Below are positions 1 through 64,000 of a stretch of DNA of 64,000 nt, one piece after another. The stretch is from Romanomermis culicivorax (Eukaryota > Nematoda > Enoplea > Mermithida > Mermithidae): contig CAWUHX010000031.1 in assembly GCA_963922205.1 (NCBI GenBank), positions 1,302,001 through 1,366,000 on the forward strand, given 5' to 3'. The notes below the pieces were generated by a model. That model saw nothing but the letters and a program-made list of their open reading frames with translations, had not been told where the DNA came from and did no database searches. Both the position numbers and the translations under genes were made by a program. Numbering within the stretch: position 1 is the stretch's first letter; each line of letters begins with the position of its first letter.

Positions 1-474
1 CCTTACACATCTTGAATCATAGAAAACAAACATCTGTAGCCGGATTTCAGCAAATAGCAAAAAAAGCATTCTGGCATGTGAAAAGTGAACAATTCGAAGA
101 ATGTGACACCGCTCTTATTTTCACTCATTTGCGGCACAATTTTGATGAATGATCAAACTGCTCTATAGAAAGAGATATAAGGGGGTATAATTATTACAAC
201 TACCTAAAGCTTTAGAAATTGATCACTGAGTGTCCGATTATGAAAAAAAATATTTAGTCATCACCGTCACAGAGGTACATCACCTGCGCAAATTTTAAGC
301 CTTGCTCATATTTGAAAATCTTATCTTGGGCACCTCTGATTCACACTCATGGTCATGTCAAGATCCTCGTTATTAGAAGATTCAAAATTTTAGTTCAAAT
401 TCAACATGTAGCCTTCAAAAGAAAGCATATAAAATTCCGCTTCAGAATTCATACAATTTTATAAATTCTCATTT

Positions 475-981
475 TTGAAGATTTTCTACCCCGACCTTTT
501 GGATCCGAGTAAAGCGCCCGAATTCGCATTGACGCCCGACATAGATAGCGAAGATTTCGCCATTTTGAGGTTTAAAGCTGGCCCTCCCTATGAGGTACAA
601 GTTTCTTACGATTCTATTTCCTGGGAAAAAAAGTTTTCTTCTTTTCTGAATTTTTCACTCCAAACCGGAATTACTGTGCTAAAAATTTTTTCATTTTCGT
701 CCAAATTTTATTTTAAAAATTTAGATTACCACTGCATTGCTTCTAAAGTAGTCTTTTTCCACATACCTTGTTGTTAAACAGTCTATCGTTTAGGGTGGCA
801 ATATTTAGTTCAACTAGTCTGAAAATCCTAGCCACTTTATTTAGCCACATTTCAGGACATCGCGTTCAAGGTCGTCAACCGTGAGTGGGAGGTTTCGCAT
901 AAGCGCGGTTATAGGTGCCAATTTCAGAATGGGATATTTCAGCTATGGTTCCATTTCAAGAAATACAGATATCGACGATAA
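475..981 (+). CDS. CACTIN: CACTIN (Cactin spliceosome-associated protein), last two coding exons
   Basis: The C-terminal part of Cactin, a conserved nuclear protein tied to pre-mRNA splicing and, in flies, to Cactus/NF-kB signalling. Exon A runs from about 475-484 to 594 (donor gtacaa) and encodes the block with IFYPDL, FAILRF and AGPPYE. Exon B is 856-981 (acceptor ttcag) and encodes DIAFKVVNREWE, then FQLWFHFKKYRYRR and stop TAA at 979-981. These are the hallmark end of the family, which usually finishes in YRYRR. The intron is 261 bp. The start of exon A is uncertain because the acceptor seems to be ..gaag; the rest of the gene lies left of the window. An AATAAA at 1013-1018 is the likely poly(A) signal, inside the 3' region of the convergent DUS2. 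Confidence 0.93.
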
Positions 982-990
982 ATCTGTAAT

Positions 991-1018
991 TTTATTCTAT
1001 GTATAGGATTTCAATAAA
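991..1018. terminator. Paired convergent poly(A) signals of CACTIN and DUS2
   Basis: Between the two facing stop codons (981 and 1035) lie an AATAAA on the + strand (1013-1018) and an AATAAA on the - strand (read as tttatt at 991-996). Each gene's signal lies beyond its own stop and toward the other gene, so cleavage 10-30 bases downstream would make the two mRNAs overlap at their 3' ends. Signals are seen directly; usage is inferred. Confidence 0.6.
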
Positions 1019-1034
1019 GTATAATCATACGAAA

Positions 1035-5696
<4,662 letters not shown>

Positions 5697-5699
5697 TTA

Positions 5700-6242
5700 C
5701 ATAGCCTGTGAGATAATCCATAAAATAGCACAAGCCTGAATCTTGTCACTGATTTTACGATTCTATAACAAAGTCTGCAACAAAAAAGTTCATTGAAGCG
5801 AAATCAATGCAAAATCAGACGAAAAAATAATCTCACCAGTAAGCCAATAGAGCACGAGGTAGGATAACTCGAATACTATTACAAGGCCTGTGTCTTATCC
5901 ACGGTTCTAGCACGGTGCTAATGAAAATTTTAGTCGTGCTAAGAAAAATTAATACGAATCCACGAAAGTTAGCGGCCGTGCTAAGAAAAAGACCCTGGTC
6001 TTAGGCAATGAGGAAAATTGAGGATTAAACTTCCTAGTAATATATTTAAGAGCAGTTTTCCTTCAAAGATTAGTGTGTGTGTCACACTCTAGCTTATAAA
6101 ATTAAAAACGAACGTTTTCAGGATAGCTTCATGTTTCTTAATTTTGGCTAGATCCCAAATCTACCTCATTGTTTCAACACAAGAAAAATTAAACCATCAT
6201 TTATCGAATTACATTATACAATTAATTGAATATGTGATAATT
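5700..6242. other. Intergenic DNA between DUS2 and LONP2
   Basis: About 585 bp between the DUS2 start (5657) and the LONP2 stop (6243), both on the - strand. AT-rich, with no repeat I recognise and no clear AATAAA for LONP2. It presumably holds the LONP2 3' UTR and the DUS2 promoter, but nothing specific can be pointed to. Confidence 0.5.
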
Positions 6243-9200
6243 TTACAATTTGCCTTTAAAAACATTCAATTTCGGTATTCCACGTTCAAATGCAGCATCT
6301 AAAACATCTTCGATTCGGTCGACGAAAATAAATCTGATATTTTTCTGGAAAACATTTTGAAAAATTAGTCAACAAAATTATAAAAGTACAGCATAAAGAA
6401 GAGTTCAGATTTCCAGGACAGGAATCAACGAAATGATGAACAAAAATAAACAGCTGCTGAAGTATAAAGAAAAAAACAAAAGAAAAAATTAGTGCAAAAG
6501 CTTTCGAAAGATTACATAAAGCAGGACGATAAAAAGTATCTTCTAGAAAACACAAATAAGACAAAATATAGTAAAGAGTAAATTGGGAAACAAATGTCTC
6601 AACAAAATGTCCGTTACAAGTTAGACTCATCGATAGTATTTTAGAAAATACCCAAGACTTACTTGTACTTCTTCGGATAGTTTAATCGTATCTTTCTCGT
6701 TACTTTTAGGCAAAATTACACGCGAAAATTCGTTTTTGTAAGCTGCAAAGACTTTTTCTTTGACGCCACCGACCTAACAACAAAGACGAAAATTTCAGAA
6801 CATTTAACATCAGCAATTATTTCAAATTACCATCATCTTTGGAAAAATATGATAGAATTTGAAATGAAAAATATGGGTTAAAGTTTCAAATGAAAAAGTA
6901 CAAAATGAAGCCTTTTCAATTCAATTTTAATCAAAATTTCAAACAGTCGAGTGCTTTTACTTGAGCCGTGTACCACACATAAAATCAATTGACAGTTTTG
7001 TCAGAATTCCGACAAATTTTGTAGTCGTGCAGTCTAATTTCTAATCTCTCAATAGATTTTCACTTGTAAAACTTGTCCCCTGAGCGTCATTTCTCCAGTC
7101 ATGGCAGTATCGTTACGCATCGGAACGTTGGTGAACAATGAGGCTAAAGCGGCGACGACGGTGACGCCTGCTGATGGACCGTCTTTACTGATGGCGCCAG
7201 ACGGGAAATGAATATGGATATTATATTTGTCGAAAAGACCAACAGACGTATTTTCCACGACTAAATTTTGAATGTTGAACTGAAACGAGAATGACCTTTT
7301 AAATTTTTTGAGACATCCGCACCATATAAATATCGAAATTCTAACCAATTTAGAATTGCATGAAATCCAGCTCATAGCTATATGTACAGATTCTTGAAGA
7401 ACGTCGCCTAATTGACCGGTCAATTTCAACCTTCCATCTCCCTCTACCTTCGTACTTTCGACATACATCAAATCGCCGCCATAACGCGTCCAACATAGGC
7501 CGGCAGCTACGCCGGGCGTCAAAATTTTCAAACGTGTTTCGTTTGCGCACGTTGGCGGCTGGATTTACAAAAATATCGAAATCGTTATGCATTTATCCTG
7601 GTATCCGATTTTTGATTGAAAACTAGGAAAAACGGCGCTAGAAACAATAAAATTCCGTTCGATACATACTGTTAAGGCCCTGTCATACTTAGCCGCGAGG
7701 TACCGCGCGGCACCGCGCAGTGCCGGTTGTCCTATTCATACTAAAAAGCGGCGCCGCGCGGCACCGGCCTGATAAGTATGTAGATTTTTCTAATTTTTCC
7801 GGCGCCGCGCGGTACCGCTTTCAAAGTTCAACTCAAATGAAATTTTTGAATAACTCATGTGTTATAAAGCTGTAGTATATTGTTGCTATAAGATATTGAT
7901 GCATACTATGACATTTGTATATGCAGTTCAATCATATTTTTCACATGAATTGTGAATTATGACGCTTTTCAAGTACTATTTTATCATGCCTCTTAATAAT
8001 ACATGCACAAAGAAATTCCCTGGGAGCTCAGCCAGTACAAGCAGCATGTTTTTCAACCTATTATAGCCAAATATGTGAAATTATTTGCTTAGACAGCATT
8101 TTTTAAAGTTTCAACGCTACTTCTTTGAATCAAGTATGCTCCGTTTGTAGAGATCGTTTAACTACGATATCATTTTCATTCATGATGACTTTCTCTTCTC
8201 TCTTGATCATTTTTTCGTTCGTCATCTTCTCAATCATTGCAGGGGGGTCAGATCTGCTCGTGGGTCAATAGCCCAAACCAGAGGTCCCCAAGGTCAAAAT
8301 TTTAGGTAGGGGTAAAATCGTAAATTTCAAGGGTAGTACTTGAAATATGCCGTGACCTTTTTTTGCTCACAACTTTTTGCGAAGGAGGGGGGGGGTTGTA
8401 GTACTCTAACCACATAGAACTTACAAAAATGGATAATGCCCCTACTTTATGCTTTTTACACTCAAGAAACATTTACTACTTCAACTCCATTTTTAATGCA
8501 CTAATTATATGTACGTACAGAATAGTCACACTTTGAAGACTGTTGTGCCAACTGATTCCTGCACATTTCAAGAATCGGGCACAACATACGTTTGGGAACA
8601 TTGTTTCAACCAGCATCTTCAGCAGTATGGTCTTATCCCATCACTGATTAGGCTTGGAACAGTGCTTCCAATTGAAAGTCCTGATGCTGAATGTGGCTTT
8701 AGTATTATTAATCCCATTAGACTGTGAACTGCGAGTTTGAAACCAAGTACCACTCCTGATCCACGTCAACAGACCTCACATGTCTCAAGTCATAGAAGGA
8801 AAGTATGCCACAGCTTGGGTAACCATATGCGCACAGAAGACCCAAGGCAGAAGCGGGGTGAAGGAAAGGAGAGCATGAAGAAGAAGAATTTTAAGATTAT
8901 GTTTTTCTTTCCAAGAGGCGATTTTTTGATAAATCACATATACATAAGTCATTATTTCATCTCCCAATTATATTTATAATGATTTCCTACAAGTAGTATA
9001 TATTAATGTACTGTCCTTTCCTAAAAATAGCTATATGGCACAGAAGTTGCATACTTTCCCATTATCATTTGCTCAGTAAATGTGTCAAAAAGAGCAGTGA
9101 GTAATTCCTCAGAATCACACATTCTGCAATTTTTCTCGAATTAGTATAACCTACTGGGGAGAGGATGAAGTCTACCAAAATTTTTTGGTATGTTGAGCTG

Positions 9201-12200
9201 TTTTTATGGGGGTAGTAAATGAATTTTCAAATCTAAGACGGTGGTAATACCCCCCCATACCCCCCCCCATGGGGTGCTCTGGCCCAAACCCCCCTCAACG
9301 TGCATGTATGCTGCATTCGGAAAAAATTTATCCTAAATTCTGAAAAATCCACGACTGACAAGTTTTGGCTATGCACTCAGAAATTTTCCTAGTGAAGTTT
9401 TTCCTGTAATTTTATCCCAGAGGTATTTTTAATGACGTTTTCATAAATAGATTTAGTGGAGGATTGGAAATATGTATTGTTCGTTTTTTATAAAATGTTT
9501 TAAATTGAAAATGGACCGCCCTCAAAGTCGTTTACACAACCCGTTTACTATAGGATTTTTGGCGAAAAAAATCGTGAGGATCGGTTGAGCAGACTCCGTA
9601 AATTAAAGAAATATAAAATGGCACTTGCTTTCAACTTTTTTATTGACAAGCATTTCCAGAAAAAGAGACTATAGGTTATGTTGTGATGTGGAAAAATTAT
9701 TAATATGCAAAGTAGGTGTAAACACGTTTCCACGGCCTGATGTTGTCTTAGCAATAAGTCAAGTCCAATTAACAGTTCCAAAACCGATAAAAAGCAGGAG
9801 TGCTTGCAAATTTTTCGAGAAAGTTTTTATTCAGAGAGCCAAATCCAAAAGTAAAAAAGCAGCGCCGCGCGGCGAAGTATGACAAGGCACTGCGCGGCCC
9901 CGCGCGGTACCGCTTGTTAGTATGAATAGAAAAAGCGGCGCCTGCGGTGAAGTATGACAAGGCCTTTAGACTACACCGGAATTTTCTGCACTGAATAAAA
10001 GCTTACTAACATTTCGACTTTTCATACCCCAAAAATTTCGTACAACAACTTTTCATCGACGTTAATGGCTACAAAATCGTCTGTCGAAGTTCCGACATTT
10101 AGATCTTGGTCTATCGATAGAGTCGATTTGGGCTGATTCTGGAGTTTTTCGGCCAATTTTAAGGCGGCAAAACGCATAATGCTCCCCAGGCAGCGTTCTA
10201 AGTTTCTAACTCCAGGTTCATACGTATATTTACAAACTGAAAATAACGCACAGAATTAATAAAAGATAATAATATTTTTTTACCCATACAACTCAAAATC
10301 ATTCAGTTGTGTGTAGATTCCATGCTAGAAAATCATTTTTGTCGAAAATTTCATGTCTTTTTTCCTCTAATCGCTCATCAACTAACTACTCAGTAAACCT
10401 TCAACTTTCGTGGCTGAATGAGCTTTTCCAGTATCATCCGACATCTGTAGCAGAGTGGCATGGTTCGAGACACATATTTAGTTGTGAATAAGACTGTCAT
10501 TATTTGCACAATTAAGGCGTCATCATCATTTGGCCGAATTTCAACCTATCTTGGGCAGGTATACAGTTTTGATGCATCAGAATCCACAGAAATCTAGCAT
10601 GAAAACACGAAAGACGAGAAAAAATTCCAGCTAAAGTCCAAAATCAAAAATTTGGAAAGTGGCTTTTTGCTCGCTCATCAAAAGCTTGATCTAGCTTTTG
10701 AATACACGTGACAGATTATCATACAAAAAAAATCTTCTTAATATTTGTTGAAATATTTATCTCGAAGATTTTTATTGACAGAAAAGCCACAAAACGAATT
10801 GTTTGTCTCCAACGTTGTAAAACCTAAACCGAAAACGGTGTTCTGAAATGAGTAAAACCGAAACCGTGAATCCAAAAATTGCGAAGCCGAAATCGGAACA
10901 CTCAAAACAGTGACACCGGAAATTGAAACCGGAATATCTCTATCCCAGGGTCGAATGACCGAAAGAGAAATAGATTTATTCCTGAAATAAAACAGTAGAA
11001 TAATCGCAGGTACACTAATGTTCGGTACGACAGAAATAGGCATGAAATTACTTATTCCATAGTGCTATGACAGAAAGCGGAATAAGACTTATTTCCATGC
11101 TCAATCCTGACACAAATTCCTGGAATAAATTTGCCGTATGACGGATGGAGGAATAACCTACATCAGGCACAAAAAACGACGATTTTACTCCTCGGATTTA
11201 TACCTGCTTCTAATAGATATAAAGTGCGACATAACCCATGTTTTCAATTGCAAATTGAGAAAAAAGCGTCCATAAAAGTTTCTACGTATGAAAGAAGTTA
11301 AATTAGACTTCATATCAATATTTTTTAAAAGGAAATTTATCCAATCTCAGGTTATATTAGTGATGCATTTGTGATTCCGGCATAATAATTTAACAACGAT
11401 CGTAAACCATTGCTGTTACCAACAATTAATAATGCGCCGATCAAACTACAACCTCTTCTAACTCACTCACAAAAGCTCAATGGAGATGTATCAGACCTTT
11501 TAACTCAGCGTTTTACCCGATACCACCCGATATTTTCTGATCCAACCCTACGCGATAGGGGAAAAAAGACTCTCCACCCAATTCGTTATTCATAGTACCA
11601 CCGCGGATTAGGGGTCACTGGTCAAAGAATTAAGCTGGTAATGTCTTCTGTTGAAAAAAATAATGACACTTTCAGGGAAATTTATTATACATTTGAGATT
11701 CAAATTCAATCATATTATATTTCAAAAATAGAACTTTTTCGGCAGTTTTCCGTGAAGACGCCTCTTTTTAGCACAATAAACCAAACCAGAAATACTGAAT
11801 AACTGCCCAGAAGGAACGTTAGTTGGAGGTACGAAAATTTTCGTACCCCAATAGATAGATTTGGAAACATAATGGCTCGATTTTCCCACCATTGCAGTAC
11901 ATCAATATCAGCTGTTTCGATTATTCGTCGCTTTTGTATTCATCGATTTCCTGGGAAAAGTTTCAACGAAAGCTTTTTTCAAACACGAATATTATATGTA
12001 GTGAGCCAAAAAAAGGCGATCGGTGCTGAGCTTCATAGATTTCGAAAGGATAAAGATTTTTCAATGCGCTTGCTGCCGTCGATAGATAAAACATATGGCA
12101 TAAAGACTGCAAGTTTCAGCCAGATTGCCCCAAAATTGACTGACCAGAATCAAAAGTACTACACGTCGCCTTTCTTTCCAAATGAAAAAAATTCACAAGA

Positions 12201-15200
12201 GTCAACATGTTTTCTAACAGAAAAAAGTGAAATAGTTTCAACATAAGAACCATATAACACCTTAAAACTACAAGAGAGCTGTTTCTATGTGTCCTCCTCT
12301 CTGTTTCACGACTAATTTTAATCGTCTTTTGAACTGGTCAATTCTTCGATTTTGCCTTTTCTCTTGATTTTGGCAAAATTTCGCCCATATTGAAAGAAGA
12401 AACTGATGACTTTAAATTACGCGTAAATTACAAATCTGGATGATTTTTTAACTATTATTGCGTTTAAACAACGTTACAAAACTTTTTTCACAATAGGACA
12501 ACTTTTAATTTGATTTCACACTTTTAATCGAAAAATGACCACTTTTACTAAATTTGTGTATATATGAACACAATGAACGCTAGGGGCATAAAATTTAGCC
12601 CTAAAACCAAGGACAAATAGGAGATTTTAACGCATCAATCTGCATTAAAAAAAACTTTGTCCATTCGGAAATTATGAAAGTCAGCACCGGTCGCCTTTTT
12701 TGGCTCACCCTGTAGTTCCTCTTACTTTTTTGTGCCTCTATCAAAACATCTTCCGTAAAGTTGACTCCACTTTTATCACTGCTCGTAGCTGCGCATTCAT
12801 TTAAAAAATTTGTAAGTTCTGATTCAGATTTCTGATTTTTGCTGAAAACTTTTGCCCCATTTGAGGAAAACCCCCAAAAATTTTTTCCTCGTGAGGAAAA
12901 ATCCATTTTTTCAGTTTCCTTGCTTAAAAATCGTTCAAAATCATTTCTGCTATTTTTTCAACGTTTCCCATTAACTTGCATCTTATTCCGCCAAAAAATC
13001 GACATTTTTTTGCAGAAAGTTTCCAGCTATGACCTACTTGTAAATAAATATTCAAGTGAGTTTACATGGGACAAGCAATAGAATAATTCAACGGCATAAC
13101 CTTTATTTTTTATATTTCTTTGACGACATAAAACAACCTAATTTTGACATAACAAGTAAATCAAACAGTAAACTTTGATAAAAAGATAACAATGAAAAAT
13201 AAAATTTTCAAACCGATTCTGAACAGCTGACAATCTAACCTAAAGATATGAACTTGACCACAGGCCTTTTTTCTGCAAAGGCCAGGTTCCAATGTGCAAC
13301 TTGAGGAAAAATTTTGGTAGCACAGATAAATTTTTGGTTGTTCACTCTAAAATCAATAAATTAGCTTACTTTTATCGAAAAAAGCACCAAAAGCATTTCA
13401 TCCGATTTGCGTCGGTTTTAGGCTTTTAAAATCAAATTTTCTGAGTTTTGATGAGCAAATGAAAAGATAGGTATGAGTGAATTGTTCGGCGCCTACCGCC
13501 GAAATTTTTTTGGGGTTTTGATATTCTAGAACGCTGGAAAATGAACCTTTTTAACTTTTATTCCCTAGACAGAAGGTTTAATTTTTCAGTGAATTTAATG
13601 AATTTTCAGTATGGCAAACTACAATTCAAAAACTAGGAAAGCAACCAAGAATTTTGATTCTTCAACCAGCAAGAATTCCCACTCAAAATGCTTTAATCAC
13701 ACAAATGTTCAAATCTTTTTAAAGACTGCAAAAAGACGTTGGGAAAATAACCGAGAAAAATCTTGCTTTTCGTCAAATTCTGAAAAAAACGACACAGAAT
13801 CAAACATTTATCCATAATATCTTGATAATTAAAAGCTATAAGCATTAGCTAGAATGACATTTTCTAACCGCGCATTGGAATAATATAGAAAAATTATTAA
13901 ATAATAAAAATCCCAGCGCCAAGCGCCGGAAAATTTCAACAATTTTTAATTTTATAAAGCGCAAAATGCACCTCCGAACAGGAAACCATCAAAAAAATTT
14001 TCCTCAAATTGATGCATAAGTACAAAAAATTTTTCCTCAATTTCAGAAAAAATTCCTCAAAAATGGTCGATTGAGGAAAAAAAACTGTGTCTGATTCTTT
14101 ACAGCTTGGCTGTGAATTATCTATAGGAAATAAATTTTTCTTTCATTCACAGAGACAATCCTTTATTGTTGAAGTAACAAGTAAAGTCATTGAAACCATC
14201 AGCTAATGACAACTGTGCATTGCACGCTTTACATTTGGCTCTATCATACTTATAATCGAAATAATCCCAAATCAAACTGATAGTAGGATGGCGCATAAGA
14301 CAGAGAGCTAATGTGCCGTCAGTGTAAAGATTTTTTCATACTATGTATGAAGATAAATTTTGATTTCAACACACCGCAGTAAGTAGCAACTGAGTGATCC
14401 ATGGAAAACAATATTTGAATTTGCATAGTTGCAATTTGAAATCAATTAAATAAATTATTACCAATGTACATTTACAGTAAATAATTGAATAGCATAGCAC
14501 ATGGCAAGTATCACTTTTGCTCCTTTTTATGAACTGAACATAATTTTTTTGACCCATGACCCGGTTTGCTATGAATCGAGTCAGAGGTTTCCGAGCCAAT
14601 TGATCTGATATGTAGAGAAGAACCAAGTAATGATTCTTTGTCTATCCATATAAAAATCATTTACTGTAAAATACTTTTCTCATTAATTTTAATGAGGGTC
14701 TCTCTAACAAAAGAAAAGGCCTTAACTCAGCCTCTAGCTCTGAGATAAGCCGACTTGAAAAGGTATTCCATCCTTGTTTCTATTTCTGTTCTAAGGATAA
14801 GTTCCATTACTACGATAACAGTTCGACGCAGTTATCTCAGGAATAGCCGCCACAAGAAGGTTTATTCCCGACAAAACTTGTATCGCTTCCTGCACGCCTG
14901 TGCGTTGATTGGTATCATACCTGTAATTGAGGGGTTGGGGGACCTCCCCCCCCCCCAGTTTGGCCAACCATATACCCACCCCCCCCCAGTTTGGAAAAAA
15001 TTAGCAAAAAAGTGCCTTTTTTGGGAAAAATTTCGACTTTTTTCGACCCCCTCCCCTGAAATTTCGGATCTACCACCCCCAACTGGTCGGACCTCTTACA
15101 GTATGATTGGTATAGTAGCGGTATACCCCTACCACATACCTGTAATTGGGGGGGATCGGGGGGACGACCTTCATGGTGAAACCTTATACCGAAATGTCGG

Positions 15201-17061
15201 GAACCTCCCAACTCGACAAAATTTAGAAATAAGTGACTGTTGCTAAACTTTTCAAAATTTCGGGTTTTTCGACTTTTTTCAATTTTTGGGACCTCCACTC
15301 CAAAATTTTGGGTCTACCCCCCAACTGGTCGGACCTCTTATAGGGATGCCCTACCAGGCCTGGAAGATGCTCATTTAATACCGAGGGATTTTGGACAGAT
15401 AAGCATTTACTGCCTGGGTTTTTTTTCAACCATATGTCAGTTGCTACAAAACCTTTTAACCCAGAAGCCGCTCTACTCGCGCTTTTTTGACATGAGGCCA
15501 ATTATTACCAAAGGATTTTGGCCGGTTAAACCTTGCTTGGGTACTCTGAAAAAATCCTAGTTCCCTCCCCTCAGGCTATCTGAAAATTCACAGGTATAGC
15601 TTCCAGTCATTCGGCACCCCCAGGGTAATATAAATGAATTAATAAAAAAATTGTCGAAACGTTAATAGTCTGTTGAATGAACTTACCTAATTCCTTCAAG
15701 ATTTCTACTGGTAAAATCACATCTCGCTCGGTCAATCCGTGAACATTCAATTGTTTTGTCATCAAGTATTTTGATCCAATTTTCACTTTCTCATCAACCG
15801 TATAACCATCGATGTGGATAACCTAGGGGAAAAAACAAAGATGAAGAACATAAGAGAAAAAAACAAATTATTCTTTCAAAAATAATTGGGTCTACAATGC
15901 GCAATATTTGCCATTTGTAAATTTTAGGCGCCGAATTCATCGAAAGCTTTGCGATTAAAATTTATCCAGATAGTGAATTAAGCTTTTTTAATAAGTTTAA
16001 AAAACACTACCTCCATTCGGTCGAGCAGAGCGACGGGAATATCATTTTTATCGTTGGCGGTTGCTATAAAAAGTACTTGCGACAAATCGAAAGGCACGTT
16101 CAAGTAACTGAAGGATAAAAGAACTTGACCTTTTCAAGGAATAATGATGAATGTTATAAATAATATTTGAAGTTAACTGACAATAGCTTACTGATCAACA
16201 AACGTATAGTTTTGTTCCGGATCTAAGACTTCTAAAAGCGCTGACGCAGGGTCGCCGTGCCTTCCCGAAGTCTAAAAACGGAGGAAAACGATGTCGTATG
16301 GCTTAGAAGAAATAAGCATTTTTTATATTTTTCTATATTTATTATTCATTTGAATCGGCATTATATTTTATTTTATACCATTTTATCAACTTCGTCCAAC
16401 AAAAATACCGGGTTTCGACTTTGAACAACTTTTAAACCGTTTATAATTCTTCCAGGCATAGCGCCGATGTAGGTTCTTCTATGACCACGAATATCGCTTT
16501 GATCACAAATTCCACCCAAAGAAACTCTATTAACAAATACACAAAGAAAAACATAAAATAAGTAAATGAAGTTGAACTTGAAAAAACTGCTAATGAACGC
16601 AAAGTTCACACTACACCAAAGAAATAGTTTGCATACACAAGTCAGTAATAGTTTTCAGTCTTATGTTTCCCAGGGCAACAAAAAATGAGTTTGCCAACAT
16701 GTTAAGGATAAATAACTGATGTTACTGCAGGAGATGACGATTAGTTTACCCACAACAACTAAACAACAATTTCAAAACTTTATAAGTTCAAACAAGAAAG
16801 ATCTATTGTTGAATTTTGCATGCATACATATTACCGTTTTGGCGTACCAAACTCACCTATGAAATTTTCGACATAAAGCGCGAGCTATCGAACGTCCTAT
16901 GCTAGTTTTTCCAACTCCGGGTGGTCCAACGAAACACAAAATGGGCCCTTTCAACGATTTTTTTAATTGATTAACTGCCAGATATTCGAGCACGCGTTTT
17001 TTAACCTCTTGTACACCGTAATGATCTTCTTCCAGAACTTTCCTCAAGGGAGACTTTTTGA
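6243..17061 (-). CDS. LONP2: LONP2, peroxisomal Lon protease, ten 3' exons
   Basis: ATP-dependent AAA+ serine protease/chaperone of the peroxisomal matrix. Exons on the - strand: 17061-16857, 16526-16379, 16271-16192, 16107-16011, 15822-15687, 10236-10028, 7558-7346, 7279-7064, 6773-6663, 6344-6243; all phases agree. In order: DHYG and VLEYLAV, Walker [22 protein letters not shown], Walker [16 protein letters not shown] sensor, [12 protein letters not shown], then the protease domain with TGQLGDV, catalytic serine in KDGPSAG and catalytic lysine in GGVKEK. The text is closer to LONP2 ([26 protein letters not shown]) than to mitochondrial LONP1. The protein ends ..FKGKL, a weak type-1 peroxisomal signal where vertebrates have SKL. 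The N-terminal Lon domain exons were not found. Two introns are swollen by transposons. Confidence 0.94.
7990..9316. mobile_element. Split copy of the CATACATGCACGTG family
   Basis: Sequence at about 8060-8278 and 9282-9316 matches the element at 37127-37548 (shared ..ctcttctctcttgatcatt.., tctcaatcattgc, right end acgtgcatgtatg). The two halves are separated by the hAT insertion at 8279-9281 together with its 8-bp duplication. The left end near 7990-8010 (catgcac) is not securely placed and I found no matching target duplication. Confidence 0.6.
8279..9281 (+). mobile_element. hAT element with decayed transposase C-terminus, copy 1
   Basis: 1003-bp element with ends CAGAGGTCCCC and GGGGTGCTCTG, flanked by exact 8-bp duplication GCCCAAAC (8271-8278, 9282-9289). 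Inside, 8509-8727 encodes a fragment containing LPIESPDAE and FSIINPIR, the start of the hAT dimerisation domain (family pattern LP.s.a.aER.FS..n.ik). The continuing text resembles a transposase tail (HMRTEDP). It is an internally deleted or decayed derivative of an autonomous hAT. Confidence 0.9.
11828..11847. repeat. Perfect 20-bp palindrome
   Basis: GGTACGAAAATTTTCGTACC is its own reverse complement. It stands alone in the intron, about 150 bp left of the mariner-like MITE. It could be a hairpin from another short element; function unknown. Confidence 0.7.
11995..12714. mobile_element. Tc1/mariner-like MITE with ~50-bp inverted ends
   Basis: Left end gtgagccaaaaaaaggcga.. at 12001 is mirrored by ..tcgccttttttggctcacc at 12691-12709, and the match extends about 50 bp inward (tcggtgctgagcttcata against tatgaaagtcagcaccgg). 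The ends read TA(T/C)(A/G)G.GTGAGCC and abut TA, as in mariner-type insertions. No transposase is visible between them. Confidence 0.65.
12826..14089. mobile_element. hAT-like MITE, CCTC/GAGG word, copy 1
   Basis: 1264-bp element flanked by the exact 8-bp duplication TCTGATTC (12818-12825, 14090-14097). The left end aligns with the CAGTGTTTT.. start of its full-length relative at 37984-39250 but is mutated; the right end is ..AAAACTGTG. The word ttttcctc..gaggaaaa occurs near both ends (12885-12900; 14030-14078). Two CCGGCG-type palindromes lie inside (near 13490 and 13915). The only long frames are fragments with no recognised domain. Confidence 0.85.
14916..15105. mobile_element. GC-rich MITE (CATACCTGTAA family), copy 2
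   Basis: 190-bp element, start CATACCTGTAATTGAGGGG, end AACTGGTCGG..CTTACAGTATG, flanked by exact duplication ATTGGTAT (14908-14915, 15106-15113). Lies in the 5.4-kb LONP2 intron. Confidence 0.92.
15135..15348. mobile_element. GC-rich MITE (CATACCTGTAA family), copy 3
   Basis: 214-bp element starting CATACCTGTAATTGGGG and ending ..CTTATAGGGATG, flanked by exact duplication CCCTACCA (15127-15134, 15349-15356). Only 29 bp separate it from copy 2, so two independent insertions landed almost on the same spot. Confidence 0.92.
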
Positions 17062-17114
17062 CTAGAACATTCTATTCATCAATGACTTGTCTATACCTCG
17101 TGAAAATCAAAACG

Positions 17115-17420
17115 ACAAAGCAAGGCCAGCAAACATGCACGTGGGGGGGGGGTTCGAGGGGGTTTTGACCCCCTCGAATTTTTATTGAACCGCAGCAGAT
17201 TCTTGCTGACCCCCAGCAGATTTGACTTTCCCAGCAATGATTGAGAGGATGACGAAGGAAAATGAGCAAGAGAGAAGAGAAAGTCGTCATAAAAATGGGA
17301 ATGATGCTGTAGTTTAACAATTTTTCTAAACAAATCATACTTGATTCTGAAAAAGTAACATGAAAACTTTAAAAAGTGCTGTCTAAGCAAATAATTTCGC
17401 ATATGTGACTGATATAGGTT
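17115..17420 (-). mobile_element. Truncated CATACATGCACGTG-family element
   Basis: On the - strand this matches 37260-37548: ctcttctctcttgctcatt, tctcaatcattgct, three ctgctggggtc-like repeats and the end ..cccacgtgcatgttt. The other end, equivalent to 37127, was not found, so the copy is truncated or further decayed. Confidence 0.7.
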
Positions 17421-17815
17421 GAATAATTCGAAACAAATGCGCAAAAAAAAAATTTCGGCGCTTCGTCTATAAACACTACTTTTATAGATTTTTTACCAAC
17501 TTTTTCTCGGCTTTCGAGGCAAAAATATTTTTCTATTTTCCTCTAATGACCCTCCTGCCTAAATTTCGTGCAAACAAAGTCCAACCCTTGAAAAACCCTG
17601 GCCACCGGGTCATACCTGGTCAAAGCTCATTTTGTACGTAGCTACCCGAGCCGAATTTTTTTAGGTTGGTTGCCATTTTTCAAAACGGTTATTTCAATAT
17701 TTTCAATTATAGAGCTTTTTCACTCCAAAATGCACAATGATCTATTATATATATACACTTTCGAGCTTATTGTCGTATGCCCAAATCCACGTGGCTGGCG
17801 CGTCAGAAAAATAAC

Positions 17816-17888
17816 GCTCGGTGAGGGCCTCGAACCCTGGAACTTCTGCCTACAAGGCAGACGCGCTATCCAACTGCGCTAACCCAGT
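17816..17888 (-). tRNA. tRNA-Thr(UGU)-like gene or SINE head
   Basis: On the - strand the 73-nt sequence folds as a tRNA: A box TAGCGCAGTTGGATAGCG, D stem GCGC/GCGC, anticodon stem TCTGC/GCAGA with loop CTTGTAG (anticodon TGT), B box GGTTCGAGGCC. The acceptor stem has 5 of 7 pairs and the T stem one mismatch. Those mismatches and its position in repeat-rich DNA suggest a tRNA pseudogene or the head of a tRNA-derived SINE rather than a working gene. No tailing A-run was found downstream. Confidence 0.55.
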
Positions 17889-19182
17889 GGCGTAGGTAGA
17901 GGGTGTGCTCAGGGTGCTTAGTAATAAAAAAAATTTGGGCATGGTTCTCATTATGGAAAAATTTTGGCGAATTTAAAACCAAACGCGTTTTGGCGGACTT
18001 TAAAAGGTCAAAACCTTAAAATTTTCCGGCGCTTCGCGCCGGTCATTGGTATAACACATTATTTTGTATCAGGCCGTTAGCATATCTATTTCCACTTACT
18101 AATTAATGCTCAACAGTTTTTATCAATCAACCTATTGGTGTTTCATATTGTAATTGTTTACAAAATGTATTTCGTCGAAAATTTACATTTTTCATCAATT
18201 CTCTCAATTTCTCTCTCGGGGCCTCGAATTTTCCATACGTTTTCAACATGAAATTTTGGATTTATAGAAGATGAACGTTGAATACGTCATTCTAGAACAG
18301 GGTCATTCTGTGCACTGAGCTCAGTTTTTGGAGCTCGTGCTTAAATTTTTTAGGACGTTTTATGCACAGTGCAGAAATCAGTTTTCATAACATATGCAGT
18401 TCGTATGTTGTTGTTTGAGCCAATTTGTTCACAAGCTGGAATGTCACATCTTATTGTTTAGTCGATGATATTTGACATATTAACCTATGATCTTCATCTA
18501 TTTGACGAAAATCAAGATTTGAAGAATCTAAATTTTTGTTCCTAGTTTGATTTTTGAGTTGTACTTTCATGCTTTCAATATGATTGCTACATTCTGTTCT
18601 TCTATGGAAAATAGTATAATTGACTGCAAACTAGACCGCTTATTCAGGAAATAATTCATTTTTCAGCACTCTAATATCGAAATTCGCTTCAAACTGATCT
18701 TCTCGCTGGGTAGCTGATTAAGAACATCATCTCGTTGCTCAAGTTTGAACATCATCCTAGACTTAGAACTTAAACCTTTGCCATGGAAAGAGTCTAAAAG
18801 CATTCATTTACCAGCGTCATAGGGTATAAAAATTCAAAAAATTTTCCGGCGCTGCGCGCCGGAGGGAAGGATAAATCGAATCCAGTCTATAGTTTTTTAC
18901 TTTGACTAATCACTGAGATGTCGTCAGTGGAATTTATATGCAAATTTTGCCTCAGTTTTTGGTTCCAGAAAAACCAGTTGGTTTAAACCTGCTGATGTTA
19001 GAACAGTCTCCAGTCTCACAGACTCTCACTCAAATGTCAGCGACAATGATGCAGCATCACACGAATTTGTTTTATGAAAGTACAGATTTTTTCTCTTGGT
19101 GCACAAAAAGAGCCCTGTTCTTACAATGCAATTTTGAACTTCTATTCAGGAATACATATTTGTTGCAGAGATTCCTTGTTAA
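17889..19182. other. Intergenic or intronic DNA with two CCGGCG palindromes
   Basis: No gene seen. Contains ttccggcgcttcgcgccgg at about 18021-18039 and ttccggcgctgcgcgccgg at about 18843-18861, each preceded by an aaaattt run as in the MITE-borne copies elsewhere. Bounded on the right by the inverted-arm element. Confidence 0.5.
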
Positions 19183-22100
19183 GACACAATTTCTCTAAGA
19201 CCAAGGTTATGATAAGTAAAAAATTAATCATACCTCAAAAAAACATAGTTTGTACAGTTTTTTGCACTGAGCAACATGCCATTATTAGTTTGATCTAAAA
19301 ATCAAATTTCGCACTGTAATATCAATCTAAAGTTTCAAATTATTTGTAATTTTCGAAATTTCAGGTCACAATCCTTGAAGGCCTATAAGTAATCAGGTAA
19401 TGTCGATCAATAAAACTTTGTCAGTGAATGTAACCATGTTTAGCGTATATGTCTGACACATATAGATATATGTAGCATCAAAATTATGGTTTATACTATA
19501 CTTTAAACTCAAATTTTCAGCAGTTATCAATGACTCAAATGCACACATTTTTGTACCCCATAAAGTGAAATAATGAGTGTCATTGATTAAACTCCACTAT
19601 GCTATGGCTGGATCCCTTAGCCACGTACCTACAAAGTTTTATCAAAATAAAAAAACCATTGAGTGTGCCACAGTGAAACAAGTGGAAGCCACTTTTGAAT
19701 CAAATTATAAACGTTTTTGTTTAAAAATGCAGTCATTCGCCCAAAATTCTAATAATCCAGCTAAACCTTTCAGGCAGTGTAGGCTGACATCTCGGCTACA
19801 TACCCATAAGGTTTGGTCGTAATATCGTTATCTTTTACATGAGAAATTATACAAAGTTAAATACATTCTTGATATTGTTGAAAAAACTTCAAGTGCAAAT
19901 TGTTGTTCTATTTAGTTGGAATATTATTAATTCTAGTTCAAACCGACTACATTGCAGCCACAGTATCGGGCAGCATACCAACCACTTTGCATCAAAGTAT
20001 TGACACCCGTTGTATATTAAAAAACTAGAAAAGCCATGTTCTTTTGGTTAACTTTCAAATTTCCAACAAAAACTGACAAAACTCTGGATCATTTTTGGAT
20101 CATAGGAGCTCAACATAAAATCCACTTGAATCCAATAGAAAGAATTGCTCCAAACCAGATGACATTTTTACAGAGTGAGATCTACATACTAATTATTGGA
20201 ACAATTATTCAAAACAATCTGATTTTAGTAGTTCACTCTCATATTCTAAATTAGGATCAAACATTGCTGGATCCTCGTAGGGTTCTTCTTCATCTTCAAC
20301 ACCACATTCTCCTTTCAGGTTGCTACTATAAAATGTAGTAGGTTCTTCCCGACGACAGCTGGCATCCCTAGCCCAGAATCCAGTAATTTGTTGTGGTGTG
20401 AGGAAGTCAGATCTTACAAAAGATGGGTTCCTCCTCATTTCTTCAGCAACAACTTCAGAATTGAATTTTTGATGATATACAATGCCACTGTTGTATTTTT
20501 CCAGCAAATATTGACATTTTTTCTGTCATCTTATGCTTCTTTAAATCCCAACCTTTTTCCATAACATCAAACGAGTCAGCCTCATAAAACAATTGAAGAG
20601 CTTCTTGAACTTCAGGCAAGCCAGGGATCAAGTGAACACTTTCTAGTGTTCTACTACAGCTTTGTTTTGCCATAGCACGTGAACTTGTTCACTATGGCAT
20701 TGGCTTGTGGTTATCCAAAATAAGATGCTGCAACAAGTTGCAATGAAGTACAAAAGCATTTATACAGCCTTCTTCAGGACAGTTGAAGGCGCTGCTTTCC
20801 ATTTTATATGGCTCATCAGTGGCAGCTGGAAGATCTTCAGATTCTTCTTCGAAGTTGGTGATTGTGATTTTTGGATCAATAGCCATCCAGAACTTTGACG
20901 TTTGAAGGGGTGAAACCTCTGGCTGGTCTTCATGAACCACATGATGGATTTTAGGCTTTGGTAACTGTTCGAAATTCAATATTTTCATCTTGAATATGCT
21001 TCCAGTACCAACTTTGTAAGCTTTAGTTGCCTTGATTTCAGTAGATGTGAAATGGAAATTGAAATAGCTTCTGATACCAACAGCTTTAAGATCCATCTTC
21101 TTGTGTGGGATTTTAAGATTGCCGGTGATGAATGATGTTCTCTTGACCTTTCTATGTGTTGTAGCACACCTGATGAATTCTTCAGCAGTTGAACATTGAT
21201 TGTTTTCATTTATAAACAGTCGAACTTGCATCTCTATTAGTGCAGCAATGCAGTCACATAGGCCTGTACCAAATTGAGGTTCAAAGAAGTCCCAGTTCTT
21301 TATAGTCACGCCTGTTCTCTGAGATATTGTTGGCACCATGAGTAAGGTTGAGGAGCTATGAAAACATCCAGCATTAACAGATCATACGAAAGCTGTGTTG
21401 ATTGCGGGCTGCTCTGCCTTGATTTTTGTCAATGTGTCAGTCAGTATTCCAATAATTGCAATACTGTCTTCTGCAAGCGAGTTGAAAACATGGACAAATG
21501 TGTGGTGGTGTAGAGTCCACTTTTCATCACAAGGGCATATGTGACGTGCCATGGCAAACTGCACATACCAAACCAGCTTGACTGATCTTCCCATCCACTG
21601 GAAGGCAGAAATTTCATTGCCCAATCAAACTGGAGGTAAACATGATTGTCCTGGACGTTGTCTATGATGTCCTTCCATGCTTAATTTTGGTGCATTAATC
21701 TAAGCTGGTGATGATGCCATTCAAATACATTATCGATACTTTCATCTACTAAATATTCAGCTTCAACTTTGTCAGTTTAATTTGCAAATTGGAATTGAGT
21801 CACTGCCTCTTTGATGTCCTTCAGTGTCTTCTTTAACTGCTCATAATTGTCACATTTCATGTTATGAATGTAATTTGTAAATTTCTCCTGTAACTTTGGA
21901 TGGATTGGATCACTAAGACCATGCCATGAACAGTGATCAGAAATATCTAATTTTGGCTTTATGTGGAGTCACTAATCACCTTTTAAATACAATTTTGCTT
22001 CTTTAAGCTTTGATTCAGTTTCTTGTGTCCATGTGGGTCCCATTTATCATAGAAATATCGGAAAATCTTATGTTGGTTCAGTACCTTGTCAGTTTTTGTT

Positions 22101-22990
22101 TAAAATTTGAAAAATCTTTCATCTTATAGTTAAACAAAAGAATGTGGCTTTTCTAATTTTTAATATGATGCAACTTAGTTGGTATGTGGCCACATACTGC
22201 GGCTGCAGTGTAGTCGATTTAGACTAGAATTAATAATATTCCGACTGAATGAAACAACAATTTGCACTTGCAGTTTTTTCAACAATATCAAGAATGTGTT
22301 TAACTTTGTATAATTTCCTATGTAAGAGATAATGATATTACGACCAAACCTTATGGATAAGATGTCAGCCTGCAGTGCCTGAAAGGTTTAGATGGATTAT
22401 TAGAATTTTGGGTATATGACTGCATTTTTAAACGAAAACTTTTATACTTTGATTCCAAGATGGCTTCCACTTGTTTCACTGTGGCACACTCAATGGTTTT
22501 TTATTTTGATAAAAGTTTGCGGGTATGTGGCTAAGGGGTCCAGCCATAATGTAGTGGAGCTTAATCAATGACACTGATTTTTTGACTTTATGGGGTACAA
22601 AAATGTCTGAATTTGAGTCATTGATAACTGCTGAAAATTAAAGTTTAAAGTATAGTGTAAACCATAATTTTGATGCTACATATATCTATATGTGTCAGGC
22701 ATATACGCTAAACATGTTTACATTCACTGACAAAGTTTTATCGATCGACATTGCATACCTGATTACATATAAGCCTTCAAGGATTGTGACCTAAAATTTC
22801 GAAAATTGCAAAAAATTTGAACCTTTGGATTGATGTTGCAAAACGAATTTTGATTTTTAGATCAAACAAATACTGGCATGTTGTTCAGTGCAAAAAACTG
22901 TACAAAATTTGTTTTTTGAGGTATGATTACATTTTTACTCATCACACTTAACTACATGCCTCGGTTGATTCTTACAGAAATTGTGTCTTA
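19183..22990. mobile_element. ~3.8-kb element with ~0.9-kb inverted arms around a transposase-like gene
   Basis: The left arm (about 19183-20085) and right arm (about 22088-22990) are inverted copies. For example, ccattgagtgtgccacagtg at 19658 is mirrored near 22475, and gacacaatttct at 19183 is mirrored near 22983. The arms differ by scattered substitutions and small indels. The 2.0-kb core carries a broken zinc-finger transposase-like gene on the - strand. Terminal bases and target duplication were not resolved, so the element may be larger than stated. Confidence 0.8.
20207..21700 (-). pseudogene. Broken C2H2 transposase-like gene
   Basis: Read on the - strand with several stops and frame changes. 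In order: a segment with QFDWAMKF and SWH-type text (21640-21540), a segment ending near a DNAGCFHS block (about 21390), GVTIKNWDFFEPQFG with GLCDCIAALIEMQV (21339-21200), a C2H2 finger CPEEGC..H..NH (about 20770-20700), and a tail with FLTPQQITGFWARDA (about 20400). This resembles a family of unnamed zinc-finger transposase-like proteins common in cnidarians, sponges and other invertebrates (pattern DNAGCYH..DFSEPQ.GKG.CDR). I cannot assign a superfamily. Confidence 0.6.
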
Positions 22991-24365
22991 AGCATTTTAG
23001 AGTATATGAAAACTCTAAAATTTTTCCGGCGCGGAGGAACAACTTACACTAAATCAATATGATTTTAATTTATTTCTTAACGTTGTTAATGTTCATTTTC
23101 CAGCGTTTTAGAAAGTAAGATTACGAAAATTTTTCCGGCGCTTGCGCCAGACTAACAAATGAATAAAATTGGATAATTTCAATGGGAATCACAGAAATGT
23201 TACTTTGTGTTGAGAAATTTTTCAAATTTGTTACGCCTTGTTATTGATGATCATTGATTAAAAATGATTAACATATTTCAGCTGAAAAAATTTGAGCACC
23301 TGACGGAAAAAAATCCAGAACGCCACTGTAACCGAGCCACGTGGATGATTTTGAAATTGTGGTTGTAGTGGTAGTGGTGAGTGCGGGGCATGCCACGTAA
23401 TGAATAGCCAGACGCACCACTACAACATTATTTTACCATGCTAATGTTCCATTAATCAGTAAATCGTGTGAATTGAGAGTAAAATAACGATTTTGAATTT
23501 TAGGTCAGATAATGCTGAATACAATAAAATCAATGTTACATATGACAAATCTAGAGCGTAGCCATTCCTAATTTTATACAAGCTCGGGTACCTACCAACA
23601 TTTCTACCGATGGCATACTTATCTTTCTTTTGCTCAGCACAATAAAAATTTCAGAACTCAAATACTTGAAAATGAATAATTATAATAGAAACAAAAGATA
23701 ATTATGGTAGAAAAAAACATAATAATTATAGTAGAAGCAAAAAAATAATGCAGTTAACTGAAGAAGTCTCTTATTTTCATTAAATATGCACAGAACTTTT
23801 CGAAGATTACAAACAAAGTCAGCTGAAGCATTTTACATAACGAAAACAATCAAAAGTTGAACAAAAAATAGAAGAACAGCATGCTAAAGTCCGTCCTTGA
23901 GTTAGATTATAGCGAATGATTGCCAGAGCCACAGTCTTTTTTGTGCAAAACTCTTTGATGTACAAAAAATCATTGTACGAAAAAATTTTGTTTATAGACT
24001 TGCGTGCATTTTACACAAAACTTCTTCCAAAGGGAATTTTCTCACACTTAAAATTATGCTTTTCATAGCAGACGAGTATATATACGATATGATACTGATG
24101 AATGCAGCTTTATTTTTGTTATAAACTTCTCATGCAAAATGCTAGAGAATTTCAAATTCATGTCGTTTGTTTGATTGAAGATCAATATTATACTACTTGT
24201 TCATAAATACAACACAGAAGCTTCAACCAATACTGATACAATCGCGCAATAAAACCAAAAAATGTAGTCTGGAATCTGCAGACGCAAAATCGTGATCCTT
24301 TGGAGCATACATTCCCATGGTAGGACCCCTTAGGGTATTGGAAAGGTCCAAAATATGGCCTATAG
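22991..24365. other. Repeat-flanked DNA without a recognised gene
   Basis: Two CCGGCG-type motifs lie at 23025-23035 (half) and 23135-23155 (ttccggcgcttgcgcc), the second in the usual context ccagcgttttaga..aaaatttttccgg. Around 23375-23410 there is a small inverted repeat (ttgtagtggtagtggt / accactacaa). No exon is apparent. Confidence 0.45.
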
Positions 24366-25355
24366 CAGAGGTCCCCAAGGTCGAAAAATTAGGTAGGGGT
24401 AAAATCGTAAATTTTAAAGGTAGTACTTAGAATATGCCGTGACCTTTTTTTTGCTCCCAACTTTTTGCGAAGGAGGGGGGGGGTTTAGTACTCTAACCAC
24501 ATAGAACTTACAAAAAATGAATAATGCCCCTACTTTATGCTTCTTACAGTCAAGAAACATTTACTATATCAACTCCATTTTCCAGCTCCCAATCATGCAA
24601 CTTTAATGCACTAATTATACGTACAGAATAGTCACACTTTGAAGACTGTTGTGCCAACTGATTCCTGCACATTTCAAGAATCGGGCACAACATACGTTTG
24701 GAAACATTGTTTCAACCAGCATGTTCAGCAGTATGGGCTTATCCCATCACTGATTAGGCTTGGAACAGTGCTTCCAATTGAAAGTCCTGATGCTGAATGT
24801 GACTTTAGTATTATTAATCCCATTAGACTATGAACTACAAGTTTGAAACCAAGTACCACTCGTGATCCACATCAACAGACCTCACATGTCTCAACTCATA
24901 GCAGGAAAGTATGCCACATCTTGGGTAACCATATGCGCACAGAAGACCCAACGCAAAAGCGGGGAAAAGAAAAGGAGAGCATGAAGAGGCAGAATTTTAA
25001 GAACATAATGTTTTTCTTCCCAAGGGGCAATTTTTTGATTAATCACATATACATAAGTCATTATTTCATCTCCCAATTATATTTATAGTGATTTCCTACA
25101 AGTAGTATATCTTAATGTGCTGATATCCTTTCCTAAAAATCGCTATATGGCACAGAAGTTGCATACTTTCCCATTATCATTTGCTCAGTAAATGTGTCAA
25201 AAGGAGCAGTGAGTAATTCCTCAGAATCACACATTCTGCAATTTTTCTCGAATTAGTATAACCTACTGGGGAGAGGATGAAGTCTACCAAAATTTTTTGC
25301 TATAGTGAGCTGTTTTTATGGGGGTTGTAAATGAATTTCCAAATCTAAGACGGGA
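24366..25355 (+). mobile_element. hAT element, copy 2, right end missing
   Basis: Starts CAGAGGTCCCC at 24366 and runs parallel to copy 1 (8279-9281) to about 25355, where ..aaatctaagacgg is followed by unrelated DNA instead of the GC-rich end. It carries the same transposase fragment (24639-24833; [10 protein letters not shown]). The right terminus is absent and no target duplication can be shown. Confidence 0.75.
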
Positions 25356-25670
25356 GAAGAGACAATTTTCTTTTGGCAACATTAGCTTAACAACCCGGCA
25401 ATTCCATGGGGTGACGATATTTCAAAGTTAATTAAGCTGATTTTGACTCTTCCAATAGCCAGTGCAGATGCAGAGAGGTTCCTCGATCATGAACCATGTT
25501 AAAACAGCACGAAGAGCAAGACTATTGGGAACAACACTGATGACCTGCTCCGCATAACGATAAATGGACCAAATGAAATTGATAAATTTGATGCTGCGAA
25601 ATATGCTAAGGCATGGATAAAACAAGATCACCTGAGCACAGACGACCCAACTCAAATAAAGAAAAAGCGC

Positions 25671-26710
25671 CAGAGCCACCCCTGGGGGGAGTATTACCCC
25701 GGTCTTAGATTTGGAAATTCATTTACTACCCCGGTCAAAACAGCTCATTATAGCAAAAAATTTTGGTAGACCTCATCCTCTCCTCAGCAGGGTATAGAAA
25801 TTCGAGAAAAATTGTACTATGTGTGCTTGAGAGGAATGACTCACTGGTTTTTTGACACATTTACTGAGCAGATGATAATGGGAAAGTATGCAACTTCTGT
25901 GCCATATAGCGATTTTTAGAAAAGGATATCAGCACATTTATATATACTACTTGTAGAAAATGATTTTATATATAATTGGGAGATCGAATAATGAGTTATA
26001 TAAATATATGTGATTTATCAAAAAATCGCCCATTGAGAAGATGTTCTTAAAATTCTTCCTCTTAATCCTCTCCTTTCGTTTTTCCTGCATTCGCGTTGGG
26101 TCTTCTGTGCGCATAATATGGTTATATTTCTCCACCCAAGCTGTGGCATACTTTCCTGCTATGAGTTGAGACATCCGAGGTCCGTTGACGCAGATCAGGA
26201 GTGGTACCTGGTTTCAAACTCGTGATTCATAATCAAATCAAATGTGATTTATAATACTAAAGCCACATACAGCATCAGCACTTCCAATTGGAAGCACTAT
26301 CACAACCCTTATCAGCGATGGAATCATACCTGTAATTGGGGGGGAGATTGGGGGGGGACCCCCACCCCCAAAATTTTGGGTTTACCCTCCCCCCCAACTG
26401 GTCGGACCTCTTACAGGTATGGATGGAATAAGCTCATACCCCTGATGATGCACATCCATGTTGCATGATTGGGAGCTGGAAAATGGGGTCGAAATAGTAA
26501 AGGTTTTTTTGACCATAAAGTTGTAAAGCAGGAGCATTATTTTTTTTGTAAGTGAGAATTCTTTTGTGGTGAAAGTACACACACTACCCCCACCGCAATA
26601 GAGTAGGGAGCAAAAAAAAGGTCACAGCACGGCGCTGGGCATATGTCAAGTACTACCCTTACAATTTACGATTTTATCCCTACCTAAATTTTCGACCTTG
26701 GGGACCTCTG
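25671..26710 (-). mobile_element. hAT element, copy 3, inserted in a hAT transposase relic
   Basis: Inverted relative to copies 1 and 2: begins CAGAGCCACCCC at 25671 and ends GGACCTCTG at 26710. Flanks AAAAGCGC (25663-25670) and AAAAATGC (26711-26718) match at 6 of 8 positions, consistent with an old target duplication. It contains a nested GC-rich MITE (26325-26421). Confidence 0.8.
26325..26421. mobile_element. GC-rich MITE (CATACCTGTAA family), 97-bp copy
   Basis: The shortest copy: CATACCTGTAATTGGGG to ..CTTACAGGTATG in 97 bp, flanked by exact duplication GATGGAAT (26317-26324, 26422-26429). It shows that little beyond the two ends is needed for mobility. Confidence 0.93.
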
Positions 26711-26800
26711 AAAAATGCCCAAACGAAATTGAACTAGAGGAAGCTGATAATGATCAATTAGTATACTTGCCTCAAAGCACTGTATTCTGAACATAAATTT

Positions 26801-27224
26801 AAATATGAATACTGCTTATATGCACCAATCTATGCTTCAGCTGAATAATATTTTAAGGCTTTAACCCCTAATTTTTGATACATACAACTCAGCATGGCTT
26901 ATCCTTAGTAAGTACAACTTTAGTTTAAAAATTGGTATATAGCAAATTGTTGCACCGACCCTTAGGGTGTAGTAACCCAATACGCTTCTAATACATTATG
27001 GGAATGTATGTCTTATAGTAAAAAAATTTTTTCGGTACAAAGATTTCTTGGCCATTTTTATTGAAGTACAAAGAGACTAGTTAAAAAAAAATCAGTGTGA
27101 AGAAAAATTAAAATCAAAATAAAAACTTGTTAACGTTTTTTCAGTTTTTAAACTTTTTAAAGCTTTTAAAAGAAAAAAAGCACTTCAATTTTCAAGAACG
27201 AGAATCCTAAATTGATCACTGGTT
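26801..27224. other. Unassigned AT-rich DNA
   Basis: No open frame, repeat end or splice pattern that I can support. Confidence 0.4.
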
Positions 27225-27830
27225 TGTTGATGCTTACCTCACATTTGTTGGTTCTGTGATCCCCAGATTAGTTGACTCTAAGATTGGATAGATTTTTTAG
27301 TTTCCAAGGTTTATGTTTGGTTCGTGTACCAGAGGTCCCCAAGGTCAGATTTTTCAGGTAGGGGTAAAATTGAAAATTTTCGGGAGTAGTATAGCTAAAT
27401 GTCCACTAAACACGTTATTTTATCTCAAAATTAGGCAACCAGTGATCAAATTTAAGGGCTTTAGGTAGGGGTGATACCCCCCTCATACCCCTCCCCATGG
27501 AGTAGTCTGTCGTGTACTGTCACCCAGAGTGGTTTGGATAGTTGCTTGATTGACTCCCTGATTGATAAGTTGCTTCCCAGACCATTTGGTTGCTTAGTTG
27601 ATTCCCGGATTTGTTGGTTGGTGTCTTCTTGACAGATTAGTTGGTTGGTTGTTTTCGAAATTGGTTTGTTGCTTCCAAGACCAATTGATTAGTTGACTGC
27701 CTGATTGATTGGTTGCTTCCCAGGTCATTTGGTTGGTAGGTTGGTTGTTTTTCAAATTTGTTGATTTATTCCTAAATCAGTTAGTTGGTTAATTCTCAGA
27801 TCAGTTGGTTGGTTGCCTTCTCCGGGTTCC
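27225..27830. repeat. Degenerate GGTTGGTTG minisatellite
   Basis: Imperfect tandem copies of a unit like gattggttgcttcccagat occupy about 27225-27329 and 27518-27830. Units vary in length and are heavily diverged. The array is split by a MITE at 27330-27509. Confidence 0.75.
27330..27509. mobile_element. Short hAT MITE (CAGAGGTCCCC family)
   Basis: 180 bp with ends CAGAGGTCCCC and ..GTAGTCTG, flanked by exact duplication TCGTGTAC (27322-27329, 27510-27517). It shares only the terminal ~60 bp with the 1-kb hAT elements at 8279, 24366 and 25671, so it is a deep internal deletion. Confidence 0.92.
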
Positions 27831-28256
27831 GTTAATGTACATATGTCCAATTGAGTAGCAATAAATTTTTAAAAAATTTATCAGACACTTCTCAGTCATC
27901 CTGGCCGGTATTCCATGCATGATGCCAACTGCGAAAGTTTCGAAATAATATAGGTATATTTCGGCGCATTCAACATGAAATATATTTCAAAAGGTTCAGA
28001 AATTTTTACTTGGCTTGAAGAAGGTCGAAGGAATCTTTGGTGCGTTTATTCCACGGTAAGCACGCAATTAATTCGAGATAATTCCTACGAATGAAAGGCA
28101 ACTTTAATATCTAAATAGCCCTTTTGACTTTTCGCTATAGTCGCATTTAAATTTCTGATTTAACTGATAAATTGGCTGATCCAAAAAATGTTGAAAATTT
28201 TTGACAGAATGAAAAATTTTCAGTCTCTTAAATTACCTAAGAATTTGATATTCGAA

Positions 28257-28515
28257 GCTGAACGGAAACAACGATATCATGCGCTTGTAATCAGACATGA
28301 CGCTGGCGGCAACTTCTGACGGCAATTTGGCCTCCCTGAACGAGAATAAATGACAATGAATAAATATTGCAAGTTATCTTTCTGTCAAGTCCGAACTTCA
28401 GCTTGTATAAAAATGCATTCTGAATATCTTCGACCCTCGTCTGCGAAGATTTATCGCGACTTTTATTGTCATTTTTTCCGTCGCTGGTCATGGTTCCAAA
28501 CCTGAAATTAGTCAT
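28257..28515 (-). CDS. Candidate exon(s) of an unidentified gene
   Basis: On the - strand, acceptor cgttcag at about 28339 opens a frame reading EAKLPSEVAASVMSDYKRM..SLFPFSFEYQIL, ending at a donor-like g|gtaatt near 28240. Upstream, 28508-28385 (after an attcag) reads MTSDGKNDNKSRDKSS.. and ..VEDIQNAFLYKL. The first block looks protein-like and avoids the simple-sequence bias of neighbouring DNA, but no GT donor joins the two pieces cleanly. It does not match the LONP2 N-terminus as I know it. Confidence 0.35.
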
Positions 28516-28519
28516 CGTG

Positions 28520-29283
28520 ATTATAAATCTTAGGTCATATTTTCACGGATAGGTTGCGTTCGAAGTTAACGGATGTGTGCAGCTACTTCAAATTTCAGAC
28601 TGTGCAACTAACTTTTTAAAACCACGTTGCACATAACACTAGCGGAAAACAATTACCATACTTAACAGGTGCGAAAAAGCCATAGAAAAAAATTGCCAGG
28701 GCTACGCCTCTAACCTTAAGAAGCCTACTTAAGCACATATGTACTTCAGGATGGGTGTCCAGTTATACTAAAACTCCACCATGCTACATGACCCTTTTAG
28801 AACGGTCTTTCACTCCCACTTTCAGAAATTAAAAAGTGGCTGAAAAAATCAAGTTTCCCAGCCGAGATTGGCCTTTTTGAGGGAGCCTCTAACTCTAAGC
28901 ATGCCTCTCCTCACCTTTTCCCTGAACTTTCCCTTTTAGACTTTCCCAACCACATGGCACATTTTCAACGTGCATTACTGGTGAAAGGGCTTACAAGCAG
29001 TTCTTCCTTCAAATCGGCATTTTTTGAGGCTCAAATTCTGGAGATGGGAGAATTTTTTTGCTTGTATCCCGAAAAGGGAAGAAAACTTTGGGGCTTCAGG
29101 GTCAAAAACATGTAATTTGATTTGTTTTATTCGGGGTTAAAATCGCGAAACTTTTTTTCAAACTTGTAAAGAGGAGTCAAATTTTTTCCCCAAATGTAGA
29201 AAATCTTTTAAATGCGTTTTTCCGCTGCAGATGCTTATATCCGCTATTCATATGGGTTTTTAAACGCATTGCACATAAGTATT
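28520..29283. other. Unassigned AT-rich DNA
   Basis: No gene or bounded element recognised. Confidence 0.4.
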
Positions 29284-29291
29284 GTTAGTGG

Positions 29292-31182
29292 CACTGTTTT
29301 TTTTTGTACTCTACAAAGATTTTTTCCCTTGTACAAAGAAAAATTTTGACAATCTTTGTACTTGTACAAAGATTTTTTTTCCAGGAGGAACGATGTGCGT
29401 CAGTCTCGAGCTATTGCCAATGTTGTCGTCATAGCTGCATACAAAATTGAATCCTGATGTTCGAAATTCCAAAATTCAGAAAATTGAGTTTTGAAAGTTG
29501 AAAACCGACGTGAATCAAATGAGGTTTAAGAAAGCTAGCTCCTGACAGCTTATTTATTGATTTTAGAGCGAGCGATCAAAAATCTATCTGTGCCACTAAA
29601 ATTTTTCCCCAAGTTGCACATGACAACCTGGCCTGTACAAAAAAACCTGAATGCATCCAAGCATACCTAGAAATAAATTGAGATCAGAAATTAAAAGACA
29701 CCAAATAATGAAAGAGATGAATCTTGTTGAAGCTGGAGAGTTACACCAATTTTATCAGTATGTGAATAGTAAACTTTCTGCATCTAGGTATTCCTGATCT
29801 TAAATATAGAGACATAATTGCCATCAGTCCTATTGATAAATAAATAGCTGATTTGCTAAATGATTATTTTTCCTCTATTTCTACCAAACCTGAAAATATT
29901 CCTGATCCTAACCTTACTTCTGATAAAAAATTTGAACATAAATTCTCTTGTAGTTTTGATTACTGTTTTTTTCCACATTTGCACTATAATGTGGAAAAAA
30001 ATCTGGAACGAGGAAAAATTTTTTGAGGTCTTTCCACAAATGTGGAAGAAAAATTTGGGGTTTACAAATTTAAAAGATGCATTTTGGTGCATTTTAGGAG
30101 GTCCAAATCTCAAAATTTCCCGGCGTATTGCGCCGGTTATAACTTTAATAATCATCATTATTCATTAAGTAGCTGAGGCGCGGCTTTTATCATGTCTACC
30201 TTTAATTATCACTTAATCTATAATAGTTTTCATCATCTTAAACTTAGTATCTCATGTTTTAACTGGTCATCTTCAACATTTCATCATAATATTTAATGCA
30301 GATTCACATTTTTTCCTTTTGAGAAAGATCAATACGTCAAGTCTCTATGCTTTATGATGCGATTATTTCTTTGCTAACGTAAAATCAATTCAAAAGCTTC
30401 ATGGAAATATCTTTCGGAAATTTATACTCTTCTTACTCATATATTTTCGACCAAGTTCATGAGAGTTTACAAATAAATTACAGATTTTAATATTTTTCAA
30501 GTAAAATTCTAGAAATTACGACTCTTGAACACAAAATTGGAATCTAATTCTTGAAATAAATGTTCGGAAAATTGATTTTCCAGCATCCCAGAATGTCAAT
30601 ATACCCAAAAAAATTTCCGGCGCTTCGCGCCGGAAACATTACCATCTCTTTTGGGCTTTCACTTGTCATCATAGGGGACTCGACCATCGATTTCTCATGT
30701 AATTTAAAGTCAATTATGCTCTTGGATAGTTTGCTAGAAAATTTGTTCCACAATGCTTGTAGATTAGGCTTTAAGGGCGAACATTTCAATTTTTTCTTCA
30801 ATTTTAATGAATTAACTTCTCTAAAAACACCGGAAGGCTTGAAAAAGCTCAAAAACAGTGTGATAAAGCGTCTGGAAGCATTTTTAAGCCAAAAAACGAG
30901 GATTTTAAGACGAAAAAAAATTTTTTCCACATGTGGAAAAAAATTTGACCCCTTTCCACATTTGTGGAAAAAAGTTCGAGGAAAAAAAACAGTGGTTTTG
31001 ATTTCCTCCCTGTCCTTTCAGTGCTCAAAAATTTCAAACCAACGTTATCACTGGGTTCAGGATTACTGAAAAGTATTTACAAAACGAAAATTTTTTTGCA
31101 CAAAGAAAAATTAAAATGTACAAAGACTTTTGACTCCAATCTTTGTACAAGTACAAAGGGGTGTTGTACAAAAAAAACAGTG
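29292..31182. mobile_element. hAT-like MITE, GTAC word, containing a nested MITE
   Basis: Ends CACTGTTTTTTTTTGTAC and GTACAAAAAAAACAGTG, with exact duplication GTTAGTGG (29284-29291, 31183-31190). The words ctttgtacttgtacaaag (29362-29380) and ctttgtacaagtacaaag (31141-31158) lie near the two ends. Removing the nested element and its duplication (29961-31002) leaves about 849 bp. The body at 29470-29650 matches, inverted, the interior of the CCTC-word elements (accgacgtgaatcaaatga, ccccaagttgcacat), so body and word have been recombined. Confidence 0.9.
29961..30994. mobile_element. hAT-like MITE, CCAC/GTGG word
   Basis: 1034-bp element starting (T)ACTGTTTTTTTCCAC and ending GAGGAAAAAAAACAGTG, flanked by exact duplication GTTTTGAT (29953-29960, 30995-31002). 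The word tttccacaaatgtggaa near 30037 recurs as tttccacatttgtggaa near 30953. The body is an inverted relative of 40152-41169, which carries CCCC/GGGG at the equivalent places. CCGGCG palindromes at about 30119 and 30617 lie at the same relative positions as in that relative. Confidence 0.92.
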
Positions 31183-31190
31183 GTTAGTGG

Positions 31191-31819
31191 CATCGAAAAT
31201 TCTCAAAATCAAGACAATGATTGGAATTTTCTGAACTATACATCTTAATTTTGTACAAAACTTTCTCATAAGATAAGAGTTGTATGCTTTTGAAGCCGTT
31301 CTCCGATCATAACAACAAATTAAACGTACTAATAGAAATCGGCGCTAAGAACCGGAAATTTTCAAAATTCGAGTCAAAAATATGATCAAATAACACTCCA
31401 CTGCAAAAATCTCTCAAGTGAAAGACGGAAAACCGTTAGGGTTTTATTTAAATAGACCCAACGAAAAACTGACTGAAAATATCGCTTAAGTTCTAGCTCT
31501 TACCATTTAGAGAAGCTCTTGAAATGCTTTTTGATTTTCCCCAATGCTGAAAGTTGTCTGGGCGCTTCGCGCGGAGACACATGTTTATTGTGTCGGTCCA
31601 GATGTACAGATCGAAAATGGAGGAGAAATGTTTTATTTCTTTCGTCAACCAAATGTTGAAAAGATCACAATCAATCATCGGTAGTTGCAGAAGAATGTGC
31701 TGAAAAAATGAATTTTCGACGTTTCAGAGGCCTCGAAATCAAAGTTTTTGGGCGCCGAACAAGTTACTTTAGCCAGCCTTTTGATTTTTTCTTCAAAACC
31801 TAGAAAATTCAGTTTTAAG
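31191..31819. mobile_element. Fragment of a CCTC-type MITE body
   Basis: Partial inverted similarity to the interior of 12826-14089, e.g. gcgccgaacaagttact near 31755 and a modified palindrome gggcgcttcgcgcgg near 31560. It continues after the nested element at 31828-32653 (gaatgaaatacaag, tttagagtgagcaac), showing one older element split by that insertion. Termini are not identified on the left. Confidence 0.5.
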
Positions 31820-31827
31820 AGTCTGGA

Positions 31828-32653
31828 CAGCGTTTTTTTGTGCACGGGCATTTGTGCCAATTGGCACAAGAGACCAAAAAAATTTGTGCCAATGGCACAA
31901 AGAATTTTATTCTACTAGAAAGATACTGAAAACTGTGGAAAAGTTTTAGGCCAAAATTTTGATAAAAAGTTAACGTTTATCGTATATAAATTTTTTGTAA
32001 AAACCGTGCCCACCCTATTTTTCAGCTAACCATATCGGTGAAATAAGAAAAAACCGTGCAAGTAGTACACGACGACTCGAAAAGAAATGGAATGCTGAGA
32101 AAATTTAAATAACTCTAGAATTGTTCAGGAAGTTCAAATTGATTCAATGTTCGACTACGAATCTTATTTAACAACAATGTAAAAACTAGTGAAAACAGAG
32201 TCGAAAGTAGTGTAAATTTTCGGTCGGAACATTGCACCATTACCAACGATACTGAATTTTCTATTTGAATGAATCAAACACAAAAAGTAAGAATTTCAGT
32301 TTTAAATCCGAATGTGACTGAATGAACAGAGAATATTCAGATTTCCTTTCCATTCATAATTCATTGACAGCCTATAAACTTTGCCGCAACGATGGTGAAC
32401 AGTGATCCGAAAAGAACTTGTTCGCTTTCGGGTAAAATACGAGTAGATAATATTATATTGATTGATTCGGCGCGTAGCGCCGAAATTTTTTTGCATTTTT
32501 CAACCACTGAATCGTCTAAAAATCAAGGGAATTTAAAGGGAATTTAAAATTTAAAATTTATTTATTGCCAATTGACACAAACGCTCAAAATTTCTTGTCC
32601 CATTCCAAATTTTTTTGTGCCAAAAACCATGTTTTGGCACAAAAAAAACACTG
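31828..32653 (-). mobile_element. hAT-like MITE, GTGCC/GGCAC word, copy 1
   Basis: 826 bp, CAGCGTTTTTTTGTGCAC to GGCACAAAAAAAACACTG, flanked by exact duplication AGTCTGGA (31820-31827, 32654-32661). The words tgtgccaattggcacaa (31853) and gtgcc/ggcac (32616-32645) lie at the two ends. Inverted relative of 39253-40120. One palindrome, cggcgcgtagcgccg, at 32468. Confidence 0.93.
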
Positions 32654-32661
32654 AGTCTGGA

Positions 32662-33161
32662 GCTGACGCGAAGTGAATGAAATACAAGGGAAGTAACTTT
32701 TAATCATTTTTCTGATGAAACTGAGCGAATTTATCAATTTTAGAGTGAGCAACTAAAAATTTATCTCTGATACCAAATTTTTCCACATTGCAACCCGGCT
32801 TGTGCAAAAGAACTCTGATGATTGATTTGAATAATGACTGATCATGTGAGCTTTATTTATGTGTGTGACTGAGAATGTAATCAAAATGATTTATCTGTTA
32901 TGTGGGCTTCTTACTGTGATTTTGAAGAGTGTTTTGAAATTAATTTCTTGGAAAAAACATTGTTTTTTACTACCTAGGCACAATTTTTATGCCAATTAGA
33001 GCAGTGAAAGTGTTTTTATATTTTTATCAAACTTTTGGCATAAAACTTTTCAAAGGTTTTCAGTATGTTATTGCGGTGAAAACATTTTTTGTGCCATTGG
33101 CACAAATTTTTTTGGCCTTTTGTGCCAATTGGCACAAATGTTAGTGCACAAAAAAACACTG
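32662..33161. mobile_element. Right part of an older element ending in GTGCC words
   Basis: Continuation of the CCTC-type body fragment to the left of copy 1 above, passing into DNA with gtgccattggcac and tgtgccaattggcacaa (33083-33137) and a terminal CACTG at 33157-33161. The right end is clear; the left end is lost. It appears to be a chimeric element combining that body with GTGCC ends. Confidence 0.55.
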
Positions 33162-33166
33162 ACTGG

Positions 33167-34105
33167 CATACCCGTATCCAGGATTTTCAAAAAAGGGGGG
33201 AATTTTCAAATTTTTTTTAGAATTTACTGAGTAAGAAGAAAATCTTTTTTTTCAGTAAAGACGACATATTTTCAGTTAGTTTATCTGTGCTTCAGTTTTT
33301 TTACACAGGCTAGGTTGCAATGTGCGACCTTGGGGAAAAATTTTGGTTGCACAGATTTTTGGTTGCTCGCTCTAGAATGAATAAATTAGCTTATGTTTAT
33401 CGAAAAAAATATCAGCTAGCTTTCTTGTATTTCATTCGATTCACGTCGGTTTTAAACTTTCAAAGCCCAATTTTCTGAATTTTGGAGAGAAATATAAAAA
33501 GGTTTGATATGAATTAACTTGTTCAGCGCGCAGCGCCGAAAATTTTTTCGGATTTGGATATTCTGAAACGCTGCAAAATTAATCTTTTCTTTTTTTATTC
33601 CCTAGACAGAAGGTTTATTTTTTCGATAAAGTTTTATGAATTTTCAGTCGGGCAAACTACAATTTAAAATTTAGGAAAGCAACCAAGAATTTTAATTCTC
33701 AATCCACCAAGAATTTCGACTTGGACTAAAAACGTTTTAATCACACAAATGTCAAAATTTTTTGTAAAGATCGCAAAAAAAATTCGCAAAAAACCGAGAA
33801 AAATCTTTCTGTTCGTTAAATTCGCCAAAAAACAACGCAGGATTATACCTTTATGCAAAATATAATGATAATTAAAAGGTGTAAGTATAGCTAAGAATGA
33901 CATTTTCTAACCGCGCACTGGAATGATATAGAAAAATTATTAAATAATTAAAATCCGCCGCGTAGCGTCGGAAAATTTTCACTATATTTTCCATTTTATT
34001 ACGCAAATTTAATTTGGGAATAGTGATGTAGTACAATGATATTCTTGAAAATTATAAATGTAAGGGGGGAATGATCCCCTTCCCCTCCCCCTAAATACGG
34101 GCCTG
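33167..34105. mobile_element. CATACCCGTATCC-ended MITE with inserted MITE body
   Basis: Starts CATACCCGTATCCAGG and ends CTAAATACGGGCCTG; relative of 43314-49001. The left duplication CTGACTGG (33159-33166) is recovered on the right only by joining 34106-34110 to 35483-35485 across the later insertion at 34111-35474. From about 33290 to 34008 it contains a piece homologous to the CCTC-element interior (palindromes near 33527 and 33958), beginning at a terminus-like CAGTTTTTTTACACAGG. Confidence 0.75.
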
Positions 34106-34110
34106 CTGAC

Positions 34111-35474
34111 CACTGTTTTTTCCCCGGGCCTTTTCCCCAAATGGGGAAAGGGCATACATGTAATTGGGGGGAAGTGCTATGGGAACCCCCCCCCCAGAAA
34201 TCGTCGACCATATGGCTAGCCATTGGACGACCCCCCCCCCAGGATTTTCCAATCCTATGGCTAGCCATATGGTAGCCCTAGGGACCCCCATAGTTTTAGT
34301 CGGAAAAATACTGAAAAATGTCATTTTTCCATGAAAAATGTCAATTTTTGAATAAAAAGTGGTCAAAAACGTCAATTTTCTCGGCACTTCGCGCCATAAG
34401 TACATATTTTATCATTTATTAGACAAAAATTACTACTTTTCAAACCGTTTTTCGGACATTTTTCATGGAAAAAATCGAATTTTTTTTTCCTTCAGGGACC
34501 CCTCCCACCAAAATTTTGGGAATTACTGACCCCCGGCCCCAAAAAAGTGCTCCAACCCCCCCAGACCTCGGAGCTCCGTTACATGTATGGGAAAGGGGTT
34601 TCCATTTTCCCGAAGTCGTTTTTTCACCCAAAAATGCTCATAGATGCTTTATTTAAGTGTTTAGAGCTCTTTCAAGCCTTCTTGTGTTTTTGAACTCTAA
34701 TCTACAAGCATTGTAGAACAATTTTTCTAGCAAACTATCCGAGAGCATAATGAATTAGAATTAGATGAGAAATCGACGGTCAAGTCCTTTACGATGAAAA
34801 GTGAGATGCCAGGCACGAAGCGCAGGAAAATTTTTCAAGAATTGACAATCAGCGATGCTCGAAAATCTATTTTCTGACCATTTATTTCAAGAATTATTCA
34901 AATTTTGTCCTTAAAAGTCGTAATTTCAAGAATTTTATATGAAAAATTTTTAAACCAGTAATTTATTTATAAACTTTCAATCTCATGGACTTGGCCGAAA
35001 AAATATAAGTAGAAATTTCAGAAAACTACTTCCATAAAGCTTTTGAATTGATTTTACGTTAGGAAAAAACGAATTACTTCAGAAAGCTTAGAAACTTGAG
35101 GTATTGACCTTTCTCAAAAACCGTGTCAAGAAAAAAATGCGAATCTTCATTAAATATCGCAATTAAAATATCGCAATTAAATATTGAAGATTACCAGATA
35201 AAACATGAGACGTTTAAGATGATGAAAACTATTATAGATTTAGTTAAAATGAAGGTATAGACATATGTACATAATAATGATAATTAAAGTTCGAACCGGC
35301 GCGAACCGCCAGAACATTTTGAGATTATTATGACCTTCTAAAATGCACCAAAATGCATCTTTTCTGTATCCGATCCTCAAAATTTTTTTCCCCAAATGGG
35401 GAAAGAGCCCAAAATTTTTTTCCATTTTCCAAATTTTTTCCCCGAAAAAGCACGATTTGAGGGAAAAAACAGTG
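34111..35474. mobile_element. hAT-like MITE, CCCC/GGGG word, copy 1
   Basis: CACTGTTTTTTCCCC to GAGGGAAAAAACAGTG; flanks CTGCTGAC (34103-34110) and CTCCTGAT (35475-35482) match at 6 of 8. The word ttttccccaaatggggaaa occurs near 34131 and again near 35388. Without the nested 34153-34589 element it is about 919 bp. Same family as 40152-41169, more diverged; its two palindromes (near 34813 and 35297) are decayed. Confidence 0.82.
34153..34589. mobile_element. GC-rich MITE (CATACATGTAA subfamily), copy 1
   Basis: 437 bp, CATACATGTAATTGGGGGG to CCGTTACATGTATG, flanked by exact duplication GGAAAGGG (34145-34152, 34590-34597). It has split the left palindromic word region of its host MITE. A distinctive ccatatggctagcc repeat lies inside, shared with 44936-45368. 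Confidence 0.92.
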
Positions 35475-35497
35475 CTCCTGATTGGCTGGCTCAAAAC

Positions 35498-37976
35498 CAG
35501 TGTTTTTCGTGCCGAAACATGGTTTTTGGCTTTGGCACAAAAAATTTTGAACGTTTGTGCCAATGGGCACAAAATTTTTGGCTGTTCAAACATTAAATTC
35601 CCTCAATTTTTAGACGATTTAGTGGCTTATCTGCTCGTATTTGAACCGAACGCGAACAAGTTCTCTTCGAATACCGTATCAGCATCGTTGCGGCAAAGTT
35701 TATAGGCTGTCAATGAATTATGAATGGAAAGGAAATCTGAATATTCTCTGTTCATTCAGTCACATTCGGATTTAAAACTGAAATTCTTACTTTTTGTGTT
35801 TGATTCATTCAAATAGAAAATTCAAAATCGTTGGTAATGGTACAGTGTTCCGACGGAAAATTTACACTACTTCCGACTTTACTTTCACTAGTTTTTACAT
35901 AGTCGAAAATTGAATCAATTTGAACTTCCTAAACAATTCTGGAGTTATTTAAATTTTCTCAGCATTCCATTTCTTTTCGAGTCGTCGTGAAATACTTGCA
36001 CAGTTTTTTCTTATCGCATTGACATGCTTAGCTGAAAAATAGGTTAGGCACGATTTCTACAAAAAATTAATGCATTAAATGAAAAAAAATTAATTTTTTT
36101 TGAGAAAAAAATTTTGAGCGTTTGTACCAATTGGCACAAAGTTTTTTGATGGTCAAACAGTAAATTTCCTTGATTTTCAGACGTCTTAGGGGCTGAAAAT
36201 GCAAAAAATTTTCGGCGCTGCGCGCCGAGTCGATGTTTATATAATTTTAATTACTCGTATATTTGACCCGACCGCGAACGAGTTCTCTTCGAAAAGTGTA
36301 TTACTATCGTTGCAGCGAACTTTATAGGCTGCCAATGACTGATGAATCAAAAGAAATTCTAAATATTCTCTGTTCATTTAGTCAGATTCAGATTTAAAAC
36401 TGAAATTCTTACTTTTAGTGTTTGATTGATTCAAACAGAAAAATCGATATCGTTGGTATACGATGTTTCGACCGAAAATTTACACAATCATCGACTTTAT
36501 TTTCTCTAGTCTTTACATTGTTGTTAGGATAGATATTCGTAGTCGAAAATTGAATCAGTAATATGAGTTTCCTGAACAATTCTACAGTTATATTTAAATT
36601 TCCTCAACATTCCATTTCTGTTTGAGTCGTCGTGAACCAATTTCTTGCACAGTTTTTTCTTATCTCACTGACATATGGTTAGCTGAAAAATAAGATGGGC
36701 ACGATGTCTACAAAAAATTAATGCGTTAAATTCAAGCGTAGTAGCTATGATTAGGTATATTTTTATCAAACTTCTAGCCTAAAACCTTTCAGCAGTTTTC
36801 AGTATGAAAAATATTAAAAAATAATTTTCACTCTAAAAACGTACTGAAAACCTTAAAAAAATTTCGTGCCGAAGGTTTCATAAAAACATAACTGAAGATA
36901 CTTTACCGCATTAGTTTGCATAAAAATTGCGCCTGCTCTATTTTCTCTAACCACATCTGTGAGATAAGAAGAACTGATTTAGAAAACGGTTTCTACGATC
37001 CGAAAAGAAATCGACTGCTGCGCAAATTCAGATATTTTTATAGACTTTGTCATTAAGTTTATATTTTCCCTTACTTTTCGGCTTCCTTCCTAACAACTAT
37101 TAAAGATTAAATTGGGATGTCTTGTCCTTACATGCATTCTGCTAGGGGTCAGCCAGGACGGGGGGTGGAATACAATTTTTTCCATTCTTGATAATGAAAA
37201 GAAAGGTCTTGGAAAGGTTTTCTGACATCCAGACAGCATATTTTTATAACTATATTAGTCAGATATATTAAATAATTTGCCTAGACAGCACTTTTTACAG
37301 TTTTAATGTTACTCTTTTGGAATCAAGTATGCTTTGTTTAGAAAAATTGTTAAACTACAGAATCAGAATCATTCCCATTTTTTTGACGAATTTCTCTTCT
37401 CTCTTGATCATTTTCCTTCATCAACTTCTCAATCATTGCTAGGGGAGTCAAATCTACTGGGGGTCAGCACGAATCTGCTGGGGGTCAATAAAAATCTGTT
37501 GGGGGTCAAAACCCCCACCAAACCCCTCCCCCCCCACGTGGATGTATGGTCTTGTCTATAATTGCTTTCTCCTGAAAAAAGTCGAAGTCGCGTCGCATAA
37601 ATCTTTGGTTGAAAAATTGTGTCAACACCAAAAATATAAGTTTCGGTTCTCAATCCAACTGAATGAACAGAAAACGTTAATCCTTTCACCAGTCATTGAT
37701 AATCTCAAAGTCTGTTGCGACAATACAAATATACTATTCAAATAGAATCCGCTCGCGTTCGAGACAAAGTAAAGTAGTTAATATTAAACTCATTGAGTCG
37801 GCGCGAAGCGCCGAAAAAATTTTGCGTTTCGAACCCCTAAAATGACTAAAAAATTAAGGAAGTTCAGCCTTGCACCAGCCAAAATATTTGCGCCAATTGG
37901 CCCAAACGCTCAAAATTTTTTGTGCGATTCCAAATTTTTTTGTGCCAAAAACAATGTTTGGTCACAAAAAACACTG
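35498..37976. mobile_element. Composite of three GTGCC-word MITE copies
   Basis: Left end CAGTGTTTTTCGTGCC at 35498 and right end TCACAAAAAACACTG at 37976 are both the same terminus type, pointing inward. Inside lie a forward copy (35498-36075), a second forward copy starting near 36100 (palindrome at 36208), and an inverted copy (about 36830-37976, palindrome at 37799), the last split by 37127-37548. Outer flanks CTCAAAAC (35490-35497) and CTCAAAAA (read across the insertion at 37984) match 7 of 8, suggesting the composite moved as one unit. Confidence 0.7.
37127..37548. mobile_element. CATACATGCACGTG-family element with complete ends
   Basis: 422 bp, CTTACATGCATTC to ACGTGGATGTATG, flanked by exact duplication GTCTTGTC (37119-37126, 37549-37556). 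Contains three tandem ctgctgggggtca-like units near its right end. Relatives at 17115-17420 and around 8060-9316. Inserted in the third copy of the composite. Confidence 0.9.
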
Positions 37977-37983
37977 CTCAAAA

Positions 37984-39250
37984 CAGTGTTTTATTTGTTC
38001 GAAACTTTTTGTCTCATTTGAGGAAAAAACCCAAAAATTTTTTCCTCATGAGGAAAAATTAACTTTTAGTTTCTTTGCGTAAAAATCGCTCAAAATCATT
38101 TCTAATGTGTTTTTTGAACGTTTCTCATTAACTTGCATCCTATCCCGTCAAAAAAGAGACATTTTTTGGCAAAAACACTCGACATATGACTTGCTTGTAA
38201 ATAAATGTTTAAGTGAGTTTACATGACCCAAGCAAGAGAATTATTAACGGACCTTCAATTATTTCTTTTATTTCTTTGACGACATAAAACAACCTAATTT
38301 TGACATAACAAGTAGATCAAACAGTAAACTTTGATAAAAACATAACAATAAAAAATAGAATTCTAAAACTGATTTGGCATAAAGGTATGAACTTGACCAT
38401 AGGGTCTTTGTTCTGCAATGACCAGGTTGGCGAACTTGGCGAAAAATTTTGGTTGCACAGATAAATTTTTGGTTTTTCACTCTAAAATCAAGAAGTTAGC
38501 TTAATTTTACAAAAACCACCAAAAGCTAGTTTTCTTTTATTTCATTTGATTCGCGTCGGTTTTAGGCTTTTAAAACCAAATTTTCTGAGTTTTGAAGAGA
38601 AAATGAAAAGATTGGTTTGAGTAACTTGTTTATCACCTGGTGCCGAAAATGTTTCTAGGATATTCATATTCTAAAATGCTGGAAAATGAGCCTTTTCAAC
38701 TTTTATTTCCTATCCTAGACAGAAGATTTAATTTTCCAGTGAATTTAATGAATTCAGTGGGGCAGACTACAATTCAACACAAAAACTAGAAAAGCAACCA
38801 ATAATTTTGATTCTTCAACCAGCGAAAATTCCCACTTGGACTCAAAATGTTTTAATCACACAAATGTAAAAATCTTTTTAAAGACCGCGAAAAGACTTTG
38901 GCAAAATAGTCGAGAAAAATCTTGCTTTTCGTCAAATTCTCAAAAAACGACACAGGATCAAACATTTATCTATAATATATTGATAATTAAAAGCTATAAT
39001 CATTAGCTAGAATGGCATTTTCTAACCGCGCATTGGAATAAAAATAGGAAAATTATTAAATAATTAAAATCCCGGCGCGAAGCGCCGGAAAATTTCAACA
39101 ATTTTCAATTTTATAACGCGTAAAATGCACCTTCGAACAGAAAACCATCAAAAAACTTTTTCTCAAATTGGTGCCTAAGTACAAAAAAATTTTCCTCAAT
39201 TCCAAAAAAAATTCCTGAAAAATAGTCTATTGAGGAGAAAAGAAACTGTG
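37984..39250. mobile_element. hAT-like MITE, CCTC/GAGG word, copy 2
   Basis: 1267 bp, close in length to 12826-14089 (1264 bp). Starts CAGTGTTTTATTTG, ends GAAACTGTG. Left duplication GCTCAAAA (37976-37983); the right copy (40127-40134) lies beyond the later insertion at 39253-40120. Words ttttcctcatgaggaaaaa (38040) and ttgaggag (39229) mark the ends; cggcgcgaagcgccgg at 39073. Confidence 0.88.
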
Positions 39251-39252
39251 GC

Positions 39253-40120
39253 CAGTGTTCTTTTTTTGTGCCAAAACATGGTTTTTGGCACAAAAAAAAT
39301 TGGAATGGCACAAAAAATTTTGAGCGTTTGTGCCAATTGGCACAAAATTTTTGGCTGGTCAAAAATTAAACTTCCTTGATTTTTAGACGTCTTAGGGGCT
39401 GAAAACGTAAAAAATTTTCGGCGCTTCGCGCCGAGTCATCGAATATAATATTTTCTATTTGTATATTTGACCCGAACGCGAACGATTCCTCTTCGAACAG
39501 TGTATTAGTATCGTTGCAGCAAACTCTATAGGCTGTCAATGTCAACGACTGATGGATGAAAAGAAATTCTGAATATTCTCTGTCCATTCAGTCAAATTCG
39601 GATTTAAAACTGAAATTCTCACTTTTCGTGTTTGATTGATTCGAATAAGAATAATAGAAAAATCGATATCGTTGGTAATGGTACAATGTTTCGATCGAAA
39701 ATTTACACAATTTTCGACTTTATTTTCTCTAATAGTCTTAACATTGTTGTTAAATATATCTTACCTAAAGATATTCATATTCGTAGTCAAAAATTGAATC
39801 AGTTTGAATTTCCTGAACAATTCTAGAGTTATTTAAATTTTCTCAGCATCCATTCCTTTTTGAGTCGTCGTGAACTATTTTCCCGCACAGTTTTTTCTTA
39901 TCTAACTGACATGTTTAGCTGAAAAATAGGTAGGGCACGATTTTTACAAAAAAGTAATGTGTAAAACGTTAACTTTCCATCCATCAAAATTTTTGGCCTA
40001 AAACTTTTCCGCAGTTTTCAGTATGTTTCTAGTAGAAAAAAAATTTTTCTGCCATTGGCACTAATTTTTTTGGCCTCTTGTGCCAATTGGCACAAATGTC
40101 CGTGCACAAAAAAAACGCTG
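39253..40120 (+). mobile_element. hAT-like MITE, GTGCC/GGCAC word, copy 2
   Basis: 868 bp, CAGTGTTCTTTTTTTGTGCC to GTGCACAAAAAAAACGCTG, flanked by exact duplication ACTGTGGC (39245-39252, 40121-40128). Words gtgccaattggcac at about 39331 and 40081. One palindrome cggcgcttcgcgccg at 39419. It inserted across the right border of copy 2 of the CCTC-word element, after that element had landed. Confidence 0.94.
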
Positions 40121-40151
40121 ACTGTGGCTCAAAAAACTACTCCGCTCCGCT

Positions 40152-41169
40152 CACTGTTTTTTTTTTCCCCCGGGCCTTTTCCCCAAATGGGGAAAGGGAT
40201 CAAAATTTTTTTCCCCATTTTCCCGAAGTCGTTTTTTTCGCTTAAAAATGCTCACAGACGCTTTATTTACGTGTTTTTGGGCTTTTTCAAGCCTTCTGGT
40301 GTTTTTAGACCCGTTAATTCATCAAAATTGAGGAAAAAATTGAAATTTTCGAGTTCAAAGTTTAATCTACAAGCATTGGAACAAACTTTCAAGCAAACTA
40401 TCCAAAAGCATAATGACTTTGAATTACATGAGAAATCGATGGTTAAGTCCTCCATGTTGACAAGTGAGAACCTAAAAGGGATGTTAATGTTTCCGGCGCG
40501 AAGCGCCGGAAAAATTTTTTGGGTATTGATATTCTGCGACGCTAGAAAATCAATTTTCCGAACGTTTATTTCAAGAAGTAGATTTGAATTTTGTGTTCAA
40601 AAGCGGTAATTTCTAGAATTTTACTCGAAAAATTTTAAAACCAGTATAATTTATTTGTGAACTCTCATACTTGGTCGAAAATATATGAGTAAGCAGAGTA
40701 TAAATTTCCGAAAGATATTTCCATGAAGCATTTAAATCGATTTTACGTTAGAAAAGAAATAATTGCATCAAAAAGCTTAGAGACTTGACGTATTGGTCTT
40801 TCTCAAAAGGAAAAAATACGAATCTTCATTAAATGTCATGATAAAATATTGAAGATTACCAATGAAAACATGAGATAATACGTTCAAGATGATGAAAACT
40901 ATTATAGATTATATGATAAATGAAAGTAGACATGCTAAAAGCCGCGCCAGGGGTTAGTAATGCATAATAATGATTATTAAAGTTATAATCGGCGCGAAGC
41001 GCCGAAAAATTTTGAGATTATGACCTTCTAAAATGCACCAAAATGCATCTTTTCTGTATCCGATCCCCAAAATTTTCTTCCCCAAATGGGGAAAGAGCCC
41101 AAAATTTTTTTCCCCTTTCCGAATTTTTTTTCCCGAAAAAGCACGATTTGGGGAAAAAAAAAAACAGTG
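40152..41169 (+). mobile_element. hAT-like MITE, CCCC/GGGG word, copy 2
   Basis: 1018 bp, CACTGTTTTTTTTTTCCCC to GGGGAAAAAAAAAAACAGTG, flanked by exact duplication GCTCCGCT (40144-40151, 41170-41177). Word ttttccccaaatggggaaa at about 40177 and ttccccaaatggggaaa at about 41079. Palindromes ccggcgcgaagcgccgg (40492) and cggcgcgaagcgccg (40991). The frame at 40055-40609 is a by-product and resembles nothing known. Confidence 0.95.
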
Positions 41170-41629
41170 GCTCCGCTCAGAATCGTAAAAATACAGTAAC
41201 ATAATAATAAGCTCAGTCTGACCATGAAAATAAACGAACATCAGACTTTTTATTATATTCCGGAAATGAAAGAATAAAAAGCATAAGTCTATACTTGCTG
41301 CTTCGATATCTTCTCCTGAATAACACATTTTTTCCAAACAAGCGTTGAATATCCTGTCGTATATGGAAGTTGTCCAATTTGATGATCGTTAGTTTACAAT
41401 GTGAATAATTTAAATTTCTTGCCTTGCCTCAAATCTGTACCGGAAATCGACTTGCATTTTTGTTCTTCGTCTTTCAGCGCAATCTCCCTCTCCTGTCCTG
41501 TACTGCTCTGCCCTTCAGTTATTTCACATCGCACCTGAGGAAGTCTCCCGAAATCCGGTAATGATATCATGAGATGTTAATTTCAATTCATGATAATTTC
41601 AATAATATGTCAATATGTATAGATTGAAA

Positions 41630-44600
41630 ATGTCCACTCAAAAACAAATGTCTCTGGTGACCAAAGCGGCAGCGGCGACTCTGACGAAAGGTGAAAACGT
41701 CTTTCCTCAGTCGGTGTTGACTGCCGATCAATCTTTAATTTTCATGCATCGTACGCTGGCCGTTAGTTTTTCATCGATTGCTTATTTACGAAATATGTTC
41801 AAGAGGGATGCATTCAGCATGCGCGAATGGGAAGGTTGCGAATTGCCCATTATCAACAGTAATGATCCGCGCAGCAAAAAACTAATTAAATACGTTAAAG
41901 GTATGTAAACTTATTTATTTTTCTGTCCATAAAAGTTTTCATGTGACCTTTGTAGGATTTTTCTTGAAACCCGCTCTATTTCGGTTTTGCATACATGTGA
42001 GAGGTTCGACCATTTGGGGGTCGCAAAGTTTCTAAAATTTTTGGGCATAACTATAGAATCGAGGACCCGTACTTTCTACAGCAACGGTTAAGCATACCGG
42101 CGGTTAGTAAAGGAGCGTGGTTAAATATCAGTCTGGCTCTATTTTTACCGTGCTCTATTCTTACGTTGTACTATTTAACGTGATATCATTTTTATCACGT
42201 ATCAGATTCGTACACTAAAGAGTTGCGTTTGAAGTTGATTAAACGAAAAAGAGGAGAAAAATAAAGAGAATAAAGCATAAAAAAGAAAAAGAAACCGAAA
42301 AAGTAAACATAATTTGATATAAAAAAGGGAAGTCAGTGAGAAAACGAAAGAGTATATAAATCAGAGAACCAAACAAACATTAAAATAGTCGGTAAAGGTC
42401 TTAATTTACAAAACTTGCACCAAAATCAAACTTTTAATCCCCAAATTTCGCATCAACGCATTTGTTTTTCGTTTATATATTTCAGTGAATTTTCATAAGC
42501 CAAATGCAAAGTACGCTCTCCACATAAATTCTTATAGATAACCTTCGACAAAACCATCTTTTGTTTCATTAATTCTTTTAAAATTAGCTTCGACACGTTT
42601 CCAATAATTTTCAACATTATGCAGATGTTTTCCTTTTCCTAGTTTTTGTTTTTTTCTTTCCCACGCCATGACTAACCGTTTCCGTTTTGGCCTGCAAGAA
42701 TTTCCTGCACGACTTCAGAACTTAACAACACATTATTTAGCTTCATTCATTTGAAAAAAATTTAATGGTCTACAAAAATTGACTGAATTATCCTACTGAA
42801 GACAGTAGATCTGTATTTGAAAATTGGAAATTTGAAATTGTTTGTGACGATTCGAAATTAATTAAATTTCATAATGAATAAGGAGCACGCAGGAAGTGTG
42901 AGATATGCAAAGAAAAGAGTACCCTAAAATAGAACCAGACTGGCCGATATTCAACCCATACCTGTACTTGGGGGGTTGGGGGGGACCCACCCCCAACTTG
43001 GCCAACCAACCCAACATCACCCAACCCCCCCCCCCCCCAGTTTGGAAAAAATCAAAAAAAATTTGCAAAAAAGTGTATGTTTTTTGGCCTTTTTTGGGAC
43101 AAATTTCGACTTTTTTCGACCCCCCCCCCCCCAACTGGTCGGAGGTCTTACAGGTATGATACAACCACGCCGTTTTACAAACCGCCTATATGCTTAACTG
43201 CTGCTGTAGAAAGTACGGGGCCCAAAAATCCCAAAAAAGTCACAAAAATTTCGGAAATTTTCAATAATAGCTACTTTTTTCCCAATTTTTCTGAGTTTGG
43301 GGGGGGGGGTTGGCAGGCCCGTATTTAGAGGGGAAGGGGGGATTCCCCCCTAAATTTTTTGTAGAAAAAAATTTTCAGCAATATCATTGTATTTATACAT
43401 CACAATTCCCAAATTAAATTATATTTACATACTGTTGTGTGGGTCAGTAGGTTTATCCTCTACTGGCAGCCCACACATACAATGATGTGGTTGAGGTATC
43501 CGTTACGATGGCCAATTTGCATAATTTATTCATTTATACAACAACGGTAAATAAAGACATTAGGAAGATGGAAAGAGACGAAAGGAGACAAATGAATAGT
43601 TGGCCAAAGGCCCAACTATATATACAGGGAAAAGATGCTCACATAAAATTTACATAGCCAATGGTGGGCGAAAAATAATACATGATAATATAGGGGCAAA
43701 ATTTGCATGCCCAAAAACATGTGCATGTGCACCAGCAGGATGTGCATGTGCAAACACATCACTATTCCCTTTTTGAAATATCTTCAACTGGGCGAAAATC
43801 GTTGGGGAACATGGCCTCAGGTTGAGCCTGTGGAGCATCGTAATTTGGGAATCAGTTCGGGGTTATCTTCGGCCCGAATTTTCAATACCATCAGGGATAA
43901 TATTTTCACATGCGTCGTGCATTCCAGATGTTACTGTCGGAAAGTTTGAAAAGCTAATCGCTAATAATGTGGATGACTTCCATAACATTGGAGTAAGGTG
44001 ACTCCCCCTTCTTTATAAGGCTGGCTGGTTGTCAGACGCAGACTTTGTCACCAATATGGAACAATAGATTTCAACAACGAGGTTTCTGTTGCTTTGGTTG
44101 ACGTTTTTCCCTAAAGCAAACATTTTGTTTTGGCTTTTTCGATTGTGGGGTGGCAGGCTCACTGATGCTTTGATGTGGCTCAAACAGTAGATGGGCACAT
44201 CGGTTGAACATTATTTCTGCCAGCAACAATGTTTCGGGATTTGTGCGTTCTGCATGGAATCGAGCCAATAGTTTGGTTATCCCTGTGGCAAAAGGTGTAT
44301 TTCAGGTAGCCGTTGCCTGCACATGGAACATTAGCGAGCATTTGAACACTTCCACTTTGCCATTTGACTGCGGGAGGAATTTGATAAATGTGTCCAATCG
44401 ATATTCGGGCCCATTGTCCGAAACAAGGATAGCAGGATTACCACATCAGGCAAAGAGTTCCCTTAAGAATTCAATTGTCCTTTCAGCCCTGTGGTTGAGA
44501 CACAATTGAACTTCAGGGAAACCGGAGAAGTAATTGATGATGAAGATGGCGAATTGATTTTGATATGGTGCCATTGCAAATGGTCCAGTGACATCAATCA

Positions 44601-47600
44601 CAAATTTCTCCCAGGGGGCTTTCAGTAGTGGCAATGGATCAATTGGAATCATCGATCGTGGGTTTGACTTCGCAGAGTCTTGACAACCTTGACAATAGCA
44701 GATCATCTCTTCAATGTCGAAGGTGATACAGGGCCACCAATATATTTCATGTAACTTGATTTTGGCTCTTATGATGCCAGGATGCCCTTCGTGTGCTTTG
44801 TTCATCAGTTTGTGTAACTTTGATGGCATGACAATTTGATTGGCTTTGAGCAGTAATCCTTGATCAACTGCTAAATAATTTCGAACAATGTAATAGGGAG
44901 CAAGGTATCTGTCCTGGCGATAGTTGGCCTTCCAACATACATGTAACAGAGCCCCGAGGTCTGGGGGGGGGGGGTTGGGTGACTTTTTTGGGGCCAGGGG
45001 TCAGCTATTCCCAAAATTTTGTGGGGAGGGGTCTCTCAAGGCAGAAAAATTCGATTTTTTCACAAAAAAAGTCTGGAAAATAGTTCAAAAAATAGTAATT
45101 TTTCCCTAAAAAGACCGAAAAAATGTATCCATGGTGCCGCCAAGAATATTTACTTTTTTTACAATTTTTCGTTCAAAAATTGACATTTTTAATCAAAAAA
45201 TTTACATTCTTCAGTATTTTTCCGACCAAAAGTATGGGGGTCCCAACGGCTACCATATGGCTAGCCATAGGATTGGGAAATCCTGGGGGGCGGTCGCCCA
45301 ACAGCTAGCCATATGGTTGACGATTTCTGGGGGGCTCCCATAGCACTTCCCCCCCAATTACATGTTTGCCTTCCAACCATATTCGTTGACCAACTTGATC
45401 ACGAGGCACAAGACGTCGTCCCTGGAGGTAGCCATTCGAAATGTCTTGAGCGAGAAGTTTTCAGCAGCGATTGAATTGACTTTCGTAGGTGGCAGTTGTG
45501 GCAACCATGAAAGCATGTCGGGAATGATATTGTCTGACCCAGGCTTGTGCTGAATCTCGTAGTCCAACTCAGCTAGTTGAGTGTGCCATCAATCAAATTT
45601 GTGAGCTTTGCATCAACTGCCAGATTGCACCAATATCAAAACAGAGCTTTGCATTCGTTCGTGGGTAAACTCATTCCTGGTTGGTAAGCATTTTGTTGGC
45701 AAATGCAATCAGCACTAATTATCCTGAGTTATCTGTGACAGGCAGGCACTGAGACCAATGTTGGATGCCTTGGTGGCTAAAATAGTCGGATGATCAGGAT
45801 CAAATATTGTGAGTTGTAAATCATTCATTAGCAACAATTTCAACTTTTTGAATGCCATCATACATTCATCGCTCCATTCAAACTTGGTTTGCTCAGACGT
45901 AATGGTCAAAGGCTGGAGCTGCTCAGCATGGTCGGCAAGATGCGGCAAAAATTTGTGGAGGTAGCTGATGGATCCAAGGAAACTGCGGATGTTGGTGATC
46001 AACTGCGGGATTGGCACATTTCAGATCCCATCCAGGCTCTTCAGGTCGGGCTTGATGCCAGTGCTGGATATCAGATGTCCTAGGAATGGAACATCAGTGA
46101 CGGCAAATTGACACTTCCAAACACCAATATGTCGTCAAGGTGGCTGATACACCCTTCACATCCCGCAAGTGTTTGCAAGACAAAGCGCTGGAATAGGGAT
46201 GCGGTGTCCATCAATCCCATTTGCAAGCATTTATACTGGAGCAAACCGTATGGCATAATTGTCATCGTAAGCAGAAGAGACTCAGGTGCCAATGTGATGT
46301 GGAAATACCCCTTCAACAAGTCGGAGCTTGGTGAACATTGTGGCTCCTTGCAACTGCATGTACAATTCATTGATTCGTGGCAGTAGATGGCGTTCTGGAA
46401 CAACAAAGTTATTAAGAGGCAAGGAATCCATCCTAATTCGAATTCTGCCATCAGGCTTCGGAACTGTAAGGAGGTTGAGGGCCCATGTGCTGGATGATGT
46501 AACTCATTCCCAAATGTTGTCAGTGACCGTTTTTTCAACCTCTTTCTCAACTGCTGCACGGCGAGCGATTGGCACTTGTCTGACTGGTGGGGCTACAGGA
46601 ATGGCATCGTCGGTAAGCGTAATGCGATGCATGAAGTCTGGAAACTTTCCCATGCCATTGGCCATGAGTTTCGGGAAGTCCCTGGCAATACGGCTGAGGT
46701 ATCCCTGATTTTCAGCAGGTGTACATTGTACTGGCTGTACTGCAGCAGCTGGTGGCCTCGAATCAATAGGTTGGACAAAGTTGATTTGTTGTGTAGCTCC
46801 ATCAATGACCAATTGAAGCGCCTTGATTGTATCGGTGCTCCAGGTCGCGACTTTGATCATATCTAAAACAAGTAGAGTTACCTTCACCCAGCGACCATTG
46901 TATTCAATTCTTGCCATAAACTGTCCTCTTAGACCAGCAATTTTTGTATTATTAAAGCTAAATAATCGAGCGTTCAATTTGTTGAGTGGCCTGCCAATCC
47001 ATTTTGTGTAAAGCGAGTGCGGTAACAAGGAGGCTTTGGCCCCCGAATCAACAATACCGCTGGTGTAACATGGATGGATAACTCAAAAAGTACATTCGTA
47101 GGAGGCGGTGGTACTATGTGTAACACTTTCTAAGTGGATCATCTTGACTGCTTTTCCCTGGTCACTCAATCGAATTGACTTGCCTTGATGTTGCTCACAA
47201 TACTTTGCAAAATATCCTGTATGACCACAATCGTAACATTTGCTGTCCTTTGCTTCGCAATCAGGCGATAAATATGTATGATGTGTCAAACCGCAGCCGC
47301 GGCAATGCTTTGACCTTGTAGGTGATTGCAGGCACTTTGATCAATTCCACGATTGATCTCGACCAGGATTGAAGTATCTGTCGCTGTCACAACGAGTATT
47401 ATTGCAGATGGCCTGGACATGTTTTGAATCCCAGCAGATGGCGGTGGATTCACTTTCGGCACTTTGGCAGCCTGTATGATGTTGATGTAAACATCCAGCG
47501 TGGCGGTGTGCGACAAAAATAACCATTTTTGAGTGTCCTGCAAATAGCAATTTTGGGGGAGTGTGTAGGTGAGGTCAGTGTTGGCGTTGAAGTTGTCATG

Positions 47601-50600
47601 TAAAGTTCAAAGCCAACCGAGGAATTCTGATGTTGATTGGTCCCTACATTGCTTGCATGTTTGTAACCAGTAAAACGCAACAGGTTGCGGCATCAGCTGC
47701 TCAAACATCGCGATGATGGCATTGTAAAACTCATTGTGTGGCATCGTCCGGATCTGCCCCATGGCTGGTGAATGTTCAAACCATCGGATGGCCCGGGTTC
47801 CCAGATGCGTGTACATGATTAAGTTCTTTTCCGAGTCCTTGAGTTTCTTGTTGATGGTGTGTTAGGTGTGGGTCAAGTCATACATGACGTCAAGTTGCTG
47901 CTTCCACATTGATAGGCGTCAAATTTTAGTGGATGGGTGCTCCCACAGTAGCGTAACTGGTGGGATCGGGATGGCAGCCATTTTTCGTCAAAAGTTCAAA
48001 TTTTTTTGTGAGATTTCGAAAATTCGTGAATTGGGCCTTTTGCAGATGTCGGACGTCAAAATCGAGTCACAATTCGGATTCAGCGTCGAATTTTATCCCA
48101 GGAAAGTTGGTGTATCATAATGTATGGTTGCGTGTCAATTGTACCCTCGTAGGTATCCATCGGTGTACTGTATTGTACCCTCGAAGGTATCTGTTGGCAT
48201 ACTGTATTGTACTCTGGGAGGTATCTGTCGGCGTACTGTAGCATTCCGTAGACGAACTTTCTGCGTAAATTTGTTGTGTGGGTCAGTAGGTTTATCCTCT
48301 ACTAGCAGCCCACACATACCATACCTGTACTTGGGGGGTTGGGGGGGCCCCCCCCCAACTTGGCCATCCCAGTACCCAAAATCATTCCCCCCCCCCCAGT
48401 TGGGAAAAAATTAAAAAAATTTGCCAAAAAGTGTATGTTTTTTGGCCTTTTTTGGGAAAAATTTCGACTTTTTCCTAGCCCCCCCCCCCCCCCCAAATTT
48501 CGGATTTACCCCCCCCCCCCCCAACTGGTCGGAGGTCTTACAGGTATGACACATACAATGATGTGGTTGAGGTATCCGTTATGATCGCCGATTTGCATAA
48601 TTTATTCAAATATACAATGATGGTAAATAAAGATGATAAGAAGACTGAAAGAGACGAAAGGAGACAAATGAATAGTTGGCCAAAGGCCTAACTATTTATA
48701 CACAGAAAAGACGCTCATGTAAAATTTACATAGCCCGTGGTGGGCGAAAAATAATACACGAAAATACAGGGGAAAAATTTGCATGCCCAAAAACATGTGC
48801 ACATGCACCAGCATGATGTGCATGTGCTAACACATCACATACTTTTCTTCAAACATAAAATTGAGACACTAATCCAAGCACATATAAACTAACTGAAAAT
48901 AAGTCGTCTTTAAATGATTTTGATTTTCTTTTTATTCAGTAAGTTATAAACAAATTTTGGAAAATTCCCCCTCTTTTTTGAAAATTCTGGATACGGATAT
49001 GGGGGTTGGGTATAGAGTTGACCAAGTTGGGTGGGTCCCCCCCAACCCCCTAATTACATGTATGTGCTTTTGTCAGATCGCGTGAATGATGTTTTTATGG
49101 TACCATGCACAATGGCAACCCGTAATTTTTTTCGTTTTTATAGTGCAAAGTAACAGGGTGTATGTAAAGACAACGAACGCTAGCTAGTTTATCAACATGT
49201 AACAAACACGTGTAAGTTTAAACGCCTCCATCAACCGGCTACCCACCCTAAAAAATCTTTTCGGGACTGTAAAGGGTCATTTATTTTCCTTTTCCGATGG
49301 AATGGAACGAAACAAAATGTCGTTTTCGTACATTAGAATTGTCAAAAATCACACTCCTTTCGACACTCCACGCTATGTTTGCGTTTTTGCCGTGTAAAGC
49401 TATGTTTTTTCTTTCTAACGTCACCCTCAAAATTTTGGGCAACCGATGACTCGCTCCGCTTATAAAAGAGTCACCTCACCCTTCACACCTCAACCAATGA
49501 CTCAAGAGTTATAAGATGGTCGTCGATAGCATAACGATTGAACTTATTCCGGTGGAATGATAAGCTGCAACTACATGTGCGCTTTCTGGAGGTCACGCTC
49601 CAATCTTTGAAGATTGCTCTTGTTCGGTAATCGATTATACTTACTTCAAGTTTACTCTTGTCCTCTGCCTATTTCAGGAATTTTCGACGCCATGAAACGT
49701 GGGTATTTACGTCAAGTTATTTTGGGTATTAGTTGCGATTCGACCAACGCCGAAAAAGTTGTCGAAGCTTACACTTTCCGATTCCATTACACTGAAGATG
49801 GTCCGTCGGTTACGATGTGTGGACAAAATTCCAAATATGAAAGTAGCAATCTGATACCCGTCCAATCGGTAAGTGTTGATGAATATAAAATTAGAGTATC
49901 TACTAGCTGTTCCAAAGTCAGCACGCTTTGCTGGTTTTCAGATTCTTCGTTGATTTTCAAAAAAAATTTTCCTTTTTTAAACGGGAAATCCTTGGTCTCT
50001 TCGAAAATTATAGTAGTATTAACAATTCTCACTTTTCTGGGAAATAAAGTTTACGACGTCAGCAAGATGGATATCGTTTCAAGGAGACACAAATTTTGAC
50101 AGTATATTTAGGCAGGTTTCCCTCTAGTGGAGTTTATAGTACTTATACTCAACGTTTTCTTATATTTTCTCTTATAGTCAAAAGGTGACGTTGTACGCTT
50201 AATTCGTCAAATGTCGTTTTTCGTCAGATCGTTGGAAAATTTGCCGTCTTCGGACGCCTATTTTACCATCAAATTATTGTACTTCGACGATCGTACGCCG
50301 ACCGATTACGAACCGCCCGGATTCGAAGCGGCTAAAACGGAAGACTTCGATTTTGGTATGCGGAAGATCGTCACTTTGGATATGGGACGCGTCAAAACTT
50401 CTTTTCACACGTGTCGAGTCGGCGTCCGATCGACATTGAGCGTTGAATTGGAGAAGTCGCTCTCTTCGTCTTCGAAAGAGAACAAAAGTTCGACGATCAG
50501 TCATGCAAAAAAAAAGAAAATAAATGGCTCGGAAAAAGTAAAACTCTGTGTAACTAATCGTGAATTGCAGAACAGCGTACAAGGTATTCAATGCTGACTT

Positions 50601-52705
50601 TCCAAATTGCTCGTATTACATGAGTAAAATACGAATCTGTTTCGAGAGCAGCAAATTTTTTCTTGAACTCAATGCAAGAGTTTGCCATAATAACCATCCC
50701 CGAGAAATCGATGGCCATGGTTGGGCATATGGTGATCCACAAGATTTCCCAATCGTACGGTGAAATGGAATAGTGATGGGAATTCCGTCATTTTTTTCGA
50801 AAAAATCTGTAAAACGTCATTATGTCACCCCATATCATTCATATAAAACTTTCGAGGATAATTCTGTTTCTTTTCTTTAGGTAACGTACTGTATTGATTG
50901 ATGGAAGAATTTGAGTATTATAGCAGACAAAAAATTATTTTAACAAAGTTTTCATTACATATTAAAACCTTCATTTTTCCAAAAGAAACTGCGTCGCATA
51001 CGCCCTTTTTTAACACCCTAAGAACAAATGATTTATTTGCTGCAGTAATCTATAATCTCACTTTAATTAAGACTACGACTTTGTTAAACTTTACACTCCT
51101 CGCATCATGCAAGCCTCATACCGTAAATTTCTAAGAAATACGTCAAATTTCACTTACTCAACCCTTGATTGAAAAAATTTTTCATTTGATTACATTCTTA
51201 TTTTAAATTACATTGTAAATCGAGCTTGCTATCTTATCGAAAACACTAGTTTTGATTAGCCTTTTCGTGTGGTGAAGTTCGTACTCTGTGGAGTGAACAG
51301 TGGAGTAGTGGCAAAAACACAAGAAAAGAATCGTCACATTTTTCACAATAGTTTTCCGCTGTTCTTCGTGGGGTTATCGATTTTATTACTGTTCCTTGCA
51401 AGACCACTTTATCGACTTTATCGATTTTTTCTGCCAAACCTTTTTTGTTCCATTGCATTTTGCTAATCTAACTACCAGGCGGAATTAACTCTCAAAAATT
51501 AGCGTCGGAGACAAAGAAAATTCTGATCATTCTAGATAATTGACATTCATTGAATAACTGTCAATTAACGCCCTGGACGCGTCCGGCACCATACATAACC
51601 GCTCCAAATCAAATGACTTTCCACTGAGTGATGACTTGAAGAATTCACGCCATACTGTTTATAAAATCGATATCCTAGTCGAAAGCATTATAGATTTCGA
51701 ATGGATCTGATCGTCGAAAAAGAACCCGTTTAACGTTGATTGATGTTCGTTTTCCTCGTCCAGAGTTCCCAAAAAACATAATTGTTTTTCAATGATCAGA
51801 AGCATTTCCTAAAAAACAGACTCTCCATCCACCCTGGGATCAGTCGGAAAAATACAAGTTTCGAGACCCCAAAAATCTTTTGTTTTAGGAAAAATCATGG
51901 TGAACTTTTATCGGCATGACAACAGCATAGGGGACTCATACTGTTGGTCTCATAAATATTCACTACTCCCGTCAGTGGGCGGCAAACAAAACAGCTGAGA
52001 ATTCTCTTCAAAATCTAATCAAGTGGTCAAACTTTCTCGAGTAGCAGTCAGGAGTCGACACAGCTCTATTCACATCAAAATGATGAGCATGGTGTTTTTC
52101 TTGTGATTATGGCCTTGTTATGAAGAAATTTGGCGTTTCTCTACGGTACAAGTTTTCGCCTTTATAAAGAGTGAATCAAGTTGACCCTATTTTTTTGTTA
52201 TGTCGCTGTGTCTGACATTTTAAATTAAATGAACTATAGTAGCTTTAGTGCGTCTGATCTGACGCCCTTTAGTCTGTTGTTTTATGAAATACTTTTAAGT
52301 TTAAAAATCATCAAAAATAAGTACCGTCTCAAAGATGGTTACAAAAGGCTCTTACTGTTGACTTTTTGCCTTGAAACACGTAACCGTTAATCGAGTAGGC
52401 TCAAAATTTTCTATTTCTATGCGACATATGGTTCAGCAGGAAACTAGTAAAAATATGAAATAGCACTTGCTCTCTATTTTTTATTTACTAGTATTTCAAG
52501 AAAAACTGATTATAGTTATGACATTCTAACCTACAAAAAAGATAACGCTACATGAATGCACGCCTACCAAAATAACACGTTGTTAATGCATGCTTATCGG
52601 ACGATTGATATACAGTATCAATGTTGCATTATTCTTCCCAATTTCGAACTTTTTCAGATTTTGGAAGAAATCAATCAAGAAAATATACCTGCGACTAAAC
52701 GGCGG
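41630..52705 (+). CDS. HORMAD1: HORMAD1, meiotic HORMA-domain protein, first four exons found
   Basis: HORMA-domain protein of meiotic chromosome axes (synapsis and recombination control). Exons: 41630-41900 (donor gtatgt), 49678-49868, 50178-50537, 52658-52705; phases agree. Exon 1 starts MSTQKQMSLVTK and has SLIFMHRTLAVS then SSIAYLRNMF; exon 2 has GIFDAMKRGYLRQV and the FRFHYTEDGP block; exon 3 has FFVRSLENLP, YFTIKLLYFDDRTP and YEPPGF, all aligning with the vertebrate HORMA domain. MSLVTK (41648) is an alternative start. Exon 3 ends at gtaaaa (50538); without that splice it would stop at 50595. Exon 4 encodes 16 residues (ILEEINQENIPATKRR) and is joined by phase only. The 3' end was not found. 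Intron 1 is 7.8 kb of nested transposons. Confidence 0.9.
42066..43216. mobile_element. DNA element with ~55-bp inverted ends (CCCGTACTTTCTACAGC)
   Basis: cccgtactttctacagcaac at 42066 is mirrored by gctgctgtagaaagtacggg at 43199-43219, and similarity extends inward (ggttaagcatac.ggcggtt, gcgtggtt). The interior is AT-rich with no coding capacity I recognise. Boundaries are approximate to a few bases and no target duplication was settled. It contains the GC-rich MITE 42957-43158 close to its right end. Confidence 0.7.
42957..43158. mobile_element. GC-rich MITE (CATACCTGTAA family), copy in HORMAD1 intron
   Basis: 202 bp, CATACCTGTACTTGGGG to GGTCTTACAGGTATG; flanks ATTCAACC (42949-42956) and ATACAACC (43159-43166) match 7 of 8. 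Closest relative in the window is 48320-48548 (both have gtacttgg and ggaggtc). Confidence 0.88.
43433..43761 (-). repeat. 3' LTR of the retrotransposon
   Basis: 329 bp, TGTTGTGTGGGTC.. to ..AACACATCA on the + strand. Matches the other LTR throughout with scattered differences, so the insertion is not recent. Confidence 0.9.
43800..44829 (-). pseudogene. Integrase of the LTR retrotransposon, broken
   Basis: On the - strand 44829-44446 holds the zinc-binding region (H..GHPG then CYCQGC) and the core start VIDVTGPF with the first catalytic Asp, then FIINYFSGFPEV. The frame ends near 44446; downstream text (ILVSDNGPEY-like near 44420; a LLLAEIMFNR segment near 44210) continues the core in other frames. 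Catalytically dead as read. Confidence 0.8.
44936..45368. mobile_element. GC-rich MITE (CATACATGTAA subfamily), copy 2
   Basis: 433 bp, CATACATGTAACA to CCAATTACATGTTTG, flanked by exact duplication CCTTCCAA (44928-44935, 45369-45376). It sits in the pol gene of the retrotransposon between RNase H and integrase, so it is younger than that insertion. Shares the ccatatggctagcc interior of 34153-34589. Confidence 0.92.
45400..47060 (-). pseudogene. Protease, reverse transcriptase and RNase H of the LTR retrotransposon
   Basis: In order on the - strand: aspartic protease with VDSGAKASLLP (DSG at 47049-47041), RT with FQRFVLQTLAG and the active-site box HLDD (46142-46131; the family has YLDD), then RNase H with ILATKASNIGL, where the usual catalytic Asp of ATDAS is Lys. 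The frame shifts at least near 46504, 46080 and 45715. RT similarity is Ty3/gypsy; the copy cannot be active. Confidence 0.85.
47083..47870 (-). pseudogene. gag of the LTR retrotransposon, broken
   Basis: The capsid-like part (47816-47450) has FYNAIIAMFEQL and FLGWL-type segments; a nucleocapsid knuckle near 47260-47200 reads CYDCGHTGYFAKYC, where the conserved His of C..C....H....C is Tyr. Two frame breaks. Gag was assigned by position and by the knuckle. Confidence 0.7.
48144..48245. repeat. 34-bp tandem repeats in the retrotransposon leader
   Basis: Three units starting at 48144, 48178 and 48212 (ccctcg.aggtatc..tgg.gtactgtattgta), 34 bp each with about 80% identity, lie between the 5' LTR and gag. 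Confidence 0.85.
48272..48837 (-). repeat. 5' LTR of the retrotransposon, split by a MITE
   Basis: 566 bp as it stands. Subtracting the MITE 48320-48548 and one 8-bp duplication leaves 329 bp, exactly the length of the other LTR. Confidence 0.92.
48320..48548. mobile_element. GC-rich MITE (CATACCTGTAA family) inside the 5' LTR
   Basis: 229 bp, CATACCTGTACTTGGGG to GGTCTTACAGGTATG, flanked by exact duplication ACACATAC (48312-48319, 48549-48556). The single-copy ACACATAC target can be read uninterrupted in the 3' LTR (about 43473-43480), which serves as an internal empty site. Confidence 0.95.
50538..52657. other. HORMAD1 intron 3 or region with unseen exons
   Basis: 2.1 kb between exon 3 and the small exon 4. 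I see no bounded transposon and no convincing further exon. Human HORMAD1 has several short exons here, so some may be missed. Confidence 0.45.
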
Positions 52706-54002
52706 GTAAGGAATGTTTTGTTTTGCAGTTCTCTCTCATTGAATGTCATTGTATTTCTAGAAATATACAGACCAGAGCATCTGATCGAAATTCAGATGAA
52801 CTATTCATGCTTTAACAGTTTTTTAATTAATATTTCAATCGATTTATCGTTGAGTTTTTGTTTTTAGTTGTACGTTTGAATATTTGTTCCTGATTTTTGT
52901 CCATATTTATTGCTTAAAAACCTTTACCTGTGTCATGCGTATTTGCCATTATGTTATCATACGTATACAGCAACCAAAATCTGAAGCTCCATCGGGTTGA
53001 GTACTTTTTCTGTCATCACCCTCCACGTTTGGTGAAAGGTGAAAACTTGCTGGGCTCTGACAGGGGACCAGGCAGAATTCCGTACGGTGTCAAGTAAACC
53101 AAAAAAATTCCATAAACTCTAATTTGATGCAGCGGGCAGAGATCAGAAAATCAATTTCGATAATCTTGAAAGGTCTGTATCATCAGAGAAGAATTAATTT
53201 GATAGTTAACGGGACTCCCACAATTTTGAATGTGTTACGAAAGTCTTGCCGCGACATAGCTGCGCGATCTTGTCAAAATCTTTACATAAAGTTCTTACTG
53301 TAAAATTCTTCATTCGAAAAATTAGTTAAGGTTAGGTCAGTAGGTTTCACCCATATTCATCGAAACACAGCGATTCTCAAAACAGCGAAGTATCAGAACA
53401 GATCCTCAAAACAACAAATTTTCAAAATTGTTTTTAGAATAGAAAAATTGGGATTGGGCGGGGTAGACGTTTTGGCACATGGCCCTGGCCCGTCCTCCTT
53501 CTCGATCTGGTGGATGTCGGTTGTCACACATTTTGACACCAATCGCCAGATTTCTGACATGGCTTTATAGCATGTGTTTTCACGACATTACAGCCTTATT
53601 GTGGTTTGTTTATTAACACATTCATATGCATGTTTTTTGTTTCTTTTTTCCTCTATCGGTTATTTCTTTGAATATTCAATTTTTTCAAGTTGTGTAGTTT
53701 TCTTTTATTTTTTTCCAATTCAATTAAGCTGCATACAAAGCAACTAATAGAAAATCCTTATGACAATTTTTTGCTTTTGTTTTTTTTTCAAACGTTTCGA
53801 AAAAATGTTTTTCTCACAGAAATTTTTTTTGATATTGGAGTGGTCCGTTCATGCATACCTACCGCAACTGCAGCACAAAAGCATGTGAAATTTAGATGGC
53901 CAAATGCAACTATAGTCCGTTTTTCTTGAGATGCTTGTAAATAATGAAAGTGGAAAGCAAGTACTATTTCATTTTTTCACGATTTGCTGATGAACAATAA
54001 TA
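52706..54002. other. Downstream of the last HORMAD1 exon found
   Basis: No exon recognised. DNA near 53926-53975 (gcttgtaaataatgaaagtgg, inverted) recurs near 52455, 57775 and 9612 and is part of an uncharacterised dispersed repeat. Confidence 0.4.
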
Positions 54003-55722
54003 CTAGTTGATTAGAAAATGCCCCGATGGGACAGAAAAAAGGAAAATATACTTGCTTCGACAGTTGCCATGGTAGAAAAAGAAGTGGACTAGATTTTTGA
54101 GAACTCGGGTCAAAGTTGGAAAAAATTCACTTTCTTTATATTGGATTTCCATTCTTTCTCAAAAAAATTGTCTATGTCTGTGAAGAAGTATATTCTGCAG
54201 CATCGTGCATTTAGTCCTTCAACTGGCATCAACTACAGTAAAGTTTTTCTGTATGAAAATTATATGCACCTGACTTCAAGTGTAAAGCAATAGTAAACCG
54301 ATAGCATTCTAACTTACGACCAATTGAAAACTCCTGCCTCTCACACTAGCTGAAAAATAGTGAAGTATAGTCATTTTAAGAACTATAAAGGAACCTGAGG
54401 TTGGTTGCACTAACCCAACATGAGGATAATCTCAACATCGGGATTAAATTGATGATCTTGAGTTTAAGCTATTCACAATGTCCAAATTATTTTCTTCCAA
54501 TGCACAGATCATACTCACTTCAGGATTAACTAAAACTGAGGTTTAAGTTGGGTTTGGGAATTGCAGAATTTTTATATTTATTTGCTGTAGAGAAAAGAAA
54601 ATTATGCGAAAGTTTTAGTGCACCAACAGCTCGAGCTGGGGATAATCTCGACATTGAGCTCGTTATGATCTGGATGACATTCAAATTATACCGAACTTTA
54701 GATCAAACCGAGTGGCCTTTTTGTTCGAGATTATCTTGAGCTTGAGCTCAGACCCCTTTAGTGCAACTGGGATTTATTTACAGTGATTGGGCACCGATCT
54801 GCAAATGGGAGAACAGGGTAAAGCATACAAAAATGCACCTGATTTAGGTCTGCCTATATTAGGAGTGTGTGCGAAATCCCGTACCCGGTTCTCCCCGACT
54901 CTACTCGCACTCCCACGGCAACATTACTACTTTTTTGAAAGCAAGATCGGAGCGACAAAGATGGGTGAAATTGCTTCCCATTTGCAATCCCGCAAAAAGC
55001 GCTCTTTCTGCAAATTTCCGTTTAAATCTAGAAACTGTGAATGATGCTATTTTGTTCAATAGTTGAATAGAAGAGAATAAATTTGTTTGTCGCTTGGGAT
55101 CAGTGGAACTTACCAAGTGAATTCTATACGATATGTTATATAAAATGAGTGAATGAAACGTATTTTGCACAATCAATTTAGTACTTAGAAGACTTTGTGC
55201 TGTAGCTCTTTTTTCTAAAAAAGCTGAATGAGATTTTATGTGCCACTTTCCCTCAGTTGATTCCTCTTGTAGACACCAAATTCAGTGAAAATTTTCAACT
55301 CAGTTAAAAGCAAACATATGTGTGAGAGGGGACATGGGGGTATAAACTTCCACAAGGGTTTTGAAACTGGAAAATTTGTTATTCAAAAAATTTTTTGGTC
55401 AACTTTTTTTGAATTTTTTGTCTCATAAAATGCTAAAACACCAAGGTCCATGTGTGTACCCTCCTAAAATTTTCAGAGATGCACATGCTTGGTTGGAAAA
55501 TGTGTTGATGCACTCAGCTGCAGAATATACTTTTTCACAGACATAGACAATTTTTTTGAGAAAGAATGAAAATCCAATATAAAGAAAGTGAATTTTTTTC
55601 CAACTTTGACCCAAGTTCTCAAAAATCTAGTCCACTTCTTTTTCTACCATGGCAACTGTCAAAGCAAGTATATTCTCCTTTTTCTGTCCCATCGGGGCAT
55701 TTTCTAATAAACTAGTTCACCT
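54003..55722. mobile_element. Element with ~185-bp inverted ends (ACTAGTTxATTAGAAAATGCCCCG)
   Basis: 54009-54195 (gattagaaaatgccccgatgg to tctatgtctgtgaa) is repeated in inverted orientation at 55535-55718. The middle contains unassigned DNA and a smaller inverted-end insertion (about 54395-54775). No target duplication was found. A third copy of the end lies at 57862-58050. Confidence 0.7.
54395..54775. mobile_element. Small MITE with GGTTGCACTAACCC-type ends
   Basis: ttggttgcactaaccc at 54400 is partly mirrored by tttagtgcaactgggattt at 54758-54776, with inner words gataatctcaacat (54425) and gagattatcttgagc (54727) also inverted. Boundaries approximate. Confidence 0.45.
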
Positions 55723-55984
55723 CTTTTTAGTGGGCCTCAACCATGCACTAAAACCTTCATAGAAGCACATTGAAGTTTTAAATTTGGTCATCTTCACGTA
55801 AAAAAAAATACAATAAAAAACCATCTTCAAGCTACGAATTCTCACTTCCGGCAAAAGTAAAAGATGTGCAAACTGCATAGTGCTTAAAAAACATTGTAAA
55901 CAGACTGAAAAATGACCATACCTGTTGAATTTCTTATGGTCTAGAATCCTTCAACTCAAAAAATCGCGGACATACCTTTGTTTA

Positions 55985-56900
55985 CACTCAATATGGATTA
56001 GTGTGTAAAGTGATCAAATTCATTAAATTCTCAGTGATCGAAAACCCCTCTCAAAGAAAATTTTTTTGCGTAAAGTGATCGCATTCATTAAATTCCCAAT
56101 GGTCGAAAACCCCTTCTACAAATAAAATTACGAAAATAGGCTTGGTTAAATCCAGAATATTTTTTTTATGTAAAGTGACACATCCATTGAATTCCCCACA
56201 GTCGAAAACCCCTTCCATAGAAAATCACAAAAATATGCATGTTTACGCCTCAGATAGATTTTTGGGTAAAATGACGTATCCATTGAATTTTCCGCAGTCG
56301 AAAACCCCTTCCACAAAAAATAACGAAAATACACTTGTTTACACCCAGGATAGTTTTATATGTAAGATGATCGCATTCATCAAATTCCCCATGGTTGTTA
56401 AACCCCTTCCACTGAAAAATCTCGAAAATACGATTGTTTACTCACGGGATAATTTTTTGTGTAAAGTGATCACATTCATGGAATTCATTGTGGTCGGAAA
56501 TCCCCTCCACAAGAAAATTATGGCAGTACGCTTATTTACACCGTGGATAATTTATTTGTGTAAAGTGAGGGCGTCTATTGAATTCCCCGTGGTCGAAAAC
56601 CCCTTCCACTGAAAAATCACGCAAATACGCTCGTCTACTCACCGGATAATTTTTTGTGTAAAGTGATCACATTTATTGAAACCCCTTCCAGCAAAAAATC
56701 ATGAAAATAGGCTTGTTTATACATTGGATAATTTTTTGTGTAGAGTTATCACATCAATTGAATCCCGGCGGGCGAAAACTCCCTCCACTGAAAAATCACG
56801 GATATGCGCTTGTTTACACCCGGAATAATTTTTTGTGTAAAATGACCGCGTCCATCAAATTCTCAATGGTCGAAAACCCTAGCAGCCCAAAAATCCCAAT
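55985..56900. repeat. ~98-bp tandem array, about ten units
   Basis: Units recur at spacings of 96-101 bp (anchors gtaaagtga at about 56069, 56170, 56267, 56362, 56461, 56560, 56658, 56837), with shortened units of 64 and 82 bp. The consensus contains gtcgaaaaccccttcca and tttacacc.ggataattttttg. Units are diverged; the frame at 56142-56612 simply translates the repeat and is not a gene. Confidence 0.88.
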
Positions 56901-57861
56901 AAGGCTAAAGGTTCAATTGAAACTGCAAAAAAATTAGTAGTGCATTATGCTGCGAAAAATTATTTTTTTGAACCCATAAGTATAACAAAATTGGGGAATT
57001 TGGCGTTTTCCGGGACTTTGAACAACCATATAATTGAATTCAGGCCATATTTCAAAAAAAAAATTGCATTTGAGATTACACCCCCAAGATGCTTAGGCCG
57101 AAGTATGGAGGTTGGATATGGCACACCAATTACTGGTCATGGTGGAACTGGGGGACCTTAAGAAGTGCGTTTTTTACCTGTTTTTGGGGCCCCACCGAGC
57201 ACCACTTGCAGATAGAGGCGAAATGACAAAAGGCAGCTCATAGTCTGCCCCATATGCCCGATATTATGCAAAAAACCCGAAGGTTGTAGCTCTTACCGTT
57301 TTGGCTCTAGAGGGGGGCATGAAATTTGAGGGCCAAGTATATAATAGGTTGACGCTGTCGCACCACCTATGATAGGACTAAAAATTTGTGAGCGTTCTGA
57401 ACTAACCTTTAACAATTTTTCCAGTGAAAAATTTTACAGTAAGAGGAGCTCTATCTAAACGATTTTAAGGACAGCACAGATTTTTGTCACTTTTCTATTT
57501 GGAAACATTTTATAAGAAACAGACTATAAAAATAGGATCTCAACCATCAAAAACGATTTTAATTTACCTAATTTGCATATTGTGCGCATTTACTCCAATG
57601 CATAGCAAACTTTTAGTATTCGCTGTATTGAGATTTGGCTGTAATGAGAATCGCTGTATTGAGACTTCGCTGTAATGAGAAACACTGTTTTGAGTCTCGC
57701 TGTTGTGGGTTTCGCACGCCGGTCAGTGTGCTTCCAAATTTCCAGTCCTACATGATCAGAAATCGCAATAATCTGAAATACTACTTGCTTTCCACATTCA
57801 TTATTTGGGAGTATATAAAAAAAAGTTTTAATGTTACTTTTTTGTTATCAAGTATGCTTTA
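56901..57861. other. Unassigned DNA
   Basis: No gene or bounded element. Near 57625-57700 the word gctgtaatgagaa recurs in short imperfect tandem copies. 57805-57860 resembles the interior of the CATACATGCACGTG family (agttttaatgttac..atcaagtatgctt). Confidence 0.4.
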
Positions 57862-58050
57862 CTAGTTTATTAGAAAATGCCCCGATGGGGCAGAAAAAAG
57901 GAGAATATACTTGCTTCGACAGTTGCCATGGTAGAAAAAGAAGTGGACTAGATTTTTGAGAACTTGGGTCAAAGTTGGGAAAAATTCGCTTCCTTTATAT
58001 TGGATTTTCATTCTTTCTCAAAAAAATTGTCTATGTCTGTGAAAAAGTAT
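57862..58050 (+). repeat. Third copy of the 54003/55722 terminal repeat, cut at a retroelement
   Basis: tagtttattagaaaatgccccg onward matches 54009-54195 until about 58050, where AT-rich repeat DNA changes abruptly to GC-rich coding-like DNA of the retroelement. No LTR or primer site lies at this junction. Confidence 0.7.
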
Positions 58051-58365
58051 CGACGCCATCAACACGTGTCCAAACTGCCGGCGATCGCCCGTCAGGGGCA
58101 CATTTACAGATGTGCTCCTACCATGGACGCTGCACCCACAACGACGCTAATTGCCGGGCCCAACATCCCGATAGCACTGGCCCTAGCACTGCCACCGCCA
58201 CCAGCCCCAGCCGTTGCTATTTTTGTCGAACGAGGGCACACCCGACTGACTGATGCGACAGACCTTGCCCGCATTGCCGAAAGTTACGAGTGCACCGGGC
58301 TTCAGCCTGCCTAAATCGAAGTTCGACATTGCCTGGTGAGACTAATTTTGGTAATTCTGGTTACT
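58051..58365 (+). pseudogene. Gag zinc-finger remnant of the second retroelement
   Basis: In one frame, interrupted by TGA at 58251-58253, it encodes CSYHGRCTHNDANC, CYFC and CPHC groups. The YHG.C.H....C spacing resembles nucleocapsid-type clusters at the C-terminus of Ty3/gypsy Gag proteins. The upstream part of Gag is missing. The frame closes at a TAA just after FLGIC. Confidence 0.6.
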
Positions 58366-59527
58366 CTCCTCAGGGGGCAAGTGGAAATTTTTTGGGGATA
58401 TGCTAATCCAACTCCTCACGGGACAGGGAACCAATATCGGTCACCCCCACGGCAAAATAATGCTGTAGGGGCTACTGACGGTCTTCTTCACCCAGATCTC
58501 TTTGATCTGGATGATGAAGTTCTGGCTGAACATCTGGCGGATCACTCACAACTGTGTTATCCTGTCTGTATAATCAGTATTGGGTTTTCAGCTGCCGCAG
58601 TGGTTTCGGCATCGACTCCGTCGTCAGCCTTTCCGCCGCCGCCACGCAAATACGCGACGCCGGTCAGCATAAACCCCTCAAGGACACCGAAAAGGACTGA
58701 CAACGTCAGCGTAATCGCGTCGTATCGACCGACGGAAGGTACAACGGCGCCACCGGTAAGTGTTATCAACCAGGGGCCACCGCCGGGAATTCTCAGGGAC
58801 TCCGCGTTGGAGGTCGTCCGTCAATTGGAATCCATGAATCTGATAGGTAAACTACCTTCTTTTTCTGAAGTTTCAAATCTGGAAATCAGATGTCCTTATA
58901 AGTCACCGGCTTTAACGATTTCTTGTTTACAGATTCCTCATCCATCACCGACGCGATGCGGGCTGTTTGGTCAACCGATTTGGCCAAAAAGTATCCGCAC
59001 CTCCCCGGGCGCTACTCAACGAGCCGTTCGAGGTTGAGGCGCTTACGGCCACCGATGTCATGCTATCGGCGCCGATGGTGTTGCAAGTTTTGGGGCCCGA
59101 AGTCGCTCGATGGGCGCTTGAGTTTAACGCCGACTGAACTATTCGGGCCACCCTGGTGGACAAGATCCTGTTCGACGGTGAACCATCGTCGCGGGCAGTG
59201 GACGCCGTCCGCCGCGCTGTGGAGGAGGCCAGTCGCAACGTGCAGCCCAAAGCAGTTGTTGCCACGTCACCGACAACAATGACGATGGGAGCCCAAACAC
59301 TGGCGGCGATTACCCAACAGCAACCGGTCGCCAACGCCTTTGGAGAACCGTTGCCCGCCATTAACAAGGCCCTCAACGTCACCGAGGCGTTGCCATTTCC
59401 GATGGCAACCATCCCGCAGTCCCCAAAGATTGGCATTCTTCGAGAAGTCCACCCGTACGGAGGCTTGGTCATCGACTTCCCCGGAGAGGAGCCCGTGTCG
59501 TCCAACAACGATGACGTCGAAGAATGA
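58366..59527 (+). pseudogene. GC-rich ORF of unknown function between gag and env, with an apparent intron
   Basis: Visibly richer in G and C than anything around it. The first part (to 58845) is Pro/Ser-rich. A GT-AG segment 58846-58931 (gtaaac..tttacag, AT-rich, 86 bp) interrupts it, and the text resumes in phase with [12 protein letters not shown] and [10 protein letters not shown]. After a one-base frame change near 58995 come [16 protein letters not shown], an in-frame TGA (59135-59137), then an Ala/Val-rich part (59156-59527) ending NNDDVEE. I do not recognise it; it could be a capsid-like or accessory protein. Ends 65 bp before the env start. Confidence 0.5.
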
Positions 59528-59591
59528 AGCCACCCGATGGGTGAAGACTGTAAATTTTGGTGTAAATTTGCAAACACCGTTTGTAAATATT

Positions 59592-61697
59592 ATGTTTGTA
59601 ATTAATTGGGCCTTCGTAACACTACTGTTCTTAGGAATGAGCTCTGCAACACATGCTACTCAATATCAATTTTGTGGTCTTTCAAGAAGCGGTCATCCAC
59701 TTGAGTTACCTCAAAAAGTTGAATGCAAACCACCAAAATCTTGGTGGAGTCCACGACGCATGAATGTTACAGTATATGTACCTATTTCTGATCCAATCAC
59801 GACTAAAGCATGGAAATGTACCTTGCGGAATCGGAAGGTATGCACAAATACTGTTTTTTTCGGATCTAGGGGCATTACTGCAGACGTCATAACCACTCAG
59901 CATCTCTCGCCTGCGGCGCGTACACTGACGCATTGCACAAAGGTGTTTGGTTTACAAAAGCTCATGGAAATACGTCCTGGCTTTTATAGCACTAACCAAA
60001 CACTGGAGGTGATATACTCATGGTGCTGCAATGACGTCTGCAAGACAGTGACTAACCTCTTCATCGAGGAGGGACAGGTCGCTTCGTGGGATGGCACTAC
60101 AGCTCTAAGTACCTTAGGAGATGTAGGTGGATGCAGTCCCACTGCAGGTCAATGCACTACTCTTGACGGGGTAATTGTTTGGCCTGCCACAAACTTTACA
60201 GCACAGTGTCATTATCGCCCACAGGGTAATTACACTGCGTCTGTATCAGGGAGCCATATCATCATCGATGATTTGCAAGTTGCTCTGAAGATCCCGGGAA
60301 ACTCTTGTGTGTTTCGGCTGTGTCCTGACCTCCGGTCGAATACAGTAAGAACGGATCAGGGTCTTCTTCTAGGCATCCACGGAAGATTTAATTTGACCCA
60401 AAGGTTGTTCGGATTGGCAAAAGACTCCCGTCCTGACCCCGTCAATGCCAAACTGAATTACCTGGCTCAGCAGATCAAAGAGTCGGAAATTAACAATTTT
60501 CGATTCATGTTTCTAGAGTTGTGTTCTCATGCTCAACGCTACCTTGATCTGACTTGGCAGTTGCTTCATTTTGACCCTACAATAGGAGCCCCGGCATTCC
60601 TTCAAAGGAATGATCTGACGGCGGAATTTACGGGTGAAGCACTGATGATATGGCCGTGTCAAAAGGTCAACACCACTTATGTCTACCATTCGTACCGAGT
60701 GGGGGGCACCTGTTACAAGTATCTACCCGTACAGGTTGGCGGTACCATTTATTTTGCCACCCCCGGTGGCCCAGATCTCACTAAATTCAGCCCAAAGGTG
60801 CCGTGTGACCACCACTTTACAGGGATTTTCCGAAATCGCTCTGGCTGATTTACTGATTCTGGCACGGTCCATGTGAGCCACATTCCGCTCGAGCTGTTCT
60901 GGAAACAGCGCTTCAACATCACTCACTTTGATGCTCCTGCGCTCTTCCATGATCAGTTGGCAATGACCCCTTCAAGTTTTGCTTTCTTTAAACAGTACAT
61001 TTACAAGACTGAACAAATTGAGGGAGTCTTGAACCCGTTGGTAAACTATACCGCTGGTCTATCCCTCAAACCAGATACTATCTATCAAGCGGTTGCAGGG
61101 GTAGGAACCGACATCAAATCCTCACTGGAAGGTGTTGGTCTGGCAGCAAACCATGTGATTACTGGCCAACAGCACAACCTCATGCAGGGCTTACAGTCTC
61201 TTTTGAGTGTACCAGTGCAGTTGATCTTTAACACACTCATTGCCCTGGCAATACTGGCTGGTACAGGATTTCTCATCTATGTTGGGATCTCCTATTACCT
61301 CAGTTACCGCCTGCAGAAAAAACAGGTTCGGTTTGTTAGCCAATACTCTCCGTTGAACCTCCTCCGGAAAGTTCAACGTTGGGTAGGTTTTCATTACCTA
61401 CAGAACGATGTGCCAACTCAGTTAGACAGGATCACTCGGTGTTTTGTCGTACTAGTTGACCACAAGGAAACTCCTGCTTTCCTTGATACTGGTTGCCCAC
61501 GGACTATCATTAGTCAATGCCTTCACAAAGCGCTGATCAAAGAAAGTCCGAAGGCCGCGATGGCTTTCCAGCAACATCATGACTTTAACCCATTGATGAG
61601 TATCAATGGTAAAGCTGTCCATACTCTCCTTTCAGGACCGTACGAGATCATGTTGCCTGGAACCCATCAGCCACATACAAGATCTCCATGTGTGTAA
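59592..61697 (+). pseudogene. Envelope-like glycoprotein fused in frame to a membrane segment and an aspartic protease
   Basis: I place the start at 59592 because the first ~20 residues form a signal peptide (FVTLLFLG core). The ectodomain is Cys-rich with several N-glycosylation sites (NFT, NYT, NLT, NTT). An in-frame TGA (60846-60848) interrupts it; the same frame continues to a membrane segment (about 61218-61295, IALAILAGTGFLIYVGISYY), then a basic tail and a retropepsin start, DTG at 61485-61493 (FLDTGCPRTII). The frame shifts near 61690, where the protease continues in the +1 frame. A longer frame reaches back to 59340 but overlaps the GC-rich ORF. Cys pattern vaguely recalls negative-strand RNA virus or gB-like glycoproteins; class not determined. 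Confidence 0.75.
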
Positions 61698-62331
61698 GAC
61701 TACGTCTCCTTTCTGGGCACCAGTCGATCTGATTCTTGGATTGGACTTTCTCGAACAATTCAAGAATATTACATTTGACTACCAACAACATGTCTGTCGA
61801 TTGAATGCGGTAGAATTACCCCTTCTTTTGACTACGGCTGATATTGATCAGATCGAACCCAGGTGGGAGAACACACATTCACTGTCAAGGGCCTCCTACA
61901 GGTCCGGGTCTCGATCAAGATCGAGGACTTCGTCCATTTCTCGGCCACCCTCGTGAGCGTCCTCAGTTGCCTCATCACGTGGGTCGACCAGAGGAAGCCG
62001 GACTTCTTCTAGACGGGCTAGTGGTCATTTTATGGCCAGGTCAAGCTCAAACTGTCCTGAGCCCCCGCCTGAAAATTCTCCAGTTACACTAGAGAAAGGC
62101 CGGTTTCATGAGCCTAGTGATTCTGATGCACCTGTATCCCCTGTACTAGAGGTGCCACCACTCTCTAATGCTGAGGTCGAATCACTAGGAGCTACTCAGA
62201 GCTCCGGAGAAAGATCACATCATGTACTCACTGTTCAGGTCAATCCTACTCCTAGGACCAATCCGGAAACATCGGTTGATTATGCTCTGGTAGGATTACT
62301 CAGAAGCACTGGTTTGCCCATCCCAAAGTGA
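61606..62331 (+). pseudogene. End of first protease plus Ser/Arg-rich linker
   Basis: In the same frame as the downstream pol: VDLILGLDFLEQF (61715-61755), matching the ILG..FL block that closes a retropepsin domain, then a Ser/Arg-rich stretch (SGSRSRSRTSS), TGA at 61954-61956, more Ser/Arg, Pro/Ser-rich text and TGA at 62329-62331. Together with DTG at 61485 it makes a full-size protease domain. Confidence 0.7.
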
Positions 62332-63300
62332 ACCGATGCGCCAGAGTCGAGCTTTGATGACTCTGTACCTGACCCAGGTCATGTAGTATCAGCTTTCTAC
62401 CCCGCTGAAATGAGGACCCCTCATATCAAGGTTCTACTGAACAATTGGGTAGAGGCCAAAGCTCTAATTGATACTGGAGCAGTTTTCTCGCTCCTGGATC
62501 ACAAGTTGGCGGTCCAGTTGCCCGACTTGGTACTCACAGAAACTAGGGCTCGCCCCATAGCAGCCAATGGGTCTCCAATTCTACTGCTAGGCGCTGCCTA
62601 TGTCAGGGTAACAGTGGCTGATGTCTCTGAATTTATTCAAGTCCAAGTTCAAGAGAATTGCTCGGCTGAACTCGTCTTGGGGACAAACTTCCTCGGACGG
62701 TTCAATTGTGTCAGTTTGAACTGGGAGAAATCCTTTCTTCAGTTCAAGGAACTTCGAGTTCCGTGTGAAGGCTTCATCCACAATCCACCTTCTGCTCGTG
62801 GGGCACTACCCTTGCAGGAGTTGATTGTCCTTGAGCCTCGCTCGCTGATGCAATTCACTGCACCTGTACCTTCAATGTATGCAACTGTGCCCAAGGTAGC
62901 TTTCTTTCCTAAGCCTCTTTTGGGACAGCAACACAATGTATACTTTGCTGGTACTGTGAGTACTGTGACCAACGGTCGCATACCCCTACAGGTAGTTAAC
63001 CCAAGTACACACTCAGTGCTTCTCTACCCCCACACAACCATCAGTCATGTGCAGATGCATACTGATTCCTCAAAGGGATCGGTGGTCAAGTCTGAGATCA
63101 TTCTTGACCGTAAGTGGGTTGAAGCCAATGCTGTGATATCTTCAGATATCTCCTCACAGGATAAAGCAGTGTTGCTCGATCTGCTGGTCGCATTTACTGA
63201 CCTCTACGCTATTGATGAAAAGGACACAGGTTCCACTGACCTCGTGCACCATGAGATCAGCACGGGTGACGCTCCCCAGTCCGCTGTTTCCCTTACCGCA
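62332..63300 (+). pseudogene. Second aspartic protease and RT-proximal region of pol
   Basis: Frame 62332-63528 continues from the linker. DTGA at 62470-62481 (ALIDTGAVFSLLD) with LVLGTNFLGRF about 80 residues later is a second complete retropepsin signature. After it come a VNPSTHSVLLYPHTTI segment and a VHHEISTGDAP segment typical of the protein just before RT in gypsy-type elements. A one-base frame change near 63270-63300 moves the reading into the RT frame. Confidence 0.8.
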
Positions 63301-64000
63301 CCGCGCCCAAGGAAAAGGATCTCATCATACAAGAAGTCAAGGCGCTCCAGAAAAAAGGTATTATTCGGCCTAGCACTTCTCCCTGGGCTACTAACACCGT
63401 TCTGGTTCGCAAGAAAAATGGGTCACACCGGATGTGTGTTGATTTTCGTGGTCTTAACGAGGTTACGAAAAAGGATGTTTATCCTCTCCCACGGATTGAT
63501 GATATCCTGGACACACTTAAGGGTATGAAATACTTTACTACCCTTGACCAGGCTAATGCCTACTGGTCTATACCTATTGCCGAGGCAGACAAAGAGAAAA
63601 CGGCGTTTAATACGCCTATTGGACTTTACGAGTTCAACTATCTGCCTTTTGGTCTCTGCAATGCCCCTGGGACATTTCAACGCCTCATGGATCTGCTTCT
63701 TACAGGATTGCAGTGGCGCACTGCACTGACCTATCTCGATGATATCTTGGTGTTCGGGAACTCTCACACTCAAATGCTTGAGCGCCTGATGGATGTGCTT
63801 ACGCGTCTCCGTCAGGGTGGAATGAAGCTCAGACTGAGCAAGTGCAAGTTTTCGCACTCTGAGGTAGAATATCTCGGGTACTGCATCTCACAGAAAGGTC
63901 TCGAGCGGGATAAAGTCAAATTGGCTGCCGTCCAGGATTTACCCATTCCACAAAACGCTAAAGACATCAAGTCTTTTCTTGGTCTCGTGTCTTATTATAG
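63301..64000 (+). CDS. Reverse transcriptase of the second Ty3/gypsy-type element (partial, open to window end)
   Basis: Open with no stop from about 63300 to the last base. Motifs in order: QKKGIIRPSTSPWA, VLVRKKNGSHRMCVDFRGLN, YPLPRIDD, TTLDQANAYW, TAFNTPIGLYEF, LPFGLCNAPGTFQ, the catalytic YLDD (63732-63743), VEYLGYCIS, then IPQNAKDIKSFLGLVSYY entering the RT connection. All are canonical for Ty3/gypsy RT. RNase H and integrase lie beyond the window. Confidence 0.92.

Follow-up and report, generated by a model that had tools for sequence, protein, structure and literature searches.

Genes and mobile elements of the window

The window, i.e. the whole stretch of 64,000 nucleotides analysed here, corresponds to bases 1302001–1366000 of contig C31 in the Romanomermis culicivorax assembly that was searched (359,112,060 bases in 595 contigs). 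A profile search identified exon matches to the Lon, HORMA and cactin families, interspersed with transposable elements. No transposase domain was found in the 71 ORFs scanned, out of 124 in the window, and a search against a phage collection gave no matches. The region 58315–63528 is retroelement-like: it contains an aspartic-protease domain, and one of its frames matches the viral fusion glycoprotein family PF24664 (E 1.2e-14). Furthermore, an inverted pair of about 900 bp (19179–20079 and 22086–22991, 84% identity) encloses frames (20205–21624) that look by eye like C2H2 fingers and have no Pfam match.

The window also carries a set of MITEs, which are short, non-coding, bounded by inverted tips and a target duplication and present in high copy number. 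Indeed, a single pattern from the body of one family, family B, retrieves 1174 right ends genome-wide, while the reversed-pattern control retrieves none. Units without large inserts measure 826–1267 bp. Five elements (starting at 29292, 29961, 31828, 39253 and 40152) combine CASTG-type tips with a perfect 8-bp duplication and a sixth lies at 35498–37976; the duplications of three others (12826/7–14089, 34111–35474 and 37984–39250) were read by eye. The earlier note, which had described window MITEs carrying palindromic words near their ends and 8-bp target duplications, is thus borne out, and the pattern also occurs elsewhere in the genome. The words found in the window are CCCC, CCAC, CCTC, GTGCC and GTAC (and complements); TGCAC, from the rest of the genome, brings them to six.

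Family B includes a CCCC-word MITE on the forward strand (40152..41169, perfect duplication GCTCCGCT), with long matches elsewhere in the genome at 95–98%, and a more diverged CCCC-word copy, B3 (34111..35474, forward, duplication CTGCTGAC/CTCCTGAT with 2 mismatches), that contains a foreign 439-bp insert at about 34151–34589. A CCAC-word member (29961..30994, reverse strand, perfect duplication GTTTTGAT) lies inside a GTAC-word element (29292..31182, reverse, perfect duplication GTTAGTGG), for which 40 genome matches were scored, itself included, at 97–100%. The word list of the earlier note holds as given but needs amending in two respects: the GTAC element extends as far as 31182 and encloses the CCAC element, and at its right tip 29961–30994 has CCTC as the word closest to the end, unlike the CCAC of its family.

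The CCTC word is carried by T1 (12826..14089, forward, start at 12826/7), whose left tip is decayed and whose duplication TCTGATTC, read by eye at 12819–12826 and 14090–14097, has its first C in common with the tip, and by T2 (37984..39250, forward), one copy of whose duplication GCTCAAAA, the right one, is split by the 39253–40120 insertion. A fragment of the T body without ends lies at 33296..34007 (forward). GTGCC-word elements comprise a family G MITE (31828..32653, reverse, perfect duplication AGTCTGGA), a second MITE (39253..40120, forward, perfect duplication ACTGTGGC), a longer element with further G sequence duplicated inside (35498..37976, forward, duplication CTCAAAAC) and an end fragment (33021..33161, forward) whose tip is intact at 33161 and for which a partner end was looked for and not found. 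Two other pairs of ends (10140–14089 and 36648–40608) were rejected as chance.

Elements are nested tip to tip at 37976–40134, where the CCTC element has inserted into the duplication that bounds a GTGCC element, and another GTGCC element sits at the CCTC tip. A GC-rich hairpin with a variable three-base loop, (C)CGGCGC-nnn-GCGCCG(G), occurs inside MITE bodies (twice in B, three times in the CCTC family Tx, and in T and G) as well as outside MITEs. Its window sites are 18026–18042, 18845–18863, 30614–30636, 32466–32484, 36212–36228, 37798–37814, 39072–39088, 39418–39434, 40490–40512 and 40989–41005.

Identity of the words at the two ends

Genome sampling was seeded from the window elements. 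In 73 elements (30 CCCC, 21 CCAC, 12 GTGCC, 6 CCTC, 3 TGCAC and 1 GTAC), the word that predominates in the 85 nt next to each tip was compared between the ends. It is identical at left and right in 67 of the 73, a count in which copies of one family are not independent; in the remaining 6 the matching word is tied with another (four in Tx, with CCAC tied at one end, one GTGCC and one TGCAC), and there is no mismatch. When the end words are permuted, agreement averages 20.5 and reaches at most 35 in 5000 permutations, and at family level the commonest word agrees between left and right in 7 of the 7 families compared. The claim of the earlier note that both ends of a copy use the same word therefore stands. 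CCAC words are also present in all four CCTC copies of Tx. Ten of the 30 CCAC loci (L032, L035, L040, L041, L044, L050, L053, L055, L056 and L059) were left out of the consensus and of this comparison by filters on tip or length; their ends carry CCAC words. The comparison also left out L010, a copy of a window element (L001) and two chance pairs, and both T elements entered it with ends a few bases short.

A check less prone to sampling bias starts from the first 100 of the 1174 right ends retrieved with the body pattern. They divide into 60 CCAC, 37 CCCC and 3 TGCAC, classified by the word and the flank next to it; some of the palindromes are decayed. The corresponding left-end search gave 465 matches (none in the control), 32 of them with their letters, under a pattern whose gap limit favours CCCC. 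Pairing left and right ends by coordinates yielded 16 pairs, of which 15 are CCCC/CCCC, one is CCAC/CCAC and none is mixed; 14 span 951–1018 bp and the other two 1275 and 1568 bp. Some ends depart from the rule taken strictly: one of the 97 CCAC or CCCC right ends (C3:1462036) has an inner palindrome made of one CCCC and one CCAC-type arm, and four (C4:1409719, C7:117247, C7:1369944 and C7:2128605) have one CCTC-type arm; at these five ends the departure is one base in one arm.

One apparent mixed-word element (L010, 2524–3845), with GTGCC at the left, CCCC at the right and a perfect duplication, was rejected as it is part of a tandem array on contig C307 (18922–22595), in which a CCCC element and flanking GTGCC sequence recur with a period of about 1330 bp. 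Such tandem copying can imitate mixed-word elements. Globally, the words are fixed per subfamily and there is no copy-by-copy swapping.

A common scaffold at the ends

The ends share a layout consisting of a CASTG-type tip, a T-run and an array of short words, 4–6 bp in length and in part arranged as palindromes. In type 1 ends the words are centred at 0/14/22/46 from the first word, and in type 2 ends at 0/18/38/62/70. With one representative or consensus per word as input, word positions coincide between families 36 times versus 10.4 at random (equalled in 0 of 5000 trials) and 44 times versus 18.8 (1 of 5000). Ends of the same type coincide at 2.4 and 2.9 positions per pair versus 0.87 for ends of different types, i.e. 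about threefold better. Most differences in register are missing members. The first type 1 word of GTGCC is GTGCAC, which was left unscored; in type 2 ends, TGCAC is without a first word that was scored and CCCC carries CGGG at position 18; CCTC type 1 has two scored words only. GTAC type 2 is off register (0/25/52/58).

Many of the words lie in short inverted repeats with spacers of 0–8 nt, and both arms change together. The words could then be stems of hairpins or cruciforms, or chromatin or host-factor sites, rather than sites for a transposase, with pairing keeping the arms matched. This explanation seems improbable: pairing accounts for the arms of one palindrome, but does not explain why one word recurs from palindrome to palindrome, in lone copies that have no partner arm and at either end of the element.

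One body under several words

The CCAC element at 29961 and the CCCC element at 40152 align tip to tip with 83% identity over 1007 columns, and the consensus of 30 CCCC copies (mean divergence 1.2%) aligns with that of 20 CCAC copies (3.0%) at 87% over 1010 columns. The earlier note was therefore right that related bodies carry different words, and one and the same body is found with CCAC, CCCC and TGCAC. The third base of the word is C in CCCC and A in CCAC at 9 of 9 aligned half-sites, two of which, those nearest the right tip, are gapped in the consensus alignment and were read from a second alignment only; 1 of the 27 other word bases differs, and one CCCC half-site is itself CCCG.

Both families carry, in the same orientation at both ends, a repeat that measures about 42 bp and follows the pattern word, 8, word, 24, word. 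The left and right copies are 88% identical in the CCCC family and 81% in the CCAC family, a resemblance that could come from gene conversion homogenizing the two ends of an element without any selection on recognition. However, between left and right the words differ at 0 of 12 positions and the flanks at 5/30 and 8/30. The only positions of the repeat that are family-specific at both ends are three word positions, whereas two positions in the flanks distinguish left from right in either family, which argues against homogenization. Moreover, conversion predicts no register common to families with unrelated middles, and this explanation is therefore given very little weight.

Outside the words, CCAC and CCCC differ more at their ends (37/161) than in their bodies (80/813; p = 1.5e-5), in a test that registered the first word one base off and so counted 11/36 word differences, whereas CCCC and B3 show no such excess at the ends (16/152 vs 108/702). 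Replacement of both ends by those of an unsampled relative is thus as possible as a change in place; it was rejected as a proven cause of the difference. The four-point sums for left ends (0.446, 0.477 and 0.519) lean weakly to grouping CCCC with B3. The ends of CCAC and CCCC elements are homologous.

The resemblance extends to CCTC. About 245–270 bp of one end of Tx match the CCCC consensus at 74–76%, and about 70 bp of the other end at 73–75%; the middle has only short repeats in common with it, and the Tx words, CCAC included, occupy corresponding positions. The GTAC element shares 99 bp at 85% with the CCTC element at 12826 and 162 bp at 72% with that at 37984, as the earlier note had indicated for its interior, and 201 bp at 77% with the related fragment at 33291–33486.

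New outer ends and composite elements

Three copies on the CCCC body (L061–L063) carry TGCAC words at both outer tips. Two have outer duplications with one mismatch each (ATCTTTAG/CTCTTTAG and CATCTGTA/CGTCTGTA), and one, whose left tip is TAATG, has a duplication that is perfect as read by eye (AATTCAGG). The old CCCC left end is recognizable about 80 bp inside the left TGCAC end in L061 and L062 and is more decayed in L063, while the right CCCC end has been lost and replaced after CTGTATCCGAT or a variant of it in all three. In these copies, newly acquired outer ends enclose a fossil CCCC end.

The CCAC element within GTAC ends provides a second case. In 10 of the 12 loci L031–L042, GTAC sequence flanks the CCAC element on both sides, and in two on one side; the 18 CCAC loci L043–L060 have no GTAC flank. 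The inner duplication, called in 9 of the 10 composites (the inner tips of the tenth, L035, were not called), reads GTTTTGAT or the complement of it, and in two of them deviates by one base. The outer GTAC duplications include eight different ones (GTTAGTGG, TTTCTAAT, ATACATAT, ATGTGGAC, CCTGCCAG/CCTGCTAG, GTTCCATG, TTTCTTGT and CCCACTAG), beyond which L036 and L037 have an imperfect pair in common. The composite is therefore present at at least eight sites and has transposed as one piece seven times or more. It shows directly how the body of one family comes under the word of another.

One could still regard all these elements as separate MITE families with unrelated ends, their common body sequences being due to chance nesting: words are fixed within subfamilies, and CCTC (T) and GTAC bodies have only short stretches of DNA in common. 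Set against this are the 87% identity of the CCCC and CCAC consensuses from tip to tip, the register common to families and the TGCAC ends, with outer duplications, around the same body in three copies, all of which make such an account very doubtful. Word switching is a rare event that occurs at the level of subfamilies, in at least two forms.

The mobilizing enzyme

The target duplications are 8 bp long; in the 30 CCCC loci, 25 are perfect and 5 have one mismatch. The target motif GTNCGNAC is matched at 152 of 408 positions versus 105 in shuffled sequences (shuffled maximum 137), and just 11 of 69 duplications conform to nTnnnnAn in full. GTNCGNAC is reported for hobo, a hAT element, and the P-element motif, GTCCGGAC, is close to it (PMC3276498, consulted in part). 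Duplication length and motif thus suit hAT (hobo), and P nearly as well.

The tips of hAT elements are typically of the YARNG type, which CAGTG fits and CACTG and CACCG do not. The hAT domain PF05699 gives 1837 candidates in the genome, and the 150 that were scored all exceed the cut-off. The downstream flanks at 20 of these 150 places and two complete 6-kb hAT loci were read, and none yielded an autonomous element that combines CASTG ends with one of the six words. Nine of the 20 flanks have TAG[AG]GATG tips followed by other arrays (GGATCC; GGATCC with GGTACC; GGGTCC; GAAACC), and 11 have no recognizable tip. CASTG word ends seen in such flanks were rejected as the hAT's own, being MITEs past it or next to it. 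The word palindromes or MITE sequence concerned lie past the hAT tip in L065, L066, L067 and L070; in L074 (the same place as L084) they are part of a nested MITE bounded by a separate duplication, and in L083 they come from a CCAC MITE with its left tip facing the gene. Word variation also occurs in coding-linked hAT loci with TAG[AG]GATG tips (L064–L067, L070, L073, L074, L080 and L082).

A mobilizer of the P superfamily, with a THAP domain, would leave the logic of the words unchanged. The 8-bp duplications and the target motif suit it too, and the THAP domains of Galileo bind several sites inside the ends of the element, according to the part of the source consulted (PMC3688188). Yet the P domain PF21787 has 0 candidates in this genome, where hAT domains are abundant, with the proviso that the control genomes are silent too. 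A P-type mobilizer is considered unlikely, and a hAT/BED enzyme is taken as the most likely mobilizer of the CASTG families.

Proposed word recognition and word switching

The reading preferred here, to which we give a probability of about 0.68, is that these are hAT-type MITEs built on one end scaffold, that the DNA-binding domain of each family's transposase reads the word and that the elements follow the diverging word preferences of their enzymes. The word would be the binding site of this domain, most likely an N-terminal BED zinc finger; the tip and the spacing would suit a conserved enzyme core, and the word a variable finger. As related transposases diverge in word preference, their elements would follow by two routes, either a concerted change of all the words at both ends, as may have happened between CCCC, CCAC and CCTC, or the acquisition of new outer ends with another word, as for the CCCC body under TGCAC and the CCAC element within the GTAC element. 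We infer the reading of the word by a transposase domain, the hAT/BED identity of that domain and selection by the enzyme as the driver of concerted change. The proposal of the earlier note that the word is a replaceable recognition site that lets MITEs switch enzyme is upheld in part, by the identity of the words at both ends, the different words on related bodies and a constant layout of the kind that a phased recognition site predicts; free swapping is replaced by rare changes at subfamily level, and the switch of enzyme is a deduction from these patterns.

The individual ingredients of this scheme are already known, namely phased subterminal repeats, BED specificity and the varied interiors of Ds elements. 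According to the part of PMC10368747 that was available, the BED fingers of Hermes bind a quasi-palindromic pair of short repeats adjoining AT-rich DNA, and a one-base shift impairs cleavage. The left end of Hermes (STR1-STR2) is like the ends described here in having a short, quasi-palindromic word beside AT-rich DNA, strictly phased from the tip; unlike them, it concerns one element and one motif, whereas six words occupy common positions across the MITE families, for which BED binding is putative. In the Ac/Ds system of maize, non-autonomous elements likewise have their tips and repeated subterminal hexamers in common while their interiors vary, but in the portion of PMC3260210 consulted the Ds classes either retain the hexamer AAACGG or are devoid of it, and no class with a replacement word is mentioned. 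Related BED-type domains prefer diverse motifs, and for the hAT proteins examined the motif is matched in the subterminal regions of the elements that encode them; this work on CGGBP and hAT DNA-binding domains resembles the present case in associating related domains with different motifs but deals with the protein side and, in the sections consulted, mentions no element body under several words (PMC8097297). Coral CMITEs have related interiors and less conserved ends; their authors tie them to piggyBac-like transposons, and the consulted part of the paper describes no word arrays (PMC2872659). A literature search by title and opening of the abstract, thin on subscription journals and thus weak evidence of novelty, found no account of MITE bodies under alternative words on a shared scaffold. 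The earlier note's remark that it knew of no such described system needs narrowing, parts of it being known, as the Hermes BED fingers on palindromic subterminal repeats illustrate (PMC10368747, in part); what is apparently new is the interchange of words on a constant register, their concerted change and the composites that preserve an old word.

These elements bear on the question of how MITEs retain access to a transposase when enzymes diverge or disappear. They offer a putative recognition site that can be read directly, in six versions on one scaffold, and that changes on a traceable body. They constitute a natural mutational series for tests of the DNA-binding specificity of transposases and of whether co-resident transposons evolve orthogonality. 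More tentatively, and with somewhat less than even confidence, the nematode genome may harbour coexisting and mutually exclusive transposase–element address codes that use one end scaffold and differ in the word alone, MITE lineages changing address by rewriting their words or by being wrapped in the ends of another family and leaving fossil addresses behind. If so, the history of enzyme switching would be readable from the DNA.
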